64,000 nucleotides of DNA. It comes from Bugulina stolonifera (lineage: Eukaryota; Bryozoa; Gymnolaemata; Cheilostomatida; Bugulidae). Below the pieces are notes generated by a model. The model was not told the origin of the DNA. It did not search any database and saw only the letters and a program-made list of their open reading frames with translations. How positions within the stretch are numbered: position 1 is the stretch's first letter; every line of letters begins with the position of its first letter. The stretch is taken from the NCBI GenBank assembly GCA_935421135.1, contig OW285195.1:10508391-10572390 (forward strand), in the 5' to 3' direction. Positions 1-64,000 of the stretch are shown piece by piece. The translations under genes were made by a program, and so were the position numbers.

Positions 1-1201
1 GCAAAGCATTCCGAATTAGCTGGAGTCGTTGGTCTGTTAACTCCATACCAGCATGATCGAACAGTGTCCTTAGAAACGTTGGTTGATCAGTTTGAAGGTG
101 TTCGTATTTGAATGCTGGAACTGGCTTACCGTGTTCGCTAACCGATTGTACATGATGAAAACAAATCTCGGCATAAAGAACAATTAAAGAGATGAATTCA
201 GTTGATTTTGCAATGTTTTGTTTACAAAACAACCACTGGTTATGAGTTGAGTCACAGCAGCTGAAGTACATCAAGTATAATGGTTGTACTCTTGGCAGAA
301 ACGTAGAGAGAAACAGATTTGATGCGATTTGACGAGAAATATAGTCATGGAGGTCACGATCTGACATTGACCTGTACAGTGATAGCACTTGTTCTTTCAC
401 ATCTCTATACATGAATAACACGGTAAATGCAGGAAACAGTTTTGGTATTAAATGAGCATCCAGGCTTGAGGTATTCACTTTGGGTTTGATTACAATTGTA
501 TTAGCCTCTTTTAAATATGGCTTCAAGAGCAGTCGAACAACGCTGCAGTATATGCTTAAATATTCTTCTGAATGTGCCCAATCATAATCCCAATTGCCAA
601 AATATTTCCGTTTGTAGGTGTGGCTTAAAGAGAACATGCACATTGGTTCAGAGATTGTAACCACATCTGGTAGAGAATTGAAAGCCTGCATCACAGCTGT
701 AGAGCCACACCTTCCAGTGAGATTAATCCAGATGACTTTCGCAGACGGATCACCGATAGTATCAGCAAGTCTAATGAGTGAACCTATCGGCATGGTTAGA
801 ATATACTTTGTAGTTGGTGCTTGAGCTCGAAACAAAAATGGCCACTTCCTCACGTTTACAACATCTTCCTCTGGAGAAGGTATGCTAAATATAGCTTCCT
901 TATCAGTGACTGTCATTAGAGTAATGTGTTTCTGTAGAGAATATTCTGGATGTACAAACCTGACATGAGTTGATAGAAAGTTTCTCTGGTGGTTTACATG
1001 GAACAACCTCCCTTCTGACCAAGACCAGACCTTCCGTAGCTGAGCAGAAGATTCATAATTCTCTCCTTTTTTACACTTATTTATATGATTCTGGACTCCA
1101 TTCAGATTCCAGTAGATGAACTGAACACAACGTAACAGGAAGTAGAAGATCAGATGAATGGAGTAAAAGAACAATCTCATGTAGCTATCCCAACCAGCCA
1201 T
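1..1201 (-). CDS. Sulfotransferase-like gene A, C-terminus off the left edge
   Basis: Single-exon minus-strand gene; the ATG is at 1201 and 400 codons are visible. About 55 C-terminal codons should lie to the left, judging from the 455-codon paralogs. The frame agrees with the paralog at 8611-9978 at three points: the start, the GRCGST motif near 710-720, and codon 400 at the left edge. The predicted protein has an N-terminal hydrophobic anchor (about residues 10-31), the PAPS 5'-phosphosulfate motif GRCGST (163-168) and the 3'-phosphate motif MYRD. It is therefore probably a Golgi type II sulfotransferase. The substrate cannot be read from sequence. I did not check every codon, but the stretches read contain no stop. 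Confidence 0.82.
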   Translation of the reverse strand, partial: MAGWDSYMRLFFYSIHLIFYFLLRCVQFIYWNLNGVQNHINKCKKGENYESSAQLRKVWSWSEGRLFHVNHQRNFLSTHVRFVHPEYSLQKHITLMTVTDKEAIFSIPSPEEDVVNVRKWPFLFRAQAPTTKYILTMPIGSLIRLADTIGDPSAKVIWINLTGRCGSTAVMQAFNSLPDVVTISEPMCMFSLSHTYKRKYFGNWDYDWAHSEEYLSIYCSVVRLLLKPYLKEANTIVIKPKVNTSSLDAHLIPKLFPAFTVLFMYRDVKEQVLSLYRSMSDRDLHDYISRQIASNLFLSTFLPRVQPLYLMYFSCCDSTHNQWLFCKQNIAKSTEFISLIVLYAEICFHHVQSVSEHGKPVPAFKYEHLQTDQPTFLRTLFDHAGMELTDQRLQLIRNAL

Positions 1202-2042
1202 TTTACCACTCACTGTTGAGCCCAAATTGTAGATTCACTGAGCAGACTGCAAACAATCTATCTGATAAATTATGCAGTGTTATCAGTTGCCAGTATTATA
1301 GTACACCTATAGAATCAGGTACTATAGTAACTATACTGGCATCTGCAATATACTGCATAAATTTGTAGCATAACAGGAGTGTAGTGTAGCTCCCAGTTCC
1401 TATGCTTTGCAAAGGTTTGGAAAAAGATACCCCACTAAGTGCCAATAGTCCCAATTTATACGTCTATTTTTCCCATAAATAACAGTTAAAATAGAATTGA
1501 AAACCCAAAAGCAGTTTACTCATAGCTTCAGCAAAATTCACACGGGACTTGGACAAAGTGTGGCGCCGCCAATTTTGGTAATATTGTTATTGAAATAGTT
1601 TTAATGGTAGACCATGTTTTTAAATGAACATCTTGGAAAATTGTATAATCTTTGATATGCCAGACAGTATTAGCAAAAGTCATTGAGCTTTCACTTTCAG
1701 CAAACCATAAGTTATCCATGGGACAAGTATAACATGATAATCTGTCTACCTTCATGGCCTATTTGTCATATATACAGAAAACCATTCCCATTTCAAATAG
1801 ATAATATTTGTAGGAAGTCAAAGCCATTAGCAAAGCCAGCAACGAGACAACTGACGGAGGTGCCTGGGCTCCATTTTTCAGCAATATGCTATTTTTTAAA
1901 ATTAGCTTAGTTTCATGTAGGCATGGTGGTGCAGTTGAATTCAAGTGCTAATTGAAGAAATATGAGTGAGTTTAGTTATCCACCCCTGCTATTAATTATC
2001 ATCAGTCACAACAGTACAGCTGATGAGGGTAAAATTATAACT
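1202..2042. repeat. 5' flank of gene A, duplicated at about 9.98-10.8 kb
   Basis: No gene is seen. Several stretches match the region upstream of gene B in the same order: the segment around 1370-1400 matches about 10120-10150, 1541-1680 matches about 10265-10420, and 1957-2000 matches about 10741-10790. This indicates a segmental duplication of sulfotransferase gene plus promoter side. Confidence 0.6.
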
Positions 2043-2100
2043 AACTAACCCTACTAACCCTACTAACCCAACTAACCCAACTAGCCCTACTAACCCTACT
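2043..2100. repeat. 9-bp tandem repeat, TAACCCTAC-like (telomere-like)
   Basis: About six copies of TAACCCTAC/TAACCCAAC. The complementary strand reads GTAGGGTTA, which resembles metazoan telomeric TTAGGG with extra bases. It runs directly into the next tandem array. Confidence 0.7.
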
Positions 2101-2292
2101 ATGCGCTCTATGGGCTATGCGCTCTATGGGCTATGCGCTCTATGGGCTATGCGCTCTATGGGCTATGCGCTCTATGGACTATGCGCTCTATGGGCTATGC
2201 GCTCTATGGACTATGCGCTCTATGGACTATGCGCTCTATGGACTATGCGCTCTATGGACTATGCGCTCTATGGACTATGCGCTCTATGGACT
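2101..2292. repeat. 16-bp tandem repeat, ATGCGCTCTATGGRCT
   Basis: Twelve head-to-tail copies of a 16-bp unit alternating GGG and GGA variants. All three forward frames stay open only because the unit lacks stops, so this is not coding. The unit shares the core CTCTATGGG with the larger 9-bp array at 11.56-12.08 kb. Confidence 0.9.
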
Positions 2293-2350
2293 ATGCGCTC
2301 TTTGCTAAAGATCTTCGTTAGATCACAAGTGCTACATGTACATGTACATG

Positions 2351-3013
2351 TGTAATGGTTTCTGTGATTTGGTGCGGTCGTCCTTGGACGACTATCGACC
2401 CAGAAATGAAGTGCCTATGAGTGGTAATAGGACTTCGCATTACATGAAAGATCGAGCGGTCTCAGTAGCCCAAATACTACCAAAGACGACCCATCTGATC
2501 TCAAGTCCGACCTTCAGACTATACAGTGAAAGAGAGTAGTTCAACCTAGTAGGCGGTTCGCAAAGCGAATGACCTAGTAAAAGGAAGAGAAAGTCCCTGT
2601 ATCAAGTATAGATGTGTCTTTATTGAAAGCCAAGTGTAGACTGAGACAATGAACAGTAAAACAGTGCCCTTTATATAGTATAAGGACTTCCGGCCGACGT
2701 GACGTCGGGAAAAGACGACGTGTGGTCGTCCGGAAGTTGCGCAACAAGATGGCCGCCGGAAGCCCGACGGCCGACCCAAAATAGGTCGGGTTCTACAAAA
2801 GTTGCTTATAATGGTCCAATTCATGTACAAAATGAATATCAATGGATTCTGAGAGGTCGGGCCTCTGTACATGGGTATAAAAGGCATTAAAAGACTTAGA
2901 AATAATCATACAATCATATATAACAATATAAGAGTAAAGTACAAGCAGATATATACATGTATGCACGCAATAATGAGTGTCAGATGTAAGATACGACTGG
3001 GCGTACCATCACA
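2351..3013 (-). repeat. 3' LTR of element 1
   Basis: 663 bp, apparently identical to 6695-7357. On the element strand it begins TGTGATGGTAC and ends CCATTACA. It contains a TATA box (TATATAAAG) and an AATAAA signal before the R-U5 part. Confidence 0.93.
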
Positions 3014-3026
3014 TAGCCCCCTCACA

Positions 3027-3875
3027 CTAGGTCATGGGTGTCTCTAGTGTCAAGTTAAGAAGGGTACGGTACAGTGTAGATTCTCTGGATACTATATCCA
3101 AGTCTGCTTGTACAAGCTGGAGTTGTCGGGGGTGGTTTAGATGCTGGTTGGCTAGTTCACGAAGAGCTATTTCTTGAGCATAGAGAGGTTCCAGATGTTG
3201 GCGTAGAGTGTCTCCCACCTGTTGACGGCTGGCAAGGTAGTGAATCCGTGGCTTGAGTTCAGCAAGTTGTTGCATGAACGACGGATCCGGAGATGCAGGA
3301 CGTGTGGCATTCAGCTGAGTTAGTACAGGAGATGCAGGAGGTGGGGACTGGACGGCAGGAGAGTCTGGAGTGGCTCGGAGTAGGTCCCTGGCAGGTGTAT
3401 AAGGAGAGCGGTGCGGTGAGGCCTCTAGTGTGGGCCTGGACTGCAGTGGCTCGATCAGTAGAGCCGGAGAAGCTGTACAAGAAGCTGCACATGAGACCTT
3501 GGGTGGAGAGCCTTCGTAGAGAGGGCCTGACTGAGGAGCAGGCATACTCTTCCTTGGAGCAGGCCTTGTCTTCCAAGAGGGTAGACGTCCGCGTCGGCCA
3601 GGGGAGCCGACACTTACTGCGGAGGTACTAGCAGGAGGTCGCCAGGGAGAAGGTCCAGCAGGAGTGGTAGGCGACGAGGAAGAGGAGGAGGTAGCATCAG
3701 AAGGTGCGGAGTCGGGGGTCTGTTCTGGAGATGGGCTGTGCCGTCTCTTGGGAGGTCGCTTCCTTGTGGAGGAGGAGCTAGGCAAATAGACTGGTTTATT
3801 TGTCCCCGACTGTCCGTCCATAGTAGGACGACATGGTAGAAATGGTGGGGGATCCTTTACGCCCCACCATTCCAT
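3027..3875 (-). CDS. Element 1 ORF b: proline/serine-rich protein with coiled-coil C-terminus
   Basis: 282 codons from the ATG at 3875. The N-terminal two thirds are rich in Pro, Ser and Arg. The C-terminal ~85 residues are Leu/Gln-rich and look helical. The arrangement matches the C-terminal end of the element 2 ORF2 protein, which is also basic/proline-rich and ends in a Leu/Gln-rich helical segment. It overlaps the upstream ORF by 80 bp (3796-3875) in the +1 frame, and it continues where element 2 reads straight through after its zinc fingers. It may therefore be the detached tail of the Gag-fused protein, separated by a frameshift mutation, or it may be reached by +1 frameshifting. Function unknown. 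Confidence 0.6.
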   Translation of the reverse strand: MEWWGVKDPPPFLPCRPTMDGQSGTNKPVYLPSSSSTRKRPPKRRHSPSPEQTPDSAPSDATSSSSSSPTTPAGPSPWRPPASTSAVSVGSPGRRGRLPSWKTRPAPRKSMPAPQSGPLYEGSPPKVSCAASCTASPALLIEPLQSRPTLEASPHRSPYTPARDLLRATPDSPAVQSPPPASPVLTQLNATRPASPDPSFMQQLAELKPRIHYLASRQQVGDTLRQHLEPLYAQEIALRELANQHLNHPRQLQLVQADLDIVSRESTLYRTLLNLTLETPMT

Positions 3876-6360
3876 GAGGGCCCCATAGCTGGGCCCGTCC
3901 GTGATGGCCTAGAGCATCACGGCTAACTGAGCTGCGTCCGCAGCGACAGTAGAAGCGGGCAAAGTGCTGCCAAATGTGAATGTTCAGTCTCTTGAGGGTG
4001 CCGGAGAAGCCACACTTTGCACATTTGAGGTTAGGTTGACTCCTTCTAGCCAAGTCGTCTCGGGCTTGTTGAGTGAAGGTACTAATCCATGGCTTAGTGG
4101 CTCCGGAATGCTGGGACGACTCTATGGGCAGCTTGTCAGTGAGTTTGTGCAGCTTAATGGTAGCTAACTTCAGGGTAGAGGTAACAGGAGATGGAGTGGG
4201 TGGAGGCGTGCCGTCTGGCGTGAGCGTCTTCCGTAGAGGAGATGCATCTACAACACATAATTCATCTGATGTGTATCCTCCGCCTTCTAACTCATGCTCT
4301 TTCCTGTGAGAATGTTCAGGGGAATTCTCCTCTGTCCCGACTGGTCTATGCCGAGTGGGGAGGGAGAGAGAATTCATGCCTGACAGTCCCACAGGTGTGG
4401 ATTGTTCCTCTAATTCTGATTTGTTCCCTACTGGTAACACTGAGATTTGCTTACCTTCAGCTGTGAAGACAGGCTGGTTGGAGTGATCCATACTAGAAGG
4501 AGTAGCCGTCTCGTCTGCACGAGAATGAGAAAGGATACGAGTGCTGTTAACTTCACCAGTGACACGAGGAGTGCAGAAGTTGCCACATGTAGGGATACAT
4601 GTGCTTCGGTGAAGTGCTGAACGAGAAAGGACTACTCGTCTGTGAGCTGTCGTATTTATACTAGCCGAGGGATGAGCAATTGGCTCAATTGTAGGCAATG
4701 CCTCAGGCACATTTTCTTTGTTCGACTCGTCAAATAAGCGCGGGAACACGGCAATAGTTGCCTTCGATTGCTTCTTATCCGCTTTAGGGGACTTCGAGAG
4801 TTCGGCAATCTGTATTTTCGGCTGAAACTGTTCGGCAATGCTAGATTCCGTACAAGAGCGTTTTGCTTTGTGTACTTGAACTGCTGGCAGTATAGACTGT
4901 ATCTCCGTCGTTGGGATTATGTCTTGAGGTTCGGCTACGCGACATTTCGCGTCCTCTGGATCAGGTCGGGCTGTTGAAACTTGAACATTCTTCGAGAGGT
5001 TCAGAGGTAGCTCTCTGGTTTGGTCCAGCACGGTTTGCTCCGTGTCGATCCTCAGGCCGCGGACTTGGACTGTGGTGTCTGGCAGTTCTACACACGATAA
5101 GTCGTCCGTCGGGGCATACTGAATTTTGGCGGGAATCAATTGCTGATTAGTGTCGGGTCTGGACGTGGCCAGATCCTGTTGATCCTTCTGAGTTGAGGAT
5201 AGGTCGGGGTTACCTTGTGAGGTTTGTTCCGACGGGGCGGGACATATGAGTCGTCCTTTCAGCCTTGGGGGGTGATCTGTGGTCACTTCGGATGTGTCCG
5301 GCTTTGAGTGGAGTCGTTTCTTGCCTGGTGTTGGCCTAGTGGGTTTAGGTTCATCCACTGTGACGGGTGTAGGTGACGCCGTCGGCCTGGAGTGTGATGG
5401 GCTAGTTACCCGTGGGGTTTTCTGTTTGGAGTGGCTACTCTTGACTTTAGGCTTAGTGGGTATAGGTTCTTCCACTAGGACGGGTTCTGATGTGTCCGTC
5501 GGCCTCAGTGGACGACCATTGTGGTTTGGTCCACTCTTCTTGGGTTTGGCCGCAGTAGGAATGGGTTCATCTACTGGGACGGGTTCTGATGTATCCGTCG
5601 GCCTTTGTGGACGACCAATGTGGTTTGGTCCACTCTTCTTGGGTTTGGCCGCAGTAGGAATGGGTTCATCTACTGGGACGGGTCCTGGTGTGTCCGTCGG
5701 CCTCTGTGGACGACCATTGTGGTTGAGTCCACCTTCTCCTGGGTTGTTGTCTGTGTCTTGACATTTCTGTAGGAGGGTATGTAGGGCTTTCCGTAGGAAG
5801 TCGGCGGGAAGCTCTTCTTGCGGTTTTGGAGGGCTGGCCTTGTCATCCTTGTTACTCCGGAAGGCCATTCCGGCTTCCAGTGCTTCCTCCATATCATCGG
5901 GCTGTAACCATGTATAGTACCAGCGTAGGCCGTGGTCGTGGACTGTGAGGCAGAACTTCTCTACAGCCCATTCGTCCAAAAATGCAGGGGGTGCTCCTTC
6001 AAAGGCTGTTGCCATCAGTCTACGGATGAGAGCTGCATAGTCTCTGAGTGACGTGTGGGCTGGCTGTTCCAGTATGGACAGCTTCCATCGGGCTTCTTTG
6101 GCAGATAGTCCATATTGCTCCCTCAGTCGGGAAAATATCTCTTCGACTGATCGGGGTCGGCCGCATTCTTGTGCGGGCCCGTGTAGGGCGGCTCTAAGCC
6201 GTATGAGGCGTGCTCTGTCATTCCAGTTGCAACGCTCTGCCATAGCGGTGAAGTCTTCTATGAAGAGTTCGACGTCCTCTTGTCCGTTGTAGCTGAGTGT
6301 TTTGAGGTCCTGCTCGGCTTGGTACATCACCTGCTGGAGCAGGTTCCTTATTTGGTCCAT
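3796..6360 (-). CDS. gag: Element 1 Gag-like polyprotein with repeats and zinc fingers
   Basis: 854 codons with an ATG at 6360. Residues 1-170 are homologous to the element 2 Gag; both share the hallmark GPAQECGRP followed by a YGLS/TxKEAR segment, typical of a retrotransposon capsid domain. Residues about 205-310 hold three to four ~34-residue repeats rich in Pro and Thr (core RPTDT...PIPT). Near the C-terminus (about 780-820) are paired zinc-finger-like motifs: C-x2-C-x11-H-x3-H, then C-x-C-G with a downstream His. No CCHC knuckle and no DTG protease motif were found. The protein would act in particle assembly and RNA binding. The C-terminal 25 codons overlap ORF b in another frame. Confidence 0.8.
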   Translation of the reverse strand: MDQIRNLLQQVMYQAEQDLKTLSYNGQEDVELFIEDFTAMAERCNWNDRARLIRLRAALHGPAQECGRPRSVEEIFSRLREQYGLSAKEARWKLSILEQPAHTSLRDYAALIRRLMATAFEGAPPAFLDEWAVEKFCLTVHDHGLRWYYTWLQPDDMEEALEAGMAFRSNKDDKASPPKPQEELPADFLRKALHTLLQKCQDTDNNPGEGGLNHNGRPQRPTDTPGPVPVDEPIPTAAKPKKSGPNHIGRPQRPTDTSEPVPVDEPIPTAAKPKKSGPNHNGRPLRPTDTSEPVLVEEPIPTKPKVKSSHSKQKTPRVTSPSHSRPTASPTPVTVDEPKPTRPTPGKKRLHSKPDTSEVTTDHPPRLKGRLICPAPSEQTSQGNPDLSSTQKDQQDLATSRPDTNQQLIPAKIQYAPTDDLSCVELPDTTVQVRGLRIDTEQTVLDQTRELPLNLSKNVQVSTARPDPEDAKCRVAEPQDIIPTTEIQSILPAVQVHKAKRSCTESSIAEQFQPKIQIAELSKSPKADKKQSKATIAVFPRLFDESNKENVPEALPTIEPIAHPSASINTTAHRRVVLSRSALHRSTCIPTCGNFCTPRVTGEVNSTRILSHSRADETATPSSMDHSNQPVFTAEGKQISVLPVGNKSELEEQSTPVGLSGMNSLSLPTRHRPVGTEENSPEHSHRKEHELEGGGYTSDELCVVDASPLRKTLTPDGTPPPTPSPVTSTLKLATIKLHKLTDKLPIESSQHSGATKPWISTFTQQARDDLARRSQPNLKCAKCGFSGTLKRLNIHIWQHFARFYCRCGRSSVSRDALGHHGRAQLWGPHGMVGRKGSPTISTMSSYYGRTVGDK

Positions 6361-6673
6361 GTCGGTAGGGTGTCGGGTAGTGAGTAAAACTGCTTTGGTT
6401 TGTTAGGCCGTGTCGGCCTAATGGTCGTACTGAGTACCGTCAATCTGTTCTGGATCCGAGGTCGGTCTTTGATTGAAGATCCGGCGTAGGTCGGGCTACA
6501 TCCAGCGGAACCACGAGAATTATGGGTGCACTTTAGCGTTTGTCACCTTCTCGTATCCAAGGTTCCCGGGTCCGAGTCCTAAATCGCCGTAGAAGTATTG
6601 AAGAATGAGGTCGGTCGGTCACCCGAGGCCGAGGTCACCTTCCTTCTCTTCGTATCGTAAGAGTACGACCTTA

Positions 6674-6693
6674 GAATCCCACCGCTGCCACCA
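6674..6693 (-). other. Primer-binding site of element 1 (tRNA-Leu type)
   Basis: One base after the 5' LTR, the element strand reads TGGTGGCAGCGGTGGGATTC. This is complementary to the 3' end (including CCA) of metazoan tRNA-Leu(AAG) as I recall it, matching all 20 bases. Element 2 has the identical site. Confidence 0.8.
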
Positions 6694-6694
6694 A

Positions 6695-7357
6695 TGTAAT
6701 GGTTTCTGTGATTTGGTGCGGTCGTCCTTGGACGACTATCGACCCAGAAATGAAGTGCCTATGAGTGGTAATAGGACTTCGCATTACATGAAAGATCGAG
6801 CGGTCTCAGTAGCCCAAATACTACCAAAGACGACCCATCTGATCTCAAGTCCGACCTTCAGACTATACAGTGAAAGAGAGTAGTTCAACCTAGTAGGCGG
6901 TTCGCAAAGCGAATGACCTAGTAAAAGGAAGAGAAAGTCCCTGTATCAAGTATAGATGTGTCTTTATTGAAAGCCAAGTGTAGACTGAGACAATGAACAG
7001 TAAAACAGTGCCCTTTATATAGTATAAGGACTTCCGGCCGACGTGACGTCGGGAAAAGACGACGTGTGGTCGTCCGGAAGTTGCGCAACAAGATGGCCGC
7101 CGGAAGCCCGACGGCCGACCCAAAATAGGTCGGGTTCTACAAAAGTTGCTTATAATGGTCCAATTCATGTACAAAATGAATATCAATGGATTCTGAGAGG
7201 TCGGGCCTCTGTACATGGGTATAAAAGGCATTAAAAGACTTAGAAATAATCATACAATCATATATAACAATATAAGAGTAAAGTACAAGCAGATATATAC
7301 ATGTATGCACGCAATAATGAGTGTCAGATGTAAGATACGACTGGGCGTACCATCACA
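6695..7357 (-). repeat. 5' LTR of element 1
   Basis: 663-bp copy of 2351-3013 and, on the element strand, the transcriptional start side. The leader from 6694 down to 6361 is almost identical to the leader of element 2 until shortly before the gag ATG. Confidence 0.93.
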
Positions 7358-7361
7358 CATG

Positions 7362-8084
7362 TACTTTAAACAAGATACATGCATATGTAAGTTCTTATAA
7401 TTATAACAGAGTGAAACTTGAATGATGAGATGAGGTGCCCGACCCCATGTCTGAATGCATCTTACAATAATTATGCTATTTCTGAAACAGACTGCTCTCC
7501 AATCCATCATGTGTCAAGGTGGTATGTTGTTCACTTTTTGGAGAGTAGAGAAGGACATTAGAATGAAGTGAGAAAGAGAAGACAACTTAACAGACTAGTC
7601 AGCACTATTATCTGGATGTGTAAAATATATCTACACAAAAAGCTAAATCTTAAAAGCTTGGCTACACTAGAGGCCGATTGTTCTTTTATGGCCTTCAGAG
7701 CGTCGTTCTAGAGCAACCAACATGTTGGTCTTTTCTTCGGTCCATAACATCACGAGAGCTGTGGTGATTGGTTAATATTAGATAGGGCCTACAACAGACT
7801 CCAATTATATCAGTTAGTAAAAACCAGCTTTTGTTATTGGCTGATAAGTAATGGGGGGGGGGGGGGGGCACTAGTGGACTGGTACCACAATTGCCTATAG
7901 AGCCATGCCAACAAGCAATGAAGTTGGTCTGCCTGAAGCTAACGGCCTCTCTTGGAGCAGAGCCATTGATGGGCTTATACACAGGAAATAGCTTACTATT
8001 TTAGCTGTTTTATTATTGCACTACTATGGCTCACAATAATATTAATATGTACATGTACATGTATGTACAATGTATAATTGTACT
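7362..8084. other. Intergenic, no gene recognised
   Basis: No coding region is supported. It contains a poly-G run near 7852-7868 and a short TACATGT cluster near 8049-8065. The stretch 7660-7980 could be an old repeat, but I cannot define its ends. Confidence 0.4.
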
Positions 8085-8375
8085 CAAGGCTGTAACAACC
8101 AGGGGGGCAAGGTGGGCATTTGCCACCCCAGAAATCTGTCCAAAAGCAAAAATTTGTTGGCGTAAATTCTCCAAAGGTGACCTTTGTACACATTGATCAC
8201 ACAGTTATGGGCAGTGTTATAGTCTAAAAGACAGCATAAGCGGCCTGTGATCCTGCATATTTGACTGAAATTTTTTAGAGAACATTTTAAGCTATTTTTA
8301 GTATCTGTTAGGGCAGCTCGATGCTCCGGCCTGGGCTTTTTGCCCCCTCAGCCAAAAATAGTTGTTACAGCCCTG
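8085..8375. mobile_element. hAT-type MITE, copy 1
   Basis: 291-bp element with terminal inverted repeats CAAGGCTGTAACAAC (mutated CAGGG end) and GTTGTTACAGCCCTG. A perfect 8-bp target duplication ATTGTACT lies at 8077-8084 and 8376-8383. An 8-bp duplication with CAGGG ends is diagnostic of the hAT superfamily. A second copy is at 46481-46749. No transposase is encoded. Confidence 0.9.
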
Positions 8376-8610
8376 ATTGTACTGTACAATAAACAGTTGA
8401 GTTTGAGTAATACCCATGCTTAATTAGATCCAAATTATATGTTTAAATAGTGTTGAATTGATTATCTCAAAGCATCAAGCATCAAGTCTATAACTGAGAA
8501 AAACTTGTATAATCACTTGGTATGCCTTGGTAGCTTTTGCATTCCTCAGAATTACAAGGGGGGACAGTGTTTTCTGCAAAATATTTGTTCATTCATACTG
8601 TCCTGAAGAG

Positions 8611-9978
8611 TTAGTAGCTGGAGACAGTGTTGGGGACGCTTAATGACCCACCCCACTCAGGTAGTTGGTATTGTCTCAAATACCTATTGGCTTCTTGAAT
8701 CATATCAGGAGTTATCTCTAACTTGCTACGGAATGCTTTTTCTCGATCAAATATCGTTCCTTTCTGACTGTCTTCTTGCAAAGCGTTCTGAATTAACTGG
8801 AATCGTTGGTCTGTTAACTCCATACCAACATGATTGAACAGTGTCCTTAGAAACTTTGTTCGATCAGATTGTAAGTGTTCGTATTTGAATGCTGGGACTG
8901 GTTTACCGTGATCATTTACGGATTGTATATGATGAAAACAAGTCTCGGCAAAAAGGACAACAAATGTGATAAATTCTGTTGATTTTGCAATATTTTGCTT
9001 ACTAAACAACCACTGGTTATGCGTTGAGTCACAGCAGCTAAAGTGCATCAGGTACAAAGGTCGTACATTCGGCAGAATCTTCGACACAAAGGGGCTCGAG
9101 GAGATTTGATGAGAAATATAGTGATGGAGATCAAGATTTGATGATGACTTGTACAGTGACAGCAGTTGCTCTTTTACATCTCTATACATGAATAACACGG
9201 TAAATGTAGGAAATAGTTTCGGTATTAAATGAGCATCCATGCTTGAGTTATTTATCTTGGGTTTGATCACAATCATCTTAGCTCCTTTCAAATATGGCTT
9301 AAGGAGTAATCGTACAACGCTGCGGTATATACTTGAATATTCTTCCGAATGTGCCCAATCATAATCCCAATTACCAAAATATTTTCGCTTGTAGGTGTGG
9401 CTTAAAGAAAACATACACAGCGGCTCAGAGATTGCAATCACATCTGGTAGAGAATTAAAGGCCTTCATCACAGCTGTAGAGCCACACCTTCCTGTGAGGT
9501 TAATCCAGATGACCTTCACAGACGGATCACCGAGAGCGTCAGCGAGTTTAATGAGTGAACTTATCGGCATGATTAGAATGTATTTTGTAGTTGGTGCTTG
9601 AGCTCGAAACAAAAATGGCCACTTCTTCACGTCTAAAACATCTTCCCCCGGAGAAGGGATGCTGAAGATAGCTTCCTTATCAGTGACTGTCATTAGAGAA
9701 ATATGTTTCTGTAGAGCATATTCTGGATGCACAAACCTGACATGAGTTGATAGAAAGTTTCTCTGGTGGTTTACATGGAACAACCTTCCTTCTGACCAAG
9801 ACCAGACCTTCAGTAGCTGCGCAGAAGATTCATAATTCTCTCCTTTTTTACACTTATTTATATGATTCTGGACTCCATTCAGATTCCAGTAGATGAACTG
9901 AACACAACGTAACAGAAAGTAGAAGATCAGATGAATAGAGTAGAAGAACAATCTTCTGTAGCTATCCCAATTGGCCAT
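8611..9978 (-). CDS. Sulfotransferase-like gene B
   Basis: 455 codons, single exon. I choose the ATG at 9978 because all paralogs start M-A/G-x-W; the frame continues upstream only to a GTG. Residues ~10-31 form a hydrophobic anchor with few positive residues before it, predicting a type II Golgi membrane protein. GRCGST at 163-168 (in the context INLTGRCGST) fits the PAPS 5'-phosphosulfate loop. YRD at 265-267 with Ser about eight residues later fits the 3'-phosphate site. A conserved tail KYEHLQSD...EDSQKG...EWG...PNTVSSY ends the protein. It would transfer sulfate from PAPS to a glycan or other acceptor; the acceptor is unknown. An NLT sequon overlaps the P-loop region. Confidence 0.88.
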   Translation of the reverse strand: MANWDSYRRLFFYSIHLIFYFLLRCVQFIYWNLNGVQNHINKCKKGENYESSAQLLKVWSWSEGRLFHVNHQRNFLSTHVRFVHPEYALQKHISLMTVTDKEAIFSIPSPGEDVLDVKKWPFLFRAQAPTTKYILIMPISSLIKLADALGDPSVKVIWINLTGRCGSTAVMKAFNSLPDVIAISEPLCMFSLSHTYKRKYFGNWDYDWAHSEEYSSIYRSVVRLLLKPYLKGAKMIVIKPKINNSSMDAHLIPKLFPTFTVLFMYRDVKEQLLSLYKSSSNLDLHHYISHQISSSPFVSKILPNVRPLYLMHFSCCDSTHNQWLFSKQNIAKSTEFITFVVLFAETCFHHIQSVNDHGKPVPAFKYEHLQSDRTKFLRTLFNHVGMELTDQRFQLIQNALQEDSQKGTIFDREKAFRSKLEITPDMIQEANRYLRQYQLPEWGGSLSVPNTVSSY

Positions 9979-11562
9979 TTTACCACTCACTGCGAGTCCA
10001 AATTGTAGATTTAATGAACAGATTGCAAGTAATCAACCCAATAGTTTCTGTAGTGTTATGGAATATAGTATGTACATTTACATGTGTTACATACTGGTAT
10101 ATAACTATTTATAAATAGCATAACAGGAGTGTAGTATTGCTCCCAGTCCTTATGCTCTGCTAAGGTTTCGAATAGTCGAAAGCTGACTTAACCAATTGCC
10201 GATAGGTGTTGTGCATTTTTCCTAAAAGTCGAAAGTAATTTACTCATAACTCCAACAAGATTCGAGCAGTACTTTGACAAAATGTAGTGCCCCCAATTTT
10301 AGTAATGCTGTTATTGAAATAGTACATGGAGAAGCATAGTTTTAACGGTCAACCATTTGTTGAAATGGAGCGATAGGAACATTATACAATCCTTCAGATG
10401 CCAGACATGGCAGACAGTATAAGGGAAAAATCACAGTGCTACCACTTTTACCAAACAATGAACTGTTAATGTTGTAATTCTATATGTAACATAACACTTG
10501 TCCATTTGCCATACAAATACTATATTCAAGAGTCAGAACACACATCTACAAGGTCTTTGTAATGCTTATTATAGTATGATCTCAGGTAGGCCTCTCGCTG
10601 GTGCCTTAGTAAAAGCTAATTGCAAAATCAGCAATTCGTAGCTTTTGGAGCTGTCCGGGTTCTGCAATTATTTTTTTAACTCACTTTTTCTCGTGAATGC
10701 ATAAAGGTGCAGTTAAATGTGACAGTTAATTGGAATCGGGTACTGGTAACAGGATAAATAAGTTTATCCACCCCTGCTGTTAATTATCATAAAGTCACCA
10801 CAGAACAGTTGGCTATAGTGTAGTCTTGTCAACTATGCTATCTACTGTATTCTTTCAAATAGCAGACTTAATTGTACAATACAGCGTTTGAAGTGTGGTT
10901 ATACAGGAGTACTCCTGTGTACTCACCTCAATTTTTGTGGTTATACAGGCAGCAGGCGTGTACCCTCATTTTACTGCTAGCTTTCTCCATACAGTTACTG
11001 TGGACCTGATAGTGTTTGGTAGAGTGCTTGACTATCATCTATAGGGACTTGGGTTCAAATCTCACCAAAGCATCACTTTTTTTTCATTTAAGTAATTCAC
11101 TAATTTCTTAGCTACCATAAGATTAAGTGGATAGCTATTAATACATGTACAATACTAATCTGTAGGATTGCATGTACGGTGTACCCACCTCATTTGTTTC
11201 ACTTTGAACACTGGAAATAATTAACCAGCATGGTATAGCAAATTATTAGTAAAGTTCATATGATCTTGTACAATCTACACAATGAATAGTCGATGAAGAG
11301 GATGATGGGAATTCATAATCATAATGTTCAGTATATACAGCAATAAATAATGCATCTGTATGCCACTGGTGTTTGTGTACCCATCCATCTTCGCTATCCA
11401 AGCTCTAACCAGTCTCTGACCCTTCAATACTGATGGTGACCCCAATATCTAATATTGAATATGATGAAGTATTTTAATCTAAGAGTTGTTTCGCCTTTGT
11501 AGTGATGATACTGTTGAACACCAAGTTATGCACTCTATGCACTATGCCCTATATAATGTACT
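9979..11562. repeat. 5' flank of gene B, paralogous to the gene A flank
   Basis: No coding gene. The first ~800 bp align with 1202-2042. The rest is AT-rich and unassigned apart from a tRNA-like segment near 11.0-11.07 kb. Confidence 0.55.
10998..11072 (+). repeat. tRNA-like segment (SINE head or tRNA pseudogene)
   Basis: An A-box-like stretch (TTGGTAGAGTGCTTGAC) is followed about 30 bp later by GGGTTCAAATC, a good B box. I could not fold a full cloverleaf with paired acceptor ends, so it is more likely a SINE head or relic than a working tRNA gene. Confidence 0.4.
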
Positions 11563-12085
11563 ATGCACTCTATGGGCTCTATGGGCTCTATGCGCTCTAT
11601 GGGCTCTATGTGCTCTATGGGCTCTATGGGCTCTATGCGCTCTATGGGCTCTATGGGCTCTATGGGCTCTATGGGCTCTATGGGCTCTATGGGCTCTATG
11701 GGCTCTATGGGCTCTATGGGCTCTATGGGCTCTATGGGCTCTATGGGCTCTATGGGCTCTATGGGCTCTATGGGCTCTATGGGCTCTATGGGCTCTATGG
11801 GCTCTATACGCTCTATACGCTCTATGGGCTCTATGGGCTCTATGGGCTCTATGGGCTCTATGGGCTCTATGCGCTCTATGGGCTATGCGCTCTATGGGCT
11901 CTATGGGCTCTATGGGCTCTATGGACTCTATGGGCTCTATGGGCTCTATGGGCTCTATGGACTCTATGGGCTCTATGGGCTCTATGGGCTCTATGGGCTC
12001 TAATGGGCTCTAATGGGCTCTAATGGGCTCTATGGGCTCTATGGGCTCTATGGGCTCTAATGGGCTCTAATGGGCTCTATGGGTT
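11563..12085. repeat. 9-bp tandem array, CTCTATGGG
   Basis: Roughly 55 copies of a 9-bp unit (ATGGGCTCT in register) with TGCGC, TATACGC, GGACT and TAATGG variants. The unit is a multiple of three without stops, so long Met-Gly-Ser, Trp-Ala-Leu and Gly-Leu-Tyr frames appear. These are artefacts of the repeat. Confidence 0.95.
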
Positions 12086-12545
12086 TTGGTTCTATGCATA
12101 ATGCACTCTATGCTTCCAACTAAAATTCAAACACTTCTACAATTTCTATGATTTTAAGATCTACATTTTGGTCTAACTACACCGACATATATGTAGGCTT
12201 ATAATACTGTTACATTTAAGCTCTTGATGCATATATAACATGTAACCAAAATTAGTAAAATATGCAGGTTAGTAATAATGTTATATACATTGTATATGAC
12301 CCACATATTTATCTGTATTTATATAGAGAATGCCAAGTATGAAGTAAAACAATTCATTAGCCACATTGAATAGAGTGCTGGTACTTAGTTAATAGTTTAC
12401 ACTTTACATTGCAATATATCAATGATTAAGAACAGGTGCTGTAAAACCACCATGTGCACCTATACACAAGTATGCCTAAGATTTGAAAAAGAGGATACAA
12501 AAGTTTCCATCAATAATGAGTTGTATAATAGAATGTGTTCTACAG
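12086..12545. other. Intergenic, 3' side of gene C
   Basis: AT-rich sequence with no ORF or repeat that I can support. Confidence 0.4.
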
Positions 12546-13913
12546 CTAATAGCTGGAAACAGTGTTAGGGAGGGTGAGTGAAGCTCCCCAACATGGTAAC
12601 TCATAATGTTCCAGGTATCGATTAGTCTCCTTTATCATATCAGGAGTTATCTCTACTCTTCGATGTTTTGTTGTTTCTTTATCTACCAGAGTTCCTTTCT
12701 GACTATCTTCTCTGAGAGCATCCTGAATGAGATTCAACCTCGCTTCAGTTAGCTGAAAACCAATATGGCAAACCAATGTTTGGAAATATTTCATCTGATT
12801 TGATTGTAGATGTTCGTATTTGAAGGCGTGCACAGGTTTAGCACTTTGAGAAAGAGACTGTCGGAAATGGAAGCAAGTTTCAGCGTAATGAGCAACAAAT
12901 GAGACAAATTCCGTTGATCCAGGAATGTTGTCTTTACTAAATAACCATTCATTATGGTTTGGATCATCACAGCTAAAATGCACCAGGTTTAGTGGTTTGA
13001 CTTTGGGAAAGATCTTTGAAAGCCATCGATTGGATGCCACCCAAAAGGTGAAATCCTGATGAGGGTCCAACCTGGAGAGCGCCTTGCACATCGATAATAC
13101 CTGTTCTCTAACATCTCTGTACAGAAATATCACAGAGAAGTCTGGAAACAGTCTGGGAATCAGAAGAGTATCATTCTTTGAACCAAAAATTAGTGGTTTG
13201 ATCACAATTGTCTGTCTTTCCTTCAAATTTGGCTTTAATAGTAACCGCACCGTGCTTCGGTATAGGTTTAAATATTCAGTTGAATTCCTCCAATCTGTTG
13301 TCCATTGCCCAAAGTATTTATCTTTGTATGTTTGCAGCAAAGAAAACAGACCAAAAGGTTCTGAGATTGTAACCACATCTGGCAGAGAATTAAAAGCCTG
13401 CATCACAGCTGTAGAACCACACCTTCCAGTGAGGTTAATCCAGATGACTTTCGCAGACGGATCACCAAGAGTATTAGCGAGTCTGACCAATGAAGATGTT
13501 GACATTACTAAAAGATGCCTAGCAGTTGGTCCCTGAGCAATAAACATAAATGGCCACTTTCGAACATCACAGATATCTTTCTCTGGAGAAGGTATGCTGA
13601 AGATTGCTTCTTTATCAGTCACTGTCATTAGAGTAATGTGTTTTTGTAGAGCATATTCTGGATGTACGAACCTGACATGAGTCGATAGAAAGTTTCTCTG
13701 GTGGTTTACATGGAACAACCTCCCTTCTGACCAAAACCAGACCTTTAGTAGCTGAGCAGAAGATTCATAATTCTCTCCTTTCTTACATTTATTTATATGA
13801 TTCTGGACTCCATTCAGATTCCAGTAGATGAACTGAACGCAACATAACAGGAAGTAGAAGATCAGATGAATAGAGTAGAAGAACAATCTTCTGTAGCTAT
13901 CCCACCCAGCCAT
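12546..13913 (-). CDS. Sulfotransferase-like gene C
   Basis: 455 codons; the ATG at 13913 (MAGWDSY) is preferred to the upstream in-frame TTG. It has the family layout: anchor at ~10-31, INLTGRCGST at ~159-168, FLYRDVREQVLSM for the 3'-phosphate site, and an EDSQKG...LPNTVSSY tail. Residues 1-100 are nearly identical to genes A and B. The acceptor-side region (about 185-350) differs strongly, with a QTYKDKYFGQW segment and QDFTFWVASNRWLSKIF, suggesting a different acceptor or relaxed constraint. No frame damage is seen. Confidence 0.88.
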   Translation of the reverse strand: MAGWDSYRRLFFYSIHLIFYFLLCCVQFIYWNLNGVQNHINKCKKGENYESSAQLLKVWFWSEGRLFHVNHQRNFLSTHVRFVHPEYALQKHITLMTVTDKEAIFSIPSPEKDICDVRKWPFMFIAQGPTARHLLVMSTSSLVRLANTLGDPSAKVIWINLTGRCGSTAVMQAFNSLPDVVTISEPFGLFSLLQTYKDKYFGQWTTDWRNSTEYLNLYRSTVRLLLKPNLKERQTIVIKPLIFGSKNDTLLIPRLFPDFSVIFLYRDVREQVLSMCKALSRLDPHQDFTFWVASNRWLSKIFPKVKPLNLVHFSCDDPNHNEWLFSKDNIPGSTEFVSFVAHYAETCFHFRQSLSQSAKPVHAFKYEHLQSNQMKYFQTLVCHIGFQLTEARLNLIQDALREDSQKGTLVDKETTKHRRVEITPDMIKETNRYLEHYELPCWGASLTLPNTVSSY

Positions 13914-14380
13914 TTTACTCTCCAATATTTCTACAATGTGTTGTGATGTGCAATCAATTATCCATGTAATCGTAATCCATACAAGTCATAGTGGATTACA
14001 TGAGCACACTCTACTAGTTACTAACTAACTAGTAACTAGTAGAGTGTACTCTTGACTAACAATCTATAAATTAGTAGATTAGCCTCCAACAATAAAGTAT
14101 AGCTTAATCTCTAAGTACATTAATAGCCTCAAACAAGATAGACTCCACCTAATGGTCATAATTACTCTCCCCACATACATTGTACCAGGTCCTTACTGTC
14201 ATTGATCTACGCATATAAACCATTGACATACTGTATTATTTACTCGTATGGTCAAACAACGAACTAACTATGTGTATGTACTACTAATCTAATGGCCATC
14301 TGAAACCTTGCAAAAATTGTCTATTAGCATTGAGAACAGGGCCTCATATTTTCAGTGGAAGCCACGGATTTGGTTGCTCG
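13914..14380. other. Intergenic upstream of gene C
   Basis: No gene seen. A short direct/inverted repeat of TACTAGTTACTAAC occurs near 14010-14045. Confidence 0.4.
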
Positions 14381-14400
14381 CTGTATCTACATGTAGTTAT

Positions 14401-14639
14401 AAAAACTTACCAATTTTACTTCCTGCTAATAATCCCAGGTAAGAAAGCAAGGATCTAAAGAGATCTACATTCTTTCTAATTTGGGGTGGAGACGACACTT
14501 CACCAATGGCAAAGTTTATATGAGGCACAAGAGCAACTGTGGCTGGATGCTCTTCCTAACACCACCAATGACCCTTATAGGAATTGAACCTGGGACTCCC
14601 ACATGGAAGTCCAGAGCCCTTACCACTAGGCCACAACAA
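14401..14639 (-). mobile_element. tRNA-derived SINE, copy 1
   Basis: On the minus strand the head reads TGTGGCCTAGTGGTAAG (A box) and GGTTCAATTCC (B box), followed by a ~160-bp body shared with the copy at 63362-63605. The body contains CTTTGCCATTGGTGAAGTG and ends AAAATTGGTAAGTTTTT. The flanks carry a target duplication CTGTATCTAGTTAT (14640-14653). The other copy (14381-14400) has the same sequence with 6 extra bases, TA becoming TACATGTA. This is a pol III retroposon needing an external LINE. Confidence 0.85.
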
Positions 14640-14653
14640 CTGTATCTAGTTAT

Positions 14654-15538
14654 AAGTTTGGTGTTTAAATAAAAACACATTAATGAGGAATTAGGGTTGT
14701 CCACTGTTTGCCAATGTTAAATGACATGTTTTAAATTTCTGTCTAAAATGTGGTAGGCAGATATACATGTACTATTACACGGGGTGGGTGCCCTACTACA
14801 TGTACATGTACATGTAAGTACCCAACCTACATGTACCTAGTGCTTGGTTAACGTAACTTTGATTGTGATACAATGTACATGTAGAATAGAAGCAAGAACT
14901 TTATGAGTATCACACAGCATTAGATTTTCATATTATCGAACTGTATACACATCAAACATGTAAATGCAATATTATACTATGTATATGCTTCCATGACACC
15001 ATTATTTGTGCATGCGTTGGACATACTTCTCACCCGTTACAATAACATGTGTATTTACTCCGATTTTGCTATAAGATTGCTGTCTATATTGTATACAAAA
15101 CCTATTATGACATTCTCACAAACAAGACAGTCATCTTAGTAAAATCATAAAACAGTAATACAGGTAAAAAGCAGTACAGCAATAATATTTCAGCATAAAA
15201 TGGGGTAGCCAACGCAAATTCATAAGCATTCTCATATGCATACTGATCATAATTTAAAGTTGTCTACTCTCAATATGGCAAACATTGAGAGAGCACAACT
15301 TCACACGAACCATCAAGATAGTTTATGTGTGGTAATCTTCTTAATTTGGAAGTTGTGATAATAGGGAGTGAAAAGATGTTATACGTATGTCTCTCTATTC
15401 AGTACTGGATAAGGCGTAGTCAGCTTTCTCTCCACACAACAGTATAGTATACATGCACATCCAGTACTTACCTGGAGCGCTGCTGAAACAACTTATACTT
15501 ACAGACTTACCTGGACTCACCAGTCAGAAGAGACTAGC
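14654..15538. repeat. Flank repeat, paralogous to 22.0-22.63 kb and 24.82-24.92 kb
   Basis: No gene. 14760-15060 aligns with about 22030-22290. 15255-15340 aligns with 22555-22640 and 24826-24900 (the segment GTTGTCT..CTCAATATG..CACAACTTCACAC). It belongs to the set of duplicated sulfotransferase flanks. Three or more TACATGTA clusters lie at 14765-14885. Confidence 0.6.
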
Positions 15539-15642
15539 TGGTGTCTGCTGTGCAGGTGTCTGCTGTGCAGGTGTCTGCTGTGCAGGTGTCTGCTGTGCAG
15601 GTGTCTGCTGTGCAGGTGTCTGCTGTGCAGGTGTCTGCTGTA
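15539..15642. repeat. 15-bp tandem repeat, GTGTCTGCTGTGCAG
   Basis: About seven near-perfect copies. Both strands stay open because the unit is divisible by three, so the short ORFs here are not genes. Confidence 0.93.
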
Positions 15643-16869
15643 CGAGACCTTGGGTCCATCGGATGTACAACATGCATATACAGCTTCGAATGTACAGCAT
15701 GACGTCTGCTGACATACTGGCATGACCACTTACCTACGTTGTTAACCAGTGAGATATACAGCAAGTGAGGTCTAATAATTCGAGATAGGATGACTTCTGT
15801 GTGGCCAATAGTTACAACGGACAGCTGCCATCTGCCGCAACACTGGTGGCAGTGGTGGGATCCAATAGATCCTAAACCATCACAGATTAAAGAAACTTTG
15901 TGAAGCGAAGATTGGTGTATCTCATTCAGCAGTTCCCGGTGATAACTGAAGTCAATGTCTAGAACCTGGCTGGCGTCTTCCTACGCATCTGAGAGGATGG
16001 ATCACAGGGGTGTGGTTGACTCAACACCTTAGTTGGAAATTGGAAGCTTAGTGCGGTATCCCCCGGGGAGCTACAGTGTAGACTAAGGCAGCATCAGCTG
16101 TGGAAAGGGAGCCAGGTCATAAGTTATTGCACAAACATCAAACATCAGCACAAAGGTGCCTGGTGGTACAATACGACCACTCTCATTCTGTCAACAACAA
16201 GGCGAGGCACCTTTACTACTACAACCAGCTAATTCCTATGTAGAACCCCCACCTTCGGCTAGACTGTCTAGAGACTAAGCGGATACCCTGGTGAAGCTCA
16301 GGAACAAGTCACCTGTTGGTAGGAGACATTGGTGTACCCTAACCTGGCCCTGACTCATGGTGATGGGGACTTACTCCGTGCACCCTCTCACCTGCTTCCT
16401 AAAACACACACAACCTTAACTTTCCAAAGAGACAAGATGTTGTAGATCAGGGAGCAGGCCAAGCAGGAGATAATCATGGTGGAAGAAGCCATCCAAAAAG
16501 TGACCTGATGTAAGCACTGAGCCCAGCGACGAACAGAACTTTGGAACGATTTAAAGGAGGACCTGAAGGAGGAGAGGACTGAACTTCGCTATATTGTATC
16601 CAGAGCTATGGGCTGAGTTTTCAACTGGCACAAACTTGGACCTTTCATGTAGAGTGGAGAGCGCTCAGAAATTTACATGTAGAGTGTACCAACCACAGAT
16701 GGTGAACCCAAGACTGAGCCAGCCACTGAATTAGACAGTTTTCTCAAAATGGGTAGAAAGCAAAAATTAGAAGTTCTCTTCTCTTACACGGGGTACTCCC
16801 TCAGGCTGGTTGGTCTAAGCATTCAATAGACCCCTAAATGGGAATGTGCAGAAAAATATCTAGTGTGGA
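15643..16869. other. Decayed repeat DNA with a retrotransposon primer-site relic
   Basis: No intact ORF. At 15844-15863 the sequence TGGTGGCAGTGGTGGGATCC differs at two positions from the tRNA-Leu primer site of elements 1 and 2. It follows CGCAACA, which resembles an LTR end, so it is probably the 5' end of an old relative. The stretch 16400-16620 contains broken, charged, helix-like frames that may be remains of its coding part. Confidence 0.45.
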
Positions 16870-17175
16870 TCGAAAAAATGGAAGGCAGATTTGAGTAGTT
16901 TATAACAATTTAGTCCTAGGGAAGATGTTTCTGCACATTTTAAGCCATGTACAAGTAGAAGGCCATTTACAGCGCTGTAAATGGCATTCTACTTGTACGT
17001 GACTTAAAATGTGCAGAAATATCTTCCCTAGGACTAAAGTGATTCTAAGGTACCTGGAGGTACATTTTCAGAAAAAATGCTGCGCAGCATTTTTTCTGAA
17101 AATGTACCTCCAGGTACCTTATAATCACTTAACAACTCACCTCAAATGCTCTCACTACACCACATAACTTACCAC
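16870..17175 (+). mobile_element. Foldback (double-palindrome) repeat element, copy 1
   Basis: Two long inverted repeats lie end to end. Arms of ~65 bp meet at AGCGCT (16909-17039), and arms of ~47 bp meet at CTGCGCAG (17037-17130). Flanking parts (GGAAGGCAGATTTGAG on the left, ATGCTCTCACTA on the right) recur in inverted orientation at 18435-18645, so this is a dispersed MITE-like element. Confidence 0.7.
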
Positions 17176-17588
17176 ATGCTACTGTAAGTACATTATACTT
17201 GCTCACATTGCCACATGTCATGTCACGTTGGACTATTATCATGATTCCATATTGCGGTAGATGCCATATTTGGGTGCAGTGTCAAATGATGGGAAATGCA
17301 CTGGTAGACATAGGAGATCACGGTTACACATTGCAGTAGATGCTGTTACTATAGTTGAATAAAGAACTGTTGTGTCCTGAGCCGAAATCGTCTCTCAAAT
17401 GACATGTGTACAAACATTCATTGACATTATTTGCCTCCATTATATTATATTGCATTGTTGTAACTTGTGTTTGCATTACTGTGTGTCCTTTTATTTTACT
17501 AATTGGTGTTTATTGTATTTACATGTACATAATATTATATTCTGCATATTATTTTTACTTGTATTTTTAGTTGTACTGTACTTCATAT
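17176..17588. other. Repeat-rich intergenic
   Basis: No gene. The ~50-bp segment at 17323-17372 (with GAATAAAGAACTG) recurs at 18174-18223 inside the next LTR, so one was probably copied from the other or both come from a further LTR. Confidence 0.45.
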
Positions 17589-18253
17589 TGTGATCGATTG
17601 GCCGACTCGCCCGACACCCAGGCCGACCTATGCAGAGGTCATCAAGAAAGCCTTGTCGCCCAAGCGGATATTCTCCATCTTGAGTGACTCTAAGCATGCC
17701 TTTATGTCTAGATTACTTGTGAAATAAGTATATTATTATCTGATTACATTCTATGTCTTCTTTGCCTATTATAATTGATGGCCAACGTCTTGAATGCTCA
17801 CCATATTAATACATAATTCATTTCTCATCATTTTAAGCACTTTTTGTGCATGGCCGACCCTTTTATGGTCACTTTTCAGCCATTTTGTTATGCAATTTCT
17901 GGGAACGATACCTTATCGAACAGCCCGACCTCCTGTCGGTCTTTTTGCCGGAAATTCAAATCAAATAAAAGCCGGCACATTTTCTATGCCTAGTCAGTGT
18001 TGTTGATTGCGCTTCAATAAAGCAGCATCTCCTAACTCAAGCTACAGAGTCTTACTCGGTGCATAAGCACAAGTTGATCTAGTCAGTACATACAAGTCTA
18101 CACTTCCCTCAGTACCTGTAGTAAGAAGGAACTGATAGACCACCCTCGGTTCCCCCCCATGCATTTGTTTATACATTGCAGTGGATGCTGTTACTATGAT
18201 TGAATAAAGAACTGTCGTGTCACATTTATTGACATGCGCCTCCAAGCATCACA
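17589..18253 (+). mobile_element. Old solo LTR related to elements 1 and 2
   Basis: 665 bp from TGTGATCG to GCATCACA, with the same ends as the young LTRs, flanked by ATAT (17585-17588 and 18254-18257). It keeps the core order CCAT-TTGTT-TGCAA-ttCyGG, then an A/T TATA-like site and TCAATAAAG, matching the LTR promoter and polyA region. It is strongly diverged elsewhere. No internal region follows, so it is a solo LTR. Confidence 0.6.
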
Positions 18254-18434
18254 ATATAAACCTAAATAGTAACCCTCATTTTGTAGCGGTAATCTAATGG
18301 CGCGGAATTTTATTTCTACCAATGCCTTCCATGACAAATGGTGTTGCTCCCAGATATCTCATCTATTGCAATATATGATCATGATAGTACTCCTACCTTA
18401 AGGTATGCAAATGTGGGCAAGTACAAGTACATGT

Positions 18435-18645
18435 ACTTAGTATATGCTGAGTTATGTGGTATAGTGAGAGCATTCTAAGTGAATGATAAATGATTATGTG
18501 GTAGCTAGAGGTACCTTCGAAACAAAATGCTGCTATAAATCGTATTCTATGCGATAAAATATGTAGCGATATTTTCACTAGGATCAAATTATTATAAGCT
18601 TTTCAAATCTGCCTTCTATTTTGTTCTACCGCCACCAGATTTTCC
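18435..18645 (-). mobile_element. Foldback repeat element, copy 2 (inverted)
   Basis: The reverse complement aligns with 16870-17175: GAAGGCAGATTTGA, AATTTGATCCTAG, GGTACCTCTAG, ATGCTCTCACTATACCACATAAC. The large internal palindrome arms are mostly missing or degenerate here. Confidence 0.6.
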
Positions 18646-19063
18646 TCCACACCCTATTGGTTGGCTACCTTACCTCAAACCCCAATCACAAACAAGGAGC
18701 TTAGGCTATCTAAGTTTCTTCACTACTTCACCTAACAGATAATGGCCCTGTCACTCACCATTGGTTACAATATAGCTATCGGCTCCTCATAGGGTGTGCC
18801 ATCAATTTCCTAGATGCCGATTGGCTAGAAGTGGATGCTGATACAACCAGTTACCTCCTACTATTTCTGGGGCTGCTGAGTTGGCAACCTTTGGGTCTTC
18901 CAGAAGCAGACGTCACTCATTTGCAAGCTATCACCGAAGGCAGGCGTGTCTAGAGATCCACAATAGAGCCAACAATAGATTCTTAAGGTAATTATAATTA
19001 GTACTGACATTACAGAGTTTAATAACCACTGTATAATTTATATCTGCAACATACAGTATAATA
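18646..19063. repeat. Intergenic with a flank-repeat segment
   Basis: No gene. 18680-18760 (ACAAACAAGGAGCTTAGGCT) matches about 23750-23810 and 26005-26065, so the duplicated flank unit extends upstream of gene D. Confidence 0.5.
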
Positions 19064-19285
19064 ATGTATGTATGTATGTATGTATGTATGTATGTATGTA
19101 TGTATGTATGTATGTATGTATGTATGTATGTATGTATGTATGTATGTATGTATGTATGTATGTATGTATGTATGTATGTATGTATGTATGTATGTATGTA
19201 TGTATGTATGTATGTATGTATGTATGTATGTATGTATGTATGTATGTATGTATGTATGTATGTATGTATGTATGTATGTATGTAT
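19064..19285. repeat. (TATG)n microsatellite
   Basis: About 55 perfect tetranucleotide copies. Open frames here encode only Met-Tyr-Val-Cys repeats and are not genes. Confidence 0.98.
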
Positions 19286-19652
19286 AATTTCTTGGAATTG
19301 AGCAATATTTTCAACTTGTAATGGAGAGATTATTGAAGCTTTTCTGCCACAGCAATTTACCCATTGCAGTAATATTAAAATTATGGCACTGGGATATGCA
19401 GCTCTTTACTTGGTGTAGTAGACTGGTCCGAATAGTTTAGAAAATAATAATAATAATATCAATCACTGAGACGTATTTAATTACACTGCAGACTATGAAA
19501 ATATGGAAATATCTGAGATGATAAATTTAATTTAACACCTGCAACAAGCTAGCAGTACTTCTGCGTAATGGACTTAGTAGTTACTCGCTATGCTCTACCG
19601 TTTACCATTGACATATTTATTTCATTAATAGGAAGCACAGATTGATTCTAAA
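19286..19652. promoter_or_regulatory. Upstream region of gene D, shared with gene E
   Basis: The last ~210 bp align with 26700-26938 upstream of gene E (TATCAATCACT, CACCTG, CTATGCTCTAC, ATACCATTGA, GATTCTAAAATGG). They may therefore contain the shared promoter and 5' leader; no TATA box is obvious. Confidence 0.4.
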
Positions 19653-21020
19653 ATGGCTGGTTGGACTAGTTATAAGAGATTGTTCTTCTACTCTTTTCAT
19701 CTGATCTTCTACTTCCTGTTACGTTGCATTCAGTTCATCTACTGGATTCTGAATGGAGTACAGAATCACATAAATGAGCGTGAGAAAGGAGAGAATTATG
19801 AATCTTCTGCTCAGCTGCTGAAGGTCTGGTCTTGGTCAGAAGGAAGGTTGATTCATGCCAAGTATCGGTGAAACTTTCTATCAACTCATGTCAGGTTCGT
19901 ACATCCCGAATATGCCCTACAGAAGCACATTACTCTAATGACAGTCACCGATAAGGAAGCCATATTTAGCATTCCATCTCCAGAGGAAGATGTTTTAGAT
20001 GTGAGGAAGTGGCCATTTCTGATGGAAGCCCAAGCGCCAACTACAAAGCATATTCTCATCATGCCGATAAGTTCACTCATTAGACTTGCTGCTACTCTTG
20101 GTGACCCGACTGTAAAAATCATCTGGATTAATTTCATTGGAAGGTGTGGCTCTACAGCTGTGATTCAGGCTTTCAATTCTCTGCCAGATGTGGTTGCAAT
20201 CTCAGAACCTTCGTGCATGAACGCTGTGAATCTTACTTTCAAACAAAAATACTTTGGAAAATGGCATTATGACTGGTCGAACTCTGAGGAATATGTGAAT
20301 ATATACCGCAGCGTTGTTCGGTTACTGTTGAAGCCATATTTAAAAGAAGCGACAACCATTGTGATCAAGCTGAATATTCGAACCACAACCGTGAATGTTC
20401 GCCTGATCCCAAAACTCTTTCCTAAATTCCATACATTATTTATGTACAGAGATGTCCGTGAGCAGGTGATATCAATGTATCGGGCAATGGGCTTCTATGA
20501 CCCCCATCCGGAAGTTTCTTTTCGAATCGCCTCTAACTCTTTGTTCTCAAAGATTCTACCCAATGTAAAACCTCTGCACCTGGTAAATTTCAGCTGCAAT
20601 GATCCAGAGCATGTTCAGTGGTTGTTCCGTAAAGACAACATCCGCAGGTCAACAGAATTTTCTTCATATGTCATCCATTATGCAGAAGATTGCTTTCACT
20701 TCCTAAAGTCAGTCTCAAGTGAAGGTAAGCGTATGGCAGCCTTTAAATTTGAACACTTTCGTTCAAATCAAACTAAGTTCCTGGAGACTATCTTTGACCA
20801 TGTTGGTTTGGAGTTTACAGAGGAGAGGCAGAAGTTGATCCAAGACGCTCTCAAAGAAGATAGTCAGAAAGGAACTATCATTGCAGGAGATCAACTCAGA
20901 CATAAGAAGATAAATGTCACCACATCGATGATAGAAAACGTCAATTGGTACCTAAAATACTATGGTCTGCCAGAGTGGGGGGAATCACTCACCCTGCTCA
21001 ACATAGTTTCTACTTATTAG
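19653..21020 (+). pseudogene. Sulfotransferase-like gene D with one in-frame stop
   Basis: The ATG at 19653 opens a frame of exactly 455 codons ending at TAG 21018-21020, interrupted only by TGA at 19869-19871 (codon 73). All paralogs have Arg there (AGA), so one base change made the stop. The rest is intact: GRCGST, MYRDVREQV.SM and the EDSQKGT tail. It is closest to gene E. The P-loop context is INFIGRCGST, with Ile where paralogs have Thr. Because the other 454 codons are open, the lesion must be recent, a segregating allele, or a base-call error. Confidence 0.85.
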
Positions 21021-21694
21021 ATTCAGAGAGTACCCTATTTAATTAGAAGATACTTATCACATTAGTTTCGACTGTTGCATAATTCATTTTTGCTAGTGCT
21101 AGTTTATATTTTATTAGACAAGAAGGAATGGCATTATTCATCCTCTTCAAGGTTTGGCATGGATTTAAATTATTGTCTTGGTGTCCTCTTGATTACTCGG
21201 TCCAAGTCAAAAGGCCCATTGGCTCGAGGGTTGGCACCTAGGTTTGTCGCACAACAATGAGGATTTTGCTTTTGGTTCGTGCTGATGTTTTTGCGACCCT
21301 GTGATGGAAAAGGGCCAAAAAATTCTTGATGAAGTTGTCCTGTGCCTGAAATTTAGGCTGTGAAGACACTAAATGCAGCGTTGGTATCGAAAGTGTCTGT
21401 TATGCTCATTCTTTATCATAGCTAAATTACCATAGAAGGTCATTCAGATAACATAAACGTTTAAACACAGGAGTATGCAACTCCTTACTTTGTTCAATGG
21501 CCTTGGCAGTCCTAAAATTCAACAAAGTATATGCAGTATGTGACCTAGAATCCTAGATATTGACTGTTAAGACTGCTTTGTATGATAATTATGCAGGTGT
21601 CACACTATAAATAAATTGATATAGTACATGTATACCCAATCTACAGAAGCTGCATCGTAGAATAGAATTCACTGTAATTAACTCTACAACCCAA
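21021..21694. repeat. Flank duplication unit 1, left part
   Basis: No gene. 21120-21210 matches 23850-23935 and 26083-26170. 21330-21620 matches about 24085-24600 (interrupted by a MITE) and 26330-26600. Confidence 0.6.
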
Positions 21695-21833
21695 GTCTAC
21701 ATAAAATGATGGAGGTAGCCTCACCCTTGATAGAAGACGCCAATTGGTACCTAGTGTACTACAGTCTGCCAGAGTGGGTGGGAGGGGGGGGGGGGGGTCA
21801 CTCACTCAGCCCAACACAGTTTCTAGTTATTAG
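21695..21833 (+). pseudogene. Relic of a sulfotransferase gene 3' end
   Basis: Matches the last ~45 codons of gene E at DNA level (GATAGAAGACG..AATTGGTA, CTGCCAGAGTGG, CAACACAGTTTCTAGTTATTAG) and then its 3' flank. It is broken by substitutions and a poly-G expansion (21783-21797). This is the remnant of another family member deleted from this duplication unit. Confidence 0.8.
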
Positions 21834-23840
21834 ATTCAGATCATTATCTAAATAATTATGAGATACTTTTGCATTATTTTAGACTGCTGTATGATCCATT
21901 TTTGCTAGTGCTAGCTTATTCTTGTGAGACAGAATTAATTTAAATAGTCTATCAATGCTATAGTCAGTATACAATGCTAGTCTTTCATCCAATAAATTTA
22001 GTGCACATGTCACTTCTATATTGTTCTACTATAAGTTCTACACGTACTATCACAGGTGGTGGGTGCCCTATCCAAGACCCAGCTTTTATAGTGTTTGATT
22101 AACAGAGCTTTGGTTATGATACAGTATAGAAGTATCACGCAATGTCAAATTTCCACATTATCAAACCGTACACACATTGGACACATAAATGTAATACTAT
22201 ATAATGCTTCCATGGAACCATTATTTGTGCATACGTTAGACATAGTTCTCACCTGTTATATAACATGTATATTCGCTTTGACTCTGCTATAGGATTGCTG
22301 TCTGCCACAAGCTGATCATGACATTTTCAAAAACAATAGTTGCAAAATCCGTAAAAAGTAATATGGTGACAGCTAAAATTAAAACTGTAAAAAACAGGTT
22401 CACGTGGAGTGATATTCTGTAGTGCAGTAATAATATTTCAGTATAATTTGGAGTAGCGATTGTAGATTTTCTTAAGTATAATTGTAATTCATAAGCATGG
22501 TCATATTATTATGTAATATTAAGTTATAATGAGCCTATTCTGTTCATTATAATGTAAAGTTGTCTCCCCTCAATATGGGAAACATTGAGAGAGCGCAACT
22601 TCACACTGATCATTAATATTGTTTGTGAGTGGTAATGTCGCCTTATTTTGACTGAGCATTAAAGCACATGTACATTCAAATCTACTTGGAAATAACTGTC
22701 AGGGGGTGAAAAGTGGTTCCTATTCGATTCATGGCATACAGCATTTTGGTGTCTGTTGTATAGGGTGTGGCGTATGCACTGTATGTCGTATGGTGTCTGT
22801 TGTATAGGGTGTGGCATATGCACTGTATGTTGTATGGTTTGATGTATTTATAATGAAGTGTGTTGTGGTGTGTTGTATAGTTTATTGGTGTGTTATGTTG
22901 AAGGGAGAGAGTGAAACCATGCTCCATCGTAAGCAAAGTCTTAGCACTATTTTTGTACATTCATTATTTTAATTACAAAAAATGATTAATTTATTATTTT
23001 ATATTCTGGTAAGGTTACATAATACTAAAACTGACAGTAGGTTGATGGAAGATGATAAGTTGATGTGATGAATTGAGTTAAATGTTGAATAACATAGCCT
23101 AGCCAGTTGCATGCTTATGTCAAAACCCTCTGCTGTATGTGATAACAGATTTGGTGCCACAAGATAGCCAAGTTCCAACGACAAAGATCATTAAAGAAGG
23201 GAGTGAAGTAGAAAATGAACTTGCACCACAAACCCAGTAGCGGGGAGTGCTCAGTGCTTTAGAGTGCCAACCATAGATGGTAAAACTAAAATTGATTCAT
23301 CCATTAAATTAATAATTCAATATGGTCAATGTCCTAATCACTGGTTTGTGCTGTTGTACCAAATGATGAACATTTGCACATACAGGACAACATGCATGAC
23401 AACTACCTGGCCAGTGCCCAAAAAGCTAGCCCACTTTTGCAGTGAGTGGGTTGTTATAATACGATATCAGAGATCATATTGATCACTAGTAAAATATGCC
23501 ACTAGTTGAAGCAGCCAATGTACTACTATTCACACAGAATTCCTGTATTACCTTATGTCAAACTAATAGGACATTTTTTCATTTAATTGATTTCATAATA
23601 TAATTATTATTTTGGTCTTAGAGGAATCCATTTATGACTGATACAGAAGTGGAGAAATTTGAGATAGCCTTTGCTTTTTGCTAAATCTGAAGCAGGAGAA
23701 GTTGTCTTCTCTATATTTTGTTGATAGACTGCCCTTACCCCAAAACCCAACCACAAACAAGGAATTAAGACTATCTAAATTTCTCAACTACTGCACCTAC
23801 CAGACATACACGTAGTGGGTCCTCATTTATTCAAGGAATT
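21834..23840. repeat. Flank duplication unit 1, right part
   Basis: No gene. 22020-22290 matches 14765-15060. 22550-23500 matches about 24820-25740 over its length, including two copies of a GTATGGTGTCTGTTGTATAGG-like segment. The ORFs here are shadows of the repeat. Confidence 0.6.
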
Positions 23841-24115
23841 CATTAAACAAGATGGAATGACATTGTTCATCCTCTCCAGGACTTTGGATAGATGATGTAA
23901 ATTATTGTCTTCGCAACCTCTTGGTCGATCGATCGACGCAGAAGAGACTACCGTCGTGGAAGTTTTTGTGATCCGAGAAAATCATCCCTTGCTCATCAGC
24001 ACGCCTTGGTTTCTTGCACGATAATAAGGATTTCACTCTTGCCTCAGGCCGATTTGTTTGTGACCCTGTGATGGGAGTGGGCCTGTGCCTCAAATTTAGG
24101 CTGCGAAGACATTAA

Positions 24116-24359
24116 TGCAACATTCACACTGCCGTTTATACCAACTATTAGCGGCGAGCGGCCAACGCTAACTACAACTACATTATATAGTAACATGCTC
24201 CAGTGAGCGGTAGGGGTCAACGAGTTCAACAAGCTGAACTTTAAACCTTGCTGCTAACTAACACGTGCCAGCTATAGTATAGTAATAGCTAACCACATTG
24301 TGGTTAGCGTTGGCTGCTCGCTGCTAGTAGTTGGTATAAACGGCAGTGTGAATGTTGCA
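24116..24359. mobile_element. MITE with TTAA target duplication
   Basis: 244 bp with ~55-bp imperfect terminal inverted repeats starting TGCAACATTCACACTGCCG, flanked by TTAA on both sides (24112-24115 and 24360-24363). Units 1 and 3 of the flank duplication carry the empty site (AGACACTAAATGCAG near 21365 and 26358). The TTAA target is piggyBac-like, but the CCC ends usual there are absent. Confidence 0.82.
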
Positions 24360-24639
24360 TTAATGTAGTTTTTAGTATTGAAGCTGTCCATTATACTCAT
24401 TCTTTGTGACAGCTTACTGGTTATATCTTAATTATCCCAATGATATAAATAGTTATACAGCTCTTCACCTTGTGGGCTAGGAATTCCTATCATTCATTAA
24501 ACAAGATGTGTAGCGAGTGACCTAAATAGTGATTGTAGACACTTACTTTATATGATAATTATGCGGGTACATGTGCATGTATCACTTTATAATTAAATTG
24601 ACACCCATCTACAGAAGCTGCATGTGTCCCAGTGGTGTA

Positions 24640-24732
24640 GTGTAGTGCAGTGCAGTGCAGTGCAGCGCAGCGCAGCGCAGCGCAGCGCAGCGCAGCGCAG
24701 CGCAGCGCAGCGCAGTGCAGTGCAGTGCAGTC
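24640..24732. repeat. 5-bp tandem repeat, GCAGC/GCAGT
   Basis: A GTGCA block on each side of a core of about ten GCAGC copies. Non-coding. Confidence 0.93.
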
Positions 24733-25057
24733 AGCATGATTACTTCGTCACAGTCATCTTTGTAAATTTACTCAAGGATAATTGCAATTGGTAAGCATGT
24801 TCATACTACTGATAATCATTATAACTTAAAGTTGTCTACCCTCAATATGAGAGCACAACTTCACACAGATAATTAATAATGCTTGTAAGTGGTACATGTA
24901 ATTGTCTTACTTAAATCCATTTGAAGATTATTGTCAGGGGGTGAAAAGGAGTTCCTATTCGATTCATGGCATATGGCATATGGTATCTGTTGTATAGATG
25001 TGGCGTATGCAGCCTACTGTATATTGCATGGTGTTTTGTATTAATTTGTTGTGAAGT

Positions 25058-25160
25058 GTGTTGTATGTGGTGTGTTGTGGTGTGTTGTGGTGTGTTGTGG
25101 TGTGTTGTGGTGTGTTGTGGTGTGTTGTGGTGTGTTGTGGTGTGTTGTGGTGTGTTATGT
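25058..25160. repeat. 10-bp tandem repeat, TGTGTTGTGG
   Basis: About nine copies. The paralogous place in unit 1 (22855-22890) has only two to three related copies, so it expanded after duplication. Confidence 0.92.
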
Positions 25161-26082
25161 TGAAGGGAGAGAGTGAAACCATGTTTATTATGAGCAGAGT
25201 TTTAGCATTAATTTTGTACATCCATCATTTTCTATTCCGGTAAGGCTACCTAATACAATGTACTAGAACTCACAGTAGGTTGGTGGAAGATGATAGGTTG
25301 ATGCAAATAATTGAGTTCAATAACGAATAACATAGCCTAGCCAGTTGCACGCTTATTTCAATGCCTTCTGCTGTATGTGACGACAGATTTGGTGCCACAA
25401 CATAGCCAAGTTCCAAGAAGAAATATCATTAATGAAGTGGGTGAGGTAGAAAATGAACATGCGTCACAAACCCAGTAGTGGGGAATGCTTAGAGCTTTAG
25501 AGTGCCAACCATAGATGGCAAGACTAAAATTGGTTCATCCATTAAATTAATAATTCAATAGGGTCAATGTCCCAATCACTGGTCTGTCATTATTGTGCCA
25601 AATCGCATCTTGTGCATGCAAAACAACATGCATGCCAATTACGGGCCAGTCGCCAAAAAACTAGCCCACTTTTGCAGCTAGTGGGTTGTTATAATGCGAT
25701 ATCAGAGATCAAATTATTGACTAGTAGAATATGCTACTAGTTGAAGCAACCTATGACTTGTGCTAGCATTCACACAGAATTCCTGTATTACCTTGTGTCG
25801 GATAGGAAAGTTGTTCTTGCAATTGATTACGTATAACGATCATTTTGGGCTTAGAGGAATTCATTCATGGCTGATGCACTCTTGCTAGACATCGTGGAGT
25901 TAGGTGCATAAGTGGAGAAATTTTAGATAACCTTTGTTCTTTGCCTAAGCTGAAGTAGCAGAAGTTGTCTTCTCTATATTTTGTTGGTAAACTGCCCTTA
26001 CGCCAACCACAAACAAGGAACTAAGGCTATCCAAATTTCTTCACTGCTGCACCAAACAGACATCGTGGGTCCTCATTTATCC

Positions 26083-26938
26083 AAGGAATGGCATTATTCA
26101 TCCTCTCCAAGACTTTGCATGGATGTAAATTATTGTCTTGGTGAACTCTTGGTTGCTCGGTCGACGTAGGAGAGGCTATCGGCCTGGAGTTTTTGTGATC
26201 CGAGAAAATCACTCCCAGCTCATCGGCACGCCTTGGTTTCTCGCACGATAATAAGGATTTTGCTCTTGCCTCAGGCCAATATGTTTTCAACCCTGTGACG
26301 GAAAGGGGTGGGAGAATTCTGGATGAAGTTGTCCTGTGCCTGAAATTTAGGCTGTGAAGACACTAAATGCAGCTGCTAGTATTGAAACTGTCCGTTATGC
26401 TCATTCTGTTGTCACACCTATTGTAGAAGGTCATTCATTTAGACACTGGGCATGCAACTCCTCACTATGCTCAATGGTCTAGGAATTCCTGTCATTCAAT
26501 AAAAGATATGCAACATGTGACCTAGATAGTGACTGTAGAGACCTACTTTATATGATAATTATGCAGGTATCATTCTATAAATAAATAAATCTAAGTAAGC
26601 CATATTGTGTTCCAGTGGTGTAGTGAGAAAAACTGAATTGGGGTTTAGATCCAGGTAGATAATTCATATACTGTAATTGATAGACCTAAATGAATAGTTT
26701 GGAAGTGATAGTATAATATCAATCACTAAGACCGTTTAAATTGCAGCACTACACCTTAAGAAAATTTTAAACTGTCAAAATAATTTATTCCCTACATTGT
26801 AAATTCAATTTCACACCTGTACCAAGTTAGCATTACTTTTGGGTAGTGGATCTAGTAGTTAGTTAGTAGCTATGCTCTACACTGTATACCATTGATGTAC
26901 ATGTACTACATATAGAGGCAGGAAAGATCGATTCTAAA
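26083..26938. repeat. Flank duplication unit 3 and gene E upstream region
   Basis: No gene. 26083-26600 is the third copy of the flank unit. 26690-26938 is shared with the gene D upstream region and probably carries the promoter. Confidence 0.55.
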
Positions 26939-28306
26939 ATGGGTGGTTGGACTCGCTACAAGAGATTGTCTCTTTACGCTATTCATCTGATCTTCTACTT
27001 CCTGTTACGTTGTGTTCAGTTCATCTACTGGAATCTGAATGGAATACAGAATCATATAAATAATTTTAAGAAAGGAGAGAATTACGAATCTTCTGCTCAG
27101 CTGCTGAAGGTCTGGTCTTGGTCAGAAGGAAGGTTGGTTCATGCTAACTACCAGAGAAACTTTCTATCAACTCACATCAGGTTCGTACATCCAGAATATG
27201 CTCTACAGAAACACATTACTCTAATGACAGTCACCGATAAGGAAGCTATTTTTAGCATACCTTCTCCAGAGGAAGATGTTTTAGATGTGAGGAAGTGGCC
27301 ATTTCTGATTCCTGCTCAAGCACCAACAACAAAATATATTCTAATCATGCCGATAAGTTCATTCATAAGACTTGCTGATACTCTCGGTGATCCGTCTGCA
27401 AAAGTCATCTGGATTAATTTTACTGGGAGATGTGGCTCTACAGCTGTGATGCAGGCTTTTAATTCTCTGCCAGATGTGGTCGCAATTTCAGAACCAATGT
27501 GTATGACTTCTTTGAATCTAACTTTCAAACAAAAATACTTTGGAAAATGGGAATATGATTGGTCAAACTCTAAAGAATACTTAGATATGTACCGCAGCGT
27601 TGTCCGGTTACTGTTGAAGCCATATTTAAAAGAAGCGACAACTATTGTGATCAAGCCGCACATTCGAACCACTACCATGGACATCCATTTTATCCCAAAA
27701 CTCTTTCCAAAATTCCATACATTGTTTATGTACAGGGATGTCTACAAGCAGGTGACATCAATGTATCGAGCAATAGGTTATTTCGACCCGCATCCGGAAT
27801 TTACCTTTCAGGTGGCCACTAACCCTTTCCTGTCAAGAATTCTACCCAACATGAAACCGATGCATCTAGTACATTTTTGCTGCAATGATCCAGAACACCT
27901 TCAGTGGCTGTTCTGTAAAGACAACATCATTAGATCAACAGAATTCGTTTCATTTGCCATCCACTACGCTGAAGCATGCTCTCACTTCCGACAGGCAGCC
28001 TCAAATGGAGGAAAACCCATACCTGCCTTTAAATTTGAGCACTTTCATTCAAACCAAACTAAGTTCCTGCAGACTATCTTTGACCATGTTGGTTTGGAGT
28101 TTACAGAGGAAAGACAGAAGTTGATTCAAGACGCTCTCAAAGAAGATAGTCAGAAAGGAACTATCATTGCAGGAGATCAACTCAGACATAAGAAGATAAA
28201 TGTAACCGCATCGATGATAGAAGACGTCAATTGGTATCTAAAATACTATGGTCTGCCAGAGTGGGGGGAGTCACTCACTCTGCCCAACACAGTTTCTAGT
28301 TATTAG
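26939..28306 (+). CDS. Sulfotransferase-like gene E
   Basis: Intact 455-codon, single-exon gene, ATG at 26939 (MGGWTRYKRL). The anchor is at ~10-31. It has INFTGRCGSTAVMQAF (PAPS 5' loop), FMYRDVYKQVTSM (3'-phosphate site) and a C-terminal EDSQKGT...LPEWGESLTLPNTVSSY. It is the closest relative of gene D, with near-identical C-termini and shared upstream DNA, so the two are a recent duplicate pair of which E is the intact member. It is predicted to be Golgi-resident and PAPS-dependent, with unknown acceptor. Confidence 0.9.
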   Translation: MGGWTRYKRLSLYAIHLIFYFLLRCVQFIYWNLNGIQNHINNFKKGENYESSAQLLKVWSWSEGRLVHANYQRNFLSTHIRFVHPEYALQKHITLMTVTDKEAIFSIPSPEEDVLDVRKWPFLIPAQAPTTKYILIMPISSFIRLADTLGDPSAKVIWINFTGRCGSTAVMQAFNSLPDVVAISEPMCMTSLNLTFKQKYFGKWEYDWSNSKEYLDMYRSVVRLLLKPYLKEATTIVIKPHIRTTTMDIHFIPKLFPKFHTLFMYRDVYKQVTSMYRAIGYFDPHPEFTFQVATNPFLSRILPNMKPMHLVHFCCNDPEHLQWLFCKDNIIRSTEFVSFAIHYAEACSHFRQAASNGGKPIPAFKFEHFHSNQTKFLQTIFDHVGLEFTEERQKLIQDALKEDSQKGTIIAGDQLRHKKINVTASMIEDVNWYLKYYGLPEWGESLTLPNTVSSY

Positions 28307-29552
28307 ATTCAGAGCATTGTCTATATAATTACGAGATACTTTGCCATATTCATTCTCTGGCCTGTTAGAGGCTGCAGAATGTTATTTAAAAAAGCTTGTT
28401 TCCTCATCAATTTCATATTAGAAATTTCTGTCGTAGATTGTTGTATAGTTCCTTTTTGCTAGCGCAAGTTTTGTTGATCACCAACATTTGTTGGACAGAA
28501 TTAGTTAGAATAGTCTATCCAAGTTAATGTGTAGTATTCTATACATGCTTCATGGTTAGTCAATAAATTCAATTGGACATGTACATTACTGTATATTGTA
28601 CTGATATGCCCATCAGTCAGTTATAAGTTTTAAATTGGTGGAGGGAATTATTATTTAATGAATACATATGTACCAGTATATTATAAATTAGCCCGTGAGG
28701 CTGTATTCCATGTTTGTTGGTAGGTTATTCGTAAAGCTTGCAATATTTCTAAAAAGCCACCATGATTTTTATTTATATACGTGTAGGCCTGCATGCAATC
28801 AAGGTATTACCTTGGTTCCAGGCTTAAGTGGGGTGGGCACCTACATGTACTTCTCCATCAAAGGGTTGCATCAGGTAGATAAGGTCGGTTGGCAGCTCAC
28901 TTTTCACTTTTCAGTGCTGATATGAAATAGTTGTTAGTAATAAATCGAGGTTGTTATTTTTGGTGATAAGTTTTATATTTCTGTACAAAAATATGCCGTA
29001 CAGTGATCTCTGGAACTGTGGTCAGGCCTTGTGTCCAGTCGCTGCTGCCAATTGGTATTAGAGGCTAAGTAGCGATGTTCATTAGGATGGACAGCATGCT
29101 GTCATCTCTGGTAATGATCTCTTTGAAAACAGATCTTTGGTCGGCACACCTGCTTCTTGGAGGTGGTGGGTACCCGACCCAGTACCGAGCCTACATCTAA
29201 TTAGTGCTTGAATAATGGAATCTTGGCTATGATACTGTAAATGTAGCCCTGTTTGGGCCTACTGTAATAGCGATTTGAACTTTCAGGTGTGACTACAATG
29301 CTGACAGTCAGCTTTCATTGTATACATGAGGTGGAGTTATGTTCATATAAAAATAATATTATGATATTATATTCCCCAGAAATGTGACAATTTATTAAGT
29401 AATTATTATAACCATTTTCTGTTCTTGACTCTGATAAACTACAACAGTCATGTACACACAAAGGAAAGATAGACCAGATGCAATCTCGCTGTGCTACAAT
29501 CGTAGTAAATCATACAATACTATATTATATACATGTATGTATTCTCAAATAT
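28307..29552. other. Intergenic, no gene recognised
   Basis: 3' side of gene E with AATAAA near 28562. A short segment at 29160-29240 resembles the flank repeat at 14780-14870 and 22045-22120. Otherwise unassigned. Confidence 0.45.
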
Positions 29553-30044
29553 TGCCGTGGTTGTGCCTCAAACGACCAAGGTTGTGGACAAGCCACCGAC
29601 AACTAATGAGCAATGCAGTGTGCGGCTACTCAGCCTTAGCAGTCTCCATCTGCCACAACGGCCACAAACGTGTTGTTATGCCCTTAGCTAGTTGCTCAGC
29701 ACAACGCCAGTAATGTAAGTATAAGTATAAGTGTATTGAATGATCCTTACTGCTTGGAAGTACAAGAGTGTATACCAATATTCTTGTCTCTTTTATAGGC
29801 AAAAGAGGACGACCAGTTACTTCTGGCGGGCTCCGGATGATTAACACAATCCCATTAAGAAATGGACGACCCATACTAAGAGCCATCATCTACTATATAA
29901 TTCTCTGTACACAAGACATTACTGTAATTGCTTTACATTATAATAAAGACGTTACTGGTATAAAATAGTCTTATAAATTAGCAAAATCAACATGACGACC
30001 TAAAGGGTCGTTGGGGCACAAACAGACAGGAGTCGTCCATTACA
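29553..30044 (+). mobile_element. Probable solo LTR, family 2, copy 1
   Basis: 492 bp from TGCCGTGG to GTCCATTACA, flanked by ATAT on both sides (29549-29552, 30045-30048). It carries ATTATAATAAAGACG (polyA-like) and GACGACC/GGGTCGT motifs like those of elements 1 and 2. A related copy is at 40321-40857. The left boundary was chosen by its fit to TG and the flanking ATAT, so it is less certain. Confidence 0.5.
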
Positions 30045-30304
30045 ATATTACAAAAAATCTTCCTGCATAGGCATGCACGTTGTTACACAGCTTAATTGCA
30101 AATAATATTGTTATTAGATTAGCTAGCAATGGTAGCGTTATATAGCAATAAATCGGATAATTAGATTACAGCGTACACATTGAAATTACGCAGCTAAAAT
30201 AAAATGTGAAATGCAGACTGCACAATCATTGCAATAAATCAGTAGAATAATAGCTACAATAATAATATATTACTATTGAAGTAAACTGGGCTCTACATGT
30301 AGAA

Positions 30305-31672
30305 TTAATAACCTGAAACAGTGTTTGGAAGGTTTAATGATTCACCCCACTCAGGCAGTTCGTAGCGCCTTAGAACCCTGTTTGCTTCATTGATCATATC
30401 AGGCGTTATCTCAACTTTTCTTTGCTTGATTTTTTCTCGATCTAAAACTGTTCCTTTCTGACTGTCTTCTTTAAGAGCCTCCTGAATTGCCTCCAGTCTC
30501 TCTTCTGTTAACTCGAAGCCAACATGGTGAAACAATTTCTTTAAAAAATTTGTTTGATCTGACTGAAGGTGTTCGTATTTGAAACCTGGGACTTGTGTAC
30601 TACCTTCTTTCAACAACATTTGATAGTGGAAACATGTTTCAGCATAGTGGATGACGAATGAAACAAATTCTGTCGACCTAATGACATTTTCCTTACGAAA
30701 GAGCCACTGGGTATGCCTTGGATCATCACAACTTCCGTGCAGAAGGTTCAGAGGCAAGAAATTTGGAATCATCCATGAAATCCAGGAGCTTGATAGTATT
30801 AGGAAAGAAATTTGCCCATGAGGGTCAATGTTCGATACTGATCTACACATTGATATAATTTGCTCTTTCACCTCTCTGTACAGAAATAACATAGTAAAGT
30901 TTGGAAAGGATTCTGGTATGAACTGAAGATCCATCTTGGAAGTTCTAATGTGAGGTTTGATTACAATAGTTTTTGCTTCTTTTACTTTTGGCTTCAACAT
31001 TAATCGGACAGTACTACGATAAATATTCTGGTACTCTTCGGAATTCACCCAGTCATAAGTAGGCATTCGTAAGTGCTTTTGCTTGTATGCTTGACTCAAG
31101 GAAAACATGCACAGAGGTTCAGAGATTGCAACCACATCTGGCAGAGCATTGAAAGCCTGCATTACAGCTGTAGAGCCACACCTTCCAGTGAGATTAATCC
31201 AGATAACTTTCGCAGACGGATCACCGAGAGTATCAGCAAGTCTTATGAGTGAACCTATCGGCATGATTAGAATATATTTTGTTGTTGGTGCTTGCGCTCG
31301 AAACAAAAATGGCCACTTCCTTACGTTTACGACATCTTCCTCTGGAGAAGGTATGCTAAATATAGCTTCCTTATCAGTGACTGTCATTAGAGTAATGTGT
31401 TTCTGTAGAGCACATTCTGGATGCACGAACCTGACGTTAGTTGATAGAAAGTTTCTCTGGTGGTTTACATGGAACAATCTCCCCTCTGACCAAGACCAGA
31501 CCTTTAGCAGCTGAGCAGAAGATTCATAATTCTCTCCTTTCTTACATTTATTTATATGATTCTGTACTCCATTCAGATTCCAGCAGATGAACTGGACACA
31601 ACGTAACAGGAAGTAGAAGATCAGATGAAGTGAGTATAAGAACAATCTCCTGTAGCTATCCCAGCCAGCCAT
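30305..31672 (-). CDS. Sulfotransferase-like gene F
   Basis: 455 codons; the ATG at 31672 gives MAGWDSY like the paralogs. The frame extends 13 codons upstream only to a GTG, which I reject. It has the anchor, INLTGRCGST, FLYREVKEQIISM (note YRE instead of YRD) and an EDSQKGTVLDREK...LPNTVSGY tail. The LTR of element 2 begins only 70 bp upstream of the start codon, in the opposite orientation, so the native promoter has been displaced or replaced. The coding sequence is intact. Confidence 0.88.
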   Translation of the reverse strand: MAGWDSYRRLFLYSLHLIFYFLLRCVQFICWNLNGVQNHINKCKKGENYESSAQLLKVWSWSEGRLFHVNHQRNFLSTNVRFVHPECALQKHITLMTVTDKEAIFSIPSPEEDVVNVRKWPFLFRAQAPTTKYILIMPIGSLIRLADTLGDPSAKVIWINLTGRCGSTAVMQAFNALPDVVAISEPLCMFSLSQAYKQKHLRMPTYDWVNSEEYQNIYRSTVRLMLKPKVKEAKTIVIKPHIRTSKMDLQFIPESFPNFTMLFLYREVKEQIISMCRSVSNIDPHGQISFLILSSSWISWMIPNFLPLNLLHGSCDDPRHTQWLFRKENVIRSTEFVSFVIHYAETCFHYQMLLKEGSTQVPGFKYEHLQSDQTNFLKKLFHHVGFELTEERLEAIQEALKEDSQKGTVLDREKIKQRKVEITPDMINEANRVLRRYELPEWGESLNLPNTVSGY

Positions 31673-31741
31673 TTTAGTTAGTGCTACTTTTGACAAAGCT
31701 TGTAAAGTCACTATCAGTTATCAACACTTCCCTGAACTTAC

Positions 31742-32548
31742 TGTGATGGTACAGGACATTTGTATACGACCCCAACTCCCGGACGAAGCTCCACCGCACC
31801 CTAAGTGCCTAGTAGTTGTTACAGCGCTACTCACCTGACACTAACATTCTCACAATTAGTGATCGTATACTTACCTTTAACTGCATTGCATGTTCAAAGT
31901 ACTTAATTACCGTCTATATACATGTCTCCATGTGTTTATGCTCATTCCTTATTCATGTATCTTACTATATGTTGTTGTACATAGTCACATGAATGTTACT
32001 AAGTCCTTTTTATGCCTTTTATACCCATGTACAGAGGCCCGACCTCTCAGAATCCTTTGATATTCATTTTGTACATGAATTGGACCATTATAAGCAACTT
32101 TTGTAGAACCCGACCTATTTTGGGTCGGCCGTCGGGCTTCCGGCGGCCATCTTGTTGCGCAACTTCCGGACGACCACACGTCGTCTTTTCCCGACGTCAC
32201 GTCGGCCGGAAGTCCTTATACTATATAAAGGGCACTGTTTTACTGTTCATTGTCTCAGTCTACACTTGGCTTTCAATAAAGACACATCTATACTTGATAC
32301 AGGGACTTTCTCTTCCTTTTACTAGGTCATTCGCTTTGCGAACCGCCTACTAGGTTGAACTACTCTCTTTCACTGTATAGTCTGAAGGTCGGACTTGAGA
32401 TCAGATGGGTCGTCTTTGGTAGTATTTGGGCTACTGAGACCGCTCGATCTTTCATGTAATGCGAAGTCCTATTACCACTCATAGGCACTTCATTTCTGGG
32501 TCGATAGTCGTCCAAGGACGACCGCACCAAATCACAGAAACCATTACA
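31742..32548 (+). repeat. 5' LTR of element 2
   Basis: 807 bp, TGTGATGG...CCATTACA. The promoter-like core has CCATCTTG (YY1-like, 32147-32154), TTGCGCAA (C/EBP-like palindrome, 32155-32162), ACTTCCGG and CCGGAAGT (ETS-like, 32162-32169 and 32206-32213), GACGTCACGTC (CRE-like, 32193-32203), TATATAAA (32222-32229) and AATAAA (32275-32280). Motif names are by resemblance only. Confidence 0.93.
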
Positions 32549-32549
32549 T

Positions 32550-32569
32550 TGGTGGCAGCGGTGGGATTC
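32550..32569 (+). other. Primer-binding site of element 2 (tRNA-Leu type)
   Basis: TGGTGGCAGCGGTGGGATTC, one base after the 5' LTR. It is identical to element 1 and complementary to the 3' end of tRNA-Leu(AAG) as I recall it. Confidence 0.8.
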
Positions 32570-32937
32570 TAAGGTCGTACTCTTACGATACGAAGCGAAG
32601 GAAGGTGACCTCGGCCTCGGGTGACCGACCGACCTCATTCTTCAATACTTCTACGGCGATTTAGGACTCGGACCCGGGAACCTTGGATACGAGAAGGTGA
32701 CAAACGCTAAAGTGCACCCATAATTCTCGTGGTTCCGCTGGACGTAGCCCGACCTACGCCGGATCTTCAATCAAAGACCGACCTCGGATCCAGAACAGAT
32801 TGACGGTACTCAGTACGACCATCAGGCCGACCCGGCCTAACAAACTACGGTAGTTAACTAACTACCCGACACCCTACAGACATCAAACCGAGGACGACAC
32901 GTCCCCTTCACCAAAGAGGCTCCATCTATACTCAGCA

Positions 32938-33798
32938 ATGGCTAGCGATATAGACAGGCTAGTAGAGGTAATCGGACAGTACATAGAAGTAGCTCGACCT
33001 CAGCCGCCTCAACCCTCTTTCAAGACACCACAGTTCGACGGACAAGGAGACGTCGAGTTCTTTATAGAACAGTTCCTGACCATAGCCGAGGCAAACGACT
33101 GGAGCCCGGCAGCCATGTACCTTCACCTAAGAGAAGCCCTCAAGGGACCGGCACAAGAATGTGGCCGACCCGGCACCTCAGAAGGGATCTTCGAAGCTCT
33201 ACGCGCCCGATACGGGTTAACTGATAAAGAAGCTAGACTCCAGCTCATACAGCTGCGGAAGGATCCCGGCATGTCATTACAAGAACATGCCACCTTAGTC
33301 AAGAAACTTGTACATGTGGCTTTCCAGGAACTACCCGAAGCGCACCGCCGGGTATTGGCTGTGGAAAACTTCAGTAACTCTCTTGAGGACGGGCACCTAC
33401 AGAGACACCTCTTGGCAATAAACCCCAGAGATGTGGACTCGGCCGTCCGAGCCGGAAACGACTTCTTGCTCGTCAAGGGACCTTCCCGTGGAAGTAAAGC
33501 ACACCAAATCAGGGCAGTCACAGAACCCGAGCCGGAGACACCCCAAATAAATACAGTGGACTCCGACCTGACCTGGATCAACGACCTGAAAGAGGCCATC
33601 CAGACACTCAGCCAAGAAGTCAGACGACTTCGAGGACTACTAGACGCCCCCAGAGCGCCAGGACCTCGGAACAGACCCTCCTGGCAGACCAGCAAAAAGC
33701 CTGGTCCCCCTCCTCAACGGACCAATGGGAACACTCCCCCCACATATCCTGAGCCGCCAGTACCCGAGTCGGGAAAAGGCTCCGGCCCGAGACAGTAG
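32938..33798 (+). CDS. gag: Element 2 Gag
   Basis: 286 codons, ATG at 32938, stop TAG 33796-33798. A capsid-like domain spans about residues 25-185; it shares GPAQECGRP, a YGLTDKEARLQL segment and AVENF...L with element 1 Gag, but overall identity is low. Residues ~215-235 look helical (LKEAIQTLSQEVRRLRGLL), followed by a proline-rich, basic tail. There is no CCHC knuckle. The last 16 codons overlap the open -1 frame, and a slippery heptamer sits seven codons before the stop. It would form particles and bind RNA. Confidence 0.85.
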   Translation: MASDIDRLVEVIGQYIEVARPQPPQPSFKTPQFDGQGDVEFFIEQFLTIAEANDWSPAAMYLHLREALKGPAQECGRPGTSEGIFEALRARYGLTDKEARLQLIQLRKDPGMSLQEHATLVKKLVHVAFQELPEAHRRVLAVENFSNSLEDGHLQRHLLAINPRDVDSAVRAGNDFLLVKGPSRGSKAHQIRAVTEPEPETPQINTVDSDLTWINDLKEAIQTLSQEVRRLRGLLDAPRAPGPRNRPSWQTSKKPGPPPQRTNGNTPPTYPEPPVPESGKGSGPRQ

Positions 33799-33815
33799 AG
33801 GCTGGCACTCGGGCC
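33771..33815 (+). promoter_or_regulatory. -1 ribosomal frameshift signal (slippery site plus stem)
   Basis: The gag frame reads tcG GGA AAA GGC: the heptamer G GGA AAA (33771-33777) fits X XXY YYZ. Six bases later a perfect 8-bp stem GGCCCGAG (33784-33791)/CTCGGGCC (33808-33815) closes a 16-base loop. Loop AGAGG (33797-33801) could pair with CCTCT (33832-33836) as a pseudoknot. The -1 frame has a stop at 33750-33752 and gag stops at 33796, so the signal lies in the only 43-base window where a -1 shift could connect the frames. Confidence 0.8.
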
Positions 33816-36605
33816 CTACAAGTTCCTCACACCTCTCACATTTCCATCTCGGAAGACCGTCCCAAGTATCCGGTCGGCAAGGCCGACCCCCCTTCTAAAA
33901 CAGTGACTCAAGTGACGTATGTAAAGCCGCATGTACCTAGCCTGTACATACAAGGACGACTATGTAGCCAAGATGTAACCCTACTCTTGGACACGGGCTG
34001 TACGACCAACCTAATATCACCCCGCATCCTGAAGAAGCTGCAGAGACCCGACCTAGAGGTCCTACCAGTAAGTCAGCCATATGGCAAGATGGCCGACGGC
34101 TCGACTCTCAGGTTCGAGGGAATGGTAAGGCTACCTATGGTAGTCGGTCGTACCTTTAGCCAAGAACTGTTCCTCATCGGCTCCATACCAGAAGATGGCG
34201 TCCTAGGGATGCCCTACCTGACTAAACACAAGTGCTCTGTAAACTGCCATACCGCTAAGGTATACACCAGCCGAGATCAATGGCCGTGTGTCAATAGAAC
34301 GGGAAGCCCTTATACATTGAGGACGATGCCTGAGATGAAGCCTAGTACGCCTCCGCCCGACGTCGATGACTCATGCCGACGTCAAGGACACCCCACCAGA
34401 GGATCCAGGGCCGAGGGAGGAACGGATAATTCAGTACCTAGTACACCTGCGCCCGACGTTGATGATCAATGCCGACGTCAAGGACACCCCCACAGAGGAT
34501 CCAGGGCCGAGGGAGGAACGGGAAGCTCATCACTTAGTACACCTGCGCCCGACGTCGATGATCAATGCCGACGTCAAGGACACCCCCACAGAGGATCCAG
34601 GGCCGAGGGAGGAAAAGGATCATTACCGCCCAGTACAACTCCGCATGGCGTCGAAGTACAATGCCGACGCCCTGGCCACCCGATAGGGGGGCTAGAAGCC
34701 GAGGGAGGAACAGCGAAGAAAAAGAGGCAAGTAGAGGACCAGGGCCGACAGGCTAAAAAGCCGCGCATCCAGGAGCGTAGACAAGGCACAAACCGCCTCG
34801 AGGAAGGTGCTGTCGACTATTTCCAGCACCCGATATTCCCGCCGCCCGACTGGGGCAGAGGTTCAAAAGGTAGACCCTCCTACGTCCGGATGCTAACGCC
34901 CTACACTAGGGAAAACAGACCCCTATCATACAGGAGGAAGGCCCGGTGGAAGCGAGGCCGACCCCCAGAGGTTATACTAGAAAGAATTCATCACAAATGG
35001 GCTGCCCAGACGACTACCTATCGTAGGCCGACACGGCCAGGCCCGTGTTTACTCTCCAATTCCACAGACGGATCCGGTGACCCAGACAACCTTGAGATCA
35101 AAATAGATCTAACAACAGGGGTCAGACAAGTGCACTTCCGCCGCAACGTAGTTCTACTACATGGTGAGAAGCCAGGTGTTGCAGACATAACGTCGCACAC
35201 CACAAGGAGAACCAGGGCAGCCCCCACACCTATAAAAGGCCAGGATCCAGATGGATCCCCCAGTACCTTCACCACCACCACTCAGTCAACACCTAGTCGG
35301 ACAACGGAGCACTCTATTCGAGACTTCTCAACAAGGACGGTGCCCTCCCTAGTCGGCCTACTCATGGACTTGCCAGGTGAGCCAATAGACTTGGACGAGG
35401 TACTGTTGCTTTTGGACGACGACGACTTATATGCTGATCTCGGGAACTCCTCGAGGGATGAGGTCGTGCCAGTCGGGTCGGGTCATACTGAAGTACCTTC
35501 GGTGCTTCGGGACGATGCCGTCCTAACCGACTCGGACGTGCACCGCCTCCCCTCCGGGACGACCTCGGACACGCATATGTACTCCAATGACATTGTACAC
35601 CATGTGACTGAGTCGGGTGACGAAGACGACTCGGCCTACGCAAACATTGATAATCTAAATGATCAACCTCTTGTATCTACACTTTCTCTTATAGAGACCT
35701 CTCCAGAGACGCCTATGCCGCAGTCTCAACTTTGCTGGATCTCTCCACGGACCAGTAGTGATATACGTCGGACAGCCCGATGTAAAGGAAGGAACTCCTA
35801 TTGTCGACTATGTAAGCTAGAAGGGACGGAGAACACCATCAAGGCTCACACACGCCAACACTTTACCCAGTTCTTCTGTTCCTGTGGAGTCAGCGCCCGT
35901 GATGCAGAGACTGTCTATCGGCACCAAAGCCAGACAGGCCACGGAGCCATCCAGTATGAAGTGGATTCCCACATGTTCCAGCTTTTCCTCAAGGCGATGA
36001 AGCTCGACAAGAGGGTCGCTTACCCCTCATGTATCCCAGCAGACGTAGGACCGAAACCTTTCACTATACCAGCTCCTCCAGAAGCTGAAGCCAGAGCAGC
36101 AGTGGTGCGACTGACACCTCCTCCTGCCCCAAAGAAAACAAGTAAAAGAAAGTCGCCCTGGGAGCGACTAGGCAGTCCAAAGCGACCACAGACTCGTATG
36201 GACCCTCCAGCCTTGGACCACCGAAGGACTGATACTTACGACATACCCAAACGTCGGCCCCGGCCGCCTAAGGCTAGAACCGGATCAGACAAGGCCGTCC
36301 CATTGTCGACCAGCCCTCCAGATACTAAAAACACAAAGAAGACTCTTGAATCCCGCACTCCTACAGCAGAATTCCAGAAGGAAAGAGAACGATTGTGTGC
36401 CACTTTAAACAATCGTCTCGGACGCCTCAGGCACCAACTGCACATACTCCAGCAGAGACTTCTTCACTCACATGTTAGAGACCGGCTTACTATAGTCCAG
36501 CAGACGGAAGCCGTACAGGACGAAATATCCCTCCACCAACGGCTCACGGAGCAGATCCTTAGACATACTCGAAGAGATAGTGCCAAGGATCGGGGGGCTA
36601 TGTGA
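33777..36605 (+). CDS. pro: Element 2 ORF2: retropepsin plus zinc fingers, reached by -1 frameshift
   Basis: Open in the -1 frame from 33753. It has no useful ATG (the first candidate, at 33903, is GTG), so expression as a Gag fusion is expected. LLLDTGCTTNLIS (DTG about 30 codons after 33903) and DGVLGMPYL about 70 residues later are the two signature motifs of a retroviral-type aspartic protease. Four ~34-residue repeats follow (core CRRQGHPxRGSRAEGG), then acidic and Ser-rich sequence. Next comes a double finger C-x2-C-x11-H-x3-H, C-x-C-G-x11-H-x5-H (about residues 633-680), then a basic tail and a C-terminal Leu/Gln-rich helix. The stop TGA (36603-36605) is supplied by the 3' LTR. No RT or integrase motifs were found. 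Confidence 0.82.
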   Translation, partial: RLRPETVEAGTRALQVPHTSHISISEDRPKYPVGKADPPSKTVTQVTYVKPHVPSLYIQGRLCSQDVTLLLDTGCTTNLISPRILKKLQRPDLEVLPVSQPYGKMADGSTLRFEGMVRLPMVVGRTFSQELFLIGSIPEDGVLGMPYLTKHKCSVNCHTAKVYTSRDQWPCVNRTGSPYTLRTMPEMKPSTPPPDVDDSCRRQGHPTRGSRAEGGTDNSVPSTPAPDVDDQCRRQGHPHRGSRAEGGTGSSSLSTPAPDVDDQCRRQGHPHRGSRAEGGKGSLPPSTTPHGVEVQCRRPGHPIGGLEAEGGTAKKKRQVEDQGRQAKKPRIQERRQGTNRLEEGAVDYFQHPIFPPPDWGRGSKGRPSYVRMLTPYTRENRPLSYRRKARWKRGRPPEVILERIHHKWAAQTTTYRRPTRPGPCLLSNSTDGSGDPDNLEIKIDLTTGVRQVHFRRNVVLLHGEKPGVADITSHTTRRTRAAPTPIKGQDPDGSPSTFTTTTQSTPSRTTEHSIRDFSTRTVPSLVGLLMDLPGEPIDLDEVLLLLDDDDLYADLGNSSRDEVVPVGSGHTEVPSVLRDDAVLTDSDVHRLPSGTTSDTHMYSNDIVHHVTESGDEDDSAYANIDNLNDQPLVSTLSLIETSPETPMPQSQLCWISPRTSSDIRRTARCKGRNSYCRLCKLEGTENTIKAHTRQHFTQFFCSCGVSARDAETVYRHQSQTGHGAIQYEVDSHMFQLFLKAMKLDKRVAYPSCIPADVGPKPFTIPAPPEAEARAAVVRLTPPPAPKKTSKRKSPWERLGSPKRPQTRMDPPALDHRRTDTYDIPKRRPRPPKARTGSDKAVPLSTSPPDTKNTKKTLESRTPTAEFQKERERLCATLNNRLGRLRHQLHILQQRLLHSHVRDRLTIVQQTEAVQDEISLHQRLTEQILRHTRRDSAKDRGAM
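34345..34702 (+). repeat. Coding ~102-bp tandem repeats in ORF2
   Basis: Four units, the middle ones nearly identical (GATCCAGGGCCGAGGGAGGA core), encode the CRRQGHP repeats. Element 1 has repeats of similar length but unrelated sequence at the matching place after its capsid region. Confidence 0.85.
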
Positions 36606-37407
36606 TGGTACAGGACATTTGTATACGACCCCAACTCCCGGACGAAGCTCCACCGCACCCTAAGTGCCTAGTAGTTGTTACAGCGCTACTCACCTGACAC
36701 TAACATTCTCACAATTAGTGATCGTATACTTACCTTTAACTGCATTGCATGTTCAAAGTACTTAATTACCGTCTATATACATGTCTCCATGTGTTTATGC
36801 TCATTCCTTATTCATGTATCTTACTATATGTTGTTGTACATAGTCACATGAATGTTACTAAGTCCTTTTTATGCCTTTTATACCCATGTACAGAGGCCCG
36901 ACCTCTCAGAATCCTTTGATATTCATTTTGTACATGAATTGGACCATTATAAGCAACTTTTGTAGAACCCGACCTATTTTGGGTCGGCCGTCGGGCTTCC
37001 GGCGGTCATCTTGTTGCGCAACTTCCGGACGACCACACGTCGTCTTTTCCCGACGTCACGTCGGCCGGAAGTCCTTATACTATATAAAGGGCACTGTTTT
37101 ACTGTTCATTGTCTCAGTCTACACTTGGCTTTCAATAAAGACACATCTATACTTGATACAGGGACTTTCTCTTCCTTTTACTAGGTCATTCGCTTTGCGA
37201 ACCGCCTACTAGGTTGAACTACTCTCTTTCACTGTATAGTCTGAAGGTCGGACTTGAGATCAGATGGGTCGTCTTTGGTAGTATTTGGGCTACTGAGACC
37301 GCTCGATCTTTCATGTAATGCGAAGTCCTATTACCACTCATAGGCACTTCATTTCTGGGTCGATAGTCGTCCAAGGACGACCGCACCAAATCACAGAAAC
37401 CATTACA
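36601..37407 (+). repeat. 3' LTR of element 2
   Basis: 807 bp, one difference from the 5' LTR (T at 37006). TATA and AATAAA are as in the 5' copy; transcripts should end after the AATAAA near 37134-37139. Confidence 0.93.
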
Positions 37408-38189
37408 ATACAATGTACTATGTGCAATGTACACTTATCAGAGGGTTTCTATTATATAAGAGTGTTAAATTTCTTGCCACTAAACACATATCTACTATTG
37501 TTATCTATAAAACTGGCATTCACCCATAGTATGAAATCCATACCTGCCAACCTGGAGTGAAAAATTATCGAGAGTCCCAACTTACAAATGCACGGGTGAA
37601 ATGTGCAAGACCTTAACTTCTAACTGCAAAAATTATACTTGAAGAGTTGGAACTGTGGAAGGGGAGGGGGGAGGATATCATAGGTGCCAAGCCTCGCTCA
37701 TTATAAAAGAACAAATTTCCTTTTCCCCATTCCTTGCCATAATTAGAACAAGCTTCATTCCGTCTTTGTTCCCGTAGACACAATTACACGGCAATGGCAT
37801 TTAAGCTGCAAATACACACAATTTACATGTACCAAGCTTGAAAAATACCTATCTGATGCCCTGAAATAAGGAGGATATAGGGACATAGGGAGCTGGTGGG
37901 AGTGAGAGTTTGAAATAGGAAGGGTCCCTCTCAAATAGGGATAGTTGACAGGTATGATGAAATCTACCTGACCTCGACTGCAACATAGCATTCTAATGAA
38001 CATTAATGTGAGGTGCATGTGTGGATCATCATCAACCTCTTCAGCTCACAACTAGGAAGTAGAGATTTTTGTAGTGAAATGAAATGCTAAGTGTTTGTCA
38101 CTCCTCTCTAGTGATAGAGATTGAGGAGGATGTATTCATATTACATGGCCACGTGAGCTGGTCAGAACAGTGTGAGATGAAGGTTGACG
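37408..38189. other. Intergenic, no gene recognised
   Basis: AT-rich with weak short repeats. No feature supported. Confidence 0.4.
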
Positions 38190-38455
38190 CATTGACCATC
38201 ACAGTGACTATCACAGTGACCATTACAGTGACCATCACAGCGACCATTGCAGTGACCATCGTAGTGACCATCACAGCGACCATTGCAGTGACCATTGCAG
38301 CGACTGTTGCAGTGACCATTGCAGTGACCGTTGCAGTGATCATCGCAGTGACCATTACAGCGACCATTACAGTGACCATCGCAGCGACTGTTGCAGTGAC
38401 CATTGCAGTGACCGTTGCAGTGAACATTGCAGTGACCATCACAATGACCTTCACA
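38190..38455. repeat. 12-bp tandem repeat, GTGACCATTGCA-like
   Basis: About 22 diverged copies of a 12-bp unit (GTGACCATYRCA). Long open frames on both strands (Thr-Ile-Thr-Val and similar) result from the unit being divisible by three and are not taken as genes. Confidence 0.9.
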
Positions 38456-38894
38456 CTTTGCAGTGACCATGGCAATGGTAATTGCTGCACTTGTGTGTGT
38501 CTCCTCCAACAACACATACAACATTCCACATCTATGAACATACATGTAGCAGAATTACAGCAGCTACTAATAGGCTTGGGTCATAACAGCTCTACTTCCT
38601 GATTTAGTAGTTTGCCCCCATCATACTAGTTCTAGCTTATGGCACAATGAAAATCAACTCCTGTATCAAAACTCTAAGTTATTTCAATCTTGGCACACAA
38701 TCATTGTATTTAGTGCAGTAGCTTGCCAAATAGACGTATATGCAAAGCCCTGCATAGCTAAACCCGTATTATACAGTAATTTGAAAAAGAAAGGAGATGT
38801 ACATGTAGATAGTAGCTGGACCACTAGTAGACCTATAATGTAAATCGTTACAAAATGATCTACAACTGTGACTGCTATTTCACTTAGTACATGC
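38456..38894. other. Intergenic, no gene recognised
   Basis: No feature seen apart from a TACATGTA site near 38799. Confidence 0.4.
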
Positions 38895-39830
38895 CAGGGC
38901 TCTCAACTTGATAAAGTGAAAAATCCTAATAAAATGTTGAATTGAGGAAAAAGATGCCACTGCGGGGCCTCCGGCCCCGCCAGCCCGCAAAACGGGCTGC
39001 CTGGGAGGGCGCGGGAGGGGCGGCGGAGCGCCCTCCCGCGTTTGAAAATTTTTTAACCGTGCTATCTAAAATGGCACCATTTCATGCAATTCTAGTCATA
39101 TTTTACTTAAAATGTGCTGTGCTTGGTAGAGGTTGTAACATGCAACTTGTGTGTATTTATTTGGTAGAAGAAGCAAAGATGCAAATAGGGCATACAGTAT
39201 ATACATGTACAGAGTAGATGTAGGTGGTGGAGATAGTGGAAAATGTTGTGTATATATACAATAACAGGTAACTGTATGACACCATAATACAGATTTAAAC
39301 AAAATACAGATATAGCCTATATCTGTATGGCTCCAAGTGGAAGTGGAACAAATGAGATGGGTACACAGGGCATGCAAAATGTTTGAAATATTTTGACTTG
39401 TCTCCCTTGTTTTTGTGTCAATATCTAAAATGTTATATATTTGTGAGTAAACAGTAGTACTTGGGACTTTCTAACATAAAAATATTTGCAAGATATACAA
39501 TCACATGTGTCTTATGTGTTATGTTGTAAAACCTATTAATATATCAAATTAGAAAATACTTTAGACACCCATTTGATTCAAATAATAAATTGACTAGGAT
39601 AGCGACCTCTCAACCCCTATTGATTTCATTGGACAGACTTTGTTTGTTTACGGCTTTGGTGCTAGTTAGCCTACTAGCAAAGGGAGTACTCTCTCTGCTA
39701 CTAGTAACAAATCCTAAAACAGTAGCAAAATCCGAACAGTGAGTGGAATATATAGAAATCCGTCCGAATGCCCAAGAGGGAAGGACAAATCCGAACAATT
39801 TGGATTTAATCCGAGTAGTTGAGAGCCCTG
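38895..39830. mobile_element. TIR element with GC-rich hairpin block
   Basis: 936 bp bounded by a perfect 14-bp terminal inverted repeat CAGGGCTCTCAACT / AGTTGAGAGCCCTG. The flanks share CATGC. CAGGG ends suggest a hAT-like non-autonomous element. Near the left end (38958-39045) is an abruptly GC-rich block with at least three short hairpins (GGGGCC..GGCCCC, AGCCCG..CGGGCT, GGGAGGGCG..CGCCCTCCC). No transposase ORF is seen. Confidence 0.7.
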
Positions 39831-40320
39831 CATGCCAAAGAATTTGGCCACTAAAAAATTGTGACTTATTTTGTTAATTTTGACAATTCAGAGTTGCATG
39901 TATGTAATGGAACAAAGTGCAATTGAAGGATTCCTTGCTATGATAATATTTGTGAGCAAATGATGCAGTAGAAAGCGAAGCCGTTACTGACAGATTGTAA
40001 TTAGATACTCAGTCTTGCATATAAGTCAGAGACTCTGTTCCACATCTGTGAAAATGGCCCATCCCGACCGGGGTTTGAACCTGATGCCTCTACAGCACCT
40101 AATCACCTAGCACGGTTGTCAGAGCACATTACCATTACATCAGCTCAGCATCATTAAAAAAGGAAGCTTTGCTCGAGAGAAGACCTGTTCGCTGAACCAA
40201 CTGCTTTTCTATGGCCATTTTGCTATCTTGCTACATCTTTATATAAAACGTATTATGCATGCACTAGTGGGATTCATACTACCTGTGATTTACTAATCAG
40301 TAAGTAGACATATTAGTCAA
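39831..40320. other. Intergenic with a tRNA-like relic
   Basis: The minus strand at 40060-40160 reads an A-box-like TGATGTAATGG and a B box GGTTCAAACCC about 60 bases apart, fitting a degenerate tRNA-derived SINE head. Nothing else is seen. Confidence 0.4.
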
Positions 40321-40857
40321 TGTGATCAGTTGTGGATGCAGCAGACGACCCCTATCGCAGCTACAACCACCTACAGCTTTGAGCAATGTAACTAGATGGC
40401 GACCTAGAATTCCTGTGTACTTTCATGCCTCAACGGCCACAAGCTTGCAGTTATCTCCTTACATAGCTAGCTATCAGCACCACTCCAGATTGATTAACGC
40501 TAGTATAAGTATATTTAATAAAAGATCCTTACTGCTTGAAACTATAAAAATGACTGCACTGTTTACAACAATCTGACCTTCTTTTACAGTGTATAGGTAA
40601 AGAAAACAGCCAGTAACTTCCAGCCCCCCCCCCCCCCCATACACAGCCCGGACATCTAGATAAGCAGCCCGGACATCTGGACATCTATAATACACAGCCC
40701 GTTACAAAAGCAAACTACCTACAGCAAGAGCTATTTAGATACTATATAATTCTATGTACATGACAATTATCTGTAATTGCTATAATATAATAAAATATGC
40801 TACTACTATAATTCTGACTGATATTACCTCGATGACCTTAAGAAGTCATCTATAACA
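40321..40857 (+). mobile_element. Probable solo LTR, family 2, copy 2
   Basis: Aligns with 29553-30044 in order: CAACGGCCACAA, GATCCTTACTGCTTG, CCAGTTACTTC-like, TATATAATTCT, TGTAATTGCT, ATAATAAA, GATGACC. It contains a poly-C run (40625-40638). Ends TGTGATCA..TATAACA; no convincing target duplication. Confidence 0.45.
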
Positions 40858-40990
40858 GATCTGTAATACACCAGTGATATATTCACAAAGTAGGGCCAAA
40901 AATTCTCTTAGAGCATGTAAGACAGTGAATACAATATGGACACACTGCTAGTAGAGAAATTGGATTCAAAATGCAGTTAGTTACCGGCTG

Positions 40991-42367
40991 TCAGCAACCA
41001 GAAACTGTATTGGATAGTGTCAATTGCTCTCCCCACTCAGGTAGCCCGTAATACCTCAAATGTTTATTAGCTTCTTCTACCATAGCAGGAGTTATCTCCA
41101 CATTACTTTGTTTATTTTTGTTTTGAGCTAAAGGTGTTCCCTTCTGGCTATCTTCCTTGAGAGCCTCGTGAATCAATCCAAGACAGTCTTCCGTCGACTC
41201 AAGCCCAGTATGATGGAGCAATGTTTTAAAGAACTTTGTCTGGTCAGATAGCAGGTGCTCATATTTGAAGGCAGGAGTCATAGCACCGCTCTCAGAGGTA
41301 GCCTTTCGGAAATGGAAGCATGTTTCAGCAAATTGGATCACATAGGAGGCAAACTCTGATGATTTCAAGTTGTCTTTATTATTAAATAAGCGATGTGTAT
41401 GTTCGACATGATCACAACTAAACCATAACAAGGAGAGAGGTTTCACTCTTGGTAGAATCTTTGACAGCCAAGGGCTTGATACAATGTGTAAGGAAAGGCG
41501 TTCATGGGGGTCCAAATTAGAAATGGCCCTGCACATTGATATTGTCTGTTCTTTTACATTTCTATAGAGAAATATTGGAGTAAAAGTTGAAAATAATTTG
41601 GGTATGAAGTGAAAAGCCATCTTTGAAGAGTAGACTTGAGGCTTGATTACTATAGTTTTTGCTTCTTTCAATAGTGGCTTCAGCTGCAATCGAACAATGC
41701 TACGATATATAGTCAGGTATTCAACAGAATTCACCCAGTCATACATGTAAGTAGAGCTTTCCATGTAATTCTGTTTGAATGCTTGACTCAAAGAAAACAG
41801 GGAAAGAGGTTCAGAGATTGTAACCACATCTGGTAGAGAGTTGAAAGCCTGCATCACAGCTGTAGAGCCACACCTTCCAGTCGAATCTATCCAGATGACT
41901 TTCGCAGTCGGATCATCGAGGGTATCACCAAGTCTGACGAATGAGCTGATTGGCATCATTAAAAGATATTTAGAGGTTGGTCCTTGAGCGCGAAACAGAA
42001 ATGGCCATTTCTTAACATCTAAAACATCTTCCTCTGGAGAAGGAATGCTAAAAATAGCTTCTTTATCGGTGACAGTCATTAGGGTAATGTGTTTCTGTAG
42101 AGCATATTCTGGATGTACGAACCTGACATGAGTTGATAGAAAGTTACGTCGTTTCTGTACATGAAAGATTCTCCCTTCTGACCAAGACCAGACCTTCAGT
42201 AGCTGAGCAGAAGATTCATAATTCTCTCCTTTCTTACAATTATTTATGTGATTCTGTACTCCATTCAGATTCCAGTAGATGAACTGAACACACCGTAGCA
42301 GGAAGTAGAAGATGAGATGAATGGAGTAGGAGAACAATCTCTTGTAGCTATTCCAACCAGCCATCAT
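40991..42367 (-). CDS. Sulfotransferase-like gene G
   Basis: 458 codons from the ATG at 42367; a second ATG directly follows and matches the conserved paralog start. It has the anchor, IDSTGRCGSTAVMQAF, FLYRNVKEQTISM (YRN instead of YRD) and an EDSQKGTPLAQNK...LSNTVSGC end. It carries two extra residues relative to the family: STYMYDW, where gene F has PTYDW. The cause is a 6-base insertion turning TA into TACATGTA at 41742-41749, in frame. It shares the unusual VQKRRNF N-terminal block with gene H. Frame intact. Confidence 0.87.
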   Translation of the reverse strand: MMAGWNSYKRLFSYSIHLIFYFLLRCVQFIYWNLNGVQNHINNCKKGENYESSAQLLKVWSWSEGRIFHVQKRRNFLSTHVRFVHPEYALQKHITLMTVTDKEAIFSIPSPEEDVLDVKKWPFLFRAQGPTSKYLLMMPISSFVRLGDTLDDPTAKVIWIDSTGRCGSTAVMQAFNSLPDVVTISEPLSLFSLSQAFKQNYMESSTYMYDWVNSVEYLTIYRSIVRLQLKPLLKEAKTIVIKPQVYSSKMAFHFIPKLFSTFTPIFLYRNVKEQTISMCRAISNLDPHERLSLHIVSSPWLSKILPRVKPLSLLWFSCDHVEHTHRLFNNKDNLKSSEFASYVIQFAETCFHFRKATSESGAMTPAFKYEHLLSDQTKFFKTLLHHTGLESTEDCLGLIHEALKEDSQKGTPLAQNKNKQSNVEITPAMVEEANKHLRYYGLPEWGEQLTLSNTVSGC

Positions 42368-43959
42368 TCAATAGCATTAAACTAATGCATGCACAAGTTC
42401 ATGAGCATAATGATATGAACTACAGTGCTCTTGTTCAGTAGCTAGAGCTGGCGGCATTAATCAATATAGTCAGGTGTCTAACACAATATAGCCTAATGAT
42501 GATTGATATTGCAATAATTTTAATCAAATATACTACTACAGTCTACAGTGCTAAACAAGACAAAAGACCTGCACATTGCTATATTCACTGAAGGGATTTT
42601 CTAGACCTAATGGATTAATATACCTGTTTTCTCAGGCTTACTCAAAGTTAAAACTGGTTGCCATAGACCAGAGCCCTTTATTGGGAGAATAGCCTCACTG
42701 AGGAACATTATATGCCATGTTGGGTCCATAAAAAACCAATCAAAATGACTGAAAGAGAAGTTTGACCAATGCAATTCTTTGTTACTGGGCCCAATACGAC
42801 TTCTTGTTTACACTCGGTGACATAACTCTCCCAATAAATGGCTCTGGCAGAGACTAGTAGGCCTGTTACCCAGACTAGATGCAGATGCACTAGGCATCCA
42901 AGCTGCAAACACAAAGACCAGAGAAACGGTTATAACTTACATATGCAATAGACTGGTGTAACTAACAAGACAACTATTAGACTAGGGTTACCCTGTGATA
43001 TAACATTTCAAATGAATTGATTTGTTAGATTATTTGAATTGGCCATGAGGGTAGCTTACTAGAATAGAGTAAAATGACTGTCTTCCACAGTTCACTGCCA
43101 ATACAATAATACAAGAATACCACATTACAATGTTACAGTAATACAACATTCTAACAATACGCCAGCACAATAATACAATAATTATTGCGATAATCCAAGT
43201 GTGAATTATTGTGATTGAAGACAGTTGACTATTCATGCCACGGATAGAGGTAAATACAATTTATAAGGTAATTTGATATGAACATTTCAAATTTGTCACT
43301 AAAAATTAAAAATACAACCTGCAAACATGTTTTGGGAGCAGTTTTTAAAAATATCCACTGTCCAATCAGAAGCGGATTATTCTGCAGGAGATGGCAATTA
43401 GAAACCTCATTTCACTATAATTCACACTTTATCTGACTACATCATCATAGTACTAAAATAAGATTACAAAGTATTGTATGGACGCATATATTATATGATA
43501 TGTTTAATTTTATTATTTGCTCTTCATGTTTACTGCATCCACCCCTGAGATAAATGTTGAGATTATTCGACAATGTAAATTTATGCTTTGTGACACTTGA
43601 AATCTGATAGCGCTTGCTGGTTGATTTGTGAGCCCTTGCCAAGTAGTATGGATACCTGATTGTTGCAAAGTGAGCACTAGCCAATGGCCTTATGGCTGGA
43701 AGGGATACCGCTATTGCCCTGTGTGGAACGTTACTTTGTGAATGATTAATTTGCAGTAGATCAAAAGGTTCATTTTAGGCACACAGCAGTGATAAATCCA
43801 CAGGAAATTAAACATTTTAAAGATTAGGGGTACGATAATGTCTACACTACACCCCTGGGGCACAACTGACAAACCGATTGTAATTTACAGCAAAATTAGG
43901 TTCCCTCATTTAAGGAAGTTAGAGTATTTCAACAGGTGTTAACAAATACAAGCAGTGAA
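42368..43959. other. Intergenic between divergent genes G and H
   Basis: Presumably contains both promoters (G reads left, H reads right). It holds one MITE-like inverted repeat (42668-42847). No other feature supported. Confidence 0.45.
42668..42847. mobile_element. Small MITE-like inverted repeat
   Basis: 180 bp with imperfect ~21-bp terminal inverted repeats, CCAGAGCCCTTTATTGGGAGA against CCAGAGCCATTTATTGGGAGA. AGA on both sides could be a short target duplication. No second copy is seen here. Confidence 0.55.
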
Positions 43960-45327
43960 ATGGCAAGTTGGGATAGCTACAGGAGATTGTTCTTCTACTC
44001 TATTCATCTGATCTTCTACTTCCTGTTACGTTGTGTTCAGTCCATCTACTGGAATCTGAATGGAGTACAGAATCATATAAATAAATGTAAGAAAGGAGAG
44101 AATTATGAATCTTCTGCTCAGCTACTAAAGGTCTGGTCTTGGTCAGAAGGGAGAATATTTCATATACAGAAACGACGAAACTTTCTATCAACTCATGTCA
44201 GGTGTGTGCATCCAGAATATGCTTTACAGAAACACATTACTCTAATGACTGTCACCGATAAGGAAGCTATTTTTAGCATTCCTTCTCCAGATGAAGATGT
44301 TTTAGATTCCCGAAGATGGCCTTTTTTATTTCTCGCACAAGGTGTAACTGCTAAGTATATTTTGATTATGCCAACCAGCTCACTCATTAAGCTAGCCGAT
44401 TCTATGAGTAACCCTACTACTAAGATCATATGGATACACTTCACGGCCAGATGCGGCTCCACCGCTGTCATCCAAGCCTTCAACTCACTACCTGATGCAA
44501 TAGGCATTTCCGAACCAATGTGCACTTTCTCATTAAACCAAGCGTTTAGATGGAAAAACTTTGGGAATTGGGAGTTTGATTGGACTAATTCAAGAGAGTA
44601 TCTGCAAATATATCGCAGCACTGTTCGATTATTGTTGAAACCATATTTGAAAAATGCAAAGATTGTGGTTATGAAATCCCATACCTACATGTCTAAAAAA
44701 GATATCGATTTGATTCCGAAGCTGTTTCCCGAGTTTATTGAGATTTTCATGTATAGAAACGCACGAGACGTAGTGTTATCAATGCAGAGAGTGCTGCATG
44801 ACATGGACCCACATGAAGGTTTTACTTACCAAATAGCAACAAACCGCTGGCTATCAAAGCTACTACCAAGTATAAAACCACTGAACTTAAAGCATAAATG
44901 TTGCGATACTCCCGAACATGTTCAGTGGCTGTTTAGCGATGAAAACTTATCGAATTGCACCGAGTTTGTATCTATCATCATCCATTTTGCTGAAACTTGT
45001 TTCCATTCCCGTGCTGCACTGATGAGTAGCGCAAAGTCGATTCCAGCATTCAAGTATGAACACTTGCTGTCTGATCAAACAAAGTTTCTCAAGACCTTAT
45101 TCCATCACTCTGGTCTAGAGCTAACAGAAGAGAAAATGGTGTTGATTCAAGCTGCTCTAAGAGAAGACAGTCAGAAGGGTAGCGTATTAGACAAGGAGAA
45201 AGTTGGAAAGGGAATAGATAATCTAACAGCAGATATGATAGAACAGGCTAATAAGGTTCTCACCTACTACAAGCTACCAGAGTGGGGAGAGCCATTGACC
45301 CTCCCCAATACCGTGTCCAGCTATTAA
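43960..45327 (+). CDS. Sulfotransferase-like gene H
   Basis: 455 codons; the ATG at 43960 (MASWDSY) is chosen over an upstream in-frame GTG. The N-terminal 110 codons are almost identical to genes G and I in DNA, then the protein diverges: IHFTARCGSTAVIQAF (Ala for the usual Gly before RCGST), FMYRNARDVVLSM, KCCDTPEHVQWLF. The tail EDSQKGS..LPNTVSSY is conserved. It is the most diverged member in its C-terminal half, yet fully open, so it may use another acceptor. The P-loop change is worth noting for activity. Confidence 0.88.
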   Translation: MASWDSYRRLFFYSIHLIFYFLLRCVQSIYWNLNGVQNHINKCKKGENYESSAQLLKVWSWSEGRIFHIQKRRNFLSTHVRCVHPEYALQKHITLMTVTDKEAIFSIPSPDEDVLDSRRWPFLFLAQGVTAKYILIMPTSSLIKLADSMSNPTTKIIWIHFTARCGSTAVIQAFNSLPDAIGISEPMCTFSLNQAFRWKNFGNWEFDWTNSREYLQIYRSTVRLLLKPYLKNAKIVVMKSHTYMSKKDIDLIPKLFPEFIEIFMYRNARDVVLSMQRVLHDMDPHEGFTYQIATNRWLSKLLPSIKPLNLKHKCCDTPEHVQWLFSDENLSNCTEFVSIIIHFAETCFHSRAALMSSAKSIPAFKYEHLLSDQTKFLKTLFHHSGLELTEEKMVLIQAALREDSQKGSVLDKEKVGKGIDNLTADMIEQANKVLTYYKLPEWGEPLTLPNTVSSY

Positions 45328-46480
45328 AAACACTTTCTACAGCTTTGGTAAAATATGTTACTCTGCAAGATTATCATGATTTTTTCCTACATCGAAATTT
45401 TAATTACAAAAGCGTTTCCGGTTTTGCAAAATACTTTACTGTAACAATGTATTAATACATGTTCTTTTAACTAACTTTAAATATCTATAATGTCACTACA
45501 AACAGAGTTGTCTATACTATTTTCAATTCCAATGTAGCATAAAAGGGGCTTGATTTCTAAATAAAAAATATGCATATAAATAATGAAATAACTATCTTTT
45601 GGAAGTTCCGCCCATTTCAAATATGAACTAGACACCATTTTTTTGCTTATGTCTGCCACTGCTGCCGCTGCCACTGTTGCTGCTGCTATCACTGCCGCTG
45701 TTGCTGTCACTGCTGTCGTCACTGCTGCCGTCACTGCTGCTGACACTGCTGCCTATTATGCTGATCAGCCAACAGAGAACAAGTTAGAATAAGGTATGAA
45801 GCATGGTTGGCAATTGCCTAAGCATTTTTATCACTGAACTGAATTACCAGCATTAATACATGACCTAGGTGTAGCTACACTTTCTAGTACTCAGCCTATG
45901 GCCCCCACCTATATACATTTAAATATATAAATTACAATGTAGGTGGCATACATTGCTAAGGTCAGACAAGTCAACAGTGCTACTGAATATAATTATGATT
46001 CATTTCCTTTCCTAGAATTCCAGTGGCGTATACATGTCATGATATAGCAGTAGGGGGCAGAGAAGGAATTGTATTGCAATGAACAGACATGTACTAGAAT
46101 TTGATGTGAAATAATAACCTCATGGGCATTCATAAGTATGCTATTGTATACGGTAGGGGTTTTTTCTCTCCTAATTTTAACCTTACGCCATTTTCTCTCA
46201 ACACTACTAAAGTTGGGAGAAGACAACTTCATAACATATGGCAAGTAGCGCTAGTGCACGTTGTTATGGATTCCAAGCGAGCCAATAGCATAGGCCGGGA
46301 TGTGAAACTGTATAGCCTATGGAAGCCTGGACTACACCAGGTAATACTAAGGACAAGCTGAGTTAAATGATATGCAGACGCCACTGTTGTTGATAACAAT
46401 CTGATATCTTAACCTCAGCTCCTACAATTCAATGGCACTCTAACATTGATTAATGATGAATAGAAATATGTGGGTGGAGT
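45328..46480. other. Intergenic with a CTG/CTGCCGCTG repeat
   Basis: No gene. A degenerate trinucleotide repeat (CTGCCGCTG/CTGTTGCTG) lies at 45653-45752; the Ala/Thr/Val-rich ORF on the other strand is a by-product of it. Confidence 0.5.
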
Positions 46481-46749
46481 CAGGGCTGTAACAACCAGGG
46501 GGGCAAGGTGGGCATTTGCCACCCCAGAAATCTGTCTAACAAATATTGGTTGGTGTCAATTCTCAAAATCGAACTTTGTACACACTGATCGCAAAATTCT
46601 GGCCAGTGTTATGGTCTGAAAGACAGTTTGTGGCCTGCATATATATGACTGGAGTTTGACAGAGAACATTTTAAGCTGTTTTCAGATTCAGCCTGATACT
46701 CCGGCCTTGGTTTTTGCCCCCTCAGCCAAAAATAGTTGTTACAGCCCTG
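46481..46749. mobile_element. hAT-type MITE, copy 2
   Basis: 269 bp, TIRs CAGGGCTGTAACAAC/GTTGTTACAGCCCTG, with a perfect 8-bp target duplication GGTGGAGT (46473-46480, 46750-46757). Homologous to 8085-8375 throughout. Confidence 0.93.
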
Positions 46750-46856
46750 GGTGGAGTTAAATAGCATTACATTTTGAATCTACATTTTTTGTGTTAGGCC
46801 TATATTTTATTAAAACTAGAGCGTTAGTGGAACATTAACACTGGGTTCGCCTTCAT

Positions 46857-48194
46857 ATGACAGACGCAATGGCTAGTTGGGATAGCTACAAGAGATTGTT
46901 CCTCTACTCCATTCATCTGATCTTCTACTTCCTGTTACGTTGTGTTCAGTTCATCTACTGGAATCTGAATGGAGTACAGAATCATATAAATAAGTGTAAG
47001 AAAGGAGAGAATAATGAATCTTCTGCTCAGCTACTGAAGGTCTGGTCTTGGTCAGAAGGAAGGTTGTTCCATGTAAACCACCAGAGAAACTTTCTATCAA
47101 CTCATGTCAGGTTTGTACATCCAGAATATGCTCTACAGAAACACATTACTCTAATGACAGTCACTGATAAGGAAGCTATTTTTAGCATACCCTCTCCAGA
47201 GGAAGATGTTACTAACGTAAGGAAGTGGCCATTTTTGTTCCGAGGTCAAGGTCCCACTGCAAAGTATATTTTAATCATGCCAACATGTGCACTCATCAGA
47301 CTTGCTGATACTCTCGGTAATCCGTCTGCGAAAGTCATCTGGATTAATCTCACTGGAAGATGTGGCTCTACAGCTGTGATGCAGGCTTTCAATTCTCTAC
47401 CAGATGTGGTTACACTCTCCGAACCTTTAGCTCTGCTATCCTTAAGCCAAGCATACAGAAAGAAATATTTCCAAAAGCAGGCTTTCAATTGGACGAATTC
47501 CAAAGAATATTTGAGCATCTATCGGAGCATCATCCATTTATTATTGAAGCCATATTTAAAAGATGCTAAAACAATTGTCATTAAACCTCAAATATTTTCC
47601 TCAAAGATGGCTATTGATCTAGTCCCCAAATTATTTCCTAATTTTTCCGTAATCTTTCTGTACAGAGACGTAAAAGAGCAAATGTCTTCTGTGTGTAGAG
47701 CTATAAGTAACCTAGATTTACATGGCTATCTCTCATTTCAAGTGGCAGCCTATCCTCTTCTATCTACAATGCTACCCAATCTTGTGTATCAGAGGCTATT
47801 TAGGAAAGACAATCAAGTTAGATTCACAGAGTTTGTAACATTTATTGTTCATTTTGCTGAAACTTGTTCTAATTTTCGATTGTCAGCTGCTAACAAAGGC
47901 AAGACCGCCCCTGCTTTCAAATATGAGCACTTGCAATCAAATCAAACAAAATTTATCCAAACATTGTTCCACCATGTTGGTTTGGAGCTGACAGAAGCTA
48001 GACTCAAATTAATTCAGGAAGCTCTAACAGAGGACAGTCAGAAAGGAACTCTTCTGGGGAGCGATAAAGTCAAACATTGCAGAGTGGAGATAACTTCTAA
48101 AATGATAGAGGAAGCCAATAAATATCTGAGACACTATAGACTGCCTGAGTGGGGAGAGTCATTGAGTCTCCCAAACACAGTTTCTAGTTATTAG
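46857..48194 (+). CDS. Sulfotransferase-like gene I with internal deletion
   Basis: 445 codons from the first ATG (46857). The family start (MASWDSY) is the second ATG at 46869, which has the better context (GCAATGG). An AG at 46862-46865 could be a splice acceptor, which would make 46869 the real start. It has the anchor, INLTGRCGSTAVMQAF, FLYRDVKEQMSSV and an EDSQKGT..LPNTVSSY tail. Fourteen codons are missing after ATMLPN, exactly where paralogs have KPLxLxxFSCxDPxH, so the conserved Cys pair region is lost. The frame is kept. It may be inactive or altered. Confidence 0.85.
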   Translation: MTDAMASWDSYKRLFLYSIHLIFYFLLRCVQFIYWNLNGVQNHINKCKKGENNESSAQLLKVWSWSEGRLFHVNHQRNFLSTHVRFVHPEYALQKHITLMTVTDKEAIFSIPSPEEDVTNVRKWPFLFRGQGPTAKYILIMPTCALIRLADTLGNPSAKVIWINLTGRCGSTAVMQAFNSLPDVVTLSEPLALLSLSQAYRKKYFQKQAFNWTNSKEYLSIYRSIIHLLLKPYLKDAKTIVIKPQIFSSKMAIDLVPKLFPNFSVIFLYRDVKEQMSSVCRAISNLDLHGYLSFQVAAYPLLSTMLPNLVYQRLFRKDNQVRFTEFVTFIVHFAETCSNFRLSAANKGKTAPAFKYEHLQSNQTKFIQTLFHHVGLELTEARLKLIQEALTEDSQKGTLLGSDKVKHCRVEITSKMIEEANKYLRHYRLPEWGESLSLPNTVSSY

Positions 48195-49353
48195 GCTAAG
48201 TAGGATTCAGTACCTGCGACTACAGTGACTGCTCCACTACAGCATAGACTGTTGATTGCAATCTATACTCCCCCAGGAGGTGGTTCACTCTGCTATATGA
48301 GTAGCATTTATACAATAAAATGAAATTATAATAAAATTATTGTAATTGATAAATTGTGAGCAGCTATTTGCATTACTCTTTCTATGTCATTAAATAAACT
48401 CAATCATAAAATATAGAATATACTTGTAAAGTGTGTAATGAATGCATGGTAGATGGAACCCGTGTGTAAACGTTTTCAGACATGCCTATTATAAATAGAC
48501 CTACATACATGGTGAGCACATAACTCCATGTATGATTGCATAACTACATGTATATACATGTACACTGTGGGGGATATTGCATCTATGATTTTACAAGCAT
48601 ACATCGTGAGAAGGTAACTCCATGTGTATTCATGTTCATGCATGAAGAGAGGGTAACTCCATGTGTATTCATGTACATGCATGGAGAGAGTGTAACTCCA
48701 AGTATGATCACATACACGCATGAAGAGAGGGTAACTCCAAGTATGATCATATATATGCATGAAGAGAGGGTAACTCCAAGTATGATCATATTACTATATA
48801 TATGCAGAGAGAGGGTCACTCCATATATATGATCATATAGTACATGATCCCTGTTTTCCATGCACATGATCACATGTTTTCCTTAGTCCGACCGGGTTCT
48901 AAGGCTTTGCACATAGGCTAAGTTCTTGAATGGGGTTTGATTGATAGGATGGGGGTGATGCCCCCACCCGGTAATTTTTAAGATCTAGGGCTAAAATGTA
49001 CTGGGGCGAGGACAGTGTCTAACAATACTACTCCTGTACATTACTTGGGCGAATTTACATACTGGCGCCAGGGTCTCGCAACCCTCGTTCCTAGTCTCAG
49101 AAAAAATTTTGTACTCAGCTATGTGGTTCCCTGGAAAAAGCCAAACATAAAATTCTACCCAAAGAAGCTACGTACCTATTCACCGATACACAAAACAGGT
49201 CTGCGGTTAATATAATATAGACTACTGACCAAACACTGACTATCAATTTTACAGCTATTCTTCTCGAATAGTTCAAGTTCAGTAGGCTAATTTGCAGCAC
49301 AATACCCTGCAGTGGCTTTATTTACTGTCATTCTTTTGGGTGTGGTTGAAGCG
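48195..49353. repeat. Intergenic with a ~36-bp tandem repeat at 48595-48835
   Basis: AATAAA signals at about 48315 and 48393 could end gene I. At 48595-48835 about six diverged units of GAGAGGGTAACTCCA plus GTATGATCATATACATGCATG occur. Small ORFs there are repeat artefacts. Confidence 0.7.
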
Positions 49354-50386
49354 ATGGAAATTCAGCCCAGATCAAAGAAAGCTAAGCAAGCTGCGCTTAT
49401 TCCGTTTTTCAAGTAAGTGTGATTCCTTATTTGCAAATCCTATTATAATTATTGTAAATATGAGCATAGTTTCCACCTGAATTATAGCTAGAAGGCACAG
49501 GCCTGTTCCATCATTATTGTCCATAGATCTACAATGTACATACTTCTAATTTAATTAAACTTTTTATTTATTTCTTTTGATTAAAAAAATGATAAAAATA
49601 AAATTCAAAATAAATAGCTAGTAGGTTTTATCTGCACAAGTAGCCTCTAATGCCAGGTCAAGGTTTGTACTGCTCTATTTACTAATTTAATGGTACACAG
49701 ATTTTGTAGGGCTTAACTTATAAGCTGTTAAACCAGCAATAAATGTCGTGTAAACTTGCTTTTTGGAATTATTTTATCCTGTATGTTCAACTAAAAATAT
49801 GAGCACAGTATGGATGTTGGAGTTGTTGTAGCATTGAAAACATCCAGAGAAAATGGCACGTTTAAGACTATTGTTTAAGACTATTAACGGATAGCATGCT
49901 TCCTACCATATATTATGTGGACTATTTGAAGCATCCCTGAGCTCGTGAAAGGTTGGTTTCAAGTTTATATATTTATACAGGTATTCAGGTTCAAGTATAG
50001 TATGTTACAATTAACTGTTGGATGAGTCAACAGTGTATAACATGTAGCCAACGATTTGTACTGTCAGTTCTGTCATTAGGAAACGCTGGATAGCACCTTG
50101 TGTTGTTTGTGACTCTTTGGTGGTAAATGCCTGAAAAAGAGCACCGTAATGTCATAGACAGACTTATGGAACTACGCATGTGCTGCCATGTATCTTACTA
50201 TGTGATAATATCTAACAGAATTCACTAACTGTGATATTTTCAGGATTCAGTCTAGTACCAGGTGCATCAGAAGCTATGACAAGAAAAGCTTTCCTTATGA
50301 ACACAAAGCAGTTTGTAGACAGACATTTCGATGATCTACCTTCTGCTTACACGCTTCACCAGGAGCTGGCAAACTGGTTTTACTAG
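49354..50386 (+). pseudogene. hAT transposase-like fragment, possibly a two-exon mini-gene
   Basis: An ATG at 49354 starts a 20-residue basic segment ending IPFFK at a good donor (AA|GTAAGTG, 49412). An open segment at 50243-50386 ends HFDDLPSAYTLHQELANWF and a stop. That resembles the xDLPSPxxLxxELxxW segment of hAT transposases of the ZMYM1/52-kDa-repressor type (from memory). An acceptor at 50250 (ATTCAG) would join the two in frame to about 64 residues. It is more likely a decayed transposon than a gene. Confidence 0.35.
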
Positions 50387-50490
50387 TTTCAGGACACAAC
50401 TTCCAAGCCAGATACATAACTCAATGCTACAAGGAAGTGATTAACATATGCAACTTTGATAATATTTCATAGTTCTCAAGGTATTGTTAA

Positions 50491-50647
50491 CATGGGCACT
50501 AATAAGCTATTGATCATACATGTAATTAGAAGTTTTCCTCTCCCAATTTATCTTCCTCTTCTTTTTTCTCCCGGAGAAAAAAGAAGAGGAAGATAGATTG
50601 GGAGAGGACAACTTCTAATTATGATCAATAGCTTATTAGTGCCCATG
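50491..50647. repeat. Long near-perfect palindrome
   Basis: Arms of ~75-80 bp meet at CTCCCGGAG (50568-50576), reading from CATGGGCACTAATAAGC outward to GCTTATTAGTGCCCATG. The left arm has 6 extra bases (TACATGTA at 50517-50524, where the right arm has TA). GTTAA repeats flank both sides. It would extrude a cruciform or form an RNA hairpin. Confidence 0.9.
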
Positions 50648-50799
50648 ATTGTTAACCATCCCTGCCACTGAGAAAGTGAATTCTACATTGAAATTCATCA
50701 AAGCCAGATTTGCTATATCTTTACTTACAATTGAATAGAGCTGCAGTCTTACTTATACATCCCTAATTTCTACATCTCTGACACTTACGATCGACACTT

Positions 50800-51510
50800 G
50801 TATGTGATGCAAGGAGTACATGACTGTGGTACACACGGTACATGACTGTGGTACACACGGTACATGACTGTGGTACACATGGTACATGACTGTGGTACAC
50901 ATGGTACATGACTGTGGTACACATAATACATGACTGTGGTACATATACATGTAATACACGTGATACATGACTATGGTACACATGGTACATGACTGTGGTG
51001 CATATGGTACATGACTGTGGTACACATGGTACATGACTGTGGTACACATGGTACATGAATGTGGTACACATGGTACATGACTGTGGTACACACGGTACAT
51101 GACTGTGGTACACATGGTACATGACTGTGGTACACACGGTACATGACTGTGGTACATATACATGTAATACACGTGATACATGACTATGGTACACATGGTA
51201 CATGACTGTGGTACACATGGTACATGACTGTGGTACACATGGTACATGAATGTGGTACACATGGTACATGACTGTGGTACACACGGTACATGACTGTGGT
51301 ATACATGGTACATGACTGTGGTACACACGGTACATGACTGTGGTACATATACATGTAATACACGTGATACATGACTATGGTACACATGGTACATGACTGC
51401 GGTGCATATGGTACATGACTGTGGTACACATGGTACATGACTGTGGTACACATAATACATGACTGTGGTACACATGGTACATGACTGTGGTACATGTTGT
51501 GCATGTGGTA
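50800..51510. repeat. 22-bp tandem array upstream of transporter 1
   Basis: About 30 copies of TACATGACTGTGGTACACATGG with a diverged ACATATACATGTAATACACG segment every ~200 bp, that is, a higher-order repeat. Long minus-strand frames (Met-Tyr-His-Val repeats) are artefacts. Confidence 0.93.
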
Positions 51511-52378
51511 CACGTCACGCATGTGTTATAACTGGTATAATGTAAACACCACTAATTCCACCCCTACTACAGTGTCAGAACCTTTGTTGGTGCAAAAATT
51601 CAATCATCACAACAAGTGTGGTATTGATGAAGAACTTGCTACTATACTATAAGTCTGCATAATGTCCCTCAAATACAATGTTGCCTCAGGATGAAATTTT
51701 TGTGTTTTATTTCTATGGGTTGGGATTAATCAAGACAGGTACCATTGTGATATCCTTTCATATTGGCCAATATCTGTAGAAAGAATCGACAACCTCATAG
51801 GTATATTATAGGGCCTACATGCATGTATTATACGACACGTAATATTAATAAGTAAATTTGAATTTGATCAAATGTGTTTATGGTGGCAACTGACCTGTTT
51901 CATGGCAGTATAGATAGGGTAAAATTCCTAATCAATCAAAATATGGAGATGAATTTTCACTATAAGAATTTGATGCCAATTTGACTGCATTCTATTCCGC
52001 TGGGTGTTCAATCAACTGTCTCAGTGACTTTAGGCAACTAGTCCTCTCAACAGTAGCTTAGACTAGCCACTGTACATGTACATACTGTAAGTATTACCCT
52101 ATCTGCATGTACATATTGTAAGTATTATCCTATCTACATGTACATACTGTAAGTATTATCCTATCTACATGTACATACTGTAAGTATCATCCTATCTACA
52201 TGTACATAACATTACAAGTGTTATCCTGTCTATGTATGTTGCCAAGGTAGAAACTTTTAGGACTCTTAATTTTTGTATATCTAATGTTTGACACTTCTAA
52301 AGCTATACAACTTGTATTACATGTATAACCCTTGACACAAACATGTCATGTTGCTTCTAGCACAAGGTTAGAGTCTAG
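51511..52378 (+). promoter_or_regulatory. Upstream region of transporter 1
   Basis: Aligns almost throughout with 60030-60843 upstream of transporter 3, and includes four to five ~31-bp units (ACATGTACATACTGTAAGTATTATCC-like) at 52070-52215. Promoter elements are not identifiable with certainty. Confidence 0.45.
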
Positions 52379-55300
52379 ATGAAGGTTAAGAGCACCTGTT
52401 TACTACCTGTGCCAACCCAGGACAAGGGATATGCATGGCTAGTATTGGTAATGTCTGTTCTGTCACACTTTGCACATGCTGGGTTCAGTATTGGAGTTAT
52501 CGGTAACCTTACAATTGTACACCAGAAAGTATTTGGTATCAACCTACAGCAGAGTGGTACAATTGGTACAGTTCATATTTGCATGATGAATCTTTGCGGT
52601 AAGTGTTAAGGTTCACTGACATGTAAGAAAGCTTTAGTGCATAAAGATGCCTATTTGCAAACAAAATTTTTTATGACATTCCCAATATTTTATCTTTATC
52701 GATACAAATTATACAACTACAGGGAAACTCCAAGGGAGCGACATAATTAGTTTGAATTAGGCCTGGGTTTGAATTGTAAGATCCCTTACCATTTTATATA
52801 GTGTAGTACTGAGCAGGGACCAGGGGTAATAGTCTGAACTAACCAAGTTTTTGAATTATCCGAGGCTGAATTAAGCAAGTCCCACCGTATTAACTTAGTT
52901 GTAAATTTTTTACAGGACCTCTAGCCGCCGTGATGATAAACAAGTTTGGAAGTAGACCGACTCAAATACTTGGAGGATTTGCCATCATCCTGGGGATCGG
53001 AATGTCTGCATTGTCTACGGAACTGTGGCATGGGGTAGTCCTGATCGGTCTTATTGCAGGTATATATCAGTAGTGTGTTATACAATAGCATCAGTAATAC
53101 CTGCAGGCAGTGAATGTTGAGATACAAACAGACTAATGAAACTCATTAAACTGCCCACAATATGCATGTTTTAGTAACATAACAAACTTTCAAATATTAT
53201 AATATTCCTGGTCCAAGACTTTCAGTTTTCATTTAATTTGACTATTTCATAAACATAATTTGAAGAATGCACATACTATTTTTAAAGTTGGCAATAACTT
53301 TACAAGATTCCTATTCATTCTCATTCTCTACAAATAATATCGACTCCGCTCATCCTGTAGTTTTACTCTGCATTCACTGTTGCAGTATGAAATACGTGCT
53401 TGTGTTGTCTAATACGTACCAATAAATCAACCACAGTCCCTGGCTTCTGATACCTGATGTCTTAACATGAAATTTCTGGAATCCATTCTTGTAAGGAAGT
53501 TTAATGGCTGTCAACAGGATTTGCAATTTAGCCTTAGGTCAATGGTAACACAGCCAGTCAAGAGAGGGATTGATTTACACAGGTTCACATTATCATGCTG
53601 GTGTTGCAGGTTTTGGGGTATCTTCTTGTTATTCAGCAAGTTCACAGGTGCTAGCTCTTTGCTTCAAGAGATTCAAATATATAGCCTTTGCCTCAGCTAT
53701 GATTGGCTACTCGGTCGGAATTGTGGGATGGCCAATCATCTCCCAGTATTTACTAGACAAGTACGGATACTCTAAGGCTATGGGAATCATGTCCTCCATC
53801 CACATATGTCATATCATTGCTGGGCTCACATTTCCTGTGGATGTCAAAGATGCACATACCGGAACAGAAGAAAACAATTCTGGTGAGAAAATATCTGCTA
53901 ACCGTTACAAAGCATACTAGGCGCAGTGCAAGTAGTATAATAATGTTTTATGTACAGGTAGCTTGTATTATGATGTAATAATATAAGGTTTCACCTAATA
54001 CACTAATGCAAATATACATCTACAGCGTATAAATATTCGATTATAGAAGAAATACTTGTACTAGGCAGTTCCAGATCTTGTTGTGTGGTGTGGTGTGCTG
54101 TGGTGTGCTGTGGTGTGCTGTGCTGTGGTGTGGTGTGGTGTGGTGTGGCGTGGTGTGGTGTGGTGTGGTGTGGCGTGGTGTGGTGTGGCGTGGTGTGGCG
54201 TGGCGTGGCAGGGCGTGGCGTAGTATATAGCAGTATAATATACTATATAGTAAACAGCAATATAATTATTATGGCAGCGCTGACAGTGACAGGGTTCTCA
54301 ATAAAGAGAGAGCTACAACAATTTATACGAACTGATATTTTATTAAAACCTCTACCTGATGATTGCCAAAAGGCTTGCGATTACATGTGGTAGTAATGAA
54401 AAATTGTTTCGTCTAAAATTTTGTCTTCCTTTAAATAAACATTGTTGTGGTATGCTATAATAACTATAATATTATAATTGTAATATTTTATCTTTCTTAT
54501 AACTATTACACTGTATACTGCATAATAAATATACTGCAAACTGTACATGCACGCGGCCAAATGTTTGTATCAGGAGCAGCCTGTTAATATTCTATAGTGT
54601 ACTTTTTTACAGAAAAAGATGGAATCAGGTCTGACGACAGTAAGGTAATAAGTACCATTACCAACACTGTTGAATCAAAACCTAGCCAGAGCACAGGAAG
54701 TGAGAATGGTGCGTTTGACAACTTGGCTTGTGTTGTAAGTACTGTAGGTTGACGACTCCTTGAGTTGATATACAATTCTTCCTTCATATAAACACATTGA
54801 AACAACCAAGTATGCATGTAGGGGTATGTTTAGAAAGTTTATGTGGATGTGTAAAAGGAAATGCTGGAAGAATATTTCAGATATCTGCAGAAGCTCTGTC
54901 TGAGTGTGTATACAATCACTACTACATGTACATGTATGTGTAATTAATGCCTTGTGTTCAGTGAGCAATGTGTACTATTTTTATGCTATTAGGAGTCTGT
55001 ATTAGAGGCTGAGGAATCAGTTCACGTAGTCACTGGTACAGAAACAAGATCTAGTCTAAGAGATGATTTCCGTCTTTTATTCACATCATGGAAGGTAAGA
55101 TGATGGAGTAAATATTTTGATTCGTAGTTTAACAACATTTACCAGATATGAGTACTGGAGTTCTCTAACTGAATATTTCTATACTGAGAGATATGATAGA
55201 TAAAACATCACTCCATGAAACAACGCACAGTTACCAAAGAGAAATTTGGCATATCAAAGACTAGGGCACTGTTTGGTGGTTTAAGAAGTTTTATCGTTTG

Positions 55301-57111
55301 CCAGCCAATGCAGAGGTAGTATTAAACAGGAAGTCGATTCATCTATAAGTGGAGGTGGACTTGATGCTGTTTTCATGCTGATTGGTTAAAATTATAAGCA
55401 ATATTATTTTCTTTTTTGGTGTCAATTTAGTGCAATCTGGATCATGTTTCAGATTTAGCTCTGGTCTGACAAAGATGTTCATTTTCTGACATTGTGAAAT
55501 TATTCATTCCTACACAAGTTACGTACATGTACATGTATAGGTACCTACGAGAGCTGCATGTATGTTTATATAACCTTTGCAGGTCTGGTTACTGATCGTA
55601 GGGACCATGTTCTGGTCAGCCAATGCTTCTGGATTTATCATCTTTATCAATGATTATGTCGCACAGAAAACCAACATGGATACCACTGAAGCAGCTGTTG
55701 GAATAACCATAATGGGTAATAACATCTAGATTTATTTCTAACAACAGTTATGTATTTCCATCACTATCATGGCATGACTTATTGGTTGATTCTCCAATGT
55801 CAGATTTGCAGTTGTGCTCTCCATGATATCTGTTCACTCAATGTGAACAAGACGTAGCTGTGTACTTTCAGGTGTAGCCCACATTGCTGGTAACATAGCA
55901 GTCTTAATGACGGGCACTTTACGGTACCACAGGCTCGCGCTCCATGCACTTTCTATATTGGTGTTTGGAGCCATGACTATCTTGTCAGCATTCACCAACA
56001 GTAAGGTAAGTAAAAATCTTTTACATTTATTTTTAAGCAAGTTTTTTGACCAAACTGGTTCATGCTGAGTCAAATAAGTGCTTGAATACATATTGGTTTG
56101 GTTGCAATAGATTTAAAAGTAAAAGCTACTCCAAATCTTAACAATAAGTGTTGGTTACATGTACACTTTCACTGAATTGGAATTTTTATTTCCCATTTCT
56201 CTGGACCACAACAGCTGCCCCCAGTTCTCTTGCACTTAATTTTAGACAATATCCTAAGCTATGCTATAAAAATACAATTATGCTATGTATGATACGTACT
56301 TATAGGATATTTCAGTAAACAGAACGGTTTTATGCTTCTTTTTACAATGTCATTTTACAGGAAATGTATTACAGTGTGACGGCTTGCTTTGGATTAGCAT
56401 TTGGTGTAACGCTAGCCAATCTACTAGGGGTCATCCATGATTTGTGTGGAGTGAAGTACGTCCATCTTGGATTTGGATTGGAACTATTCTTCGAAGGCGT
56501 TGGTAATCTTGGATTTGTTTCAGTGGCAGGTCAGTAGGCCCTATCTGGTAGATTAGCATCTCATAGGTCAGCATCTCATAGGTCAGCATGTGATGGGTTA
56601 GTGTCTCATAGGTCAGTCAGTATCCCTTAGGGAGCATCTGGTAGGTCAGTATCTCTTAGGCCAGTATGTCATAGGTCAGCATTTGGCAGATTAGTATCTC
56701 GTAGCTCAGTGTCTGGTAGGTCTGTATCTTATAGGTCAGTCAGCACCTGGTAGGCCAGTATCTCATAGGTCAGTATCTTATATGTCTGTATCTCATAGGT
56801 CAGCATCTAGTAGGTCAAAATAATCTACTAGACTTTGTGAAGGTTGAGCCCTCATCTACACATGACAGACTGACTAAAACATGCACCCGACTAACACATG
56901 CACTCGCATTTTGACGACATAGACAGTAATTTAATGTCACATGATTAGATATAATATTTGGTTATTTATTTTAGCTTATCTGTCTGAGGATAAAGGAGAG
57001 AGATATGGGCTAATATTATCTGGATGCTTTGGGATTTTATGTAGTATCATATTCTTACCTGCCATTGTGTACAGAATAACAAAGAAACAAGATTCAGTAG
57101 TCATAAACTGA
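52379..57111 (+). CDS. SLC16/monocarboxylate-transporter-like MFS gene 1 (9 exons)
   Basis: I can join nine exons with GT-AG introns and consistent phase: 52379-52598, 52916-53059, 53610-53882, 54613-54734, 54993-55094, 55583-55715, 55872-56005, 56361-56529, 56975-57111. They total 1434 bases, or 477 residues plus TGA. Exon 1 begins with the family-like signature DKGYAWLVLVMSVLSHFAHAG, the place of D-G-G-Y/W-G-W in SLC16 TM1. Exons 1-3 encode the first membrane bundle, with NKFGSRPTQILGG fitting the TM2-3 loop. Exons 4-5 form a hydrophilic central loop, and exons 6-9 the second bundle. Twelve membrane segments are plausible. It is a plasma-membrane carrier of small organic anions or a related solute; the substrate is unknown. 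AATAAA lies near 57596. Confidence 0.85.
54080..54230. repeat. GTGTG-type satellite in intron 3 of transporter 1
   Basis: Pentanucleotide (GTGTG)n with GTGCT and GTGGC variants. The paralogous intron of transporter 3 has the same array at 62550-62650. Confidence 0.9.
56535..56820. repeat. ~17-bp tandem repeat in intron 8 of transporter 1
   Basis: About 17 diverged units of ATCTCATAGGTCAGC/T-like sequence. Non-coding. Confidence 0.85.
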
Positions 57112-57800
57112 TTTCATATACAGTTCATTTAGAATTAGTTAAACAGGTGCTATCACTTCATTTTTAAAAACTAGAAATACTAAATGGTTAACAACCCTTG
57201 ATAAAGATCACTTTTATAAGCCATTTTGTTATTAATTATAATTGATCGTTTATGGTACGTGTAAGGCTTATGTTGTCTATACAAGCAGTTCATGTAGAAT
57301 GTTCTACTCACTTATAGCGTCTCCATCTGAATCAAGCATCATACATATGTGTAATTATTTATTACACAAAGCAGGGACTCAGAAATTGATTAGGCTAGGA
57401 GTTGTCTATTCTTGCAACTAAAGTTTTAAGGAAGAGACAACTCTAAGATACTCATACCAATATTCATAACAATTATTAGACCAAGGTTGCTATTATTGTA
57501 AATACAAGTCACACAGTTTGCATACATAATATACATCTACATGTACATGCATGCCTTTGTTTATGTATACCTAGTTTGTTCCACAGTGGGCCAGTAATAA
57601 AGCGAACAAATGAACAAATTAATGAAATCAAAAAGACTAGTTCAGCTTCATAGCCTTAGAGTACAAAAGTTTCTTTTGCATTAAAGTTTTATTATATCCA
57701 TTGTCATAAAAACTTGTATGAAAGGCCTGTAGAAATATAGATCTATGTGCTAATCTTTATTTTCTCCTTGAGGGCTGCAATTACCTAACAGTCATAATAT
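57112..57800. other. 3' flank of transporter 1
   Basis: No gene seen. A possible polyA signal (AATAAA) lies at about 57596. Confidence 0.45.
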
Positions 57801-58568
57801 TGCAATGGTCCAGGACATTATTTATTAGTATGGCCTCGGCCTGCCCGATTAACATTAATGCACATTATGTGCCTGTAGTTGTCTCGCTCAACTCATACTT
57901 ATCCATTTCTCTTGTACTTACTGTATATTCATGCATAATACTTACACCTGTTCATATATTTCTATGTTGTGAATTACTTGAACTATGTATAATATATCAC
58001 TAAGTGTAAATACCCCTTTTTATACCCATGTAACTGAGGCCGACATCTCAGAAATTGATGTAATTAATTTTGCACATGTTTTGCATATTTTTAAGCATAT
58101 TTTGTTTGGAGCCAACTCATGTTAGGTCGGCTCTCGACCTTCCGGCAACCATCTTGTTGTGCAACTTCCGGACATGCTATGTTGCCCTTTTACTGGAAAC
58201 TTTTAACTTTAACGGAAGTCTAAAACTATATAAAGCGATGTTTTATATTACTGTTATTGTCTTAGTTGATGCTTGGATCACAATAAAGACACTTCTATAC
58301 TACTTATACAGAGTCTTCTCTCGTAGCTAAGGTTAGTTCCAGCTGATTAAGGTCTTACGACCTTGATGCCCAAACAACCTGCTAGGACTGAAAATACTCT
58401 TTCTCAAATACAGCACATAAGCATTGACTGGCGACCACATGGGTCGTCTTGGTTAACTAAGTAACTGCAAGTTATATAGATTTCCCTTGTAATGCAGAAG
58501 GCCTAGCACCACTCATAGGCTCTTTCCTTTTTGCACTAGTGGGTCATCCCAAGCAGAAAAACATTACA
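57801..58568 (+). mobile_element. Solo LTR, diverged relative of elements 1 and 2
   Basis: 768 bp from TGCAATGGTCCAGGACATT (compare TGTGATGGTACAGGACATT) to AACATTACA, flanked by ATAT on both sides. It keeps CCATCTTGTTG, CAACTTCCGGAC, ACTATATAAAG and ACAATAAAGACAC in the same order. A partial second copy of its last ~50 bp, also followed by ATAT, lies at 58573-58637. Confidence 0.78.
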
Positions 58569-58845
58569 ATATGAAGTTGTCCTTTTTGCACTAGTGGGTC
58601 GTCCCTCTACCTCAATCAGAAAAAATATTACAATATCACTAGTGAATGGGTTATATGAAGCTAGTAAGGTAAATATGGGTCTTCATATATGTATAGTGAA
58701 TACTAGTATAAAACCATCATTTCTGTTCTGTTATTGTAAAAGTATTTATATGTAATCCAGGCGCTCTCGTATAATACATCGTATAATCCATTAAATGAAT
58801 ATAATGTGATGTAGCCAAAAGCATCCTTAAAATCCCTGTAGCTGA
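58569..58845. other. Short intergenic stretch with a duplicated LTR tail
   Basis: Contains the duplicated LTR end to about 58637; the remainder shows nothing. Confidence 0.4.
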
Positions 58846-58852
58846 TTGAACA

Positions 58853-59074
58853 GAACAACTTGCCCAAAGGTATGCCGACTCCCATCACCAACCCAGGATA
58901 CGGGTTATGCATGGCTAGTACTGGTCATGTCCGTTCTGTCACACTTGGCACACGCTGGGTTCAGTTTTGGAGTTGTCAGTAACCTTACAATTGTACACCA
59001 GAAAGTATTTGGTATCAATCTACAGCAAGGCAGTACAATTGGCACAGTTCATGCCGGTGTCCTATACCTTTGTG
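58853..59074 (+). pseudogene. Lone exon-1 copy of the MFS transporter (gene 2)
   Basis: Encodes the family exon 1 (PTQDTGYAWLVLVMSVLSHLAHAG...) and keeps the donor (GTAGGT at 59075). The ATG of genes 1 and 3 is replaced by ACA, and a stop lies just upstream at 58843-58845. No exons 2-9 follow before gene 3. It could be a relic of an incomplete duplication, or an upstream exon spliced to gene 3 exon 2, since the phase is compatible. An AG at 58851-58852 could act as acceptor. Confidence 0.65.
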
Positions 59075-59755
59075 GTAGGTAGATTTTATATACATTGTGA
59101 CATGGGTGCGTGTGTGATAAATATTTGGTGTGTGGGAGTTGAGGATATGTGAGGGTCAACGTAATTGCTTTATCATGTTAATATTCCTCAATAATCCGTA
59201 TTGTACAAGTTCGGCCAATCAATGGGGATGTACTAAAATTAATTGAACCAAGTTATACAGTCATGTAGATGTATGTAATGTGATTTTCAGATTTTCATTG
59301 ATTGCTTATCTTTGTTTTGATATCTCTTTTTCATGATACTTGACTGAATGAGAAGGACGAGGGCTGATAACTTAAAGCTACTCACAAGTACATGTAGTTA
59401 GCATTGGGTAGAAGGGTGCTCAATGACAAAGTATAGTAGTATAAATTTGTAAGCTATTTCATTGCTAGTAATGAAAAATACAATACTACTTGTGGAGACA
59501 GATCAATACAGTTCTAAGAAAGGACAGTGTCAATGTACAATAGTAAGACTACTCAAGCTAGTAATTCTCATGTTACACTTTCTATACATCATTCATTGAA
59601 CAGTGGATGATTGCTGCACTGGTGACAAGGAATTTACATGTAGATCTTAGGCCACTAACACCCTGTACATTAGTAAGTATTTGCTATCTTTGTTTACAAT
59701 TATTGAATAGAACTGCAGTTATACTTGTAAATCCTTAAATTTCTAGATCATTCAC
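59075..59755. other. Intergenic, no gene recognised
   Basis: It does not match intron 1 of genes 1 or 3. From about 59670 it aligns with 50700 onward, marking the left end of the duplicated block. Confidence 0.45.
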
Positions 59756-59759
59756 ACTC

Positions 59760-60030
59760 ATGTGGTACAAGCTGGTACATGGCTGCGGTACATGACTGTG
59801 GTACATGACTGTGGTACATGGCTGCGGTACATGGCTGCGGTACATGACTGTGGTACATGGCTGCGGTACATGACTGCGGTACATGACTGTGGTACATGGC
59901 TGCGGTACATGACTGTGGTACATGGCTGCGGTACATGACTGCGGTACATGACTGTGGTACATGGCTGCGGTACATGACCGTGGCACACGACCTTGGCACA
60001 CGACCGTGGCACACGACCGTGGTATATGTT
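59760..60030. repeat. 13-bp tandem array upstream of transporter 3
   Basis: About 19 copies of TACATGACTGTGG/TACATGGCTGCGG, followed by a few GGCACACGACCGT units. It lies at the paralogous position of the 22-bp array at 50.8-51.5 kb and shares its TACATGACTGTGG core. Confidence 0.92.
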
Positions 60031-60843
60031 GTATGATTCCACCCCTACTACAGTGCTTAGAACAATGTCAGCACAATTTGACCTCAAGAATTCAATCATT
60101 GCGACCTGTATGGTTCTGGTAGTCTGAGATGAAGAACTTGCTACTATACTATAAGTCTGTACAATGTCCCTCAAATACAATGTTGGTGTCGGATACAATT
60201 TCTATGTTTTATTTCTATACAAATATGTGTTAAAATGAATTTTCCAAATCATGTACCACCATGATATTTGTTGAAAGAATTTAGAACTTCACAGATGATA
60301 GTACATGAATATATGAGACACATTATACATGTATATGTGGGTAACCGTAAATTTATTAAAATGTGTTTATGGTGGCAACCGACCTGTTTCATGGCAGTAT
60401 AGATAGGGTAATATTCCTAATCAATCAAAATATGGAGATGTATTTTCACTATAAGAATTTGATGTCAATTTGACTGCATTCTATTCCGCAGGGTGTTCAA
60501 TCAACTGTCTCATGTGACTTTAGGCAACTAGTCCTCTCAACAGTAGCTTAGACTAGCCACTGTACATATTGTAAGTATTACCTTATCTACGTGTGCAGAT
60601 TGTAAGTATTATCCTATCTACATGTACATATTGTAAGTATTACCCTACCTGCATGTCCAGTATGTTGCAGCAGCAATAACTTTCGAGGTTCTATTTTGGT
60701 ACGCAATATATAGTCTGAGATATTGACACTTTTAAAGCTACAAAACTTGTAAGTTGTAACATACATGTACAATCATGTATTAATATAGGGTAAAATATAA
60801 AGTATAGCATTTATTTTGCTTCTAGCGCAAGGTTAGAGTCTAG
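60031..60843 (+). promoter_or_regulatory. Upstream region of transporter 3
   Basis: Paralogous to 51511-52378, with about three 31-bp units near 60560-60660. No certain promoter motif. Confidence 0.45.
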
Positions 60844-63800
60844 ATGAAGGTTAAGGGCACCTGTTTACTACCTGTGCCAACCCAGGACAAGGGATATGCA
60901 TGGCTAGTGCTGGTCATGTCCGTTTTGTCACACTTTGCACATGCTGGGTTCAGTTTTGGAGTTGTCGGTAATCTTACCATTGTACACCAGAAAGTATTTG
61001 GTATCAACCTACAGCAGAGTGGTACAATTGGCACAGTTCATGTTAGTATGGTATATCTTTGTGGTAAGTGTTAAAGTTCACTGGCATGTAAGAAAGATTT
61101 AGTGAATAAGCCTATTGTAAACAAAGTTTTTGACGTCTCAGGCCCAACAATAATATCTTTTATAATATTCCTAATATTTTTACTTTATTTGATATTGTTT
61201 TTACAAATTATGCATACACAGTGAAACTTGCTTAATTCAAACTCCAAGGGGTCACCATAATGGATTTGAATTAGGCCTGAGTTTGATTTGTAAGATCACT
61301 TACCATTTATATGGTGCTGAGCAGGGACAAAAAATAATAGTTTGAACTAACCAAGTATTTGAGTTATTCAAGGCTGAATTAAGCAAGTTTCACCGTATTA
61401 ACTTAGTGGCAAATCTTTTTTACAGGACCTCTAGCCTCCGTGATGATAAACAAGTTTGGAAGTCGGCTGACTCAAATACTTGGAGGAATCGCCATAATTC
61501 TGGGAGTTGGAATGTCTGCATTGTCTACAAAACTGTGGCATGGGGTAGTCCTGGTCAGTCTTATTGCAGGTAGGCCTATATATCAGTAGAGTATGTTATA
61601 CATTAGCAACGGCAACGCCTGTAGGTAGTGAATGTTGAGATACAAACAGACTAATGAAACTCATTAAAGTGCCTACAATATGCTTATTTTAGTAACATAA
61701 CAAACTTTCAAATACCATAATATCATCATGACTTGTGCTCTCCGATCTACGGTTTTTAATTCTTATTTAATTTAGCTATTTCATAAACATAATTTGAGGA
61801 ATGCAGATACTATTTTTGAAATTGGCAATAATTTTACAAGAGTCCTCTTCATTCTCACCCACCCTGCAGTTTTCCTCTAGAGTCACCGTTGTACATGTAG
61901 CCTGAAATACATAGTGACTTCTGATAACTGATATTTTAACATGAAATTTCTGGAATTCATTTTTGTAAGGAAGTTTCATGTCTGTCGACAAGATTTGCAA
62001 TTTAGCCTTAGGTCCATGGTAACACAGTCAGCCAAGAGAAGGATGGATTCGCATATGTTCACATTATTATGATGGTGTTGCAGGTTTTGGAGTATCTTCT
62101 TGTTACTCAGCAAGTTCGCAGGTGCTAGCTCTTTGCTTCAAGAGATTCAAATATATAGCCTTTGCCTCAGCTATGATTGGTTATTCATCTGGAGTTGTGG
62201 GATGGCCAATCATCTCCCAGTATTTACTAGACAAGTATGGATACTCTAAGGCTATGGGAATCATGTCCTCTGTCCACATATTTCATATCATTGCTGGGCT
62301 CACATTTCCTGTGGATGTCAAAGATGTACGCACTGGAACAGAAGAAGAAAAGTCTGGTGAGAAAATATCATCTGCTAACCATTACAAAAGTTGTGCAAGT
62401 AATGTAATAATGTATCATGTACAGGTAGCTTGTATTATGATATAATATAAGGGTTGACCTAATGCACTAACTCAAATAATGTATACATACATCTATGGTG
62501 TATAAAATGTTCAATTATGAGAGAAATACTAGGCAGTTCCAGGTATTTTTGTGTGGTGTGGTGTGGTGTGGTGTGGTGTGGTGTGGTGTGGTGTGGTGTG
62601 GTGTGGTGTGGTGTGGTGTGGTGTGGTGTGATATGGCGTGGTGTTGAGTGGTGTAGTATAATTATAGCAGTATACTATAATTTACATGTAGTACACAGCA
62701 ATATTATTGGCTGCACTGATAGAGTGCCCAATAAAGAAGGAGCTACATGCATATGTATACGAAATGATAATTATTATTAAAAGGAAGGGCTACCTTTTAC
62801 CTACTGATTGGCAACAGGTTTGAGATTACATGTACGTGTACTAGTAACGGAAAATTGTTTTGACTAAAATATTGTCTTCCTTTTAATAAAGATATTTATT
62901 ATTGTAGTATGGCATATTAACTATTTTGTAATATTGTGACCTTCTTTTCTTTCTTACAATTATTGCAAGTACGAACAAGTACAAGTATTGAGAGCATCCT
63001 TTTTTTTCTCTAGCCAATATAGTGCAATTTGCTATAGACAATATAGTGTAAATTTCTATAGACAATATACATGTAGTGTAATTTTCTATAGACAACATAG
63101 TGTAATTTTTTATAGAAAAAGATGGAGTCAGGCCGGACGACAGTAAGGTGATAGGTTCGATTGCCAACACTGCAGAATCAGATCCTAGCCAGGTCACAGG
63201 AAGTGAGAATGGTGCGTTTGACAACTTGGCTTGTGCTGTAAGTATCGTAGGTTGACGACTCCTTGAATTGATGTACAATTCTCCCTTATTGTAATAACAT
63301 TGAAACAACTAAGTATACAACATGTAGGACTACATTTAGAACGGTTATGTAGGCCGGTGTGGGAGCTGCTGTGGCCTAGTGGTAAGTGCTCTGGACTTTC
63401 ATGTGGGAGTCCCAGGTTCGATTCCCATAAGGGTCATTGGTGGTGTTAGGAAGGGCATCCAACCTTACAATGCTCCTGTGCTACTGTCGTAACTTTGCCA
63501 TTGGTGAAGTGCCCTCACCACCCCGAATTAGAAAAAATGCAAATCTCTTTAGATCTTTACTTTCTTACCTGGGATTAATAGCGGGAAGTAAAATTGGTAA
63601 GTTTTTTATGTGGGTGTGCCGAAGCAAATAGTGGAAGAATATTTCAGATGCCTGCGTGTATGTAGGCTCTGTCTAAATGCAAGTTCAATTCCAAAGTTGC
63701 CAAACTACTGTATAATTTATGCACACGTAGTTAATGCTTTGTGAGCTAAGTATACTGTCTATGCTATTAGGATTCTGTATTAGAGGCTGAGGAATCAGTT

Positions 63801-63872
63801 CATGTAGTCAATGGTACAGAAACAAGATCTAGTCTAAGAGATGATTTCCGTCTTTTATTCACATCATGGAAG
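60844..63872 (+). CDS. SLC16-like MFS transporter gene 3, 3' part off the right edge
   Basis: Five exons of the same sizes and phases as gene 1: 60844-61063 (220), 61426-61569 (144), 62084-62356 (273), 63116-63237 (122), 63771-63872 (102), all GT-AG. The protein is very close to gene 1 (e.g. MKVKGTCLLPVPTQDKGYAW, NKFGSRLTQILGG, GYSSGVVGWPIISQYLLDKYGYSKAMG). No lesion is seen, so it is probably functional. The last four exons (second membrane bundle) should lie beyond 64000. A SINE sits in intron 4. Confidence 0.85.
62545..62655. repeat. GTGTG satellite in intron 3 of transporter 3
   Basis: About 18 nearly pure GTGTG units, more homogeneous than the paralogous array at 54080-54230. Confidence 0.92.
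63000..63115. repeat. ~28-bp tandem repeat at the end of intron 3
   Basis: Four units of GACAATATAGTGTAAATTTCT-like sequence directly before exon 4; one unit has TACATGTA (63068-63075) where the others have TA. The polypyrimidine/acceptor region of exon 4 lies inside the repeat. Confidence 0.8.
63362..63605 (+). mobile_element. tRNA-derived SINE, copy 2, in intron 4
   Basis: Head TGTGGCCTAGTGGTAAGTG (A box) and GGTTCGATTCC (B box) plus the same body as 14401-14639. It is flanked by TTATGT..GGTGTG-like repeats. The paralogous intron of gene 1 near 54838-54850 (TTTATGTGGATGTG) is the empty site, so insertion followed the gene duplication. Confidence 0.88.
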
Positions 63873-64000
63873 GTAAGATAATAATAATAATAATAACAAT
63901 ATCCGTGGCACCAAACACAATTGTTTAACATGGCTGCCCAATAGCAGAGCTAGTCAAGGGGGCCACCACTGCTCCTAGAGCTGGATATTATTATGGTTCG

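Follow-up and report, generated by a model that had tools for sequence, protein, structure and literature searches.

The question raised by this locus is why duplicated sequences in a bryozoan genome should differ, repeatedly, by the same six bases. The window analysed here is a stretch of 64,000 nucleotides from Bugulina stolonifera (assembly GCA_935421135.1, contig OW285195.1, positions 10,508,391 to 10,572,390), in which the original prediction had matched six occurrences of the octamer TACATGTA, one of them doubled, with paralogous copies that read TA. All six are present where they had been reported, and five of the pairs are clean, the fourth pair being weak. One of these sites, which we refer to as scars, lies at 14388..14395 in the left target-site duplication of a SINE-like element (approximately 14401-14641; 87% match to two other copies), and the right copy at 14640 is without the insert. 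By direct reading, as automatic alignment is poor here, the target duplication is CTGTATCTACATGTAGTTATAA at 14381 and CTGTATCTAGTTATAA at 14640. The left arm of a palindrome carries a scar at 50517..50524, whereas the right arm, with a flank match of 20/20 bases, is without the six bases; both arms of the related L035 palindrome are also without them, and the insert is thus absent in all three arms compared with 50517. A further scar at 63068..63075 is found in one of four units of a 28-bp repeat, its three neighbouring units being without the insert.

A scar also lies within a coding sequence. On the minus strand, at 41742..41749, the sulfotransferase-like gene G carries the octamer in frame, where it reads Tyr-Met-Tyr and corresponds to a clean 6-bp DNA gap against gene F. 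At this point gene G is two residues longer than all 12 homologues compared (seven window paralogues and five of ten database matches); the protein alignment, unlike the DNA alignment, places the gap a few residues upstream of the scar. The weak pair concerns a probable scar in a flank unit at 24893..24900, which aligns well on the left and poorly on the right with the copies at 22.6 and 15.3 kb. At 24568..24581, a double scar, TACATGTGCATGTA, faces a paralogue at 26.57 kb that has TA only, a step of 12 bp, which fits a second cycle of insertion and excision at the TA of a scar together with one substitution. Two insertions of seven bases accompany these sites: a sister form, TA to TACAATGTA, at 25254..25262, for which a window paralogue is the single partner (17/20 flank bases, 74% identity), and a form of the GG class, TA to TAGGCCCTA, at 56535..56543, absent in both paralogues compared (L080 and L083; 19/20 flank bases).

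Indel counts in aligned copies support the conclusion that the change from TA to TACATGTA is a recurrent, precise, and non-random insertion, and that it is derived where families allow polarity to be read. Under a strict filter, which retained clean alignments of repeats and paralogues (about 324 kb) and 28 six-base events, this change formed the largest class (6/28; p=2.2e-8 against 6-mer frequency). A TA duplication flanks all six, with two TA where the empty copy has one, and the 7-bp sister insertions TACAATGTA and TACACTGTA were also among the indels. A looser filter gave 32 six-base indels, 13 of them in the TA..TA form and eight of those TACATGTA, although two of the eight rows look like a single event common to duplicates and another falls within a tandem repeat.

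The same differences could in principle reflect an ancestral TACATGTA that was lost by deletion between its two TA dinucleotides, as a 2-bp TA repeat flanks every such indel by nature and sites with one partner fit either direction. The word class, however, makes up 2.3% of 6-mers with a 2-bp repeat, yet contributes 6 of the 17 indels with a duplication of at least 2 bp (p=1.4e-6 against the deletion null), or 5 of 16 (p=2e-5) when a case at 57538 is dropped. Multi-copy families, moreover, show one carrier among non-carriers, and the ancestral state that had been named as a possible refutation is for this reason highly improbable. Among the sequences compared, the insertion is absent in 5/5 relatives at the L029 site, in 11/11 alignments at the L033 site (several of these being the second arm of one element), and in 21/21 relatives at the L039 site (TAGGCC); in a separate comparison of the L039 family, 23 of 39 other copies align with exactly six fewer bases.

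A microsatellite nucleated from TA had also been proposed, in which (TACATG)n is born at TA and then lengthens by slippage. Tandem repetition of the 6-bp unit does occur, and one of the six indels, that at 57538 in the window, duplicates the entire TACATG next to it, which could reflect slippage; when this indel is dropped, the count stands at 5/27 (p=7e-7). Against this proposal, 240 of the 255 (CATGTA)n runs are single units (14 are double and one is triple), which is not the pattern of a multi-unit microsatellite, and slippage cannot make CATG at a lone TA, as seen in the other five indels. It predicts neither TACANTGTA nor the flanking context described below, and we find it very hard to credit.

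The octamer had further been described as very common throughout the window, and this is borne out by 54 copies, compared with means of 4.5, 8.2, and 21.5 expected under order-2, -3, and -4 Markov chains. Genome-wide, TACATGTA occurs 233,494 times in 235 Mb, the reversed word 106,864 times, and the same-composition palindrome TATGCATA 44,889 times, partly in a satellite; a second scar-like word, TAGGCCTA, has 23,808 copies. One might suppose that TACATGTA chiefly reflects composition or a function, such as that of a binding site, with the indels incidental, and an order-5 Markov model does predict roughly half of the sampled copies (145/271), its 6-mers including the scar itself. The specificity of the indels at unrelated loci, including the SINE duplication and repeats, makes this scarcely believable. 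The spacing of the two halves is also restricted: TACA-N(k)-TGTA is enriched 4.4x at k=0 and 2.9x at k=1, and clearly only there, with at most 1.1x at k=2 and 0.85-1.5x at k=3-6.

Tc1-like elements reside in this genome. At least 80 DDE_3 matches were found, and Tc1-like loci have inverted repeats TA-CAGTGCTGTGC and TA-CAGTATCGTGC with TA flanks. Long transposase frames are present in two of eight loci inspected (L005 and L007); both frames, when scanned, contain HTH_Tnp_Tc3_2 and DDE_3 domains, and the L007 transposase resembles Sleeping Beauty (E 2.3e-45). The resident ends read TA-CAGT...ACTG-TA, and the scar letters CA and TG are the termini of these TA-flanked elements. Few elements remain, the exact ends of one TIR numbering 26 against the 233,494 octamers.

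We propose, with a probability of roughly 85% as judged from sequence comparison within one genome, that TACATGTA is what Tc1-like cut-and-paste transposons leave behind as a footprint on excision, and the scars seem to occur often enough to rank among the main reasons for the octamer's abundance. The elements, their CA...TG ends, the TA flanks, the polarity of insertion, and the similar target context are directly seen. A Tc1-like element would insert at TA, which is thereby duplicated; on departure, presumably in the germline, the transposase would leave two bases of each transposon end, CA and TG, attached to the host DNA at the break, and both pairs would be retained when end-joining seals it. 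Two bases of each CAGT...ACTG end being left behind, the repaired site would thus read TA-CA-TG-TA, a net gain of 6 bp, and one extra base may sometimes be kept to give TACA-N-TGTA (+7). New elements would land rather often on the TA beside an older scar, and the resulting build-up of scars, by re-targeting rather than slippage, would yield (CATGTA)2 and 'double steps'. Extrapolating from a rough rate based on three events, one would expect 0.17 scars per kb (95% 0.03-0.48), which is compatible, if imprecisely so, with the excess of 0.41 per kb.

The original prediction knew of no standard element that makes such an insertion, a view that is not supported, since the excision footprint of a TA-targeting transposon yields this form. 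Its suggestion of a TA-targeting repair or polymerase mechanism came closest, but the mechanism would be a Tc1-like transposase followed by end-joining. Perhaps, instead, a new palindromic micro-element, or a repair or polymerase activity targeting TA, writes CATG (and GGCC) without any transposon; CATG and GGCC are both palindromic cores that occur at TA, no GG...CC element was accepted, and few exact Tc1 ends exist now. We consider this quite unlikely, as resident transposons flanked by TA have CA and TG as their end letters, the junction differs by a single base between sites, and the surrounding sequence resembles the transposon target.

That resemblance was measured on a target matrix built from 40 Tc1 half-sites, with scar-flanked sites removed and four filters applied. 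TACATGTA scars scored above ordinary TAs, with AUC values of 0.72, 0.69, 0.69, and 0.66 (p 2.5e-24 to 2e-5), and TACANTGTA gave 0.65-0.68. The Tc1-like context is not exclusive to scars and is found in part at one control palindrome, TATTAATA (0.68, 0.65, 0.63, and 0.58); TATATATA gave 0.62 unfiltered, TAAATTTA 0.68 under the strict filter, and TATGCATA 0.61-0.67, which was not significant. The flanks of TAGGCCTA resembled the Tc1 target when unfiltered; alone, this word was not significant under any of the four filters (p 0.06-0.85), and we therefore make no claim on its Tc1 target context. With regard to re-targeting, 6 of 46 Tc1 half-sites adjoin a scar-like CA(N)TG, compared with 3.0% of TAs (4.4 times expected, p=0.002), an excess that may come partly from a TA-Y-A-T preference, which CAT meets.

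Footprints of this kind are already known; what is unusual is the +6 form and the scale, with 233,494 octamers in 235 Mb. Tc1 itself has a two-base overhang. Tc1/mariner elements are described as producing 3' overhangs of 2 or 3 bp (PMC3878927), and Sleeping Beauty footprints as identical to the 3' overhangs (PMC7827188). Sleeping Beauty and Frog Prince, with the footprint C(A/T)GTA (PMC3878927, Table 1), share with the present elements a TA target, CAG ends, and a related transposase; unlike the +5 scar of Sleeping Beauty, the scar here is +6, and the word corresponding to the Sleeping Beauty form is at 1.45x in this genome. Tc1 of Caenorhabditis elegans likewise leaves a transposon-end remnant at its TA target, but its typical somatic footprint is reported as +4 (PMC13148408), unlike the +6 here, in which both end pairs are kept. 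The +4 form TACATA/TATGTA is at only 1.2x (1.22x) in this genome, short of a C. elegans-type excess, and the two TA to TACATA indels found both lie within longer duplications (5 and 6 bp). The end letters of Minos differ from those here. Its footprint in Drosophila is nevertheless given as six bp (PMC3386967), likewise a +6 scar of a Tc1-like element, and a genome-wide word is absent from that description in the part considered. In grasses, Stowaway/Osmar5 elements are described as leaving TIR pieces of 1-4 bp inside TA duplications (PMC1925063), so that bases of both ends are kept between the duplications, as here, and a later element inserted at the TA of a scar; those elements, in the part of that account considered, are plant MITEs with other end letters studied in one intron. 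Among the papers listed by literature searches, none describes TACATGTA as a genome-wide transposon scar, as judged by titles and abstract openings.

No GG...CC source element for TAGGCCTA was accepted among the candidates in L039 and L086 and the mariner and pogo/DDE_1 loci. Inverted repeats of the form TAGG...CCTA bound the candidates in L039 (5075-5334) and L086 (2869-3030), but we read the sequence on either side as resembling a longer target duplication, and they were therefore set aside. Neither the three mariner matches nor the 13 pogo/DDE_1 matches, of which three were inspected, gave GG...CC ends that were accepted, and a 10-bp insertion in L037, which suggested GGAGTTAC, yielded no source. 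We lean slightly towards a broader proposal, that scars of TA-transposons make both over-represented octamers (TACATGTA and TAGGCCTA) and number on the order of 100,000 in 235 Mb (extrapolated from a sample excess of 0.41 per kb), which is orders of magnitude more than the elements that survive. On this proposal the scars would also give rise to hexamer repeats and add in-frame dipeptides to proteins, leaving a legible fossil record of transposition, in which the second class would point to an element yet to be found. If true, departed transposons would explain why a short word is so common in the genome of an animal, and scar counts would therefore measure past cut-and-paste activity even without surviving elements. 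Hexamer repeats and small in-frame gene insertions would have a source in such scars, and assembled paralogues would allow germline excision rates to be measured.

Polarity can also be read at the L022 site (TACACG), where the exact gap is present in 10 of 13 alignments and 3 of 13 place the gap otherwise. This TACACG insertion repeats five adjoining bases.

The window (contig C9, positions 10508391-10572390) belongs to a genome of 234,951,659 bases in 27 contigs, of which C1-C11, at 14 to 37 Mb apiece, total 234.6 Mb. Within it, the palindromic octamer TACATGTA occurs 54 times against 8.2 copies expected from an order-3 chain, and genome-wide there are 233,494 copies, compared with 106,864 of the reversed word and 44,889 of TATGCATA, a palindrome of the same composition. 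A second TA-flanked palindromic octamer, TAGGCCTA (for example at 9854 in L039, another stretch of this genome), numbers 23,808 copies genome-wide against 589 of its reversed word, which contains CpG. The original prediction had named five duplicated pairs in which TA is converted to TACATGTA and a sixth with a double step; all six octamers lie at the positions it gave, as does the second SINE copy at 14640, and five pairs are clean, while that of the flank units is weak on one side.

Judged by sequence comparison, the insertion is the derived state in a palindrome arm at 50517, in the sulfotransferase-like gene G and at sites in L039 and three further stretches (L029, L033 and L022), because relatives lack it. 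Among the stretches compared, it is absent from 5/5 relatives at L029, 11/11 alignments at L033, all 21 relatives at L039 (where the 6-bp insertion at TA is TAGGCCTA) and the three related arms at 50517; at L022, 10 of 13 alignments carry an exact gap and three put the gap elsewhere. None of the sequences compared aligned ungapped across any of these five sites, and gene G exceeds all 12 compared homologues in length. Polarity was called at sites with several relatives, single-partner sites and the SINE duplication not being polarisable. The reverse order of events, in which TACATGTA is ancestral and was then lost, is contradicted at these multi-relative sites, where the insertion is derived.

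The predicted recurrence of the insertion was borne out by an indel survey of repeats and paralogues within this genome (about 324 kb), in which 16 or more of the 20 flank bases had to match and low-complexity stretches were removed. TACATG at TA accounted for six of the 28 retained six-base events, the largest class (runner-up, three), and the test is conservative because the remaining 22 include single events that entered through two alignments. One of the six, at window position 57538, duplicates an entire neighbouring TACATG and may represent slippage; without it, p = 7e-7 for the class. TAGGCC and TACACG at TA each appeared once in the filtered survey, the latter within a 5-bp duplication, and three of 13 seven-base events are TACAATGTA, TACACTGTA and TAGGCCCTA.

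From the sequence evidence, these changes most likely reflect a known process, the excision footprints of Tc1-like elements, operating at an unusual scale. Retention of CA and TG from the element ends would yield TACATGTA. Tc1/mariner excision is described as leaving 2-3 nt 3' overhangs (PMC3878927); for Sleeping Beauty, the footprint that remains after end-joining is reported to be identical to these overhangs (PMC7827188); grass Stowaway footprints are reported to retain 1-4 bp pieces of the TIR (PMC1925063), and Minos frequently to leave six bp behind (PMC3386967). The typical somatic footprint reported for C. elegans Tc1 is +4 (PMC13148408), whereas the scar in this genome is +6, a difference that may lie in host end-joining or in the transposase; the +4 and +5 footprint words reach only 1.2x and 1.45x here. 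A scar rate of three events per (2.27 kb x substitutions per site) predicts 0.17 scars per kb (0.03-0.48), against an excess to be explained of 0.41.

TACA-N(k)-TGTA was clearly enriched only at k=0 (4.4x) and k=1 (2.9x), with at most 1.1x at k=2 and 0.85-1.5x at k=3-6; TAGG-N(k)-CCTA reached 8.7x at k=0, and some CG dyads (four copies or fewer each) were likewise above expectation. Using a target matrix from Tc1 sites, scar-flanked ones taken out, TACATGTA flanks outscored ordinary TAs under four filters (AUC 0.72, 0.69, 0.69 and 0.66; 177, 117, 96 and 59 sites kept), as did TACANTGTA flanks (0.65-0.68), whereas TACA-N(2,3)-TGTA flanks gave 0.56, 0.48, 0.48 and 0.44. Counting against Tc1-like excision as the source, flanks of the control TATTAATA scored 0.68, 0.65, 0.63 and 0.58, those of TATATATA 0.62 without a filter and those of TAAATTTA 0.68 under the strict filter. 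CA(N)TG adjoins 6 of 46 Tc1 half-sites versus 3.0% of TAs (p=0.002), a re-targeting excess that may be due in part to TA-Y-A-T, the target preference of extant Tc1 insertions. Runs of (CATGTA)n with one, two and three units numbered 240, 14 and 1.

Tc1-like elements are present in the genome, with at least 80 DDE_3 matches and with TA-flanked inverted repeats that begin CAGTGCTGTGC or CAGTATCGTGC. Eight loci yielded two long frames with Tc3-type HTH and DDE_3 domains, one resembling the Sleeping Beauty transposase; present-day exact ends are few (26 for one TIR). A source element for TAGGCCTA was not found among the candidates examined. A Tc1-like copy at L009:666-2417 has TACATGTGCTG at both ends against TACAGTGCTG in its relative at L007:667-2417, an identical change at either end.

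Elsewhere in the window, two repeat pairs (2327-3013 with 6359-7367, and 31742-32883 with 36601-37436), with weak gag and protease matches in between, are probably retrotransposon LTRs. The 40 copies of 6370-7360 scored, of 2,076 genome-wide candidates, show 100% identity, and very recent activity of this repeat is therefore suggested. Eight single-ORF sulfotransferase-like genes (two of them scanned against Pfam) cluster on both strands at 8611-48194, with 67-85% DNA identity among copies; for one such gene, 4 of 10 protein relatives are from Bugula neritina, the best one at 50% identity. A tandem duplication of about 9 kb (92% identity) spans 57394-64000 and continues past the right end into the stretch L080, with its second copy in L080/L083. 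At 63361-63611 lies a repeat that is SINE-like and about 250 bp long; its best-scored copies (40 scored of 2,750 first-look candidates) are mostly 91-95% identical.
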